DNA of 42,898 bases from an uncultured Victivallales bacterium (GTDB taxonomy: Bacteria; Verrucomicrobiota; Lentisphaeria; Victivallales; UBA1829): the NCBI GenBank assembly GCA_944391115.1, contig CALXSJ010000025.1, positions 1-42,898 of the forward strand, written 5' to 3'. Positions 1-42,898 of this stretch are shown in pieces. Within the stretch, counting starts at the first letter, position 1; every line of letters starts with the position of its first letter. The notes under the pieces were generated by a model that was not told the DNA's origin, searched no databases, and saw nothing but the letters and a program-made list of their open reading frames with translations. The position numbers and the translations under genes are program-made.

Positions 1-71
1 GACTGAGAGTCCTGCACGAAGCAATTTTTGGCGATGCAGAGCATCGCGGTATTAACCTAAATTTTTTTGAA
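1..71. repeat. Partial copy of the hairpin repeat element, cut by the window edge
   Basis: Bases 1-71 match 41535-41605 in the same orientation at 70 of 71 positions; the one difference is T53 versus C41587. Identity stops at base 72. The copy holds the loop and right arm of one hairpin (the right arm ends in AGTCCTGC) and one complete hairpin, GCGATGC-AGA-GCATCGC. It probably continues left of the window. Nothing else was recognised between here and the end of the LysR gene at 135. Confidence 0.9.
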
Positions 72-134
72 TAAAGATGATCTGTCCCGCAAATCAAGCG
101 GCAAGAGGGCTTCCTGATTGACAACCCGCCCGCT

Positions 135-1049
135 TTATCTGTTTTCCTCCGGCTTCTCTTCAGAGAAACGTTCCAGAATCCGTTCCCGGAAGATTTCCGC
201 CGCCTTGGAAAAGACCTGATACTTTTTCCAGACAATGTTCAAGCCGGACTCCAGTCGCGGCTTCAGCGGACGGAAGCAGAGTGCGCGGTTTCCGAGTGCA
301 TCAATCAGACCGTCAAGTCCGAGAGCATAACCGATTCCCGATTCCACCAGCAAGGCCGCATTGTAAATCAGATTGTAGGTGGCGACAATATTGAGTTTTT
401 CAAAACTTTTCCCGAACCACTCGGCATAAGCGTTTTTTACGGCGCTCTGACGGATGCTGATCCGTGAGCAGATCAAGGGCAGTTTCAGAAGTTCCTGAAG
501 CGTGACAGCGTCCTGTTCCGCCAGGGGACAGTCTTTCCGCATGATGACTCCCCAGACATCATGAACAGGCAATGCGACGGAATCATACTTGGAAATGTCC
601 ACCGGCTGGATCAGAATTCCAAAATCAAGAAGTCCCTTGTCGAGCCGTTCCATGACGTCTTCTGCGTTGCCGCTGTAAAGGCTGCAGCGGATGTCGGGGT
701 AATCCTCCCGCAGTTCTCCAATCGTTTCGGCAATCAGACGCATGGCTTTGGATTCCCCTCCGCCGATATGGACACTGCCGCCGATGTTTTCCCCCATGGC
801 GTTGAAATCGCTCTCGGTCCGGTTGACGATCTCCAGAATTTCCTCCGCGCGTTTCCGCAGGAAATGGCCTTCCGGAGTCAGCGTGATGGTGCGGTTGCTG
901 CGCAGAAAAAGCTGCTGGCCGAGTTCCTCTTCCAGATCCTGAAGCTGACGCGACAATGTCGGCTGCGTCACGTGCAGGAATTTTGCCGCTCCGACGATCG
1001 TTCTCTCGCGCGCAACCGCGAGAAAATAACGCAGCACTCTGATTTCCAA
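135..1049 (-). CDS. LysR-family transcriptional regulator
   Basis: A 304-residue LysR-type regulator of normal family length. The N-terminus has the winged helix-turn-helix pattern (residues about 4-62), with VTQPTLSRQLQDLEEELG as the recognition region and LTPEG closing the wing. The rest, from about residue 90, fits the periplasmic-binding-protein-like effector domain. I chose a TTG start at 1049 because a perfect AAGGAGGT lies 5 nt upstream and the protein then begins EIRVLRYFLAVA, the usual LysR start; an ATG further upstream at 1079 would add ten atypical residues. The gene diverges from the redox cluster starting at 1261, and a 9-bp inverted repeat lies between them, so it probably controls both itself and the cluster. 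The inducer cannot be read from the sequence. Confidence 0.93.
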   Translation of the reverse strand: MEIRVLRYFLAVARERTIVGAAKFLHVTQPTLSRQLQDLEEELGQQLFLRSNRTITLTPEGHFLRKRAEEILEIVNRTESDFNAMGENIGGSVHIGGGESKAMRLIAETIGELREDYPDIRCSLYSGNAEDVMERLDKGLLDFGILIQPVDISKYDSVALPVHDVWGVIMRKDCPLAEQDAVTLQELLKLPLICSRISIRQSAVKNAYAEWFGKSFEKLNIVATYNLIYNAALLVESGIGYALGLDGLIDALGNRALCFRPLKPRLESGLNIVWKKYQVFSKAAEIFRERILERFSEEKPEENR

Positions 1050-1054
1050 GATGC

Positions 1055-1062
1055 ACCTCCTT
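1055..1062 (-). promoter_or_regulatory. Ribosome binding site that sets the TTG start of the LysR gene
   Basis: On the minus strand AAGGAGGT is followed after 5 nt (GCATC) by TTG at 1049. No such site precedes the ATG at 1079. This is the reason for calling the shorter protein. Confidence 0.8.
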
Positions 1063-1077
1063 GTGTTGTTCTTCTCC

Positions 1078-1106
1078 AAAATAGCATGTCAATCCATGCC
1101 TTTCAA
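1078..1106 (-). promoter_or_regulatory. Candidate leftward promoter of the LysR gene
   Basis: On the minus strand there is a -35-like TTGAAA (1106-1101), a 17-nt spacer and a -10-like TATTTT (1083-1078). It overlaps the inverted repeat at 1085-1117, which would allow autorepression of the regulator, a common arrangement for LysR genes. The hexamers are read by eye. Confidence 0.5.
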
Positions 1107-1117
1107 GCATTGACATG
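1085..1117. promoter_or_regulatory. Perfect inverted repeat, probable LysR operator
   Basis: CATGTCAAT (1085-1093) and ATTGACATG (1109-1117) are perfect inverted copies separated by 15 bp. The site is in the divergent intergenic region, overlaps the candidate LysR promoter and lies just upstream of the candidate -35 box of the rightward promoter. That is where a LysR regulator that represses itself and activates the cluster would bind. Confidence 0.6.
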
Positions 1118-1133
1118 TATAATAAATAAGTAT

Positions 1134-1161
1134 TTGTTATTGATTAAAATCCAGATATAAT
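1134..1161 (+). promoter_or_regulatory. Candidate rightward promoter of the redox cluster
   Basis: TTGTTA (1134-1139), a 16-nt spacer and a perfect TATAAT (1156-1161). The -35 box is weak, as expected for an activated promoter. The transcript would have a leader of about 90 nt before the ATG at 1261, in which I see no riboswitch-like structure. Confidence 0.5.
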
Positions 1162-1260
1162 AAATAACAGAAATCCCAAATGGAGGATTGGGAAAAGCGG
1201 GAATATGGCTTTCATGCAGGAAATTCAAACAGGAAACCAATAAAAAAAGCGAGGTGAAGG

Positions 1261-2304
1261 ATGCGGTTGCTTTTATTCGGAATGATGTTTTCTCTCTTCA
1301 GTTTTTTCAACCAGATGGAGGCGAAGGAAAATATGACACCATTGAGCAGCAAGGAACAGAAAATCGTTGAAATCTCAATGCACACGGCGCGCGGAAAAAT
1401 GCCGGAACTCAAGCAGGCTTTGACTGCCGGACTGGAAGCCGGTCTGACCGTGAACGAGATAAAAGAAGTGCTCGTTCAGCTTTATGCTTATTGCGGATTC
1501 CCGCGCAGCCTGAACGCGCTCGGCAATTTCATGTCGCTGCTGAATGAACGTGACGCCCGGGGAATCAGGGATGCTGCGGGAAAGCTTCCGGGACCGCGTC
1601 CGGCCGGGAAAAGCATGGATTTCGGAACCGCAAACCAGACGAAACTCTGCGGCGCACCGGTCAGAGGAGCGCTGTTTGATTTCGCACCGGCGATCGACGA
1701 GTATTTGAAGGCGCATCTTTTCGGCGACATCTTCAGCCGGGACAATCTCGACTGGCGGACGCGGGAACTTGCCACCATCGCCGCGCTCGCCGCAATGGAG
1801 GGAGTCGAAAGCCAGCTTGCCAGTCATATTGCCATCGGCAAACGGAACGGCGTGACCGATGCGCAGGTTGCATGGATCCTGAAGCATGTGAAAAGCAACG
1901 CATTGAGCCATTTCCCGCGCGGCGGAGAGAACAGGGCTTATGCAAAATATTTCAGCGGCAAATCCTACCTTGCTCCGCTGACGAAAGAAAAACGCCTCAA
2001 TGTTCCGGTGTCCAACGTCACCTTCGAGCCCGCCTGCCGGAACAACTGGCACAGACACACCGGCGGACAGCTGCTGATCGCGGTCGGCGGCGTCGGTTTC
2101 TATCAGGAACGCGGGAAAGAGGCGCGGAAACTTCTGCCCGGCGATGTGGTGGAGATCCCGCCGGATGTCGATCACTGGCACGGCGCGGCCCCCGACCGGT
2201 GGTTCTCGCACCTCGCGATCGAATGCAATCCGGGAATCAACAGGAACACCTGGCTCGAACCGGTCTCCGATGCGGATTACAGTAAAGCGACCGCCGGAAA
2301 ATGA
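1261..2304 (+). CDS. Secreted protein with two carboxymuconolactone-decarboxylase-like domains and a cupin
   Basis: A 347-residue protein. Residues 1-21 look like a signal peptide ending in MEA, so it is probably exported. Residues about 30-95 and 145-212 are two CMD/AhpD-like helical domains; the first contains YCGFPRSLNALGNF. Neither has the C-x-x-C pair of peroxidase-type AhpD. Residues about 245-325 form a cupin: motif 1 supplies H264 and H266, with Q270 where glutamate is usual, and motif 2 has GDVVEIP followed by H305 and H307, so metal binding is plausible. The start has GAGGTG 4 nt upstream. Its stop overlaps the next start (ATGA), so the two are co-translated. It is the first gene of the LysR-controlled cluster. 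Such CMD-cupin proteins are common near oxidoreductases, but the substrate is unknown. Confidence 0.85.
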   Translation: MRLLLFGMMFSLFSFFNQMEAKENMTPLSSKEQKIVEISMHTARGKMPELKQALTAGLEAGLTVNEIKEVLVQLYAYCGFPRSLNALGNFMSLLNERDARGIRDAAGKLPGPRPAGKSMDFGTANQTKLCGAPVRGALFDFAPAIDEYLKAHLFGDIFSRDNLDWRTRELATIAALAAMEGVESQLASHIAIGKRNGVTDAQVAWILKHVKSNALSHFPRGGENRAYAKYFSGKSYLAPLTKEKRLNVPVSNVTFEPACRNNWHRHTGGQLLIAVGGVGFYQERGKEARKLLPGDVVEIPPDVDHWHGAAPDRWFSHLAIECNPGINRNTWLEPVSDADYSKATAGK

Positions 2305-2570
2305 AAACGACGAAGGATTCGGAACGCATGGAACGGGAGAAGAATTTTTCTCTGATCCGCAATCTCAAAGATGCGGGATGCGGAGCTTCTCTGAGAGCAG
2401 AAATCATTGCGCTGCATGAAAGCGGCAACATCCGGGAAGAGCTGCGTCTGCTGGCGCATCTGCGCTCCGCTCTGCTGGAGAAACTTCATGCGGAGCAGAA
2501 GAAAATCGATTGTCTGGATTATCTCATATTCCATATGAAACAGGAAAATACATTCACTGCCGGGAGGTAA
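2301..2570 (+). CDS. Small coiled-coil protein resembling a MerR C-terminal helix without the DNA-binding domain
   Basis: An 89-residue, highly charged, mostly helical protein. Residues about 35-80 (REELRLLAHLRSALLEKLHA and on to the end of the helix) resemble the long antiparallel dimerisation helix of MerR regulators, which often ends in a YLI motif as here (LDYLIF). No winged helix-turn-helix precedes it, so it cannot bind DNA as MerR does. The ATGA overlap with the CMD-cupin gene and a 3-nt gap to the flavodoxin gene show it is a real member of the operon. It could be a headless MerR derivative or a partner or sensor protein; the role is unknown. Confidence 0.65.
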   Translation: MKTTKDSERMEREKNFSLIRNLKDAGCGASLRAEIIALHESGNIREELRLLAHLRSALLEKLHAEQKKIDCLDYLIFHMKQENTFTAGR

Positions 2571-2573
2571 ATC

Positions 2574-3158
2574 ATGAAAAAGAAAACAATGGCAATGATG
2601 ATGGCGGCCTCGTTCCTTGGAGCCGGAGGCTGTTCGGCGGAAAACATGACAACGCAAAAAGTGTCCGCGGAACCGGACAAAATTCTGATTGCCTATTATT
2701 CCTGGAGCGGCAACACCCGCTTTGCGGCGGAGCAGATTCAGAAGCTGACCGGGGGAAGGCTCTTTGAAATCAAACCGGTCAAGGCATATCCGTCCGATTA
2801 CAGCGCGTGCGTCGATCAGGCGAAACAGGAGTGCCGCCAGGAATTCAAGCCTGAACTCGCCGTAAAAGCGGAGGAGTTTGCAAAATACGATGTCATTTTC
2901 GTCGGCACGCCGAACTGGTGGAGCACGATGGCTCCCCCGGTGCGCAGCTTTCTCTCCGCCTATGACTTCAGCGGCAAAACAGTGATTCCTTTCGTCACTC
3001 ACGGCGGAGGGGGAATGGCTGATTGCGAACGCGATATGCGCAAGGCCTGTCCGAAAGCGGCGTTCGGCAAGGGAGGCGCGTTTTCCGGCGGAAGCATCCG
3101 GAATGCGGCAGACGCTCTGGAGAAATGGGTCAACGAGGTCGTAACCATCCGGAAATAA
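2574..3158 (+). CDS. Flavodoxin with lipoprotein-like leader
   Basis: A 194-residue flavodoxin-fold protein. After a short hydrophobic leader ending in GAGGC (Cys20, a possible lipobox, though not a perfect one), the flavodoxin starts at about residue 36 with ILIAYYSWSGNTR. S43-x-S-G-N-T-R49 is the phosphate-binding loop for FMN. VGTPNWWSTMAPPVRSFL and the late THGGGG segment are typical of the flavodoxin_4-type family. GGAGGT precedes the ATG by 6 nt. It probably carries electrons between cluster oxidoreductases; the leader places it outside the cytoplasm or on a membrane, which is unusual for flavodoxins but fits the many exported neighbours. Confidence 0.88.
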   Translation: MKKKTMAMMMAASFLGAGGCSAENMTTQKVSAEPDKILIAYYSWSGNTRFAAEQIQKLTGGRLFEIKPVKAYPSDYSACVDQAKQECRQEFKPELAVKAEEFAKYDVIFVGTPNWWSTMAPPVRSFLSAYDFSGKTVIPFVTHGGGGMADCERDMRKACPKAAFGKGGAFSGGSIRNAADALEKWVNEVVTIRK

Positions 3159-3169
3159 AGGAGCTCCTC

Positions 3170-4471
3170 ATGAGAACCTCTGAGAAAATTTCTTTGTTCC
3201 TGCTGACGGTGCTTGGTGCGCTTTTCCTTGCGGCTGAGGAATTTTCCAAGGAATCTATGGACTTTCTTTCCGCACGTCCGGCCGGGGCGCAGGAAGAGAC
3301 CGCGCAGGCGGTTCGTGATGCTCTCAACACCAACTTTGAGGCCCTGAAGAAAGTTCGTGCAGGCATGCTTCAGGATGCGGAACCGCCCGCCGGAGTCCGG
3401 GTGGAAAACACCCGGGTCGGGGATCGGAGAATCCGCTTCTATTATCCCGGGGGCGAACCGGGGAAGACGATCGTGCTGTATCTGCACGGCGGCGGGTGGA
3501 CGCTCGGAGGATTGGAGGGAAGCGCCCGTTTCTGCGGCGATCTGGCGAAGCTTTCCGGGCTGGACGTGGCGACGCTCGACTACCGCCTGGCTCCGGAGCA
3601 CCGTGCGCCGGCGGCGCTGGAGGACGTGCTTGCGGCAATCCGAATGCTCCGGGAACGCGGATACCGGCGGATTTATCTTGCCGGCGACAGTGCGGGCGGC
3701 AATCTCGCCGCCTCCGCCGCATGGAAGGAACGTTCCGCCATTGCGGGCGTGATCCTTTATTATCCGGTCGTGCTTGCGAAGAACGACCGTTCGGACTCGT
3801 GGAGAAAATACGGAACCGGGTTCGGGCTGGACGGAATTCTGATGGAGGCGTTCAACGAATCGTATGCGCCGGGTGCTCTTGCGGATGATCCGGTGGTCTC
3901 TCCCCTGCTGGCAGAAGAGTTCGCACTTTACCCCGAAACGCTGATCGTCGCGGCGGAGTGCGATGTTCTGCACGATCAGGGCAAGGCGTTTGCGGAACTT
4001 CTGAAAAAGAACGGCGTTCCGGCGACGCATCGGACGGTTCCCGGAACGATTCACGCGTTCATGACCTATCCGGGGATGGAAAACGCGTATCAGGAAGGCG
4101 TGCGTCTCGCGACGGAGTTTCTGGAAAGAAAGGAGGATCGGATGAAAAACATGATTACGCCGGAAAGCATCGTGCGGATCTCTCGGATCGAAGTCGATCC
4201 CGCACATCTCCCGGAATATCTTGCTCTGGTGACCGAATGCGGGCGCGAATCCATGGCGAAAGAGCCGGGCGTCTATATGATGTATTCGATGCAGGAGAAG
4301 GTGCATCCGGAACGGATCACGATTCTGGAGATCTACGCGGACCGCACCGCCTACGAACATCATATTCAAACGACGCATTTTCAGAAATATAAAAAGCAGA
4401 CGCTGAAAATGGTCAAACAGCTGGATTTGCTCGATCAGAATCCGCTCGTTCCGGAAATGAGGATGAAATAA
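3170..4471 (+). CDS. Alpha/beta hydrolase fused to an antibiotic-biosynthesis-monooxygenase (ABM) domain
   Basis: A 433-residue protein. Residues 1-22 look like a signal peptide. Residues about 85-320 are a hormone-sensitive-lipase-type alpha/beta hydrolase: the HGGG oxyanion motif at 106-109, GDSAGG at 172-177 with nucleophile S174, D265 in ECDVLHDQG, and H295. Residues about 335-425 are an ABM dimeric alpha/beta-barrel domain. The ATG at 3170 has AAAGGAG about 6 nt upstream; a longer frame begins inside the flavodoxin gene and was rejected. Oddly, a strong AAAGGAGG lies just before an internal in-frame ATG at 4142, exactly at the domain boundary. The two halves therefore look like formerly separate genes, or the ABM domain is also made alone. 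The predicted activity is ester hydrolysis of an unknown compound. Confidence 0.87.
   Translation: MRTSEKISLFLLTVLGALFLAAEEFSKESMDFLSARPAGAQEETAQAVRDALNTNFEALKKVRAGMLQDAEPPAGVRVENTRVGDRRIRFYYPGGEPGKTIVLYLHGGGWTLGGLEGSARFCGDLAKLSGLDVATLDYRLAPEHRAPAALEDVLAAIRMLRERGYRRIYLAGDSAGGNLAASAAWKERSAIAGVILYYPVVLAKNDRSDSWRKYGTGFGLDGILMEAFNESYAPGALADDPVVSPLLAEEFALYPETLIVAAECDVLHDQGKAFAELLKKNGVPATHRTVPGTIHAFMTYPGMENAYQEGVRLATEFLERKEDRMKNMITPESIVRISRIEVDPAHLPEYLALVTECGRESMAKEPGVYMMYSMQEKVHPERITILEIYADRTAYEHHIQTTHFQKYKKQTLKMVKQLDLLDQNPLVPEMRMK
4129..4136 (+). promoter_or_regulatory. Internal Shine-Dalgarno site at the hydrolase/ABM junction
   Basis: AAAGGAGG is followed after 5 nt by ATG at 4142, in frame with the upstream hydrolase. 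Translation from here gives a stand-alone ABM protein of about 109 residues starting MKNMITPESIV, a normal length for that family. Confidence 0.6.
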
Positions 4472-4475
4472 CACT

Positions 4476-5120
4476 ATGGACAGACGAGAATTCCTGAAAA
4501 CATCATTGACGGCAACGGCGGTTCTCGCCGGAAGCGCCATTCTCGGCGGAACTCTGCTACATGCCGCGGGAAATCCGAAAGGAGGAAAAATGAAAATACT
4601 GGTGATTACGGGAAGTCCCCGGAAAAACGGAAACTCCAGCACGCTTGCGGAACACTTCATCCGCGGCGCGAAGGAGGCAGGGCACGAAATCGTTCGTTTC
4701 GATGCCGCGTTCAAGAAGGTTCATCCCTGCATCGCCTGCAACAAATGCGGCATGAACGGGGAATGTGTGTTCAAAGATGATTTTGAATTTGTCCGAAAAC
4801 ATATCGCTGACGCGGGAATGGTGGTGTTCGCCACCCCGATGTACTATTTCGGCATTTCCGCGCAGATCAAGGCGGTGATCGACCGATTCTATGCAATCAA
4901 CGGTTTGATCCACGTGCCGAAAAAAGCAGCCCTGCTGATGACCTACGCCGACAACAGCAGACGAAAGGAAAAAGCGATCACAGATCATTACGAGGTTCTG
5001 CTGGATTATCTTGGCTGGAGCGATGCCGGGCGGGTCATTGCGCCGGGAGTCTGGCCGGTCGGCGCGGTCAATCGCACCAAATATCCGGAACAGGCGTATC
5101 GGCTGGGAAAGAGTCTGTAA
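4476..5120 (+). CDS. Tat-leader NAD(P)H-dependent FMN reductase / iron-sulfur flavoprotein
   Basis: A 214-residue protein. It opens with a twin-arginine motif, RREFLK, and a hydrophobic stretch ending near residue 31. From residue 39 (MKILVITGSPRKNGNSS) it is a flavodoxin-like NADPH-dependent FMN reductase. Cysteines 85, 88, 91 and 97 (CIACNKC and a sixth-position C) form the compact C-x2-C-x2-C-x5-C pattern of iron-sulfur flavoproteins, so a 4Fe-4S cluster beside FMN is likely. TPMYYFG is the typical later motif. A strong internal AAAGGAGG precedes M39, where cytosolic family members begin, so both exported and cytosolic forms may be made. It sits 4 nt after the hydrolase gene and 2 nt before the next gene. 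Confidence 0.85.
   Translation: MDRREFLKTSLTATAVLAGSAILGGTLLHAAGNPKGGKMKILVITGSPRKNGNSSTLAEHFIRGAKEAGHEIVRFDAAFKKVHPCIACNKCGMNGECVFKDDFEFVRKHIADAGMVVFATPMYYFGISAQIKAVIDRFYAINGLIHVPKKAALLMTYADNSRRKEKAITDHYEVLLDYLGWSDAGRVIAPGVWPVGAVNRTKYPEQAYRLGKSL
4578..4585 (+). promoter_or_regulatory. Internal Shine-Dalgarno site giving a leaderless flavoprotein
   Basis: AAAGGAGG is followed after 4 nt by the in-frame ATG at 4590, which is the normal start of cytosolic members of this flavoprotein family. It is stronger than the site upstream of the Tat-leader start at 4476. Confidence 0.6.
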
Positions 5121-5122
5121 AC

Positions 5123-6124
5123 ATGGACAGGCGGGATTTCATCAAGACACTCGGCATCGCGGGGGGCGCAATGCTGATCGGTGGACCGGGAAGCGTTCCC
5201 GTCCTGAACGGCGCGGGATTTTCGCGTGACGAAACATCATCCGACCCCCTGCTTGCCGGAGTATGCGATATTCACATTCACTGCCTGCCTGATACGCGGG
5301 CGCGCTGCATCGACGAGCTTGCGCTTGCAAAACAGGCGAAGCAGACCGGCTACCGGGCGCTTATGTACAAGTCGAATGACTGGAGCTGCCACGACCGCGC
5401 CTACCTGATCCGCCAGATGCTGCCGGATTTCGAGGTGTTCGGAAGTCTCTGCATGAACCGCGTCCACGGAGACAAGGTGAATGTCTATGCGGCGGAGCAG
5501 GCGGTCAAAACCTCCGGCTCCCTCTGCCGCTGCATCTGGATGCCGACTCTCTCGGCCGTCTGGCAGCATCAATGCAATAGACTCCCCGGCCCGGGCATTC
5601 CGGTGCTCGATTCGCAGGGCAAGGTTCTTCCGGAGGTCATCCGGGTCATGGAAATCTGCGCCGGGGCGGACATCATTTTTGCAACAGGACACAGTTCCCC
5701 GCGCGAAAGTCTGATTCTGGCGCGGAAGGCAAAGGAGATCGGCGTAAAGAAATTTGTTGTCACTCACGTGAATTCGCTGATCTGGAAAATGACGCGCAGC
5801 CAGATTCGTCAGGCGGTCGATCTCGGCGCATTTGTGGAATACTGCTATCTGCCGCGGCTCTGGGGGCCGGGAACTGGGAATCCGCAGTTCGAGCGGCAGA
5901 CTCAGGAGGAATTTCTGAATTACGTGCGGACCGTTCCGGAGCGCAGTTTCATTTCGACCGATCTCGGGCAGCAGGGCAATCCGAATCCGGTCGACGGCAT
6001 GCGGGCGTGCGTCAGAGAACTGCATGATGCCGGGATTTCACAGAAAAATATCAACTGGATGCTGCGGGAGAATCCGGCATATCTGATCGGTCTCAAGCCC
6101 AAAGGAAGGAGAAACGAAAGATGA
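5123..6124 (+). CDS. Tat-exported amidohydrolase-like protein, DUF6282 type
   Basis: A 333-residue protein with a twin-arginine leader (DRRDFIK at 2-8) followed by a Gly/Ala-rich hydrophobic stretch. The mature part starts with DIHIHCLPD (49-57), an H-x-H metal site typical of TIM-barrel amidohydrolases. ARCIDELALAKQAKQTGYRA and the following lysine-containing segment (YKSNDWS) match the DUF6282 family. Later TGHSSPRES, VTHVNS and STDLGQ supply candidate metal and catalytic residues. Function in the family is unproven; a metal-dependent hydrolase is the likely role. It starts 2 nt after the flavoprotein gene and ends with an ATGA overlap with the next gene. Confidence 0.75.
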   Translation: MDRRDFIKTLGIAGGAMLIGGPGSVPVLNGAGFSRDETSSDPLLAGVCDIHIHCLPDTRARCIDELALAKQAKQTGYRALMYKSNDWSCHDRAYLIRQMLPDFEVFGSLCMNRVHGDKVNVYAAEQAVKTSGSLCRCIWMPTLSAVWQHQCNRLPGPGIPVLDSQGKVLPEVIRVMEICAGADIIFATGHSSPRESLILARKAKEIGVKKFVVTHVNSLIWKMTRSQIRQAVDLGAFVEYCYLPRLWGPGTGNPQFERQTQEEFLNYVRTVPERSFISTDLGQQGNPNPVDGMRACVRELHDAGISQKNINWMLRENPAYLIGLKPKGRRNER

Positions 6125-7407
6125 ATCGACGCGAATTTCTCAAATCGGCGGCGCTGGTCACGGCAGCCGGGGCCGTGTTCGGGAAAGGTGCCCTGCTCAA
6201 AGGGACGGAAACGGTGAAAGCCAAGGCGGCGGGTCCGGTTTTGAATTTCAATCCACGGATGCAGTATCGCCCGATGGGACGGACCGGAGTGAACGTTTCC
6301 GCGCTCGGCTTCGGACTTCTGCGTCTTCCGATGCTCGGGGATGGGAAAACCGTGGATTTCGATCAGAGTGTTGCGATGATTCACCGTGCGATTGAGGGCG
6401 GTGTCAACTACATCGACACCGGACGGGTCTATCTCGGCGGACAGAGCGAGGCCGTCGCGGGGAAAGCGCTCAAGGGGAAGTGGCGCGACCGCGTCTACGT
6501 GACCTCCAAATCTCCGTGGTGGATCATGGAAGCTCCGGAGGACTTCGAGAAGCTTTTCGACGAGTCCCGCCGGACGATGGGGTGTGACGTAATCGACTTT
6601 TATCACATCCACATGATTATGCATCGCGCCTGGAAGGAGAAGGTGATTCCGTTCAAGCTGATCGACAAGATCATGAAACTCAAGGAGCAGGGAAAAATCC
6701 GTTTTGCGGGATTCTCGTTCCATGACCGTCTCCAGCTGTTCAAAGAGGTGGTCGAATCCGCGCCCTGGGATTTCTGCCTGATCCAGCATAATTATCTCGA
6801 TTATGAATATGAGGCGGGCTGTCTCGGACCGAAATACGCCGCAGCCAGCGGCATGGGCCTTGCGGTAATGAAACCGCTCCGCACGGGATTCCTCGCAAAT
6901 CTACCGCACTCCATGCGTACTGCGCTCCGCTCGACCGGGATCGAAAAGACCGATACGGAATGGGCGCTTGACTATCTCTGGGACATCCCGGAGGTCAGCG
7001 TCGCGGTCAGCGGAATGGGTTCGATGGCGGATGTGGAAGCGAACCTGCGCTATGCGTCGAAAGCCAAGCCCGACATGCTTGCTCCTGATGAACGCAAAGC
7101 GCTCGGCGCGGCAATTCAGGCATATCGGAGAACGCCGGAACACATCGACTGCACCGGCTGCTATCAGTGCATCCCGTGTCCGCACAATGTGGCGATCGGC
7201 TATATTTTCGCCTACGTCTACAACAATTATCTGGTGCACAGGGACAAAAGGCGGGCAATCTCTGACTATACGGTATCCATGTCGCCGATTCAGCGCGGAG
7301 CTCCGGCCTCGGCATGTGTCAACTGCGGCGCATGCCTTGCGAAATGTCCGCAGAAGCTCAACATTCCGGAACTGCTCAAACGAGTGCGGAATGATCTGGA
7401 ATCCTGA
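6121..7407 (+). CDS. Tat-exported aldo/keto reductase with C-terminal 2x[4Fe-4S] ferredoxin domain
   Basis: A 428-residue protein. NRREFLK (2-8) opens a Tat leader that ends near residue 37. From about residue 47 (MQYRPMGRTGVNVSALGFG) it is an aldo/keto reductase; the tetrad is partly visible as D99, Y104 and K130 (VTSK), with H164 in FYHIH. The C-terminus carries two cluster motifs: C344-C347-C350-C353 followed by P, and C399-C402-C405-C409 followed by P. This layout is known in AKRs of anaerobes, where electrons probably come from a ferredoxin-like chain rather than only NADPH. AAGGAG lies 9 nt before the ATG. It is the last gene before a 133-bp gap with a new promoter. Confidence 0.9.
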   Translation: MNRREFLKSAALVTAAGAVFGKGALLKGTETVKAKAAGPVLNFNPRMQYRPMGRTGVNVSALGFGLLRLPMLGDGKTVDFDQSVAMIHRAIEGGVNYIDTGRVYLGGQSEAVAGKALKGKWRDRVYVTSKSPWWIMEAPEDFEKLFDESRRTMGCDVIDFYHIHMIMHRAWKEKVIPFKLIDKIMKLKEQGKIRFAGFSFHDRLQLFKEVVESAPWDFCLIQHNYLDYEYEAGCLGPKYAAASGMGLAVMKPLRTGFLANLPHSMRTALRSTGIEKTDTEWALDYLWDIPEVSVAVSGMGSMADVEANLRYASKAKPDMLAPDERKALGAAIQAYRRTPEHIDCTGCYQCIPCPHNVAIGYIFAYVYNNYLVHRDKRRAISDYTVSMSPIQRGAPASACVNCGACLAKCPQKLNIPELLKRVRNDLES

Positions 7408-7476
7408 TTCTGAAAACGTAAGGGAAACGCATTTTTATTTTACAGACAGGAAGAATACAAAAAAATAAAATTTTAT

Positions 7477-7505
7477 TTGACTTCCAGCGACGGAACGTTT
7501 ATCGT
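7477..7505 (+). promoter_or_regulatory. Candidate promoter for the second half of the redox cluster
   Basis: TTGACT (7477-7482), a 17-nt spacer and TATCGT (7500-7505), within an AT-rich gap between the first aldo/keto reductase gene and the ferredoxin gene. It is the best sigma70-like site in the cluster by eye. It would allow the downstream genes to be expressed apart from the LysR promoter. Confidence 0.55.
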
Positions 7506-7540
7506 AGAGCAGAAACGATTGCAGCATAGGAATTTGGGAG

Positions 7541-8872
7541 ATGCAAAGCCATAACAAAACAGCGAGGTTTGCACGGATCGCCGCGGCTGTGCTGTTTTTT
7601 TCCCTCATCTGTCTGGCCTTTTCCGGATCCGGCAGGATTGTTGCAGCCCGGCTGCCGGGATTGCAGTTTGCGCCCGCACTGATGTCCTGTCTTGCGGCAT
7701 TTTCCCTTGGTGCGCTCCTTGCCGTTTTCATGATTGCGCTTCTGACCTTCTGTTTCGGACGCTTTTACTGCGCCTTCTTCTGCCCGCTTGGAATTCTGCA
7801 GGATCTCATCGCTTTTGTCTCCCGCCGGAAAGGGGAAAAGATGCCGAACTGCCGCAAGACCAGATATCTGACTGCCGGTCTTTCGTTTGGAATGGTGCTG
7901 GCGGGATGGAGTGTTCCGTTCCTGCTTCTGGATCCCTATTCCAACTTCGGACGAATTGCAGGGAGTTTTACGATCGGCGGAATTCTCCCGCTGGTTTTGA
8001 TCGTGCTTCTGGCGATCTGGAAAAAGCGGCTCTACTGCACGGCAGTCTGCCCGGTCGGAACGCTGCTGGGACTGCTTGCAAAGCGCGGCGTGTTCCGTCT
8101 GCGTCTGACGGAACGGTGCGTCAAATGCGGCCAGTGTGTAAGAATGTGTCCATCCGGATGCATTGACCCGGCGGCAGGAACGATCGACAACGAACGCTGT
8201 GTCCGCTGTCTGAACTGTCTTGCCGTCTGCCGCGTTCATGCGGTGAAATTCGGCCGTCCGGAAAAGAAGGCGCAGAGCTTTGACGAAGGCCGCCGGGCGT
8301 TTCTGGTGAATGGCGGGATTCTGATTGCCGGGTTCGCCGCCGGAGCGGCTCTGGCAAAAACGGGAATGGGAAAGCTGGCCGCTTATGCGAAACGCTTTTC
8401 CATTCTTCCTCCGGGAGCGGGCGATGCGGGACGCTTTGCTTTGAAGTGCACGGCATGCCAGCTCTGCACGGTGAATTGTCCGGCAAAGATCATCGTTCCG
8501 GCTCCGGGCGGGGACGGTCCCGTTTCGCTTGATTTGAGCCGCGGCGCATGCCTGTATGAGTGCAACCGCTGTTCGCAGGTCTGCCCGACCGGGGCAATCC
8601 GTCCCCTGACGCTTGAAGTCAAACGGAAAACAAAAATTGCCGAAGCCAGACTCAACCCGCGGATCTGCATCGTGTTTCAGGAGGGGGAGAAGTGCGGGAA
8701 ATGTGCGAGCGTCTGTCCGACCGGAGCGGTGACGCTTCGGAAGACGGGAGCGCCGCGTCCCGTCAACCCGGCGTTATGCATCGGCTGCGGAGCCTGTCAG
8801 CAGGTCTGCCCCGCTCCGGGAAAAGCGATGACCATCCTTCCCGTCGAACAACAAGCTTTGCTGGAGGGATGA
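7541..8872 (+). CDS. NapH/NapG-like membrane polyferredoxin
   Basis: A 443-residue membrane iron-sulfur protein. Transmembrane segments lie near residues 9-27, 45-70, 110-130 and 143-160. Between and after them are the CxxxCP signatures of NapH/NosR/CcoG-type proteins (C77-x3-C81-P, C166-x3-C170-P). Then come ferredoxin cluster motifs at 193-203, 220-230, 303-313, 337-348, 385-392 and 413-423. An internal RRAFLVNGG (251-259) followed by a hydrophobic stretch looks like a buried Tat leader, so the protein appears to be a NapH-type membrane half fused to an exported NapG-type half. It probably takes quinol electrons to the exported reductases. The start has AGGA 9 nt upstream; GGGAG directly abuts the ATG. 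Confidence 0.88.
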   Translation: MQSHNKTARFARIAAAVLFFSLICLAFSGSGRIVAARLPGLQFAPALMSCLAAFSLGALLAVFMIALLTFCFGRFYCAFFCPLGILQDLIAFVSRRKGEKMPNCRKTRYLTAGLSFGMVLAGWSVPFLLLDPYSNFGRIAGSFTIGGILPLVLIVLLAIWKKRLYCTAVCPVGTLLGLLAKRGVFRLRLTERCVKCGQCVRMCPSGCIDPAAGTIDNERCVRCLNCLAVCRVHAVKFGRPEKKAQSFDEGRRAFLVNGGILIAGFAAGAALAKTGMGKLAAYAKRFSILPPGAGDAGRFALKCTACQLCTVNCPAKIIVPAPGGDGPVSLDLSRGACLYECNRCSQVCPTGAIRPLTLEVKRKTKIAEARLNPRICIVFQEGEKCGKCASVCPTGAVTLRKTGAPRPVNPALCIGCGACQQVCPAPGKAMTILPVEQQALLEG

Positions 8873-8873
8873 A

Positions 8874-9098
8874 ATGAACCGCTTCAAGATTCTTGACTTT
8901 ATCAGACCATCTCTTTCTCCGAGCGGACAGTTCCGAAGTCTGTCCGCCGTTTTTCCGCTGCCATCTGAAAGAGCGGTCACAGACTATGCTTCAGAATGTT
9001 TTCAAGCCGAAACTGTTTTCCACGACAAAACTCAGACAGGAGGTGCAATATGTCGATCGGATCCACGGAACTCCTTTTCATCGTCCTCTGCATTCTGA
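8874..9098 (+). CDS. Doubtful small open frame between the ferredoxin and tatA-like genes
   Basis: A 74-codon frame with GGAGGG 5 nt before its ATG, only 1 nt after the ferredoxin stop. The predicted protein (MNRFKILDFIRPSLSPSG and on) is serine-rich and resembles nothing I know, and its end overlaps the tatA-like gene in another frame. Only the good ribosome binding site supports it. The 176 bases between 8873 and 9049 may be a decayed gene, possibly another Tat component, but no homology is visible. Confidence 0.25.
   Translation: MNRFKILDFIRPSLSPSGQFRSLSAVFPLPSERAVTDYASECFQAETVFHDKTQTGGAICRSDPRNSFSSSSAF
9038..9044 (+). promoter_or_regulatory. Ribosome binding site of the tatA-like gene
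   Basis: AGGAGGT lies 5 nt before the ATG at 9050. Such a strong site in front of a very short frame is the first reason to treat that frame as a gene. Confidence 0.7.
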
Positions 9099-9185
9099 TC
9101 GTGTTTGGGGCCAAACGGATGATACGAACCCGGATTGTTTCCCGCTGCGGCAACGGAATTCAAGGAGGAGAATGAATCGACATGA
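9050..9185 (+). pseudogene. TatA/E-like Tat translocase subunit, apparently frameshifted
   Basis: After a perfect ribosome binding site, the frame reads MSIGSTELLFIVLCILIVFG followed by AKRM. This is the TatA pattern: a short N-terminus with polar Glu, one transmembrane helix of about 15 residues, then the FG hinge and basic residues. In this frame it stops at 9173-9175 after 41 residues without an amphipathic helix. Moving to the +1 frame near 9122 continues as LFPAAATEFKEENEST, which has the A-x-x-EFK-E end of TatA amphipathic helices. That frame stops at 9183-9185, forming an ATGA overlap with the next gene at 9182. One inserted base near 9119-9125 would explain this, giving a protein of about 45 residues. 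Whether it is a true frameshift, a sequencing error or a truncated functional TatA cannot be decided here. It lies among five Tat-leader genes. Confidence 0.65.
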
Positions 9186-10351
9186 AATTGCGCCTGAAAA
9201 AAATTCTTTTTCTGTTTTGTGCCGGAACCTGTCTGATTTCCCTGTATGCGGGAAATAACGCTTCCGACTCTAAACCGATCGTCCTCAAAACCATGGGTAG
9301 TCTGTTTTTCGGCGGCACCGTGACGACACTGCCGAACGGGGAAACCTTTCATGGGGATCATGGTTACGCCCAATACTTTATTCCGGAAAAAGCGCGGAAC
9401 TGTCCGCTGATCCTCTGGCATGGCATGGGGCAGTCCGGACGGAGTTTTGAATCCCGTCCGGATGGAGGGGAAGGGTTCATGGCCCTGCTTCCCCGAAACA
9501 ACTGGGCGGTCTACATCGTGGATCAGCCCCGGCGCGGCCGGGCGGGACGCACGATGTCGCCGCCTTATGATTCCCAGGCGGTTTCGACGACGGCGCGGGA
9601 AAGCGGGGTATGGAATGCCTTCCGCAACGGGATCTGGCCTGCCGGCGGAAAGCCGACGCTCTTCAGAGGGGTTCAAGTCCCTTCCGATCCGGCGTCCATT
9701 GAACAATTCTTCCGGCAGCAGACGCCGGCTACCGGGGAAGAACAGTCCCGTGAATCCCTGGGAAAGACCATGTCGGAGCTTCTCAAGCTGACAGGCCCGG
9801 CGGTTCTGATTACGCATTCCGCCAGCGGCGTGCTCGGCTGGATGACCGCGCTTGAAGCTCAGCCGGGGTCTCTGAAGGCAATCATTGCCTACGAACCGGG
9901 CAATACCATCCTGCCCGAGGATGAAACTCCATGGACAATTCCATGCAAAAACAGGCAGGCCGGCGAACGTATGCAGCCGCAGATGGTTCCGGTCGGGCAG
10001 TTCAGGAAACTGACGGCCTTTCCTATTCTGATTATTTATGGAGACAACATCGCCGGAGCGCCATCCGAAATCTTCAATGTCGATCTCTGGCGTATTTCCA
10101 GTATCCGGGCCCGGCAGTTTGTCCGGGCGGTCAACCGCCATGGCGGAGACGCCCGGATCGTGTTTCTTCCCGAGCTTGGAATCAAAGGCAACACCCATGC
10201 GCCGTTTGCGGATCTCAACAACCGGGAAATAGCGGCTCATCTGGAAAAATTCCTGCATGAAAAAAAGCTGGATGGCCAGAATCATCCCCATGCCGGCCCT
10301 CGTCAAAAACACTTGAAACAATACACCATTCCACTGGAGGCCACACCATGA
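9182..10351 (+). CDS. Secreted alpha/beta hydrolase
   Basis: A 389-residue protein with a Sec-type signal peptide (residues 1-23, KLRLKKILFLFCAGTC, ending SLYA). LILWHGMGQSGRSFE (76-90) is the oxyanion-hole segment. S213 in ITHSASG is the probable nucleophile; the first Gly of GxSxG is replaced by Thr, which is seen in some esterases. LIIYGDN and the C-terminal GNTHAPFADLNN provide the likely acid and histidine. Its family includes exported esterases from proteobacteria, substrate unknown. AAGGAGGAG precedes the start by 11 nt; the upstream tatA-like frame overlaps its ATG and the downstream gene overlaps its stop, both by ATGA. Confidence 0.8.
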   Translation: MKLRLKKILFLFCAGTCLISLYAGNNASDSKPIVLKTMGSLFFGGTVTTLPNGETFHGDHGYAQYFIPEKARNCPLILWHGMGQSGRSFESRPDGGEGFMALLPRNNWAVYIVDQPRRGRAGRTMSPPYDSQAVSTTARESGVWNAFRNGIWPAGGKPTLFRGVQVPSDPASIEQFFRQQTPATGEEQSRESLGKTMSELLKLTGPAVLITHSASGVLGWMTALEAQPGSLKAIIAYEPGNTILPEDETPWTIPCKNRQAGERMQPQMVPVGQFRKLTAFPILIIYGDNIAGAPSEIFNVDLWRISSIRARQFVRAVNRHGGDARIVFLPELGIKGNTHAPFADLNNREIAAHLEKFLHEKKLDGQNHPHAGPRQKHLKQYTIPLEATP

Positions 10352-11646
10352 ACAGACGTGATTTTTTGAAAAGCGCCCTGGCTCTCGCCGCACTCGCACC
10401 TGTCACACGCATTGTCGCGGGAGAGCCGTCATCCGGCGGGAAATCACCGAAAGATCAAACAGAGAAAGTCACTCGGCGCCGCTATAAAAACACCTCGCTC
10501 ACGCTTCCCCTGCTCGGGTTCGGAATGATGCGCCTGCCGCGGCTCAATCCGGAAAAAAACGAGATTGACGAGTCCGTTGCGCAGAAGATGGTGGACCGCG
10601 CCATGGAGGCCGGGATCAACTATTTTGACACCGCCTATCCCTATCATGGCGGCCTGAGCGAGACATTCGTGGGAAAGGCGCTGAAAAAGTATCCCCGCAG
10701 CTCCTATTTTCTCGCGACAAAAATGTGGCCGCATCTCCTCAAGACAGAGGCGGATATCGACCGGATGTTCCAGCATCAGCTCCGGAAGCTGCAAACCAAT
10801 TACATCGACTTCTATCTGCTTCACGCTCTGGACAAGCGTTTGTGGCCCAAAGCCAAAGCCTTGAAGGTTTATGAATATCTGCAGAAGCAGAAGAAAGCGG
10901 GCAAAATCCGTTATCTCGGCTTCTCGTTTCATGATGAACCGGAAGTGCTTGCGGAAATTGTCAGAGAGCGCCCCTGGGATTTCGCCCAGATCCAGCTGAA
11001 CTATGTGGACTGGGAACTCTACCGTTCCCGGGAACAGTATGAAATTCTGACAAAAGCCGGGATTCCGGTTGTGGTGATGGAGCCTTTGCGCGGCGGAATG
11101 CTGACAACTCTGACACCCCGCTGTCTTGAGATATTCAAAAAGGCCAATCCGAACGCCAGCGTGGCTTCCTGGGCGTTCCGTTATGTCGGCAGCCTGCCGA
11201 ATGTCCTGGTGATCCTCTCCGGGATGACCTTGCCGGAACATCTGGAAGACAACATCAAAACCTTTACCGGTTTTCAACCGCTTTCCAATGCGGAACGCGA
11301 AACCATCGCACAGGCAGTCAAGGCCTATCACAATACGGGAGCCGTCGCCTGCACCAACTGCAAATACTGCATGCCCTGTCCGGCCGGGGTGAACATTCCG
11401 CGCATTTTCGGTCTTTACAACAGTTACAAGAGCAGCGGAAATTACTGGCGGGGGTTCAACCGGATTTATGCGGAGTTCGATCCTGACATGATGGCTTCCG
11501 CCTGTGTGAATTGCGGCGCATGTGTCAAAAAATGTCCTCAGCATATCAATATCCCGGAAGAACTCAAGAAAATTCATGCGGAATATGAGGCGCGCACGAA
11601 AAAAACGGCGTGTCTCCGGCGGGGAAAAGCGGAATGTCCGGCATGA
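10348..11646 (+). CDS. Second Tat-exported aldo/keto reductase with C-terminal ferredoxin domain
   Basis: A 432-residue paralogue of the gene at 6121. NRRDFLK (2-8) and a hydrophobic stretch ending AGEP form the Tat leader. The reductase begins near residue 45 (RRYKNTSLTLPLLGFGMMRLP) and shows INYFDTAYPYHGG with the Asp/Tyr pair, ATKMW with the Lys, and FYLLHAL with the His. Two cluster motifs follow: C335-C338-C341-C344 and C386-C389-C392-C396. GGAGG lies 8 nt before the start. Having two diverged copies in one cluster suggests two substrates or two steps in one pathway. Confidence 0.9.
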   Translation: MNRRDFLKSALALAALAPVTRIVAGEPSSGGKSPKDQTEKVTRRRYKNTSLTLPLLGFGMMRLPRLNPEKNEIDESVAQKMVDRAMEAGINYFDTAYPYHGGLSETFVGKALKKYPRSSYFLATKMWPHLLKTEADIDRMFQHQLRKLQTNYIDFYLLHALDKRLWPKAKALKVYEYLQKQKKAGKIRYLGFSFHDEPEVLAEIVRERPWDFAQIQLNYVDWELYRSREQYEILTKAGIPVVVMEPLRGGMLTTLTPRCLEIFKKANPNASVASWAFRYVGSLPNVLVILSGMTLPEHLEDNIKTFTGFQPLSNAERETIAQAVKAYHNTGAVACTNCKYCMPCPAGVNIPRIFGLYNSYKSSGNYWRGFNRIYAEFDPDMMASACVNCGACVKKCPQHINIPEELKKIHAEYEARTKKTACLRRGKAECPA

Positions 11647-11665
11647 ATGAAGGAGGCGAAACCCT

Positions 11666-12652
11666 ATGAACAGACGGGATTTTTTGAAGAGCCTTCTGAC
11701 TCTCGCCGCATTTTCCCCTCTGGCGGGAGTTCTGGCAAGAGCCGCTGAAACGGGAAACGCGGGATCGGTTTCCAGGGTATATTTCACACGGACCATCTCA
11801 CCGGAATCGGTGATCCGGATGTACCGGGCGCTCGGTCTCCGGCTTCCCGGGAAGGTTGCGGTGAAGGTTCATTCCGGAGAGAAAGGCAATCAGAACTTTC
11901 TGCGTCCGGAATTTCTGCGTCCGATGGTCGAGGCGGTCAACGGTACGGTTGTCGAGTGCAACACAGCTTATGAGGGGGCGCGGAATTCCACGGCGGAACA
12001 CCGGCAGCTCATCGCGGAACATGGCTGGACAAAACTTTTCACCGTTGACCTGATGGATGCGGAAGGTCCCGACATGGTTCTGCCGGTCCCCGGCGGAAAG
12101 ATCCTGAAGCGGAACTATGTCGGCAAAAATATGGCGCACTACGATTCCATGCTGATTCTTTCGCATTTCAAAGGACATCCGGTGGCAGGATACGGCGGAG
12201 CGCTGAAACAGCTCTCTATCGGCTGCGCATCAATCAAAGGGAAGGCCCTGATTCATTCCGGCGGCGTTTCCGGCGATCAGGTCGAGTGCTGGAAGCACAT
12301 GGCGACGCCGGAGGCGTTCGGAGACGCAATGGCGGAAACGGCCGGCACGATTGTCGATTACTTCAAGGGAAAAATCGCATTCGTCAACATGATGTGCAAC
12401 CTGTCGGTCGACTGTGACTGCTGCGCCGTGGCGGAGGATCCCTGCATGAAGGATATCGGGATTTTATCCTCAACCGATCCGGTTGCGCTCGATCAGGCCT
12501 GCATGGATCTGATCCGCCGCTCGAAGGATCCCGGACGGGACCATTTCCTTGAGCGGGTGACCACCAGAAATGGAACCCGGGTAATTGACACGGCAGCCGC
12601 AAGGGGAGTCGGAACGAAGCGCTATAAACTCATCCAGGTTGATCTCCCCTGA
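11666..12652 (+). CDS. Tat-exported DUF362 protein
   Basis: A 328-residue protein with Tat leader NRRDFLK (2-8). The mature part matches DUF362: VAVKVHSGEKGN, ILSHFKGHPVAGYGGALKQL and the cysteine-rich NLSVDCDCCAVAEDPC segment near residues 248-266. Members are often linked to Fe-S oxidoreductases in anaerobes, but the reaction is not established; here the C-x-C-C-x7-C cysteines could hold a cluster or metal. AAGGAGGCG precedes the ATG by about 8 nt, and it follows the second aldo/keto reductase by 19 nt. It is the last gene of the rightward cluster. Confidence 0.85.
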   Translation: MNRRDFLKSLLTLAAFSPLAGVLARAAETGNAGSVSRVYFTRTISPESVIRMYRALGLRLPGKVAVKVHSGEKGNQNFLRPEFLRPMVEAVNGTVVECNTAYEGARNSTAEHRQLIAEHGWTKLFTVDLMDAEGPDMVLPVPGGKILKRNYVGKNMAHYDSMLILSHFKGHPVAGYGGALKQLSIGCASIKGKALIHSGGVSGDQVECWKHMATPEAFGDAMAETAGTIVDYFKGKIAFVNMMCNLSVDCDCCAVAEDPCMKDIGILSSTDPVALDQACMDLIRRSKDPGRDHFLERVTTRNGTRVIDTAAARGVGTKRYKLIQVDLP

Positions 12653-13277
12653 CCCCCCGGCGGATGGAACCCCCGGCGGAATGCCTGTTTCCCGCGTATC
12701 TGCAGTGACCGGACTTTAACCGCAAAAAAGAAAACAGCCTGCCAAAACGCCGTGCTGGAACCGGCACTCTCCCGAGGATCCGCATCCGTGCCTTTGAACG
12801 CGGAAACGGATCCGATCTGTTCAGCTCCGGCACGGCAACGCCCCCTGATTTCACAGCTTTTTTACCTTTGATGCAATGGAATCAAATTTGATTGCAGCAC
12901 ATTCCGGATGCGGAACAATCAAAAACGGGATGCGGGTAGAAGCGCAGTCGGGCACTTTTCCTCGGCCCCCGTTCCGCCATAAAAAAACGCCTGGTTGTTG
13001 AACTTGAATGCCGCGCAGGAATTCATCTGAGCAATGAGATGAAGTTCCGGATTGGGTTGAACGCCTTTCATCATCTTTCCAATGCATGTCCGGGTCATCT
13101 CTTCATCTTCCTTTTTACGCCCAAAGGAAAACGGGAAAGATACTCGAAAGTTCAAACGTCCCTGCATGAAATCCGGCTTTTCAGAGCCATTTACTGGACG
13201 ATCCCGTCAGACAGTTTAAAACGGCATAAACACAGACACGGTCTGCCGGCTCAGAATCATCCTTGACCGGCTCCTTC
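12653..13277. other. Intergenic region between convergent clusters
   Basis: About 625 bases between the end of the redox cluster and the end of the Tad operon. It begins with an imperfect tandem repeat of CCCCCGGCGGA. A hairpin at 12776-12813 pairs GGATCCG and TCCG with CGGA and CGGATCC around a 12-nt loop, but has no T run on either strand. A possible broken small gene on the minus strand is listed separately. I see no clear terminator for either operon. Confidence 0.6.
12851..13098 (-). pseudogene. Possible broken small gene, unrecognised
   Basis: On the minus strand a frame from ATG at 13098 (MTRTCIGKMMKGVQPNPELH) stops at 12919. Adding one T to the T5 run at 12925-12921 would join it to the next frame, which continues FLIVPHPECAAIKFDSIASK to a stop at 12851, giving a protein of about 82 residues. 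The composition of the joined protein looks natural, but I cannot name a family and the ribosome binding site (AAGGAAG, far upstream) is weak. It could equally be chance. Confidence 0.25.
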
Positions 13278-13499
13278 TCACGGAAACGGCTGTGCCAGCA
13301 TCCACATCAGACGGCGGAACCAGTCGACGGCGTAATTGCCGAATAATCCGAAATTATTCTCTTCCGAAACGGAAACCCCGGCCATTTCGATCAGACTGGT
13401 TCCGGCATCCCCCATGGCCAGAGAGCCCCCCAGAAGAACAATCAGAACGACAATGACATATTCCATCAACATGGAACCCTGTTCCTTTGAAAGATTCAT
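13278..13499 (-). CDS. Flp/Tad-type pilin 3
   Basis: A 73-residue prepilin at the 3' end of the Tad operon. The leader MNLSKEQG is cut after Gly; the mature protein starts SMLMEY with Glu at +5 and Tyr at +6, the Flp hallmark, followed by a hydrophobic helix (VIVVLIVLLGGSLAM). The C-terminal half is longer than in classical Flp pilins and ends in WFRRLMWMLAQPFP. It follows the lipoprotein gene by 18 nt. It is one of three pilins in the operon and may be the substrate that goes with the second ATPase nearby. Confidence 0.8.
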   Translation of the reverse strand: MNLSKEQGSMLMEYVIVVLIVLLGGSLAMGDAGTSLIEMAGVSVSEENNFGLFGNYAVDWFRRLMWMLAQPFP

Positions 13500-13517
13500 G
13501 GGATCCGCCTTGTCCTG

Positions 13518-14408
13518 CTATTTTATCGCCTGTTCAAAGGAAGAACGGAAATCAGGATGTTTTTTCAGCTCGCTTTCCTCCAGCTGGAACGCAAGGTTTT
13601 CAAAGGACAGCTCTTCCAGTTTCCTGACGCAGGCAGCAAGTTCAGTTCCGCTTGGCGCGGAATAATATTTCATTATGGATTTCCGGGCTGTGGCAAGGCG
13701 TGTCAAAAGACGCCGGCTCATCGGAACACTTTTGCATTTCACGTTGTTCTTTTCCAAATAAAAGTCAAGGTGACGGGCGTCAATGCTTTTGGATTTGTCC
13801 AGATCAATGGACAGAAGAATGATTTCCGCCTGCCCGAGTTGATCGGTGCAGACTCTCCAGAAGGTATCGCTCCCGGGATTTACGACCAGCCATTCGTTGA
13901 CAAGCGGCTTCCGTTTGCTTTCCGTATAGGAATCCACGAGCGTCCGCTCCACTTTCGCCGGGATTTCCTCGGCACGGCTTTTCGATTCAAAGTTCATGCA
14001 GGGATTCATGCCGTCAAACGCATATTTTGTAACCTCGCCAGACCATTCGAACGGAAACATTCCGAAGGAAAATACACTGATAACGTGGGACATAATCGCA
14101 ATCGGGAAAAGTCCCAGACCGGCCAGAAATTCATAAGACTCCCGCCATCCCTCATACGGTGTATAGAGGGAAGAGATCTTGCGAACCTGATAAACCTCCA
14201 CCTTAATATTTTCCATCTGTTCCAAAGTCACTTTGAAAGAAGATGAATCGGGGATTTCCTTGTCCGTCGTCAAAATGTACTGGTTGCCGAGGACGGTTCT
14301 TGAGTTTTCCGGAGTTTCCTTGGTAATATCTTCCAGATGATTCGCACATCCGGCGAAAAAAAAGGAAACAAACGCTGCCGTTCCCGCCGATAAGATTTTT
14401 CTGTTCAT
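13518..14408 (-). CDS. Tad-operon lipoprotein of unknown function
   Basis: A 296-residue protein with a lipoprotein signal peptide: a basic start (MNRKILSAGTAAFVSFFFAGC) and lipobox FAGC, so the mature protein would be anchored at Cys. One extra hydrophobic stretch is seen at FLAGLGLFPIAIMSHVISVFSFG, about residues 115-137, so it may be embedded in the membrane as well. No known domain is recognised. I chose the ATG at 14408 because GGGAGTG is upstream and a signal peptide follows at once; the ATG at 14426 is an alternative. It lies between the second CpaF-type ATPase and pilin 3. It could act as a pilotin or an assembly factor for that sub-machine; this is only positional inference. Confidence 0.65.
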   Translation of the reverse strand: MNRKILSAGTAAFVSFFFAGCANHLEDITKETPENSRTVLGNQYILTTDKEIPDSSSFKVTLEQMENIKVEVYQVRKISSLYTPYEGWRESYEFLAGLGLFPIAIMSHVISVFSFGMFPFEWSGEVTKYAFDGMNPCMNFESKSRAEEIPAKVERTLVDSYTESKRKPLVNEWLVVNPGSDTFWRVCTDQLGQAEIILLSIDLDKSKSIDARHLDFYLEKNNVKCKSVPMSRRLLTRLATARKSIMKYYSAPSGTELAACVRKLEELSFENLAFQLEESELKKHPDFRSSFEQAIK

Positions 14409-14430
14409 GTTTGGATTCACTCCCATGTTG

Positions 14431-15453
14431 TTATTTCTGCATTTTTTCGAATTTTCCAATGAATTTTCCGGACTCGTCCGTTCCCGTTTGCATCCACTCC
14501 CATTCACTTTCCAGGCGATATTCCCCGTGATCCAAGGGAAGAACTTTGCTGATTCCAAGCACCTTGCGGCTGCCGTCCTCCAGACGTCCGGTATGGACGA
14601 CATAATTCAGGGCGGCGACAACCTGGCTGCGGATCGCATGCAGCGGGAGATCAAATCCGGCATACATGACACAGGTTTCCAGACGCAGCAGACTGTCGTA
14701 TGCGTTGTTTGCGTGAATCGTGGACATCGATCCGGCATGTCCGGTATTCATCGCCTGAAGCAAATCCAAAGCCTCGCCTCCGCGGATTTCGCCGAGGATG
14801 ATGCGGTCCGGACGCAAGCGCAGCGCCGAATGCAGCAAGTCGCGAAATGTCACTTCTCCTTTTCCGTCCTTGTCCGGACGGCGGGTTTCAAAGGGCACGA
14901 GATGCGGTTGGCGGAGTTGAAGTTCGCAGGAATCCTCTATCGTCAAAATGCGGTCAACCGGATCGATGTATGAACTCAGCACATTCAGAATGGATGTTTT
15001 CCCTGACGAGGTCGCGCCGCAGATCAGAATGTTCATTCGCTTCTGCACGAGGATTTTGAGATAGTCCAGCATTTCCTGCGAAATACTCTGCCATTTCACC
15101 AGACTTTCCGGGGAAAGGGAATCGGTCCGGAATTTGCGGATGGAAACAACCGTCCCACAACGGGAAAGCGGCGGAATCACAACGTGGACGCGGGAGCCGT
15201 CCGGCAGCCGTGCATCAAGACGGGGATATTCGTCATTCAGCACCCGTCCGACTGATTTTGCGATATTGTTCGCCGCGGCTTGAAGCGCCGGTTCGCTGGG
15301 GAATCTCGATTCGATTTTGACAACCTTGCCGCCTTTTTCAATGTAAATATTTTCCGGGCCGTTAATCATAATTTCGCTGACGGCCGGATCGTCAAGACAG
15401 GGCTTGACCGGTTCCAGAAACATGGCCAAATAAGAAATTCCATTCATATCCAT
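14431..15453 (-). CDS. Second CpaF/TadA-type pilus ATPase
   Basis: A 340-residue secretion ATPase. The N-terminal part (DDPAVSEIMINGPENIYIE) and DARLPDGSRVHVVIPPLS are typical of CpaF. Walker A is GATSSGKT (146-153), the Asp box is RILTIEDSCELQL, Walker B is RPDRIILGEIRGGEALDLLQ, and the His box is GSMSTIHAN. It is a complete motor but, unlike the CpaF at 22934, has no FHA domain and a short N-terminus. It lies far from TadB/TadC, with a lipoprotein and pilin 3 after it. Two CpaF genes in one Tad operon suggest separate extension and retraction motors, or a motor for a second pilin. Confidence 0.9.
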   Translation of the reverse strand: MDMNGISYLAMFLEPVKPCLDDPAVSEIMINGPENIYIEKGGKVVKIESRFPSEPALQAAANNIAKSVGRVLNDEYPRLDARLPDGSRVHVVIPPLSRCGTVVSIRKFRTDSLSPESLVKWQSISQEMLDYLKILVQKRMNILICGATSSGKTSILNVLSSYIDPVDRILTIEDSCELQLRQPHLVPFETRRPDKDGKGEVTFRDLLHSALRLRPDRIILGEIRGGEALDLLQAMNTGHAGSMSTIHANNAYDSLLRLETCVMYAGFDLPLHAIRSQVVAALNYVVHTGRLEDGSRKVLGISKVLPLDHGEYRLESEWEWMQTGTDESGKFIGKFEKMQK

Positions 15454-15460
15454 CTGCTCC

Positions 15461-16345
15461 TTATGTCAAAAGGCATTTCAATTTTTGTGTTTCAGCATCA
15501 GCTTCCCCAGCGAAAAAACGGCTTCCAATGCGTTTGGCATGACTGAAATCGAGCAGGACGGGAGAACCGTCGTCCCGCAATCCGAGATTCGACCACCGAA
15601 TGTCGCCATGCAGAACAAAACGCCGATGCAAATAGTCAAGGGCATGAAAAAAACCGGATGTCTTTCCCCGTTTAATCCCCTTTCCGGTATGACACCATTC
15701 CATGATGCAGTACGGGGAGTCACCGGCATCACAGGCGAACACTTCCGGCAGATTCGGATGGGCCATATGCCGCAGCCATTCAAGCTCGTTCCGGAAACGG
15801 GATTCGCCTCCGGAAACGGGTATTTTCACAATACTGTTCCTGCCATGGAAATCTGCGAGATACACCTGCGACGTACTTCCTTTTGCAATAAAACATTTCA
15901 GCTTCGCGCCGTGAATCACAGCCGGCGCCGTCAACAGTCGTTCATCAGCCGGCATTCCGCAAAAAACATTTCTGACGAATTCCGGAAGACCGGAACCTTG
16001 CCGGAGCAAAATGCTGGATTTCCAGTCGCGAAGCAAGGCGTCAAAAACATCGGCTTTGATCCCCGGGCGGAGATTTGCAAGCAATTCCGTCAACCGGACC
16101 GCCGCCGCCCATCGCCAGTCGGAAATGTCCGCTTTTCCGCTGAAAACGGCGGTACGCCGGTCCGGGCGGAACAGCAGGAGAAAATCCAGCGGGCAAAGAC
16201 CGGACAATTCCACCTGCACAGGATGAATCCGGAGCCATTCCAGTTCCCTTGCGATTTGCGCGGCATACGGCTCAAATCCGGTTTCCGGCGATTCAAAGCC
16301 GCGGCAAAGCGCCGGGAGAAGATCATTCAGTCGGCGGAGTAACAT
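15461..16345 (-). CDS. Divergent protein-kinase-like protein
   Basis: A 294-residue protein. Residues about 1-145 are an unrecognised helical domain. The C-terminal half is kinase-like: GSTSQVYLADFHGRNSIVKI has the Gly-rich loop and the Lys; LHGDIRWSNLGL is the catalytic loop with D and N of HxDxxxxN; LLDFSHAKRI replaces DFG with DFS. The activation segment and C-lobe are very short, as in RIO/Bud32-like or lipopolysaccharide-kinase-like enzymes. The start at 16345 is set by GGAGGAG just upstream and overlaps the phosphatase gene by 23 nt. Lying between PP2C and the second ATPase, it likely belongs to the phospho-switch, either as a second kinase or as an atypical regulator. Confidence 0.75.
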   Translation of the reverse strand: MLLRRLNDLLPALCRGFESPETGFEPYAAQIARELEWLRIHPVQVELSGLCPLDFLLLFRPDRRTAVFSGKADISDWRWAAAVRLTELLANLRPGIKADVFDALLRDWKSSILLRQGSGLPEFVRNVFCGMPADERLLTAPAVIHGAKLKCFIAKGSTSQVYLADFHGRNSIVKIPVSGGESRFRNELEWLRHMAHPNLPEVFACDAGDSPYCIMEWCHTGKGIKRGKTSGFFHALDYLHRRFVLHGDIRWSNLGLRDDGSPVLLDFSHAKRIGSRFFAGEADAETQKLKCLLT

Positions 16346-17147
16346 CGTTCTCCTCCTCTTCATCCGGGGGCGCCGGCGTTTCGGCTTCTTCCCGGCTGAC
16401 GTCGGGAGTGATTTCCGGAAGTTTCCCAAAGGCGATCACAATAGCGGTCGCGTTATCGATTCCTCCATGTTCCAGGGAAGCGGCAATCAACTCCTCCGCT
16501 TTTTGCTCCGGGGTGGAAGCAGAGCTTAAAATCCGCTGTATTTCCGGTTCGGCAAGCTGGCGGGAAACGCCGTCCGAACAGAGTAAATAAAGATCGTTGT
16601 CCATCAGTTCCAGATTCTGCGTTTCGAGAAAAAATTTCGGCCCGCACCCGGCGACGTTGGTCAGAACGCCCTGCAGATGCCTGGCCAGTTTCTCCTCCGC
16701 AACTCCCATCGCAGAGGCGATGGTATGGTCCGTGGTAAGCAGCTCCAGGGCTTTTTTTCTCAGGCGGTAACAACGGCTGTCCCCGGCGGAGAACAGCATT
16801 GCGTGAGCCGGCTGAAACGGAGACAGAACAATTCCGACGATGGTGGCGCCCATGCCGCGCATACAGTTCGCCGCCGCGAATTTCCGGATTTCCGCGTTGG
16901 CCTGATAGGAAAACTTCACCATTGCAGAAAGATTTTTCAATGGGGAAACCGCGGCTTTCGCGAGGGTCTGAACGACGATGGAACTTGCCCGTTCTCCGCC
17001 GTCACCGCCTCCCATTCCGTCGGAAACGACGAACAAACCGCTGGAAGACAGACAACGGTAGGAATCCTGATTTTCCCTGCGGGCCAGACCGGTGTCGGTA
17101 CATGCTCCGGCGTGGAAATATTTTTTTTGGAACAGCAGAAACGGCAT
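16323..17147 (-). CDS. PP2C-family protein phosphatase
   Basis: A 274-residue Ser/Thr phosphatase of the PppA/Stp type. Signatures: TDTGLARRENQDSY (18-30) with the metal-binding Asp, LFVVSDGMGGGDGGERAS (38-55), LLCSDGVSRQL and GGIDNATAIVIAFG near the end. These give the full set of Mn/Mg ligands. The C-terminus is a short acidic tail (PPDEEEENDVTPPTE). No membrane segment, so it acts in the cytoplasm. It begins 6 nt after the double-FHA gene. With the kinase at 26930 and the FHA proteins it completes a reversible Thr-phosphorylation switch. Confidence 0.93.
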   Translation of the reverse strand: MPFLLFQKKYFHAGACTDTGLARRENQDSYRCLSSSGLFVVSDGMGGGDGGERASSIVVQTLAKAAVSPLKNLSAMVKFSYQANAEIRKFAAANCMRGMGATIVGIVLSPFQPAHAMLFSAGDSRCYRLRKKALELLTTDHTIASAMGVAEEKLARHLQGVLTNVAGCGPKFFLETQNLELMDNDLYLLCSDGVSRQLAEPEIQRILSSASTPEQKAEELIAASLEHGGIDNATAIVIAFGKLPEITPDVSREEAETPAPPDEEEENDVTPPTE

Positions 17148-17153
17148 TGCTTG

Positions 17154-19532
17154 TCACCTTGGATATTTCTTGAAACCCCACATCCGGCGCACCACGGGAT
17201 CACCCGGAATGCCTTGCCGAAGAATGGAATCTCTGATTTCAATTTTCTGTTCATCCGACGCGGCATTGTAGTCCCGTCCCAGTTTAATCAGGGGAAGGCG
17301 CATTTTCTTGAAATCGCGGGTGAAGGATTCCACTTCCGTCTCCTTGATTTCCCCGCCCATCAGGAAAATGGCGATGGCTTTGCTCAGGATGCATTCCCGC
17401 AAAGACCCGCGGTTCGACGTGAAATATTTCGTCGCCAGTTCGTTTCGGAATTTAAGCACATTTCCGGTATTTTCATACAGACGCTGAAATGCGCCGGAAT
17501 GCAGCCACTCGTTGTGTTTCTGATCGGCGAATGTGCGGAAAGTTTGAATCGCGCCGAGCAGATTTTTGAATTTTACGATTTCAGGACGGAACTGAAACTC
17601 CGAATACACGGATTGGTCATAGGGGGCCGGAAGCGCATAAATGAAATCAAAGAAGCCTTCAATCCCGAGAACCCGGTCGTATTCTCCCGCCGGCTCCGTG
17701 CGAAGGCGGGAAGGCATTTTCCGCTCGAAAGCGTCACAGGCAAACACTTTATTCATGACCTCCTGATTCTGAAATATCGATACGCACTCCGGCATGACGG
17801 TATCCTTGTTCAAGCCGGCCTCGTTCAAATTGCGGATCAGCGGACGCAGATTGGCCGCGACAGCGAGGATGAGGTCGAACTGCCGCTCCTGCTGTTTTCT
17901 GAGCGTGGCGATATTCGCGTTGACGACGCATTGCTCCAAAGTCGGAAGATCCAGACGGATGGTGTCCAGTTTTTCAAATTCCAGCTGCCGGACCGCAATC
18001 ATGGCTCGCTTGATCTGCTTCCCGGTCCGCTGCAGCATCGCCAGCGGAACCATGCAGCTTTCGATTCGGATGCGGATGTTCGGCTCGGCATGCTGCTTCA
18101 ACTCGTCCAGATCGCCCAGAACCATGGCGAGATTGTTCGATTCCGACTCGATTCTTGCAAGAATGGCCGCCAGCTTTTCCAGATACAGCAGGTTGGCTCC
18201 GATCTGTTTGCGGAGAGTCACCGAATCCGTCAGAAGTTTTTTCAAATAGGCGGGAGTTTTTTGAGAAAAAAGTTGTTCGATTCCGCCGATGATCTTCACC
18301 GACTGTTTCAAATCGGCCAGATTTTTCTGGTTCCGGTCATCACGCATTGAGGTCTCCGCCAGAAGATACGCATCCAGCAATTTTTTTACGGTAAACGCTT
18401 CCTTGCGCATTTCCGGCGCGGTGGTGTCATTCCATCCCCACACATTGGGATCGGCGTCGGTAATCATGCCGAGAATGTGAGAGCCTTCGATCCAGTTGCC
18501 GGAATTCAGCGCGGACTTTGCCTTTCTCCAGCTGGCAGAAATCTTTTCCCATACGGCAATGGACCGGTCAAGTTCGTTGTAGGCAATTTCATTCGCGTCC
18601 GCGCCGCGGCGCGAGCGCGATTCCTTCAGGAATTCACGCGCCTGATCGAAACGTTCGGCCGCCGCCTCGCGCCTGGCGTAATTCAGATACGTGTCGGAAG
18701 ACGATTTAATCCCCATCCAGAGCCAGTTCAATGCCAAGACGATGAAAATGGTCGCGCCCACAATGCCGAGGCTGTACCATATTCTGATTCTGGAATGCTC
18801 GATGGTTCCGTCCACGAATTTGAAATCGACAAAGGAAATGCTGATTACATCGTCATCAACCAGCAGACGCTCCGTACCGGCGGAGAGTTTTGTGCCGTTC
18901 ACAAACGTTCCGTTTTTGCTGCCGAGGTCACGAAGCCAGCAGCCGTCCGCTTTGCTGTTGAACTCGACATGACGCTGTGAAACAAGCTGTTCGTCGATCA
19001 CGAGATCGCAGCCGGGCGCGGAACCGGCCACCACTCTGGGGTTGTCGAGTCTGACCGACTGCCCTTTTTTGTCTGTGTTGAGATACACCAGCTCATGCCG
19101 CGCGGTATGGGACGCCTTGAACTTCTCCACATAAAGGGTGCAGCTGCCAATGGCGAACTGATCGTCCGGAACAAGATTTTTTTCCTGAATTTTCCGCGCT
19201 TTGTAGAAAATTCCATTCCGGCTTCCGGTATCACGCAGACACAGACGCCCCTTGCGCATCAGAATCACGGCATGATGTCCGCTGGCGACATTGTCTTCTT
19301 TGGGAATCACCCATGTGCAGTCCGCGCTCCGACCGATGGTGATGGTGTCGCCAGGCGCAAGATCGGATACTTCATACAGTATCCTGTGATTGAATTCAAG
19401 CCGGAGATTCAAGCGTTCCGGAGCCGATTTCCTCCAGGAAAGACCGCGCACCACGGTATTGTGAAAATTGCTGAAGGTCTCGCGGGAGAACATTCTCCTG
19501 AATATACCGCGTCTCGAATTGCCTACTCCCAT
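17154..19532 (-). CDS. Membrane protein with two N-terminal FHA domains
   Basis: A 792-residue protein. FHA 1 covers residues about 62-135: IGRSADC, SGHHAV and SRNGIFY supply the phosphothreonine-binding Arg, Ser and Asn. FHA 2 covers about 166-238: SQRHVEF and SKNGTFVNG are intact, but the GR of the first loop is replaced by GS (VVAGSAPGCD), so it may no longer bind phosphothreonine. A transmembrane helix follows at 252-274 (WYSLGIVGATIFIVLALNWL). The remaining 500 residues are largely helical, probably periplasmic, and unrecognised. CAGGAGGAACGT directly precedes the ATG at 19532, which overlaps the previous gene by 10 nt. The layout suggests a sensor or scaffold that links cytoplasmic phosphorylation to the envelope part of the machine. 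Confidence 0.85.
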   Translation of the reverse strand: MGVGNSRRGIFRRMFSRETFSNFHNTVVRGLSWRKSAPERLNLRLEFNHRILYEVSDLAPGDTITIGRSADCTWVIPKEDNVASGHHAVILMRKGRLCLRDTGSRNGIFYKARKIQEKNLVPDDQFAIGSCTLYVEKFKASHTARHELVYLNTDKKGQSVRLDNPRVVAGSAPGCDLVIDEQLVSQRHVEFNSKADGCWLRDLGSKNGTFVNGTKLSAGTERLLVDDDVISISFVDFKFVDGTIEHSRIRIWYSLGIVGATIFIVLALNWLWMGIKSSSDTYLNYARREAAAERFDQAREFLKESRSRRGADANEIAYNELDRSIAVWEKISASWRKAKSALNSGNWIEGSHILGMITDADPNVWGWNDTTAPEMRKEAFTVKKLLDAYLLAETSMRDDRNQKNLADLKQSVKIIGGIEQLFSQKTPAYLKKLLTDSVTLRKQIGANLLYLEKLAAILARIESESNNLAMVLGDLDELKQHAEPNIRIRIESCMVPLAMLQRTGKQIKRAMIAVRQLEFEKLDTIRLDLPTLEQCVVNANIATLRKQQERQFDLILAVAANLRPLIRNLNEAGLNKDTVMPECVSIFQNQEVMNKVFACDAFERKMPSRLRTEPAGEYDRVLGIEGFFDFIYALPAPYDQSVYSEFQFRPEIVKFKNLLGAIQTFRTFADQKHNEWLHSGAFQRLYENTGNVLKFRNELATKYFTSNRGSLRECILSKAIAIFLMGGEIKETEVESFTRDFKKMRLPLIKLGRDYNAASDEQKIEIRDSILRQGIPGDPVVRRMWGFKKYPR

Positions 19533-21109
19533 ACGTTCCTCCTGAGTGTGAAATAGCGCAGATCGTCGGGAGAGGAGAAAACGGTTTTGCATAATTCCAG
19601 AACTGCACTCTCCTGCCGGCGGTCATTCTTGAGGCCAGCCTCGAAATATTGGATTTTCTGGCTGTTGTACCAGATGGTCTGCATGGAACGAAGACGCCGC
19701 AGCTGCGTAAGCGCGTTCCGCATCAGCGCCTTGTTGCGGGTTTTGACACTTTCCATCAGGGTGTTCTGAAGCAGGAGATAAGTTCTCGCCCATTCAAAGG
19801 GCGCCTGTTTTGCCAGGTGCCTGGAAACTTCGTCCAGCATGACGGAGGTATCGGCTCCCCCTTTATAATCGGGATTGCCTTCCCAATGCCCCTGCAAATA
19901 CTGTGTGGAAAATTTCAGGAACGGTGTGTTGGAAATGAAATTCTGTCCGCGGGCGCGTTCCGAAACCGGAGTTTCCGCCATTCTCATGTATGCCCGGTCT
20001 CCGGTGCGGAAAAACAGGATCTCCCCATACCATGATTCGTTGTCCGCCTCGCGCCGGTATTCGACACTCAAGCAGGGCAAACCGTTTTCTGAACCGATGA
20101 AAAAGACATCGGAAATCTGCGCCAGATTCCATCTTTTGCTGTCTTTCTGCAAATCGCCCAGCATAGAGGAAAACACCTGTTTCCGCTCCTTGTACAGAAA
20201 GTCGATGGATTGTTTTTGAATGAAAATGATCCGAAGCGGAACCGAGGCGTCTTTTCCGAAGCGCGTGAAGACGGTGATTCGTCCCGGTTTCTGTTCCACT
20301 CTGGTCTTTCCCCTGATGTTCGGATATGCCAGCGAAAACGCGCCGGCCTTGTGTCCGCCGTTGCCGGGATCGGCAAACGCTCCAAGTGCATAGCCGTCCG
20401 ATCCGACCGGCCATGACAGATTCGCCTCCTTGGGCGATGACTTCAGGGAATAAAGCAGCACCAGCACGGCAATTGCGCCGACGCCTCCGAGAACATATTT
20501 GAAAAGTTTGCCTGTGGACCGCTTGCGATCCGCGTTGCGCAGAAGATTCATTTCCTCCAAACTGGCAAGACGGGTGCGCATCACATCCGTCTGCAGTACA
20601 CCTTCCTCATTCCCGGCGGGTGAAGCCTGCGGCGGCGGAAGCGCCTTGTTTTCCCCGTCTTCCCCCGGAATACGCGTTTTGTTCCGGTCGTCGGGAACAG
20701 AACCCATGTCCCCGGCGACCTGCCGCGGTGTGATCTCCGTTTTATCCGGATCATCGGCAGGCGCAGACGCAGCGGGAATGACGGTTTTCGTTTCTCCGTC
20801 TTCGGAAGCCTGACTGTCCGCCGGAATGTTCAAGCGGATTTCCAGTTTTTTCCCAAGACAAAGCACATCGCCGTCATTCATTTTTCTTCGGCTGTCCAGA
20901 GGTTTGCCCTGGAAGACGGTGCCGTGGGAACTCAGGTTTTCCGCAAAAACCCCATCCGCCGTCACATCAAGCTTCAGATGTTTTCCGGAAACGTCCGGTT
21001 CAGTAAGATGAATGTCCGCGGAATGGGAACGCCCCGCGATGTGCTCGCCCGGAGACAATTCGCCTTCCTGCGTTTTTTCATGATCGACATATATGAGATA
21101 TCTTATCAT
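19523..21109 (-). CDS. Membrane protein with N-terminal FHA domain
   Basis: A 528-residue protein. The FHA domain spans residues about 22-95: IAGRSHSADIHL, VSGKHLKL and NLSSHGTVFQGK keep the core Arg, Ser and His. Residues 100-195 are a Thr/Pro-rich linker with several K-T-x-I/V motifs (TKTVIP, DKTEITP, NKTRIP), which could themselves be phosphorylated. A transmembrane helix lies at about 203-221 (FKYVLGGVGAIAVLVLLYSL). The C-terminal 300 residues are an unrecognised periplasmic domain. It follows TadC by 12 nt. Like its neighbour it joins an FHA reader to an envelope domain. Confidence 0.85.
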   Translation of the reverse strand: MIRYLIYVDHEKTQEGELSPGEHIAGRSHSADIHLTEPDVSGKHLKLDVTADGVFAENLSSHGTVFQGKPLDSRRKMNDGDVLCLGKKLEIRLNIPADSQASEDGETKTVIPAASAPADDPDKTEITPRQVAGDMGSVPDDRNKTRIPGEDGENKALPPPQASPAGNEEGVLQTDVMRTRLASLEEMNLLRNADRKRSTGKLFKYVLGGVGAIAVLVLLYSLKSSPKEANLSWPVGSDGYALGAFADPGNGGHKAGAFSLAYPNIRGKTRVEQKPGRITVFTRFGKDASVPLRIIFIQKQSIDFLYKERKQVFSSMLGDLQKDSKRWNLAQISDVFFIGSENGLPCLSVEYRREADNESWYGEILFFRTGDRAYMRMAETPVSERARGQNFISNTPFLKFSTQYLQGHWEGNPDYKGGADTSVMLDEVSRHLAKQAPFEWARTYLLLQNTLMESVKTRNKALMRNALTQLRRLRSMQTIWYNSQKIQYFEAGLKNDRRQESAVLELCKTVFSSPDDLRYFTLRRNVWE

Positions 21110-21121
21110 ACGATTTCTCCC

Positions 21122-22063
21122 TTAAAACATTCCGGCCATACCGGAGGATTGAACCCGAAGATAGATCGGAACGAAAATGATGATGAATACCGAGGGCATA
21201 ATGAACAAAGCCATTGGGATCATCATGAGCGAGGGCGCGCGCTGGGCCTTGCGCTCCGCCGCCGCAACACGGACGCGCCGCATCTCTTCGGCGTTGATCC
21301 GCAGCGTATCGGTGATGGATGCGCCCATTTCGGTGCCCTGGATCACAGCATTGACCATGCTGCGGAACTCATCGATGCAAAGGCGGTCCGCCATGGCTTT
21401 CAAAGCGTCGTTCCGGTTGTTGCCGAGTTCCAGCATCTTCAATGTGATGCCGAACTCCTGCGTCAGAGGAGAGACCGCCGAATGTTCCACGTAGTAGCGG
21501 ACGGCGGCGGAAAAATCCAGTCCCGCGGTCATGGCGGAGGAAATCAGGTCGATGGAAAACGGCAGGGCGCGGCGGATGGAAGTCTGTCTTTCCTGTGCAA
21601 GATTTTGAATTTGCACAATCGGAATCAGCCAGCCGGTGAATCCCGCGATGAAGATTGCCGCAACGACATACATCACATCCATTTCGAGAAGCAGCATAAA
21701 TACGATTCCGCACGCGGCGAACAAAACACCCCAGAGAAGCTGCGCGCCGAAAACATCCGCCGGATCAAGCGGCAAGGCCGCCAGCTTCAGGTCCTTGGCG
21801 ATGGCTTCGCTCTTGCTCCGGAAAAGCTGCTTCATGCCGGAACCGAGCGTATCCTTCAGAATTTTGATCTCATTGTAAAATTCCCGGAAGGTGAACGGAA
21901 GACGCGAATCGGAATAACCACCCCCGCTCCCGTTCTTTCCGGAAAAATAGAATTTCAGGCCGAGCACCAGCAGAAACGAGGAAAGAAAGCTCAACAGGCG
22001 CGCCAGCAGCATATAGACTTGTTCATCCATGATTCCAGGCTCCTTTCCAGTTTCATATCTCAA
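21122..22063 (-). CDS. tadC: TadC-type inner-membrane platform protein
   Basis: A 313-residue type II secretion F (T2SSF) family protein of the TadC subgroup. Hydrophobic segments lie near residues 8-26, 105-125, 128-150 and 283-305. The T2SSF core includes RRALPFSIDLISSAMTAGLDFSAAVRYY and LGNNRNDALKAMADRL. It overlaps tadB by 11 nt, the usual order CpaF-TadB-TadC. It forms the membrane platform on which the ATPase acts to polymerise pilin. Confidence 0.92.
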   Translation of the reverse strand: MRYETGKEPGIMDEQVYMLLARLLSFLSSFLLVLGLKFYFSGKNGSGGGYSDSRLPFTFREFYNEIKILKDTLGSGMKQLFRSKSEAIAKDLKLAALPLDPADVFGAQLLWGVLFAACGIVFMLLLEMDVMYVVAAIFIAGFTGWLIPIVQIQNLAQERQTSIRRALPFSIDLISSAMTAGLDFSAAVRYYVEHSAVSPLTQEFGITLKMLELGNNRNDALKAMADRLCIDEFRSMVNAVIQGTEMGASITDTLRINAEEMRRVRVAAAERKAQRAPSLMMIPMALFIMPSVFIIIFVPIYLRVQSSGMAGMF

Positions 22064-22919
22064 CCGTGACGATTTTTTTAATAAAAAGATACCCGATGGT
22101 TTCCAGAATCAGAACCACGCAGATCGCCGCCCATCCGAGCACCGTGGTGACCAGCGGCTGCATCAGCTGCCGGTCAAGCACATAAAGAATGCCGAACGCC
22201 ATGAGAGGCGCACAGGCCATGATGATGGATTCAAACTTGCCCTGTGCGGTCAGAGTATTGATCTTGTCCTCCATGATGGAACGCTGGCGGATCGTTTCGA
22301 TGATCTTGTCCAGAATGTCCGAGAGACTTCCTCCGGTCTGCTGGGAGATGCCGACCGCCGTGACGAAAAGTTTCAGATTGTCATCCGGCATCCGTTTTTC
22401 CAGCCGGACAAGCGCTTCGGTCAGATCGACGCCGAGACGATATTCGTAAAGCGTCATGGAAATTTCCTCCTGCATGACCCCGCCGATGTCGCGTCCGACC
22501 ACTTCCAGCGCCTGCGGAAGCGCCACGCCGGAACGCATGCCGTTGTTCAGGCCGAGCACCACATCCAGCAACTTGCTTTTAAAGGCGAGGTTGCGCTTTT
22601 TCACCTTGTTTTTATAGTACAGAAGCGGAAGCGCATAGGCGGCTCCCCCCGCCATCAGCATGACAACCGGAATCGCCCATGCGGTGACTCCCGCCACCAG
22701 CAGCAGGCAAAGCATAATCAATGCGCCGACGGTGGCAAAGCAGATCTGAATTTTCCGAAGCTTCGGTTTGGAGATGAAATATTCCAGCTGCGTCCGTCCA
22801 TCCCAGCCGCCGGAACGCTCCGCGCCGCTGTGCTCCAGATCGGAGAACAGCGTGCGGCAGAGAATGTAGCAGATGCCGGAGACCGCGCCGAACACCATGA
22901 GAAGAACGAACCAGTGCAT
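22053..22919 (-). CDS. tadB: TadB-type inner-membrane platform protein
   Basis: A 288-residue T2SSF-family protein. Membrane helices are visible at the N-terminus (FVLLMVFGAVSGICYIL), near residues 60-95, and near the C-terminus. The T2SSF core reads LDVVLGLNNGMRSGVALPQALE and GISQQTGGSLSDILDKI. It pairs with TadC in the platform complex. It lies 14 nt after the FHA-CpaF gene. Confidence 0.92.
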   Translation of the reverse strand: MHWFVLLMVFGAVSGICYILCRTLFSDLEHSGAERSGGWDGRTQLEYFISKPKLRKIQICFATVGALIMLCLLLVAGVTAWAIPVVMLMAGGAAYALPLLYYKNKVKKRNLAFKSKLLDVVLGLNNGMRSGVALPQALEVVGRDIGGVMQEEISMTLYEYRLGVDLTEALVRLEKRMPDDNLKLFVTAVGISQQTGGSLSDILDKIIETIRQRSIMEDKINTLTAQGKFESIIMACAPLMAFGILYVLDRQLMQPLVTTVLGWAAICVVLILETIGYLFIKKIVTVEI

Positions 22920-22933
22920 CTATCATCTCCTCC

Positions 22934-24592
22934 TTATGCCCGCGGCACAAACACGGACATGTCAAGTTTAAGATCGCCTTTTTGGCGAAGTCTTTCCACA
23001 AAGGCCGGAATATTTCCGGTAGGATAATACTCCCCGACAATTTTTCCGTTTTCATCATATCCGGTCTGCTTGAAAACAAAAATGTCATGCATCAGCACGA
23101 TGTCCTTTTCCCGTCCGGTAATCTCGGAAATCTGCACAATTTTGCGGGACCCGTCCGGCAGGCGGTTCTGCTGAATGATCAAATTGATGGCGGAGGCGAT
23201 CTGCTCGCGGATGGCGGTGATCGGGAAATCGATCCCGGACATCAGGACCATGTTTTCCAGACGTGAAATCGCGTCCCGCGGCGCATTGGCGTGACAGGTG
23301 GTAAGCGAACCGTCGTGCCCCGTGTTCATGGCCTGAAGCATGTCCATGGCTTCCGCTCCGCGGCATTCCCCGACGATGATCCGGTCGGGACGCATGCGCA
23401 AGGCGTTGATGACCAGATCCCGGATCTGAATCCGTCCCTTTCCTTCAATGTTCGGCGGACGCGATTCCAGCGACACCAGATTGCGGTGGGAAAGTTTCAG
23501 TTCGGCGGAGTCCTCGATGGTGATGACGCGTTCATCCGCCGGGATATATTGCGAAAGCACATTGAGCAACGTCGTCTTGCCCGATCCGGTTCCGCCGGAA
23601 ACCAGAATGTTCTGAGCGGCGCGCACTGCCTCCCGCAGAAACAGATCAATGCCGGGAGTCATGCTTCCGAAAGCGATCAGGTCTTCGGCGGTCAACTTCT
23701 TTTTCGCAAACTTCCGGATTGTCACCGCCGCGCCGCGGAGCGAAAGAGGAGAGATGATCGCATTGACGCGGGAACCGTCCGGTAGACGGGCGTCCACCAT
23801 GGGGCTGGCATCGTCGATGTGACGTCCAAGAGGCTCGACAATACGCTGAATAATCGTATGAAGATGTTTGTCGTTGAAAAAGCGTGCTCCGGTTTCATAA
23901 ATGCGGCCGTGACTTTCCACAAAAATCAGATCCGGACCATTGACCATGATTTCGTCCACCTTGTCGGAGCGAAGCAGGGGGGAAATCGGGCCGTATCCGG
24001 TGAGTTCGTCCAGCAGAGACTCCCGCAGTTTTTCCAGCGGAATGGTGTGCGGCAATTCGTGGCGCAGCTCTTTGAGCGACAGGTCAAGCGCGGCAAGCAG
24101 CTTTTCGCGCATCTCATCATTGGCAATCTGCTTGGTCGCTATTTCCTGAAGATTCAATTTGCCCAGCACATAATTGTGAATCCGGGTTTTAAGCGCCATC
24201 AGCTCATCCGTATAGAGGACGTTGGTGTCATCAAAATCGAAAGTGCGGGAGACGCTTTTGCCCGCCTCGTCCGCCAGCGGCTTCGGCGGAGCGGAAACGG
24301 CCGATTTCACCAGCCGGAGCTGAAACGGACCGATGGAAATGGAATCGCCCATGCCGAATTCCACGGCCGAGGTGATCGGTCCGCTCTGATTTCTAGTCCC
24401 GATTCCGCTGCCGAGATCGGAGATGAAGAATGTTTCCGGTCCGCCGAAAAGTTTTGCGTGTTTTCTCGACACGGAACTTTCCGGAAGACGGATATCGCAG
24501 TTGTCGGAACGTCCGATCAGCCATTCGCCCTCTTTGTCGCCGAGGTCGATATGGCGGGCTGTTCCGTTTGCTTCAGTGATTTGCAGAAACAT
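22934..24592 (-). CDS. cpaF: FHA-CpaF fusion: Tad pilus ATPase with N-terminal FHA domain
   Basis: A 552-residue motor protein. Residues about 22-95 are an FHA domain: LIGRSDNCDIRL gives the Arg and VSRKHAKL the Ser and His; the later loop is GSGIGTRNQ. Residues about 130-540 are a full CpaF/TadA ATPase: VDEIMVNGPDLIFV, DARLPDGSRVNAIISPLS, Walker A GGTGSGKT (333-340), Asp box RVITIEDSAEL, Walker B RPDRIIVGECRGAE, His box GSLTTCHAN. It is the main motor, directly upstream of TadB and TadC. The fused FHA means the ATPase itself can dock to a phosphothreonine protein, such as the kinase encoded upstream in the same operon. Confidence 0.93.
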   Translation of the reverse strand: MFLQITEANGTARHIDLGDKEGEWLIGRSDNCDIRLPESSVSRKHAKLFGGPETFFISDLGSGIGTRNQSGPITSAVEFGMGDSISIGPFQLRLVKSAVSAPPKPLADEAGKSVSRTFDFDDTNVLYTDELMALKTRIHNYVLGKLNLQEIATKQIANDEMREKLLAALDLSLKELRHELPHTIPLEKLRESLLDELTGYGPISPLLRSDKVDEIMVNGPDLIFVESHGRIYETGARFFNDKHLHTIIQRIVEPLGRHIDDASPMVDARLPDGSRVNAIISPLSLRGAAVTIRKFAKKKLTAEDLIAFGSMTPGIDLFLREAVRAAQNILVSGGTGSGKTTLLNVLSQYIPADERVITIEDSAELKLSHRNLVSLESRPPNIEGKGRIQIRDLVINALRMRPDRIIVGECRGAEAMDMLQAMNTGHDGSLTTCHANAPRDAISRLENMVLMSGIDFPITAIREQIASAINLIIQQNRLPDGSRKIVQISEITGREKDIVLMHDIFVFKQTGYDENGKIVGEYYPTGNIPAFVERLRQKGDLKLDMSVFVPRA

Positions 24593-24612
24593 TCCTTCAC
24601 CTCTTTTCCAAG

Positions 24613-26124
24613 TTAGAACCAGCGTTCCCAGAAGCTTTTCCTCTCATCGGCTTCCTGAGTGCGCTGCCGGTTGGTTTTGCCGGATTCCTCCAGCGTGTCC
24701 GCGGTTTCGGCGGAAGGCGGCATCTTCAGCGGCGGCGTCCGGCCGGCGACCTGAGGATAGACCAGCAGAAGCACCTGATTGTCGTTGAAGGAGTCGGTCG
24801 TTTCGGCGCAGATCCAGTTCAGCACGGGGACCTTGCGGAGGAAGGGAATGCCGGAAGGTCCGGAACTTTCTTCGATCATATCCTTCATGCCTCCCAGCGC
24901 CACGGTTTCGCCGAGTTTGGCAACGATTGTCGTGGAAACCTTGGTCTGTTTGAGATCGTAGTCGTTGTTCTCCTGAAGCGCGGGCGTGCTGATTTCAATC
25001 TGCATGTCAAGTTTGACGCGGTCGTTGCCGATCAAACCGCCTTTGACGCGCATGATGAAACCATAGGGAACGTCGTTCAGCGTTCCGGTTCCTCCAGCGC
25101 CGCCGTAGACCCGGACTTTCAGAGTGCCGCCTTCATGCAAAACCTTGAACTCATTGGATTCATTGCTCATGAAACTCAGATGACCGGCACGATGAAAACG
25201 CTTGCAGCCGCTTTCCGCCATCAGATTCAGAATGGTGCTGACATCCGCGCCGAGATTGTAACTCTGATTGGTCCCGCCGTTGAAAATGGTGGAAAAGTTG
25301 AAGCCTTGCGCGATGTTCACGCCGCCTTTCAGCAGGTTCGCGCCGATCGCGCTGGTGTCGGCCTTCTTGACTCCGACGAACACCACGCCGACATCCAGAA
25401 GCGTCGGCTTGATGGCGACTTTGCTGATGAATTTGACCGGCTTGTTCCTGTCCTTGCCGTCGATGGAGAGCCAGTTCTGCGTGGAAATAAGCTGCCGGAT
25501 GGTGGTCAGATCTTCCTGGCAATACACGGAACCGCGCAGAATCAGCGTATCCTTTTCGTTCTGCAGGGACAATGTGCCGGGCGAAAGGTCGGTAATGTCC
25601 TGAACCACCTTGAACCCGGATTTTTCAAACAATTTTTTCAGCGACAGCATAATTTCCGGCGCGGGACGGAAAATTGTCAGATTGGTGACGTTGGCGCCGT
25701 AAGCGGGAAGGACCTTCAACAGTGTCTCCCACCCTTCAATGCTGGAAACCTCTCCTTTCAGGACGACTTTGTTTCCGTTGATGCTGATTTCCACTTCCGG
25801 AACGCTGTCCAGGTCTCTCCGCAGCGCGTTGAAAACTTCGCGGACATTGTCATTGACCGTCACAGTGTAAAGTTTTGCAACCGTTCCAGCGGTGATGTGC
25901 AGATCGGATTTTCCGACGGCCAGACCGGTTACGCGAATCTGGTCATTCGCGATCGGTTCTGCGGAGATAATCCCCCGGTCGGTGACATTGATGTCGGTTG
26001 CCCGGAAACCGGGAGTCAGAATCACGATTCCTTTCAGCGGGACGAAGACTTTTTCACTGTCCGCGGCCATTGCTCCAACGGCCACACCCGCCATTGCGAT
26101 CAGAGCGAAGATTTTCTTTAACAT
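24613..26124 (-). CDS. cpaC: CpaC/RcpA-type outer-membrane secretin
   Basis: A 503-residue protein with a Sec signal peptide (MLKKIFALIAMAGVAVGAMA). Residues about 25-95 are the pilus-specific N-terminal domain, and about 95-145 are a BON-like domain (NALRRDLDSVPEVEISING). The secretin domain spans about 220-470, with VSTTIVAKLGETVALGGM, PFLRKVPVLNW and QVLLLVYPQV at its end. This is slightly longer than typical CpaC because of a C-terminal tail rich in charged residues. It forms the outer-membrane channel for the pilus. It starts 21 nt after cpaB. Confidence 0.93.
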   Translation of the reverse strand: MLKKIFALIAMAGVAVGAMAADSEKVFVPLKGIVILTPGFRATDINVTDRGIISAEPIANDQIRVTGLAVGKSDLHITAGTVAKLYTVTVNDNVREVFNALRRDLDSVPEVEISINGNKVVLKGEVSSIEGWETLLKVLPAYGANVTNLTIFRPAPEIMLSLKKLFEKSGFKVVQDITDLSPGTLSLQNEKDTLILRGSVYCQEDLTTIRQLISTQNWLSIDGKDRNKPVKFISKVAIKPTLLDVGVVFVGVKKADTSAIGANLLKGGVNIAQGFNFSTIFNGGTNQSYNLGADVSTILNLMAESGCKRFHRAGHLSFMSNESNEFKVLHEGGTLKVRVYGGAGGTGTLNDVPYGFIMRVKGGLIGNDRVKLDMQIEISTPALQENNDYDLKQTKVSTTIVAKLGETVALGGMKDMIEESSGPSGIPFLRKVPVLNWICAETTDSFNDNQVLLLVYPQVAGRTPPLKMPPSAETADTLEESGKTNRQRTQEADERKSFWERWF

Positions 26125-26145
26125 GGCGAACTCCTTGTGGTTGAT

Positions 26146-26895
26146 TTACTTTTTGGGCGTTTTGGGAATATTGACTACTTCAAGGTCGTCAATCATCGAG
26201 CTGAAGGTTTCCGGCGTCACCATCCCGGCGTCCATCCTGTTCAGAGCGGTCGGATCGTTGGTCCGCCGCAGCACGGGTGTCAGCTCAGCGACCCGTGAAG
26301 CGGCGATCAGCGCCTGCGCCTGCTGCGGCGGCAGAAGCACGATGATTACCCCGTCCATGTTCTGATCCCGCTTGCCGGAGGGAATTTCCAGCACCCGGAC
26401 CTTTGGAAACAGCACCATGGTCACATCCTTCTTGCCGGGAGGCACTCCCGCGCCGCCTTTGAAATCGAGCTTGAATGTACCGACAATCGCCACCTCGTCT
26501 CCACTTTGCAGAAGCGATGCCATGGCCTTGTCCGCTATCTGAATGGCGACTGCCCATTCCCCTTCGCCGACCACATTGCTCATGCCCTGGGAAAGCCCCA
26601 CGTCCTGAATGAAAATGTAGTTGCCTTTCTGCACCGGCTGCTTCAAGCGCTGTCCTACGATCATGGACGAGCGGTTCCATTTAATGGCCTGCGCCGGCAC
26701 GGCGGACAGCGGAACTTCCTTCGGCATGAAGAAGCCCTCCGCGATGACCTCTCCCGCCGACAGGTCGCGGGTCGCCGCCACAATCTTCACGGTTTCCTCG
26801 ATCCTGGCCGTGTTGGTCGAGATGATTTTGCTTACTGCGAACACCGCTGCCAGCCCCAGCAGCACCGCTAGAATCAGGGGAATGGAATTTTTCAT
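26146..26895 (-). CDS. cpaB: CpaB/RcpC-type pilus assembly protein
   Basis: A 249-residue protein. An N-terminal helix (IPLILAVLLGLAAVFAVSKII) anchors it. An SAF/beta-clip domain follows: VAATRDLSAGEVIAEGFF and the conserved IVGQRLKQPVQKGNYIF. The C-terminal RcpC domain includes WAVAIQIADKAMASLLQSGD. The CpaB-CpaC order is typical of Tad loci. CpaB probably stabilises the secretin or links it to peptidoglycan. Confidence 0.92.
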   Translation of the reverse strand: MKNSIPLILAVLLGLAAVFAVSKIISTNTARIEETVKIVAATRDLSAGEVIAEGFFMPKEVPLSAVPAQAIKWNRSSMIVGQRLKQPVQKGNYIFIQDVGLSQGMSNVVGEGEWAVAIQIADKAMASLLQSGDEVAIVGTFKLDFKGGAGVPPGKKDVTMVLFPKVRVLEIPSGKRDQNMDGVIIVLLPPQQAQALIAASRVAELTPVLRRTNDPTALNRMDAGMVTPETFSSMIDDLEVVNIPKTPKK

Positions 26896-26929
26896 TTACC
26901 CTTGTTCCTTATGTTTAGGTTTTTCATTG

Positions 26930-29900
26930 TTATTTCAATCCTTCCAGCGCTTTCCCGCGCCGCCTGGCTTTGCTGTTTCCCTGTTCCGCGGCTTTCTCAT
27001 ACCAGTACTTCGCCTTCTCGACATTGATCGGCACTCCGATTCCATTTTCGTAACTGTAGCCAAGCTGATACTGCGCATCGGGATGTCCGGCTCGCGCAGC
27101 CTCTGTAAAAAACTGAATCATTCTCGCGTAATCCACCGGCTCGTTTCCATCTCCGTCCTTGTATGCCATACCGATCCGGAACAATGCATCCGGATTTTTT
27201 TGAGCCGCGGATTTTTTATACCATTCCATCGCCGTCCTGATATCCCGGTCCAGACCGCCGCGTCCCTTTTCATAAAACAGCCCCACCTGATATTGAGCTT
27301 TCGCATGATTCAACGGAGCCTCCGCAGCTTTCTGATAACAGGCCAGGGCATCTGTGTCACTGGAAAACCAGCGTCCCTTCCCCTGTTCGTTCATCTGTCC
27401 AAGACGGAACGCCGCTTCCGGATGCCCCTTTGCAACTGCCTCTTTCAGTTTTTCCACAGCATCCTTGTTATCGCCGTTCCGTATCAGTTTTTCCGCTTCG
27501 GCAAATGCCGCTTCGCCGGGAACAGCGGCCTGCCGTTTCCGTTCAAGCACGATTTTGTGGATTGCTTCCGGCTGAAGTTCCGGAATTTGGACAACAGATT
27601 CCCTGCCGCCTGAGATTCTCCATCTCAAAGTGTATGTTCTGAACGGGGCAAGCGGGATCTTCATTCTCAGAGGCTCCCATCTCCCGAACAGATTAATGGA
27701 TATCCTGTCGTCGATTTTCGTTGCAATCTCCAGCGAGGCGTCTTTCTCCGCAAGATATATTTCGGCGGAGCATTTCGCCTGATCCGGCGAAATTTTCAAA
27801 GTCTGAACCGTGGGGCGGATCCCGATTCCCTGCAGCGACAGCGTATGGTTTCTCCGAGTCAGTTCCATTTGATACGGAAAGTTTGTGATTTTATTCCATT
27901 TGCCGTCATCGATGCGGAGCTTCACGCCATTGCGTTTCAGAAATTCCAGCAATTTGGCGCTGCCGTAAACTCTCACCGTGCAGATACAGATGTCATGCGG
28001 GAGATCGATCTTGACGCCGGTGATTGTCCGACGGTCCGAAACCGGAAACACTCTTTCCATCGTCTTGAAACCGGGAGCCGATACGGAAAGTTTGTATTGA
28101 CCCGCCGGAACATTGAATTGAACTTTCCCTGTGATCGGGACACGTTGCGAACCCAGTTTCCGTCCGGCATCATTTCTCAAAACGGCTTCCGCTCCGATCG
28201 GAGTGATTTCCGCAAAAACAGCGTTTTTCTTCACTTCGCGCGTTGCGTTCGGGGTTTGCGACACCGCAGAAGGAGATTGTCCGGCTCCCGCACGGCGCTG
28301 TGCCGCCCGTTTGCGTTCGGCTTCACGGCGTTCCCGCTCCAACAGACGCTGTTCTTCCTCAAGCTTGCGCTTTGCTTCGGCCAATCGCGCAGTATCCTTT
28401 CCCGTCCCCTGCTCTGACGGAACAGAGTTTTCCGCTTTCGGGGGGAGAGTGTGTTCCCCCGTCTCCGGCGCCGGGGCCGTTTGCTGACCAGCTGTAACTT
28501 TACCCGATTCCCCGGAAAGCGGTGCATCGGGGCCGGAAGCGTCCGATGGATGTGAATTGCCGGAAATAACGGAGGTTTCATGCCCACTCTGCGTGGAGAG
28601 CGGAGCATCGGAAACGGCCGGGGAAACGGTCAGCATCCAGGTGACCGGCAGTCCGATCAGCAGAAGTGTCATCAGCGCGACCGCTCCATAGAAAATCCGG
28701 ATGTCCCGGTGCATGGCATCGATCATGCGAGCGCAGACCGGAATTTTGCACAGCGTGGTTTCCAATTTCAGCAGCACATGACGCATCAGCCATGTCGAGA
28801 CGGGATTGCCCGTGGCTGGAGTCGGTGAAACCATGGAATAGTTTCCGGCTCCGGATTGTTCCAGAAGTTCCCGGATGCTTTTCCGAGAGTCGAGATCAGG
28901 CGGCAGAATATTCAGAGTGCGGATTTCCTTCAGCAATTCCGCCGCACTGTGCTGACGCTGTTTCGCCTGTTTCGACAGCATTTTCATCACCAGGCGCGCA
29001 GTCTGCGGAGAGATGGAGTCCACCCGCGCACGGGGATCGGGAACCGGATCGGAAACCAATTTTGTCAGAATGTCATACGTGCTTTTTCCGGGATACGGTA
29101 TTTCTCCGGTAAGCATCTCGTACAATGTCGCGCCCAGGCTGTAAATATCGGCGCGGACATCCACCGAATGGGCGTCCTGCGCCTGTTCCGGTGCAAGATA
29201 GGCAGGCGTCCCCATCATGATGTGGGATTTGGTCAGTTGAACGTTATCTTCCGTATTTTTGGCAATCCCGAGGTCGGCCAGTTTGACTTCGCCGCGCCGG
29301 GTCAGCATCACGTTGTCCGGTTTGATGTCGCGGTGAACGATCTTTTGCTCGGCGGCGGCTTTCAGCGCCTCCGCCACCGCTTCGGCAATGATGAGCGCGT
29401 GTATTTCACTGAGACGCGGGATGGTATGCAGCACATTGCGGACGGTTCCGCCGTCCACATATTCCATAATGATATAGCACAGGCCGCTGTCGGATTCGTC
29501 GCAGACATCCAGCACATTGACAATGTTCGGATGGCTGATCGAACACGCCATTTTCGCTTCCTGAATGAAGCGTCTGACAAATTCGCCGCCGCGTTCATAA
29601 AGTGCGCCGGAAAGAATTTTTGCCGCCCGGAAAACGCCAAGCGTTTCATGCCGCACCAGATAGACGCTGCCCATGCCTCCCTGACCGAGTTTCCGGACAA
29701 TGATATAGCGGTCGATCCGGTCGCCCGGCTGCAAATCTTCCCCGCTGGAGTTTTCCTCCGGTTCCGGCGGATTTTCCTGAAGCATGGTCACGTCGGTCCG
29801 ATGCGGTTTGCCGGGCACGTCGACCATGGTGACTTCGGTCGTCATTCCTCCCGCATCCGATGAGAAATCCGGGGTGGAGTCTTTCAGACCCGGCGTGTCG

Positions 29901-30118
29901 ACCATGGTGACTTCGGTCGTCATTCCTCCCGCATCCGATGAGAAATCCGGGGTGGAGTCTTTCAGGCCCGGCACGTCGACCATGGTGACTTCGGTCGGAT
30001 ACTTTCTTTCATCGTCAGGCGATGAGACGGCGGAGTCCGTTTCCGGACACTGAGGCACAGGGGACGCCGCATCCGAAGATGGATTCCGCTTGTTTTTCCA
30101 TGTTTCGTTTTCGCTCAT
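26930..30118 (-). CDS. Transmembrane Ser/Thr protein kinase with PEGA and Sel1-repeat regions
   Basis: A 1062-residue kinase. Residues 42-113 hold 26-residue repeats with the phrase EVTMVDxPG (listed separately). The kinase domain spans about 138-400: GQGGMGSV (145-152), K167, VHRDIKPDN (261-269), DLG (282-284) in place of DFG, and APE (309-311). A transmembrane helix lies near 476-500, then a Pro/Ser/Thr-rich stretch, a charged coiled coil near 573-610 (KRKLEEEQRLLERERREAER) and a PEGA domain near 630-700. The last 190 residues are Sel1-like repeats (AAFRLGQMNEQGKG and similar). The topology puts the kinase in the cytoplasm and PEGA/Sel1 outside. The start at 30118 has GGAAG upstream and overlaps the previous gene by ATGA. 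It probably phosphorylates itself and the FHA proteins of the operon. Confidence 0.93.
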   Translation of the reverse strand: MSENETWKNKRNPSSDAASPVPQCPETDSAVSSPDDERKYPTEVTMVDVPGLKDSTPDFSSDAGGMTTEVTMVDTPGLKDSTPDFSSDAGGMTTEVTMVDVPGKPHRTDVTMLQENPPEPEENSSGEDLQPGDRIDRYIIVRKLGQGGMGSVYLVRHETLGVFRAAKILSGALYERGGEFVRRFIQEAKMACSISHPNIVNVLDVCDESDSGLCYIIMEYVDGGTVRNVLHTIPRLSEIHALIIAEAVAEALKAAAEQKIVHRDIKPDNVMLTRRGEVKLADLGIAKNTEDNVQLTKSHIMMGTPAYLAPEQAQDAHSVDVRADIYSLGATLYEMLTGEIPYPGKSTYDILTKLVSDPVPDPRARVDSISPQTARLVMKMLSKQAKQRQHSAAELLKEIRTLNILPPDLDSRKSIRELLEQSGAGNYSMVSPTPATGNPVSTWLMRHVLLKLETTLCKIPVCARMIDAMHRDIRIFYGAVALMTLLLIGLPVTWMLTVSPAVSDAPLSTQSGHETSVISGNSHPSDASGPDAPLSGESGKVTAGQQTAPAPETGEHTLPPKAENSVPSEQGTGKDTARLAEAKRKLEEEQRLLERERREAERKRAAQRRAGAGQSPSAVSQTPNATREVKKNAVFAEITPIGAEAVLRNDAGRKLGSQRVPITGKVQFNVPAGQYKLSVSAPGFKTMERVFPVSDRRTITGVKIDLPHDICICTVRVYGSAKLLEFLKRNGVKLRIDDGKWNKITNFPYQMELTRRNHTLSLQGIGIRPTVQTLKISPDQAKCSAEIYLAEKDASLEIATKIDDRISINLFGRWEPLRMKIPLAPFRTYTLRWRISGGRESVVQIPELQPEAIHKIVLERKRQAAVPGEAAFAEAEKLIRNGDNKDAVEKLKEAVAKGHPEAAFRLGQMNEQGKGRWFSSDTDALACYQKAAEAPLNHAKAQYQVGLFYEKGRGGLDRDIRTAMEWYKKSAAQKNPDALFRIGMAYKDGDGNEPVDYARMIQFFTEAARAGHPDAQYQLGYSYENGIGVPINVEKAKYWYEKAAEQGNSKARRRGKALEGLK
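29810..29995 (-). repeat. 26-codon tandem repeats encoding TxxD motifs in the kinase N-terminus
   Basis: Two complete 78-bp units (kinase residues 42-67 and 68-93) and a partial third (94-103) encode TEVTMVDxPGLKDSTPDFSS followed by DAGGMT. The DNA copies are almost identical. A shorter TDVTML follows at 108-113. Each unit places a threonine three residues before Asp (T45, T71, T97), the spacing recognised by some FHA domains. Confidence 0.85.
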
Positions 30119-30471
30119 GACTTCTTTTCTTCCTTCAGCGTTCCCCAGGCAAAGCCGGTAAGAGAGACATCCTCCCGCCAGAACTGCACCAGAATCCGCT
30201 CCTTGCCTTTGCCCCACACTTCGAGTGATTTCCATTGAATCCGGTCATATTCCAGTGTCTTCAGCCGGATCCAGCCCTGTTTCCGCAAAGACAGATCAAA
30301 ATTCCTTTTTGCCGCGGCATAGGAAAGCGGCATGGTTCCGCATTGCCTCCACGTTTTCCCGTCGGCGTTTTCCCCGGCGGAAAGCTGTGATTCCGCCGGA
30401 AGCCGGATATCCGCCGCAATGACGCACCCCGCAAGACAAAACGCGGATAAAAATATCGAAAAACGTTTCAT
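30115..30471 (-). CDS. Small secreted protein of the Tad operon
   Basis: A 118-residue protein. MKRFSIFLSAFCLAGCVIAA is a signal peptide with either a lipobox (LAGC) or a cut after the AA that follows. The mature part (SLRKQGWIRLKTLEYDRIQW and then WGKGKERILVQFWREDVSLTGFAWG) has a beta-rich look resembling small DUF4390-like or SnoaL-free proteins, but I recognise no family. The start at 30471 gives a clean signal peptide; the ATGs at 30486 and 30477 overlap the previous gene. Its stop overlaps the kinase start by ATGA, so the two are translationally coupled. It may be an envelope partner of the kinase. Confidence 0.65.
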   Translation of the reverse strand: MKRFSIFLSAFCLAGCVIAADIRLPAESQLSAGENADGKTWRQCGTMPLSYAAAKRNFDLSLRKQGWIRLKTLEYDRIQWKSLEVWGKGKERILVQFWREDVSLTGFAWGTLKEEKKS

Positions 30472-30473
30472 GC

Positions 30474-31148
30474 TCATTTGCTCCATGCCTCGAACTGCGG
30501 GTTTCGGATGTATTCCGCGCCGTCGCTGACGGAAAGCGCATTGGGGGTGTCGCCGGGCACACCCTCACGGTCGATGAAGGCGGTGCGGTATTCCACATAC
30601 CACAGCGGTCCTCCCTGCGCGAGCTCGCGCCCCGGTTTCTCCCGGACATCGTAATCCGCGCGCATCAGCACACTGTGAGTGTCCGGTCCCTCGATCTCGC
30701 GCGCCCGGAATGAAAGCTTGTCCCACAATTCTTTGTCCGGCGACGAACCGATGTCGGCGAACAGCTGAATCGCCCCTTTCCGGCATCCCACCGCCCAGAC
30801 CGGCAGAACCATCTTGAGTTCCGCCGCTCCGCGCACCACGGAATACCAGTCCGCCTTCGTCTTGCCGGAGGAAAACGATTCGAGTTTTGTTCCCTCCGCG
30901 AATTCACCATCCGGGAAAAAAGCTTTTGACGCATCCTTTTTCACCGCCTCATCGTCCTTGTCCCCGTATCGGCAGCCGGAGAGCCAAACCGCGAAACGGT
31001 CGGCGGCGGCAAGGCGGTTGCGCCCCAGTTCCAGATCGCCGAGCAGATAGATCCCGCTGAAAAAAGCGATATACAACGGAATCACGAGGATCGTTTCCAT
31101 CAGAACCGATCCCCGCCGTTCCATCCTCATTTTTTTCAGCGTTTCCAT
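30474..31148 (-). CDS. tadE: TadE-like pseudopilin 2
   Basis: A 224-residue minor pilin. The leader METLKKMRMERRG is followed by SVLMETILVIPLYIAFFSGI, with the cleavage Gly and Glu at +5 as in TadE. The rest is a globular domain that is unusually large for TadE. The start codon shares one base with the stop of pilin 2 (TGATG), showing tight coupling. Minor pilins of this class are thought to initiate or cap the fibre. Confidence 0.8.
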   Translation of the reverse strand: METLKKMRMERRGSVLMETILVIPLYIAFFSGIYLLGDLELGRNRLAAADRFAVWLSGCRYGDKDDEAVKKDASKAFFPDGEFAEGTKLESFSSGKTKADWYSVVRGAAELKMVLPVWAVGCRKGAIQLFADIGSSPDKELWDKLSFRAREIEGPDTHSVLMRADYDVREKPGRELAQGGPLWYVEYRTAFIDREGVPGDTPNALSVSDGAEYIRNPQFEAWSK

Positions 31149-31438
31149 CAGTTTTTATTCAATTTTTCCCCATGCATGTAGTCGGAATACGCCCCTCCGA
31201 CTACAGCATCATTTTCTTCCGCCTCTTTGAAGCGCTCCCGAGCCTCGGAAAGCTCTTCCGGAGAATAGCCCGACATCGCATAAGAGACCAGTGCGAACTG
31301 TCGTGTCACCGCCCGGGAAAATGTGATGACCATCATCATCGCTCCGGCAGCCAGCATGATGCAGAGCAAGACGTATTCCATGGTGACGGCGCCGTGTTCA
31401 TTCACCAGAAAAGAGCGCAGTTTCTTACAAAAACGCAT
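31148..31438 (-). CDS. Flp/Tad-type pilin 2
   Basis: A 96-residue prepilin. The leader ends in NEHG; the mature protein begins AVTMEYVLLCIMLAAGAMMM, with Glu at +5 and Tyr at +6. A charged C-terminal part of about 50 residues follows. The start at 31438 has AAGGA 5 nt upstream; a longer frame from 31486 would overlap the upstream gene and add an untypical leader. It sits directly before the second TadE gene. Confidence 0.8.
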   Translation of the reverse strand: MRFCKKLRSFLVNEHGAVTMEYVLLCIMLAAGAMMMVITFSRAVTRQFALVSYAMSGYSPEELSEARERFKEAEENDAVVGGAYSDYMHGEKLNKN

Positions 31439-31461
31439 GTTGTCCTTACTCACGCTGAAGC

Positions 31462-32046
31462 TTATTTTTCGAATTGTTTTTTCCATTGTCTTCCCGTAGA
31501 GCCGCCAATATCCAGCATCAGTCTGCCGAACTCGTTGATGCTGACTCCGGCCTGTTTGCTTTTCTGGCGTTCGTCCGAAGACATGTTCTGGATCGCGTTG
31601 AACGTGCTTTTGCCCAGTTCAAACAGAGCTGTCCGCAAATCGTTTTCATCCGGGATATGCCCGCCGCCCCATGACAGCACCGCATTGGCTGCGTTGGCCG
31701 CGATCTTGTATTCTTTGGAAATGTATTTTTCAAAACGCCGGGCAAAATTGGCGGCGAAAACTCTCTGGTCTGTGGTCGTTTCCATTCCGAACTCAATTAT
31801 GTCCCAGCAGAGGCTGGCCGCAAGTTCGGCTTTTTCAAGCTTATTGGCAATATCCTTGAGGGCCTTGGCTCCTGCCGGATCCATCTTCGCCAGGGCTTTT
31901 TCCGCCCCGCTCTGAATTTTCTCCTTCATTTTCATCTGGAGATATTCCGCCGCGGCCTTCTTGTCCTGGTCAAAGTTGCTGGCGGAAAGGAAGAGTGGAG
32001 ACATGGCAAACACACCCAGCATAATAAAAGCAAAGAACTTTTTCAT
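31462..32046 (-). CDS. Secreted helical protein of unknown function in the Tad operon
   Basis: A 194-residue protein with a signal peptide (MKKFFAFIMLGVFAMSPLFLSA). The mature part is rich in Ala, Lys and Glu and predicted mainly helical, with a glycine-rich turn WGGGHIP near residue 127. No family is recognised and there are no cysteines suitable for anchoring. It lies between another unknown secreted protein and pilin 2, with gaps of about 25 nt. Periplasmic chaperone or minor fibre component are guesses from position only. Confidence 0.65.
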   Translation of the reverse strand: MKKFFAFIMLGVFAMSPLFLSASNFDQDKKAAAEYLQMKMKEKIQSGAEKALAKMDPAGAKALKDIANKLEKAELAASLCWDIIEFGMETTTDQRVFAANFARRFEKYISKEYKIAANAANAVLSWGGGHIPDENDLRTALFELGKSTFNAIQNMSSDERQKSKQAGVSINEFGRLMLDIGGSTGRQWKKQFEK

Positions 32047-32072
32047 TTTTCAATCTCCTTTCATATTGTTTT

Positions 32073-33077
32073 TTATTTCGCTGAAGGATACAGTTCCGAA
32101 CAAAATTCGGCGGAGAGAGGCAGCATTGAAAAAAGCGGTTTTTCCTTGCCGCCGGCCGGGATCCTGACCAGAATGAGCGCTTCCGGAAGCAGGCGGGATG
32201 AAAAACCGAAAAGCGTTGCTTTCCTGTTCTTGAAATAAAGCGCCGGCATCATGGAGGCCTTCACCTGCGGAGGAAGCGAGGCATAATATTTGACGAATAC
32301 ATCGCCCTGTTCCGGAATCGTGAAGAAATCCTTCATTTTTGCCATGTCGCCTTTCCAGAGAACCTGAGCTGTCTCCCCGGCGGCAAGAGCATCGGCATTC
32401 GCTTCGGGAAGCGTGAATTTCTTCAGCATTGCAAGTCTCATTCCCGCATTGAAGGCCACCTTCTGACAATTGTCGCTGCTGTTGAACCGACGATATTTCC
32501 GGATGGAGTTCTCCGCTGCACCACTGGGGAAATCCCGTTTGAAGACAGAAGATACCCTGGCCGTGTTTTTCAGGAGAACTTCATCAAAATTCCCTTTCGT
32601 CGGAGCGATGGCCTGTGGATATTCCTTGTCTTTCAGCGTCTCGCCGCGAAAATCCGTCCCCGTGAGGAAGGCAAAATCTTCAATCCTGGGCAATGTTTCC
32701 GAATTGTCCGTTTGAATGAGCAGCACAGTGTCCTGAAGCGGATTGAACAACGCGAACACCCCGGTCATGTCGTTCTGCGGGCCGGTCAGGAGCAGCGCGC
32801 CGGAAAAGAAATCGGACATGATTGCGGACGCCCCGTCGCTCTGCACCAGACTGCCGTAAACGTCATTCCACTTTTTCAAGGCGCCCGGAGTCATCCAGTC
32901 CTTCAGGGCGTTTCCCGGCGTCGCCGCGGCAATAATGCGTGTTGCCGCAATCTTTTCAATTTTTGTCATCTCCGTTTTTACCGCGGGAGTTTTAGGCGCC
33001 GCGTTGTTCTCCGCAAACGCGCAGACGGAAAGAACCGTTGCTCCCAGTGCCGACATCAGCAGTTTTGTTGTTTTCAT
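32073..33077 (-). CDS. Secreted protein of unknown function in the Tad operon
   Basis: A 334-residue protein with a signal peptide (MKTTKLLMSALGATVLSVCAFA). The mature part alternates helical and beta segments, e.g. GVFALFNPLQDTVLLIQTD and TLFGFSSRLLPEALILVRIP. I recognise no family. It follows the TadG-like gene by 21 nt. Its size and secretion suggest a periplasmic or surface component of the machine, perhaps specific to this lineage. Confidence 0.65.
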   Translation of the reverse strand: MKTTKLLMSALGATVLSVCAFAENNAAPKTPAVKTEMTKIEKIAATRIIAAATPGNALKDWMTPGALKKWNDVYGSLVQSDGASAIMSDFFSGALLLTGPQNDMTGVFALFNPLQDTVLLIQTDNSETLPRIEDFAFLTGTDFRGETLKDKEYPQAIAPTKGNFDEVLLKNTARVSSVFKRDFPSGAAENSIRKYRRFNSSDNCQKVAFNAGMRLAMLKKFTLPEANADALAAGETAQVLWKGDMAKMKDFFTIPEQGDVFVKYYASLPPQVKASMMPALYFKNRKATLFGFSSRLLPEALILVRIPAGGKEKPLFSMLPLSAEFCSELYPSAK

Positions 33078-33098
33078 GATTTTCCTTCCGTTGTTGGG

Positions 33099-34568
33099 TC
33101 AATGATGCAAGTGTTCTCGCGCACTCGAAAACTCTATATTTGAATAAGGACTGGAATAGTCCCTGCCGACAAACGATCTGGATGCGCCGAGCTTTTTCGC
33201 AAGATCTTCCAGCAAACCTGCCCCGGCGGTCGATTTTTTGTCGCGCAGCGGCAGAAACAGTGCATCCCAGTCCGCCACGCACAGATTGTCTTTGTCCTCA
33301 ATCTTTCCGGTATTGCGGTATTCGCCCTCTTTCCAGTCGGAAAGACGGTAGCCGGCCCGTGCACCGGAAACGCCCCACATTGTCTGGCTGCCGCCCCCGA
33401 CATTGAACGCCGAATAGATTCCGGATTGCTCCCCGCCGCCGAAAATAAAAGCGAACGGGTTGTTCAAAGGACGCGACACGCCTACGACAATCGCGCCGTC
33501 CGGCTGAAAGAAATTGGACTTCAGCACCATCGGAGACGCCTTTTCTCCAGTGTAATACGCGTCGCGCCCCTGTTCGCCGGTAACGGGCGGAGCCGCATGA
33601 GCGGAGAACCCGGCATAATGACACACGGCGGCATGCCACCAGATTTGATTGTAAGTGAACCATCTGGCGGTAAGAACATTCCCGGTCTGTCGATAATTCC
33701 GCTGGAAGCCTTCGCCGTCTGCCAGAGTCAGCCATGTATTCGCTCCAGCGCCGAACGTCTCCACGGGCGAACCGGAAAAATCCCCGAATCCGAGAAAACG
33801 GCTTTCGTCATCCGATTGGAGCGCTTCAAAATAACGGGCTGCATCCTGCAGCTCGTAAAGAGCCCATTGAATATTCCGTTTTTCCCGGGTTTTCCTGTCG
33901 TTTTCCGTCAGGGACACATTGGCGTTTACGGCAAATTCCACCGCATGTTCAATCCTTGTTTTCATGCCGGAAATCAATTCCTTTTCCGCCTGATTCATGG
34001 ATGCGATACAGCTCCGCAGAGAATTCAGGAGCGGCACCGGATTCCGTGCGGCTTCTTCCGCAAGTCCTCCCAGAATTGCCGGAATTCCCGCATTCTGCGA
34101 TTCATTCAGGCGGATTAACTGATGAACAATCCCTTCGCCAGCCCCCCCCGCGGCATCGACGCCGACCCGCCAGTTGACCGCCTCGATCTTGTGCCAGCAG
34201 CAGGCACAGAGCTGCTGGGCGGCGGCAGTCACGGCGCAGTCATGCCGCCAGCGCTCCGTCACTTTGAGAAGCCAGGCTCCGACAATGTGATCCATCTGAC
34301 GCCGCGTCATCATCACGTAATTCCACGCCATCGCTTTGTTGATGACGGCGACGCGGCTGATCGTGTCCGCCTGAACCAGCGCCCCGGAATACGCGGCGGC
34401 ATCGGCGGCGTTTTGCAGTTCGATCCTCTGCCGCACGGTTTCCCCGCAGGCGTAAATGGCGAAGCCGAACAGAAAAATGATCAGCGAAACCGTGACGGTG
34501 AAGGCAAAAGCAACCCCGCTTTCATCTCGCCCGAGTTCCATCATTTTCTGTTTCAGAACTGCCGTCAT
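33099..34568 (-). CDS. tadG: TadG-like pilus assembly protein
   Basis: A 489-residue protein. After MELGRDESG comes a single hydrophobic helix (VAFAFTVTVSLIIFLFGFAIYA), then the helical stretch QRIELQNAADAAAYSGALVQA, the hallmark of TadG/Tad-like proteins. The pilin-type Glu at +5 is missing (Phe instead), so it may be a membrane anchor rather than a fibre subunit. The large C-terminal domain (about 400 residues) is Gly/Asn-rich toward the end and unrecognised; there is no clear vWA MIDAS motif. It overlaps the TadE gene by ATGA. Confidence 0.8.
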   Translation of the reverse strand: MTAVLKQKMMELGRDESGVAFAFTVTVSLIIFLFGFAIYACGETVRQRIELQNAADAAAYSGALVQADTISRVAVINKAMAWNYVMMTRRQMDHIVGAWLLKVTERWRHDCAVTAAAQQLCACCWHKIEAVNWRVGVDAAGGAGEGIVHQLIRLNESQNAGIPAILGGLAEEAARNPVPLLNSLRSCIASMNQAEKELISGMKTRIEHAVEFAVNANVSLTENDRKTREKRNIQWALYELQDAARYFEALQSDDESRFLGFGDFSGSPVETFGAGANTWLTLADGEGFQRNYRQTGNVLTARWFTYNQIWWHAAVCHYAGFSAHAAPPVTGEQGRDAYYTGEKASPMVLKSNFFQPDGAIVVGVSRPLNNPFAFIFGGGEQSGIYSAFNVGGGSQTMWGVSGARAGYRLSDWKEGEYRNTGKIEDKDNLCVADWDALFLPLRDKKSTAGAGLLEDLAKKLGASRSFVGRDYSSPYSNIEFSSAREHLHH

Positions 34569-35107
34569 TTTTCCGTCTTCACAATATAAGGTTTGGGGAT
34601 GCTCATCCGTTCGTGGAAGACCAGGTGCGGTCCGGTGAATTCGTCGCCGAATTTCTCCGTCGAAATATGATCTCCCGCCTCGCCCCGCGTGTAATCAGCG
34701 GGATTGAAGCGACAGGCGATAATCTGCGCCGCAAGCGGCATGACCAGAGGAAACGCAAACTTCAATTCCACTTCGTTGTTCCAGCCGTTCTTCGTCACGC
34801 GGAACTGCAGAAGACGATCCCTGACGCTCTTTGCTTCCGGATCGGGCATCATCACACCGTCGCGAAGGGAATCGGGAGAAGCGACCAGCCAGCAGAGAAT
34901 CCGCTGCGCCGCCTTTTTCGCCTCTTCCTCCTCCTTGTCCGGCGCAAGCGGCAATGTCGAACGGGCCGCGGCATACGCAGCATAACTCACAATCTGCCGC
35001 GCCACATGGATATGCGCCATTTGAAGCGCTCCAAAAATCAGCGCCACCAGAAGCGGCATGACGATCACGGTTTCCATCAGCATGGAGCCAGCCTCCTTGT
35101 TTTTCAT
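34565..35107 (-). CDS. tadE: TadE-like pseudopilin 1
   Basis: A 180-residue minor pilin. The short leader MKNKEAG is followed by SMLMETVIVMPLLVALIFGA, with the cleavage Gly and Glu at +5, then QIVSYAAYAAARSTL, typical of TadE. The start at 35107 makes an ATGA overlap with the prepilin peptidase stop; a longer frame reading into that gene was rejected. Its mature N-terminus (SMLME) is the same as that of pilin 3. Confidence 0.85.
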   Translation of the reverse strand: MKNKEAGSMLMETVIVMPLLVALIFGALQMAHIHVARQIVSYAAYAAARSTLPLAPDKEEEEAKKAAQRILCWLVASPDSLRDGVMMPDPEAKSVRDRLLQFRVTKNGWNNEVELKFAFPLVMPLAAQIIACRFNPADYTRGEAGDHISTEKFGDEFTGPHLVFHERMSIPKPYIVKTEK

Positions 35108-35652
35108 CTGGCATACTCCCCGACGAGCCGCAGCAGCAGTGTCGTCCATATTCCGGCGGAAATTGCCACGCCGAACGGAATACGGACCTTTTCGCATTCC
35201 TTGTCCGGCAGATTCTTCCGCCCTTCCGCCCGGTCGTAACGCCAGTCACAGGCACAGCGGAAAAAATGCCTGAGCCTCGCGGCATCCACCCTGCCAGTAA
35301 TCTGCATCACAACCCCGAGCATGAGCCCGAACACGGAGGTCAGCAGCAGCATCGGAAACACGGCCGGATACCCGACCAGCAATCCGCCGGCAAAAAGATA
35401 CTTCAAATCTCCCGCACCCGCCGCCCTTACTAAAAACGGAATCAGCAGCAGCGCGCCCGCGATAACACCGCCAAGAAGACCGTTCAGCAGATACGGAAGA
35501 CCGCCCCAGCCGAGCAGCCAGGCCAGAATCACAGCACTTCCGCCGAGAGTAAGACGATTCGGCAGCGTCCGTGTCTTCCAATCGTATCTCCCCAATACGA
35601 TCAGCCACGGAGTCGCCGCTGCAATCACATACACCGTCGGAGAAATGTGCAT
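35104..35652 (-). CDS. Prepilin peptidase, TadV/CpaA type
   Basis: A 182-residue membrane aspartyl protease. The two catalytic aspartates are D24 in GRYDWKTRTLPN and D82 in GAGDLK, the GxGDxK motif of type IV prepilin peptidases. There are about four to five membrane helices. The methylase domain of longer PilD enzymes is absent, as usual for TadV. It would cut the three Flp pilins and the two TadE proteins of this operon after their conserved Gly. It follows pilin 1 by 15 nt. Confidence 0.92.
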   Translation of the reverse strand: MHISPTVYVIAAATPWLIVLGRYDWKTRTLPNRLTLGGSAVILAWLLGWGGLPYLLNGLLGGVIAGALLLIPFLVRAAGAGDLKYLFAGGLLVGYPAVFPMLLLTSVFGLMLGVVMQITGRVDAARLRHFFRCACDWRYDRAEGRKNLPDKECEKVRIPFGVAISAGIWTTLLLRLVGEYAR

Positions 35653-35667
35653 TCCGGCTTCGATCTC

Positions 35668-35970
35668 TTATTTATGCATGCTGTCGTGAAATTCAGACGC
35701 CTTGGACGCATCTTCATTCTGTTCCTGCTGAGTCTCGTCCAATGCCGTTTTGGCGCCGGAGTGGTCTGCGCTTGCGCCTTTGGCCGCGACATCGAACATG
35801 CCGACAATGGTCTTGCCGAACATGGCCACGGCAACCACGCAGGCCGCCGCGATCAGCACGGCAACAATGACGTATTCCATCATCACCGCGCCGCGTTCTT
35901 CGCCCAGCAGTTTGCAGATTTGACGTCCGAGCCAGCTTTTCTTCATCCGGTTGATTCTTGTTGTCTTCAT
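35668..35970 (-). CDS. flp: Flp/Tad-type pilin 1
   Basis: A 100-residue prepilin. The leader ends in GEERG; the mature protein begins AVMMEYVIVAVLIAAACVVA with Glu at +5 and Tyr at +6. A tail of about 45 charged residues follows, longer than classical Flp (about 55 residues total). I chose the ATG at 35970, which has AAAGGA 8 nt upstream; ATG at 35949 is also possible. As the first structural gene, and the one next to the peptidase, it is the likely major subunit. Confidence 0.85.
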   Translation of the reverse strand: MKTTRINRMKKSWLGRQICKLLGEERGAVMMEYVIVAVLIAAACVVAVAMFGKTIVGMFDVAAKGASADHSGAKTALDETQQEQNEDASKASEFHDSMHK

Positions 35971-36012
35971 TCTCCTTGTCCTTTCCATTGGTGAGGATGT
36001 TTTTCAAAGACA

Positions 36013-36255
36013 TCATTGTTCTTGCTTCAAAACCTCTTTTTCATTCAGAAAATCCTGAATATTGGAAAAAGAGGAATTCATTTTGACAAAACCTTCGCGA
36101 TATGCCCCGATAAATGCCTCGTCATCATGATACTGACGCACTCTTTTCGAGCATTTCCGGCACAGCGTCATATGAAATCTGACCGACAGGCGCTCAAAGT
36201 CCGGAAGCTGTTTTTTTACAAACTGATCGATTGTCGCATCCGTTAAATGTTTCAT
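36013..36255 (-). CDS. Small ZAS-type anti-sigma-like protein
   Basis: An 80-residue soluble protein. FHMTLCRKC contains H-x3-C-x2-C, the zinc-binding ZAS signature of anti-sigma factors, in the usual N-terminal third. There is no membrane helix, so it would act in the cytoplasm, as redox-sensing RsrA/ChrR-type anti-sigmas do. AGGAGGT lies 6 nt before the ATG at 36255, whose A is the last base of the sigma-factor stop (TGATG). The pairing with the sigma gene supports the role; direct evidence is limited to the motif. Confidence 0.75.
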   Translation of the reverse strand: MKHLTDATIDQFVKKQLPDFERLSVRFHMTLCRKCSKRVRQYHDDEAFIGAYREGFVKMNSSFSNIQDFLNEKEVLKQEQ

Positions 36256-36833
36256 CATTCCACCTCCTCGCCTGAAATCTCCGCGATATTCATGCGGAGA
36301 AAATCAATGACCTTTTTCCGGTAATTGTAAACACTCGGAACGGAAATCCCAAGAGCGGACGCAACGTCGGCGGCTTTTTTGCCTTTCATTTCCAAAAGCT
36401 CAAATGCCTGGAACGCTTTCTCCGGCATTTGCTCGGCGGCATTTTTCATGGACAGCCAGAACAGATGAATTTTCCATTCCCTGTTCCATTCCTCTTCGAA
36501 CGAATCGTCAAGTTCTTTCTCCTGAATCTCCAGGGCCTTATTCATCTCCGCCCGCAGTTTTTTATGACGGAAGATTGAAGAAATGCAGTTCTTCATAATG
36601 ATGCCGAGGTAGGAGCGGAATTTTCCTTTTTGGGGGTCATAGACAAAATTCGGATTCACCCGGAAAAAAGACAATAGCACGATTTGCTCCAATTCCGGAT
36701 AATCATCCGGAGTCAGGCCATGTTGCTTTGCGCAGTGATAAATCAAGGGTCTGTATGTGTCACGGAACAAACGCCACGCGGATTCATCACCCGCGCGGAC
36801 TTTTTCAAGCAGTTCCGAATTGGTTGTGTACAT
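36255..36833 (-). CDS. ECF-type RNA polymerase sigma factor
   Basis: A 192-residue sigma70-family protein of ECF size. Region 2 includes LFRDTYRPLIYHCAK and the segment DPQKGKFRSYLGIIMKNCI (region 2.3-2.4). Region 4 is the C-terminal helix-turn-helix AFELLEMKGKKAADVASALG followed by ISVPSVYNYRKKVIDFLR. It is the first gene of the Tad run and is coupled to the ZAS protein, so it probably drives this operon and perhaps itself. No clear -10/-35 pair was found upstream; an AGAGAAA/TTTCTCT inverted repeat lies in the leader. Confidence 0.88.
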   Translation of the reverse strand: MYTTNSELLEKVRAGDESAWRLFRDTYRPLIYHCAKQHGLTPDDYPELEQIVLLSFFRVNPNFVYDPQKGKFRSYLGIIMKNCISSIFRHKKLRAEMNKALEIQEKELDDSFEEEWNREWKIHLFWLSMKNAAEQMPEKAFQAFELLEMKGKKAADVASALGISVPSVYNYRKKVIDFLRMNIAEISGEEVE

Positions 36834-36981
36834 CTTATATCGCCTCGTCTATTCCGGTCCCGGTGTTCACAGAGAAAAACCGTTTCTCTCTACTCTTATA
36901 TAGCAGGGGGAAAATGGTTTTTATAAGATTTCCCCGTAAAATATCTCCCAAAACATGGTTTCCCGGATAATCATTTCTTCT
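36834..36981. other. Upstream region of the Tad/sigma operon
   Basis: On the minus strand this stretch carries a TATATA box about 65 nt before the sigma ATG, and AGAGAAA-CGGTT-TTTCTCT, a 7-bp inverted repeat with a 5-nt loop, in the probable leader. No convincing -35 was found. If the operon is autoregulated, its ECF promoter should lie here. Confidence 0.4.
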
Positions 36982-37188
36982 TCATGCGCCCTTCTGCATG
37001 CAAAATTCCCACGAGATATGCCGAGTTGGTCTGGATATGGTTGTAAATGGTGGATTGGCGGCTATGAACGTGCCGGCAATACTCCTTATGCGACCGCCAC
37101 GGGCATTCTCCACTTTCATGGCAAATTTCCCAGCGGCTTCAATCGGAGCATGTCTTTTATTTTCTCTGTTCCTGCAGGTGGTCTTCAT
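36982..37188 (-). pseudogene. Possible remnant of a prepilin-type leader gene
   Basis: A 68-codon frame with AGGAGAG 6 nt before its ATG. The protein begins MKTTCRNRENKRHAPIEAAG and continues to AANPPFTTISRPTRH. The basic leader ending in AANPPFT resembles the N-terminus of the many type II pseudopilins of Lentisphaerota, where FTLIELLVVIAIIA would follow; here the hydrophobic helix is absent. I read it as a decayed 5' end. This rests on memory of the family, so confidence is low. Confidence 0.3.
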
Positions 37189-37264
37189 TTCATCATTCTC
37201 TCTCCTGCATGCAGGGCGTCTGACTGGCAGACGACAAAAAGCATGGACTGAAGACTTCGTGCAG

Positions 37265-37311
37265 AAAAACAAAAAAAACGCCGCGACAACCCAATATCGG
37301 ATTTCGCGGCG
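37265..37311 (-). terminator. Strong rho-independent terminator, leftward
   Basis: On the minus strand CGCCGCGA and TCGCGGCG form a perfect 8-bp stem with a 17-nt loop, followed by T8-G-T5. There is no T run on the other strand. No intact minus-strand gene lies upstream of it. Confidence 0.85.
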
Positions 37312-37358
37312 TAAAAACAAAAAAAATCCCGATTCTCCGCTCAAAAAGAATCTGGATT
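37312..37358 (-). terminator. Second rho-independent terminator in tandem, leftward
   Basis: On the minus strand AATCC/GGATT and GATTCT/AGAATC pair, separated by one mismatch, around a 10-nt loop. A T-rich tract (TTTTTTTTG then TTTTT) follows. It stands immediately upstream of the first terminator, so one leftward transcript is stopped twice. Confidence 0.75.
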
Positions 37359-37362
37359 TCTT

Positions 37363-38157
37363 AGAAAAAGTCAGATGATTGGCATGGCTATTGCTAGCTC
37401 GCGCTCACTTCGTTCACATAAACGGATTCTTTATTCGACCGAAGAATCCATGAGGGAAAACGTTCTGGCATGGGCATACCGAAAGATTTATCACTCAAAT
37501 CAAAAGCGGTATTCCGCCCTGTTGTCAAAGCCCTCATTCACACATATTCATCATATAAGTATGCCGATTTCTCAACTTTCGCTGCGAAATCCAGCACGCC
37601 TGAAAACATTCGTGAAAAGAACCGAACGCTCCTAGGCACTGCGCGAGAGGTCCGACCAAGAACCGGCTACGATATGCATAGAAGCGCCCAGCAAGATATA
37701 AAAACACAATCCTACCGGTCACATTCCTGCAACACCGTAGCAAATACATAATTAACTTGGTCGGGTTCTCGCGCATTTGCTGAAATATAATGGTTTTCAA
37801 ATAGCACAGAAGAAGTAAGGTCAGAATACACCCACTGCCTCTATCCTGTAACTTATCATGTTTTGAGTGAAAATACAAATATGAAATCATGCAGATTCTC
37901 TTTTTTCCTGAGAAATTCAGAAAAAAGGTCGCTGCAGACACCGGCTGCATTGTGAAAGTCACAGGAAACAGGTCCGTTTTCGAGTCGGGATTTCAACTCC
38001 CCCATACCTTCGGATTTTCCGGTAACTCCGGAAAATGCTCATCTTGTCCACCAGCCAAACCGCCGACCTCTTCTTGCGGTCATGCCCCCGTTCCGAAAGA
38101 TTCAAGCCGTATTGCATCTTCAGGCAACCCATCAATTTGAGAACTGGCAATCACCTG
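37363..38157. other. Region without recognisable genes
   Basis: About 800 bases that hold no gene I can support. One perfect inverted repeat, GGATTCTT (37424-37431) and AAGAATCC (37442-37449) with a 10-nt loop, is present. A 142-codon minus-strand frame at 37534-37962 has no ribosome binding site and no resemblance to a protein. A leftward transcript ending at the tandem terminators should come from here, but its nature is unknown. Confidence 0.5.
37424..37449. repeat. Perfect 8-bp inverted repeat
   Basis: GGATTCTT and AAGAATCC flank TATTCGACCG. There is no T run after either arm, so it is not a standard terminator. The same GATTCT/AGAATC pair also forms part of the terminator at 37312-37358. 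Confidence 0.7.
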
Positions 38158-38418
38158 ACGGCGGATATCGTAATTGAAGAGCGCCGATACAAATCACTCA
38201 ATCAGAAGCGGTTCAACCTGGGGAGAAGCGCATTTCCCAATCAGGAAACGCCGCTTGACAATACCGCTGACGAATCGTTCTTTGCGTGCATGAAGCGGGA
38301 AAAGCTTTCAAGCTCCTCTTACGATACAGGGAGGATTTACGCCGGACCGCTGACAAATGCGTTGAGTTTTCTGACCCCGGGATACCATATTTCGATTGCA
38401 TGCCGCAGGAATATCGCC
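38158..38418 (+). pseudogene. IS3-family transposase (OrfB) remnant, frameshifted
   Basis: One frame reads RYKSLNQKRFNLGRSAFPNQ and then TPLDNTADESFFACMKREKL, which matches the end of the IS3 integrase core (consensus roughly YDNAxxESFFxxLKxE). The match then moves to another frame, where YREDLRRTADKCVEFSD and MPQEYRR fit the following IS3 C-terminus (xxLRxAVxxYIxxYN ... SPxxYE). At least one frameshift, several lost residues (the Asn-rich YNxxRxH motif is degraded) and no N-terminal half mark it as a dead fragment. No terminal repeats were found. Confidence 0.7.
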
Positions 38419-38667
38419 GGATATGCTCCGGGGCAATGTATCCGGATCGAAACAGCGCAAATGCCGGAATGATTTTCGGGCCCCGATCAGAGCCGCTGGA
38501 AGCATAAATCATTCAGGCGCAGGGATGAACGGATGCCGTCTGAGGAATGTCAAACTCTGCAAGCAGACCGCACCTCCGTTTCCATTCAAAAGAGTCCGAG
38601 TTTTCCGGAGTGGAGAATTTTGATCCCTGTGTTCAATGCATGAGGGCAGATCCGCCGTATCCATTCT
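38419..38667. other. Non-coding stretch between IS remnant and heparinase gene
   Basis: About 250 bases after the stop of the leftward heparinase gene. I see no gene, repeat or clear terminator here. Confidence 0.5.
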
Positions 38668-41289
38668 CTATTGGAACGTGCTGCGGAAAAATGTAATATG
38701 AAGTTTTCCAGGCAGAATCGTATGCGGATAATACTGCATCACGGCAGTGTTGTCCTCCCGCCTTTTCCGGAATCCCAGATTCCCTTTTACAACAAGGCGA
38801 TTGGCTTGCAGAGACTGGGTAAAATAGCCATATGCTGTTCCTGTATCGGGGTTTGCAATCTTAACAAATGGCACAGTCTCACTCATTGCATTGCCGCTGA
38901 AACGAAGGCTCGACGAGCCGGTTGTTTCCAGAACCTCGCGAATTTCCGGCCTTCCGGAATCCGCCACTGCCTCTATTTTTGCATTGACGAGATGCCAGTT
39001 GATCAGCCTGCCGGCATGGTCGAAGGACAAATATCCATAGTCTCCGCTGACGATGCGGCCATTCAGGCACAGGGGTGTCTTCTGATGCAGGAACAGATAA
39101 TCAATCCGGTCTCCCGTGCTTACTTTCAGCAGATTCCGCTGCAGACGTTCCACGGCTTTTAGAGCCGGAATGCCGCCATGCGGATGAATCACCGTCGTAA
39201 ATACCGGATCTTCTGAAGGTTCAGAGAGTCTCAAGCAGACGAACTGCCGGAACATCCTGATGTTGTGATTGTTTTCCCTTGCTTTTCGGATACTGGGTGT
39301 CCTGCCATGGAAAATGACCGGATTGAATCCGGCAAGCGGGATGAAAATGGAACACACGGAACCTGGCCGGGAAAAATCGCTTCGAAGGAACGGAGTGTCC
39401 CCGTGGCAGCGAATCATTCCGGTTTGCGTCATATAGCCATACGCGAAATACGGTTTATGAAATCCGGTCCAGTCCTGATTGTGTGCAGACGGTTTCCAAT
39501 CCGCCAGTTTCCGGGAATCGACAATGGGATGAGGTTCTATGCGCAGCGCCGTTCCGTTGGAATCATGCACGGAGAATGTTTCCTCGGAATCGGCATCCCC
39601 GTGAAGAAAATAGTCATAATTGCGCGCCCCCCTGCCAAGCTCGTAGAAATCCGCTGCATATACGGTGTCGTCATCATGGCGGATCAGAAACAAGGTTCTG
39701 CTGTTATGAGCAAGCTTCGGCTGCGTATTCGCGGCACTTGCGGAAACAATCTGGACACGCGGATTGGCGAGATCCATGTATTCAATACTTCCTCTTCCTT
39801 TCCGCGGTTCTTTGAAAATATGGTTGGAGAAATCAACGGAAACCATATTGTGAGCCGGCGTGGAGAGATTGAACTGGTACATTTTTGTGTGCGTATACCC
39901 CATATCCGAGAGCATTTCCCTGCCGTGGGAAAAAAGCGCGATCCCCAGCGTGTCATAATGATGATGCCCATTTTTGGGCGTGAAGGATAAATGCAGCTGC
40001 GTCTTGCCCGCCCCAAGCATGGCATATCCTATTGCCGGACTCAGATGAGAACGGTTTTCCGCGGGTTTGCTTTTCGGGAAGGACAGCATCCAGGAATCTC
40101 CCATAGGAAACGGGCGGCCGTCGGGATATCGCATCTGGTCCAGAATTCGTCTTGCTGATTCAAGCAGAGGAAAATTCCTGTCAGGCGTCTTCCGTTTTGC
40201 CCGGTTATCGCTCAGATTCGCAATCGTTGCGAGAAGAGCATTCGTAACCTGCTGATGATATGAATAACTGGGTTCATGCCAAAAACCGTCAAACAGAAAC
40301 TCTTCTTTCAGACACTCGTCCACGCGTTCCCGCACTTGGGCAAGAAGCGTATGATCCCCTGTCACCCTGCCCGCGGTAACCAGGTTGTTCCAGAGGACCG
40401 GCGACATATTGAACAGCGGTTTGTCCGGATTGCGCAAGGTCCCGCGGCAGGCTTCCAGGAAAAAACCGTCAATTACATCACCATGCAAATCGAGATTTTC
40501 CTGTTTTGCATATTGAGCCAGAGCATCGGATCCGGCTATCAGATCGTATGTCAAGATCAAATCCAGCGGAATGTCGCTGTATCCCCACCAGGACCAGCGG
40601 CTGGTGCGCATTTGCGGAAGCAGTTTTTCCGGCATTCCGTCATACCATTTCACATCACGGTAGGGAAAGTCGAATTTATATGCGAAATCCGGATAACGCA
40701 AAGCGATTCCGCAAAGGATCACGGACGCTTTCCATGCATACTTTTCTTCTTTTGTCAAATCATACAACTGAGCAAGAGAACAGGCTTTTTTAGAAAAAAA
40801 ATCCTTTTTCCGGTATTCTATTCCGGCGCTGAAATAATGTTTCCGCCCGTTTGGAGCCAGATAATACGGATAGAGCATCTCTTTTCCCGATGGAGCCTTC
40901 ACCCGATCCGCATGTTTCTCCGGGCATTCTGCGGAAGGAAACGTTTTCCTGCAAAAACGGCACCTGATTGCCGAAGGATTTTCCGGGGTCCAGTCGAATG
41001 CCGATCCCTGTGGATTTCCGCAGCCGAGAGTCGGGCAGATGACAAAAAAGATTCCGCTGCGGGAAGGCAGAAGTTTCAGGATGGCTTCATCGGTCATATT
41101 CATGACCACGTCCACCTCTTTTTTCAGGCTGTCAACATCGCCCTTGAACGGGTTTGGATAAACCGGATGCCGGATGGCGGAAAGCTGCCGCAATGACGCC
41201 GCAACCTTTTCCTTTCCTGAAACCTCGGCCGAATCCGTCGGAACAGAAAAGACAATGCCAAGAGCAAGGATAATGAGTATATTTTTCAT
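38668..41289 (-). CDS. Secreted heparinase II/III-family polysaccharide lyase-like protein
   Basis: An 873-residue protein with a signal peptide (MKNILIILALGIVFSVPTDSA). The N-terminal half is an alpha/alpha toroid with RWSWWGYSDIPLDLILTYDL and FWHEPSYSYHQQVTNALLAT; the C-terminal half is the heparinase II/III beta domain with NGHHHYDTLGIALFSHGREM, whose His and Tyr are catalytic candidates in this family. Cysteines C85, C90, C110 and C113 (ICPTLGC and CRFC) form a possible zinc site near the N-terminus. The start at 41289 gives a clean signal peptide; an open extension up to 41703 runs through the hairpin repeat and the RHS fragment and is rejected. It probably degrades an acidic glycan of host or dietary origin. 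Confidence 0.87.
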   Translation of the reverse strand: MKNILIILALGIVFSVPTDSAEVSGKEKVAASLRQLSAIRHPVYPNPFKGDVDSLKKEVDVVMNMTDEAILKLLPSRSGIFFVICPTLGCGNPQGSAFDWTPENPSAIRCRFCRKTFPSAECPEKHADRVKAPSGKEMLYPYYLAPNGRKHYFSAGIEYRKKDFFSKKACSLAQLYDLTKEEKYAWKASVILCGIALRYPDFAYKFDFPYRDVKWYDGMPEKLLPQMRTSRWSWWGYSDIPLDLILTYDLIAGSDALAQYAKQENLDLHGDVIDGFFLEACRGTLRNPDKPLFNMSPVLWNNLVTAGRVTGDHTLLAQVRERVDECLKEEFLFDGFWHEPSYSYHQQVTNALLATIANLSDNRAKRKTPDRNFPLLESARRILDQMRYPDGRPFPMGDSWMLSFPKSKPAENRSHLSPAIGYAMLGAGKTQLHLSFTPKNGHHHYDTLGIALFSHGREMLSDMGYTHTKMYQFNLSTPAHNMVSVDFSNHIFKEPRKGRGSIEYMDLANPRVQIVSASAANTQPKLAHNSRTLFLIRHDDDTVYAADFYELGRGARNYDYFLHGDADSEETFSVHDSNGTALRIEPHPIVDSRKLADWKPSAHNQDWTGFHKPYFAYGYMTQTGMIRCHGDTPFLRSDFSRPGSVCSIFIPLAGFNPVIFHGRTPSIRKARENNHNIRMFRQFVCLRLSEPSEDPVFTTVIHPHGGIPALKAVERLQRNLLKVSTGDRIDYLFLHQKTPLCLNGRIVSGDYGYLSFDHAGRLINWHLVNAKIEAVADSGRPEIREVLETTGSSSLRFSGNAMSETVPFVKIANPDTGTAYGYFTQSLQANRLVVKGNLGFRKRREDNTAVMQYYPHTILPGKLHITFFRSTFQ

Positions 41290-41320
41290 GAGTGTTATTT
41301 TTTCGTGAGCCCATCGGTTT

Positions 41321-41348
41321 ACTATATTCCGCAGTTTGCCGATTGCAA
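41321..41348 (-). promoter_or_regulatory. Candidate promoter of the heparinase gene
   Basis: On the minus strand TTGCAA (41348-41343), a 16-nt spacer and TATAGT (41326-41321) lie about 30 nt before the ATG at 41289. The -10 region is part of a 15-bp sequence repeated at 42879-42893. Confidence 0.5.
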
Positions 41349-41440
41349 GTGCCGAAACAGACTGCGTCCGGTCTTCGGGATTGCAGGACCGGATGACTCT
41401 GCCGGAATTGCAGAAGTTCCCATGACGGAACACCGAAAAA

Positions 41441-41584
41441 CAAGCGCCTTGCGAATAAATTACCGCGATGCAAGCATGCGCGGTATTGGGGATTTCGCCT
41501 CCGGCGACCAGCTTACGCAGCTGGACCGCGGCAGGACTGAGAGTCCTGCACGAAGCAATTTTTGGCGATGCAGAGCATCGCGGT
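41441..41584. repeat. Array of six tight hairpins (hairpin repeat element, fullest copy)
   Basis: Within 144 bases six short palindromes follow each other: CAAG-CGC-CTTG (41441-41451), TACCGCGATGC against GCATGCGCGGTA (41461-41485, one extra base), TCGCC-TCC-GGCGA (41495-41507), CCAGCT-TACGC-AGCTGG (41508-41524), GCAGGACT-GAG-AGTCCTGC (41531-41549) and GCGATGC-AGA-GCATCGC (41565-41581). ACCGCG (41525-41530) can also pair with CGCGGT (41579-41584), enclosing the last two. The right part and its flank to 41605 recur at 1-71. The function is unknown. Confidence 0.85.
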
Positions 41585-41639
41585 ATCAACCTAAATTTTT
41601 TTGAAATGAACCAATCAACCATTCCGGTCACAAATGCCA

Positions 41640-41784
41640 GCTGGCTGTCTGCCGCCGTGCAAATGAGTCCGCGCGCCATCGTTAGGGATTCAATTTTATC
41701 CAATCCAATGTAACAATAAACCTTGTCACTCTCTTTTACAAGCCGTCCCGCCGCGTCATACTCGTATTTTTCAGTGCCACAGAT
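41640..41784 (-). pseudogene. RHS/YD-repeat fragment
   Basis: The minus-strand frame reads GTEKYEYDAAGRLVKESDKV and then YCYIGLDKIESL. YEYDAAGRLVKE is a classic YD repeat, and the following segment resembles the end of RHS core repeats. The frame runs into hairpins on both sides and has no start or gene-sized length. It is a fragment of an RHS-repeat protein. Confidence 0.75.
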
Positions 41785-41789
41785 GGATA

Positions 41790-41846
41790 GTGCGCTGGAA
41801 GGCGCACGCGTCTTGAGTGCAACGAACTCAATACGGGCTTAACCCG
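41790..41846. repeat. Second array of tight hairpins
   Basis: Three palindromes in 57 bases: GTGCGC-TGGAAG-GCGCAC (41790-41807), TTGAGT-GCAACGA-ACTCAA (41813-41831) and CGGG-CTTAA-CCCG (41834-41846). The sequence differs from the array at 41441 but the design is the same. It lies directly upstream (minus strand) of the YD-repeat fragment and overlaps the 3' end of a small gene. Confidence 0.8.
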
Positions 41847-41998
41847 CATACAATTTCCCCGAGCAGCAGGCACATTAGAGCAAGGATAAGATGCATGAAG
41901 ATTTCTTCTTCTCTCTCTTGGCGGATGACATACCATTCCCGATTCAGCACTTCCAAGATCTCATGGTTCTTGAATTTGGAGTCATAGGATTTGTTCAT
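41828..41998 (-). CDS. 56-residue predicted membrane protein
   Basis: A short gene with GGGAGGGG about 6 nt before its ATG. The protein starts MNKSYDSKFKNHEILEVLNR, is charged (REWYVIRQEREEE), and then has one membrane helix, IFMHLILALMCLLLGEIVCG. It lies 27 nt after the lipoprotein gene on the same strand, so the two are probably co-transcribed. Its last codons and its stop are made from the second hairpin array, suggesting that the element has replaced or truncated the original 3' end. Function unknown. Confidence 0.6.
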   Translation of the reverse strand: MNKSYDSKFKNHEILEVLNREWYVIRQEREEEIFMHLILALMCLLLGEIVCGLSPY

Positions 41999-42025
41999 GA
42001 AAATCCCCTCCCTTTCCAGGTTAAT

Positions 42026-42640
42026 TTAACGGGGCATTTTACACTCTGTCAAGTTGTCCTGTTTTCGGGGACAACCGCATTCTTGAACTTTCAGAGGAAA
42101 ACCTTTTTCACAAAAAAACTTTTCTAACACATTCAAAAAGGGAGAATCATCATAAAACCGGGTATTTCCATAGACCCAATGAGAATAACGAAGCAATTGC
42201 ATGAATTCATGGTCACCGGGAGGATTGTTTGGAGAAAACATAAGTCCTCCATGATTTCTGACTTGCCTGACTTCATCCATATCGCCAGTCTGAACCTTGT
42301 TCAATTGTAAAACCAATGGCATAAAAGGAGGCTTCCAAAAGGAAAAGATCGAACGTTCCGATTGAGTCCTTGAATAAAATGGATAATATCCCTCTTTGCC
42401 TACCCACAAAGAAACAGTTCCACTCACGTACACTTTTGCTTGTCCATCCTTATTCGTTTTATATAACCTCTGACGTGATCCAATGGTTATGATTTCATGG
42501 GCATATGCATGAACCAGGGCATCTTGGACCGGCTGCTGACTTTCTGAGTCAAGAATTGTTACTGTTGAGGACATACAAGAAATCAGCAAGCAGCATGAGA
42601 ATGTCAGGAAAATACATGATAAGCAACTATTCACAGACAT
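42026..42640 (-). CDS. Lipoprotein, candidate immunity or envelope protein next to an RHS tail
   Basis: A 204-residue protein. The leader ends in LLISC, a good lipobox, with Cys22 as the lipid-modified residue. The mature part starts with MSSTVTILDSESQQPVQDAL, then YKTNKDGQAKVYVSG and WVGKEGYYPF, which resembles the carboxypeptidase-regulatory (transthyretin-like) beta-sandwich found in surface lipoproteins. The C-terminal half has no recognised domain and ends in a cysteine-rich tail (CGCPRKQDNLTEC). GGGGA precedes the ATG by 7 nt. Its start overlaps the end of an RHS-like tail frame, the place where immunity genes lie in RHS toxin systems; immunity is inferred from position only. Codon use looks less GC-rich than the neighbouring clusters. 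Confidence 0.65.
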   Translation of the reverse strand: MSVNSCLSCIFLTFSCCLLISCMSSTVTILDSESQQPVQDALVHAYAHEIITIGSRQRLYKTNKDGQAKVYVSGTVSLWVGKEGYYPFYSRTQSERSIFSFWKPPFMPLVLQLNKVQTGDMDEVRQVRNHGGLMFSPNNPPGDHEFMQLLRYSHWVYGNTRFYDDSPFLNVLEKFFCEKGFPLKVQECGCPRKQDNLTECKMPR

Positions 42641-42834
42641 GAAACAATCCCCATAGATTTGGAATAACCTTTTCCTGAAACATAATGCATCATACCTGCG
42701 ACGTCGCCGTGTTGAATACCTGAAACTCCAATATTTGTTGCCCCGTCAATATTTCCCCAATGACCTCCAATATCCGCAATCAGATCTCCAATCCCATAAT
42801 TGCCGCCAGTAACATAGATATTTGCGCCTCTCCC
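42631..42834 (-). pseudogene. Displaced C-terminal tail resembling an RHS or surface-protein end
   Basis: An open frame of 67 codons without a start: after an in-frame TAG at 42837-42835 it reads GANIYVTGGNYGIGDLIADI, continues GGHWGNIDGATN and ends with GKGYSKSMGIVSCL. The start recalls the GLNxYxYxxNNP junction at the end of RHS cores, and the rest would be a C-terminal domain. It ends by overlapping the lipoprotein start by 8-10 nt, as toxin and immunity genes often do. It looks like an orphan C-terminal module cut from its parent gene; the sequence similarity is weak. Confidence 0.45.
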
Positions 42835-42878
42835 CTAGGTTGGACAACTTTTATGAAAAGATTGGTGTAAAGACCCTT

Positions 42879-42893
42879 GGTTTACTATATTCC
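42879..42893. repeat. 15-bp repeat shared with the heparinase promoter
   Basis: GGTTTACTATATTCC occurs here and at 41316-41330 in the same orientation. On the minus strand it contains TATAGT. The two copies flank the RHS-derived area. Confidence 0.6.
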
Positions 42894-42898
42894 ATTGT

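Follow-up and report, generated by a model that had tools for sequence, protein, structure and literature searches.

Operon layout and pilus genes

The window, that is, the whole stretch of 42,898 nucleotides that was analysed, belongs to a Victivallales MAG and contains a run of 24 minus-strand genes extending from 36833 to 13278. A junction scan put each of the 23 junctions within -25 to +34 nt, with 4-nt overlaps of the ATGA type at several of them, in agreement with the tight packing described in an earlier note on this DNA. Promoter and terminator scans inside the operon gave signals at chance level only, and those at its 3' end were empty. The pilus genes are the following (a slash in the prepilin motifs follows the glycine):

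35668..35988, minus strand: Flp-type prepilin 1, ERG/AVMMEYV (sequence)
35104..35652, minus strand: prepilin peptidase CpaA/TadV (Pfam Peptidase_A24, 3e-14)
34565..35107, minus strand: TadE pseudopilin, likely start 35107 (Pfam TadE; start by junction scan)
33099..34568, minus strand: TadG-like protein (Pfam Tad PF13400)
31148..31486, minus strand: Flp-type prepilin 2, EHG/AVTMEYV (sequence)
30474..31148, minus strand: second TadE-like pseudopilin (TADE2), RRG/SVLMETI (sequence; the type B homologue matches Pfam TadE)
26146..26895, minus strand: CpaB/RcpC (Pfam RcpC)
24613..26124, minus strand: secretin CpaC/RcpA (Pfam Secretin)
22934..24592, minus strand: FHA-CpaF motor ATPase, class III (Pfam FHA and T2SSE, 2.2e-65)
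22053..22919, minus strand: TadB platform protein (Pfam T2SSF)
21122..22030, minus strand: TadC platform protein, likely start 22030 (Pfam T2SSF; start by junction scan)
14431..15453, minus strand: CpaF2, a second CpaF-type ATPase, FHA-less (Pfam T2SSE, 6.5e-56)
13278..13499, minus strand: Flp-type prepilin 3, EQG/SMLMEYV, last operon gene (sequence)

The three Flp-type pilins were read straight from the sequence by their signature G/xxxxEY and the remaining core components by Pfam, bearing out the Tad core that had been claimed. As Flp prepilins, an A24 peptidase, TadE/G, CpaB, a secretin, CpaF, TadB and TadC lie in one locus, the operon is, judging from its genes, a complete Tad (type IVc) pilus module. 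It shares prepilin peptidase, Flp pilins, TadE/TadG, CpaB, secretin, CpaF, TadB and TadC with the Tad/Flp systems of Caulobacter (cpa) and Aggregatibacter (tad), to which it adds a kinase, a PP2C, a truncated kinase, the motor FHA, two FHA membrane proteins, CpaF2 and a sigma/anti-sigma-like pair, and from which it differs by the lack of TadZ and TadD. The genes named in the earlier note are thus all present, but its list omitted CpaF2 and the sigma/anti-sigma-like pair, and the TadE-like proteins are two. The other genes of the operon are:

36255..36833, minus strand: ECF-like sigma factor, operon gene 1 (Pfam Sigma70_r2/r4_2; NCBIfam TIGR02937 above cut-off)
36013..36258, minus strand: short zinc-finger anti-sigma-like protein, HxxxCxxC (sequence; NCBIfam antisigmaE weak, below cut-off), overlapping the sigma gene by 4 nt
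32073..33077, minus strand: D334, exported protein with no family match, kept in relatives
31462..32046, minus strand: D194, exported protein in the part of the operon that varies most
30115..30486, minus strand: D123, small exported protein common to types A and B
13518..14426, minus strand: lipoprotein, lipobox FAGC (sequence), kept in type A

An NCBIfam search gave no name for D334, D194, TADE2, D123 or the lipoprotein. Family scans agreed with the earlier reading that TadZ/CpaE and a TadD-type protein are missing: no MinD-like ATPase of the TadZ/CpaE type was detected in the locus, the genome-wide search for AAA_31 returned two weak matches only, and the operon revealed no TadD-type TPR lipoprotein in Pfam or NCBIfam, the lipoprotein present being without TPR. 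The MinD signature is also missing from loci of the same order without kinase or PP2C, and TadZ from type D loci, in which the FHA is degenerate, and from FHA-CpaF loci without a kinase. In several other bacteria, a segment with the MinD signature occupies the N-terminus of the motor in place of the FHA. Because other loci of the order lack TadZ too, this protein was treated as a variable component, and both TadZ and TadD are taken as variable Tad components whose lack does not exclude Tad membership. The FHA proteins may fill the placement role of TadZ.

Kinase, phosphatase and FHA proteins

The signalling genes and the features within them are listed below:

26930..30118, minus strand: transmembrane Ser/Thr kinase whose predicted extracytoplasmic C-terminus bears Sel1 repeats, likely start 30118 (Pfam Pkinase 1.7e-49, Sel1 3.4e-32)
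29777..29995, minus strand: cytoplasmic tail of the kinase, four T(E/D)VTM(V/L)(D/Q) repeats that may accept phosphate and dock FHA domains
16323..17147, minus strand: PP2C phosphatase (Pfam PP2C_2, 1.6e-9)
15461..16345, minus strand: KIN2, truncated divergent kinase (partial Pkinase 3e-7, below cut-off; start by junction scan)
24329..24523, minus strand: motor FHA domain, pThr pocket R, S, R, H present, Asn absent
19523..21109, minus strand: FHA1, with FHA, disordered linker, TM helix and PsbP/Mog1-like extracytoplasmic domain (Pfam FHA; structure model; fold search)
20552..20575, minus strand: FHA1 juxtamembrane motif TRxASxxE, residues 179-186 (alignment of 23 sequences)
17154..19532, minus strand: FHA2, with two FHA domains, TM helix and all-helical extracytoplasmic domain, likely start 19532 (Pfam FHA 2.6e-31; model)

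The kinase motifs HRDIKPDN and DLG and the metal and substrate motifs of the PP2C are intact, and KIN2 retains the Lys, HGDIRWSN and DFS, its C-lobe being gone. The locus of the machine therefore holds a Ser/Thr kinase, a PP2C and FHA proteins with intact catalytic motifs, as in type VI secretion. The kinase, the PP2C, the divergent kinase and three FHA-bearing proteins of the earlier note were recovered with Pfam, KIN2 as a match below the cut-off. The Sel1 repeats of the kinase are TPR-like and sit in its predicted extracytoplasmic part. In the kinase tails, 'TM' occurs 41 times compared to 7.2 +/- 2.4 in shuffled sequences, an excess inflated by kinship among the sequences.

Four FHA domains are distributed across three proteins, the CpaF motor among them, where Pfam FHA and T2SSE within 22934-24592 confirm the claimed fusion. 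With an N-terminal FHA, a linker and a CpaF ATPase in one protein, the motor has an architecture identical to that of class III CpaF (PMC12019362), and the fusion of FHA to CpaF is already known from that class and from KilF (PMC8460266). The text searched in that source places class III CpaF mostly in betaproteobacteria and reports no kinase or phosphatase partners (PMC12019362).

In FHA1, residues 98-187 of the linker are modelled with pLDDT < 50, and only 7/111 linker positions are conserved, with TRxASxxE within the linker. This motif, specific to FHA1, keeps T, R, A and E in 23/23 sequences and S in 22/23, and the linker also carries DKTxIP threonine sites. In FHA2, the first FHA (FHA2a) is canonical. 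Relatives of FHA2 were looked for in viral contigs and none were found.

The architecture of FHA1 and FHA2 (FHA-TM-extracytoplasmic) also fits inner-membrane ring proteins of the YscD/SctD kind, which would bind the motor and KIN2 independently of phosphorylation while the kinase and PP2C have their targets elsewhere. Both proteins weakly match Yop-YscD_cpl, and FHA1 also SctD; the second FHA of FHA2 (FHA2b) is without the pocket Arg everywhere; and FHA is reported to act independently of phosphorylation in T7SSb, where the EssB pseudokinase is bound by the FHA domains of EssC (PMC11217815). Two further observations count against a switch: FHA1 and FHA2a are degenerate in the paralogous (type B) loci, and the usual pocket Asn is missing from the motor FHA in both type B and window-type (type A) loci. 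However, all type A/B motors (26/26) retain the Arg/Ser/Arg/His pocket, as do 7/7 motors of a separate gammaproteobacterial clade with Lys in place of the first Arg, and most motors that have no kinase in their own locus have lost it. Overall, a [R/K]-S-R-H pocket was found in 33/34 kinase-bearing loci compared to 1/37 others, a correlation that amounts to about two independent evolutionary contrasts and not to 71 points. One locus (L137) breaks the rule, with kinase and PP2C present and the pocket Ser lost. As an active-looking kinase and PP2C also travel with the machine, a purely structural role of the FHA proteins is considered unlikely.

Conservation of the set in related loci

The PP2C was present in 19/19 type A loci whose contig reached far enough, and the kinase in all those reaching it. 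In type B the kinase adjoins the pilus genes in 9/9 loci and the PP2C is missing, and in type C pilus loci both local kinase and PP2C are missing. The relatives without the set that would speak against the earlier proposal therefore exist in part. The window genome has 12 kinases (E <= 1e-10) and 2 PP2C in total, and among this genome and its close relatives the PP2C count corresponds to one elsewhere in the genome and a further one for each type A locus; G003, with three type A loci, has four PP2C. As every type A relative carries the set, and the window genome has just 12 kinases and 2 PP2C, the clustering exceeds chance. The gene-order search in relatives thus found the set in every type A locus reaching it, but not as a PVC-specific invention, which is ruled out by the Tad loci of Pseudomonadales that also have kinase, PP2C and FHA.

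Kinase and PP2C might still be passengers, co-transcribed in a long operon and functionally unrelated to the pilus, since the genome has a dozen kinases and the link to the pilus is sequence-based. Against this, both are kept in G009, G026, G027 and G031, where gene order and orientation differ, and the block transfer described below and the parallel sets in Pseudomonadales make it very improbable.

Another reading is that they act on expression, by way of the sigma/anti-sigma pair that opens the operon, and not on the motor. Ser/Thr kinases act on anti-sigma factors in other systems, and ECF-like sigma and zinc-finger anti-sigma-like genes do come first in close type A loci, the only other case being G008, with the sigma gene alone. 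However, kinase, PP2C and FHA persist in loci without these genes, and the FHA on the motor would be left unexplained, so that this reading seems improbable.

Transfer of the operon between genera

The Victivallales with the operon are gut and rumen bacteria. Between two of them from different genera (G000 and G012), Tad-core proteins are 91-98% and signalling genes 80-90% identical, compared to 72% for UvrB and 53% for the type C TadB. At the nucleotide level, other genomes are homologous as far as 13271-13278 on one side and ~37030 on the other, the borders of the operon, where direct repeats marking an insertion site were looked for and not found. Given the core identity of 91-98% against 72% for UvrB and the end of homology at the operon borders, the sequences indicate that the operon moved between genera as one block. 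Misbinning is an unlikely source of this identity: the G012 contig bears a gene, adjoining the operon, that is common to genus g10, missing from g1 and matched only in g10. Conservation together with block transfer rules out chance clustering.

A putative threonine-phosphorylation switch

As the whole kinase/PP2C/FHA and Tad set moved as a block, phosphorylation probably acts as a switch of pilus assembly. We put at roughly 60% the probability that the operon is a Tad module with its own type VI-like threonine-phosphorylation switch, inherited and transferred as a unit. The earlier interpretation stands insofar as the set is built into the operon, conserved in window-type loci with enough sequence and transferred with it, with intact motifs, recurrent Thr motifs and a pocket kept with the kinase, but it does not extend to type B or type C.

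In such a switch, the extracytoplasmic Sel1 part of the transmembrane kinase may be a sensor of the envelope or of the secretin during its assembly. The kinase would autophosphorylate the T-E-V-T-M-V-D repeats of its own cytoplasmic tail and also phosphorylate the FHA1 linker at the DKTxIP sites and the juxtamembrane TRxASxxE, although what it phosphorylates could be elsewhere in the cell. The phospho-threonines would be read by the first FHA of FHA2, the FHA of FHA1 and that of the CpaF motor, in a pairing of domains and sites that is itself putative. Through this reading the motor would be docked or placed at the TadB/TadC platform beside FHA1 and FHA2, which would permit pilus extension, phosphorylation presumably being the assembly-on state, and the PP2C would reverse it.

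A close likeness is the PpkA/PppA/Fha pathway that controls T6SS (PMC5995506), with a kinase, a PP2C-type phosphatase and an FHA protein inside the cluster of the machine, to which the window adds an FHA on the motor and two membrane FHA proteins, on a pilus locus. As no Tss core families were present among the genes scanned, the set works like this pathway and is not an instance of it. T7SS subtypes c-j (PMC11217815) likewise have kinase, PPM phosphatase and FHA, with FHA on the motor ATPase, but are monoderm, and the Tad genes adjacent to them in some subtypes are separate. Myxococcus Kil resembles the window in its KilF ATPase, which is fused to FHA, and in its several FHA proteins, but the passages covered describe two clusters with a single ATPase and without TadG, as opposed to one operon with two ATPases here; they name no kinase or phosphatase among the Kil genes, and the authors speculate on a phosphorylation cascade (PMC8460266). 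A literature search found no Tad operon with kinase and PP2C.

Tad pili are widespread, and what makes a single bifunctional motor change between extending and retracting the pilus is a standing question. An operon that encodes a kinase, a phosphatase and phospho-readers alongside the pilus, with one reader placed on the motor, provides a control mechanism that is concrete and can be tested. If true, the threonine-phosphorylation logic of T6SS and T7SS extends to pili. CpaF2, which may serve retraction or another mode of assembly, suggests a more tentative and rather doubtful extension, in which kinase and PP2C, through FHA docking, would choose FHA-CpaF or CpaF2 at the platform, so that the switch sets extension and retraction or two pilus modes in a module horizontally mobile as a unit, the kinase/PP2C/FHA association having evolved more than once (Victivallales, Pseudomonadales). 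As Tad is thought to need one motor only, CpaF2 lends itself to testing how two motors divide the work; in the tree it forms its own clade with a support of 100/100.

Operon content

The window takes in all of contig C25 of a Victivallales MAG. The 24 minus-strand genes run from 36833 down to 13278 with every junction between -25 and +34 nt (likeliest starts used), which bears out the tightly packed operon claimed in the earlier note. Pfam agrees with the peptidase, TadE, TadG-like protein, CpaB, secretin, FHA-CpaF (the motor ATPase with an N-terminal FHA domain), TadB and TadC named there, and with the kinase, PP2C, divergent kinase (a partial match) and three FHA proteins, over which four FHA domains are spread. 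The items listed were all present, but the list missed an ECF-like sigma/anti-sigma-like pair heading the operon and one further ATPase:

14431-15453, minus strand, second CpaF-type ATPase (CpaF2), no FHA domain (Pfam)

Locus types among relatives

Relatives of FHA-CpaF were sought across 61 genomes, and 44 further loci retrieved around them, plus the window genome's own three, were annotated with profiles made here. The family splits into three locus classes. Type A, window-like, carries kinase, PP2C, FHA-CpaF and the membrane FHA proteins FHA1 and FHA2, usually with CpaF2 and a lipoprotein. Type B (contig C2 of genome G000) carries FHA-CpaF, FHA1, FHA2, CpaF2 and a kinase adjoining CpaF2, and profile annotation found no PP2C within the locus. 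Type C (contig C7 of G000) has FHA-CpaF, TadB/C, CpaB, a different FHA protein and a PEGA-type protein, and no kinase, PP2C, pilin or secretin was annotated nearby. Two further loci (type D) are classical Tad loci with a degenerate FHA and without kinase.

PP2C was present in 19/19 type A loci whose contig was long enough to show it. The kinase/PP2C/FHA set was still kept in genomes G009, G026, G027 and G031, where gene order and orientation differ, and FHA is fused to the kinase in several divergent loci. PP2C counts match locus counts in the window genome and its close relatives, each having one elsewhere and one per type A locus (G003: four PP2C, three loci); kinases in the window genome number 12 (E <= 1e-10). 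In L137 (15056-18431), the last genes of a Pseudomonadales Tad operon encode a CHASE2-Ser/Thr kinase, PP2C and a TPR protein.

Transfer as a block

Between the type A loci of G000 (genus g1) and G012 (genus g10), identity is 91-98% for Tad-core proteins and 80-90% for signalling proteins, compared with 53% for type C TadB and 72% for UvrB. Misbinning of the G012 contig is argued against because it holds a gene common to g10 and absent from g1. Nucleotide homology with six other loci stops at 13271-13278 at the 3' boundary. Upstream, in the loci whose contigs are long enough to tell, it stops at about 36990-37034; outside these limits only short patches match. Therefore, the kinase/PP2C/FHA genes travel with the pilus genes. 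The operon is real and conserved, and has moved as one block; no mobility gene or end repeats were found at it.

A 71-bp repeat occurs at 1-71 and 41535-41605 (98.6% identical) and in G003 (contig C92), about 110 bp beyond the operon end, as an interspersed repeat at a contig break. The left flank (1261-12652) holds a plus-strand redox cluster, not common to the operon flanks of relatives, with carboxymuconolactone decarboxylase-like, alpha/beta hydrolase, FMN reductase, aldo-keto reductase (with Fe-S domains), polyferredoxin and DUF362 genes; a heparinase II/III-like protein is encoded upstream of the operon (38668-41703). The cpaB gene of G012 (L047, 15674-16410) is broken across three frames, by frameshift or assembly error.

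Phosphothreonine pockets and candidate acceptor sites

The pThr-pocket residues R, S, R and H of the motor FHA are kept in 26/26 type A/B motors, and the basic residue in 0/19 type C motors. Independently, a Pseudomonadales clade (L211-L217) has K, S, R, H and N in 7/7, counting L215, whose contig is too short to reveal a kinase. Of 16 further FHA-CpaF loci that have neither kinase nor PP2C in the same locus, one (L206) has the tetrad. L121 is scored as 'without', although a kinase encoded on the opposite strand, upstream of the first pilin, sits at the extreme end of the sequence retrieved for it. In L137, kinase and PP2C are present, yet the pocket Ser is gone. As the motor tree places types A and B in one clade, type C in another and the gamma set apart, this evidence amounts to about two contrasts. 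Type A loci keep the FHA1 pocket, which is degenerate in those of type B; the first FHA of FHA2 is canonical in type A only, and the second has lost its Arg throughout.

FHA1 was modelled as an FHA domain, a disordered linker (residues 98-187, pLDDT < 50), a TM helix and a PsbP/Mog1-like domain, and FHA2 as two FHA domains, a TM helix and an all-helical domain; Foldseek matches to FHA2 were FHA domains, GarA and OdhI among them. Only 7 of the 111 FHA1-linker positions reach 80% conservation, among them T, R, A and E of TRxASxxE, present in 23/23 sequences, and 32/34 matches to T[RK]hA[ST]xx[ED] in 1.59 million residues were FHA1 proteins. In G009 FHA1 (L058, 6193-8400), T-K-F-A-S-E occurs seven times in a linker grown to about nine EMTSVT(K/N)FASE(V/I)EEG repeats, by its sequence a natural multiplication of the conserved, putative acceptor Thr motif. 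Kinase tails offer further candidate acceptor sites: the tail in the window has four T(E/D)VTM(V/L)(D/Q) repeats and those of near relatives have 3-4, with RTMV, HTMV or TEMTM forms instead in distant relatives. Gammaproteobacterial FHA proteins conserve (D/E)(R/K/H)TEV preceding the FHA.

The best reading is a PP2C-reversible docking of FHA-CpaF through threonine phosphorylation. The membrane kinase would phosphorylate threonines, creating FHA docking sites that may recruit the motor to the platform, and PP2C would undo this; the direction and the site-reader pairs are likewise putative.

Known systems

The window motor shares its architecture with the FHA-CpaF already named 'class III' (PMC12019362). 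In PMC8460266, the Kil system combines FHA-KilF with FHA proteins, and a cascade is proposed by its authors. T7SS variants carry kinase/PPM/FHA (PMC11217815), and PpkA/PppA/Fha switch T6SS (PMC5995506). A Tad operon with kinase and PP2C was not found reported in the literature within the search's reach, mostly outside subscription papers. The operon is a new Tad pilus variant with what would be a T6SS-like control logic.

TadZ

FHA might take over the role of TadZ, as the earlier note proposed, but type D loci also lack TadZ. The motor N-terminus carries a MinD-signature segment in several other bacteria. CpaF ORFs of 722-805 aa with an in-frame MinD/TadZ P-loop signature (KGGxGK) were seen in L141, L147, L149, L150, L153, L161 and L162, from Omnitrophota, Bdellovibrio, Lysobacteraceae and deltaproteobacteria, which suggests TadZ-CpaF fusions with the MinD segment at the position of the window motor's FHA.
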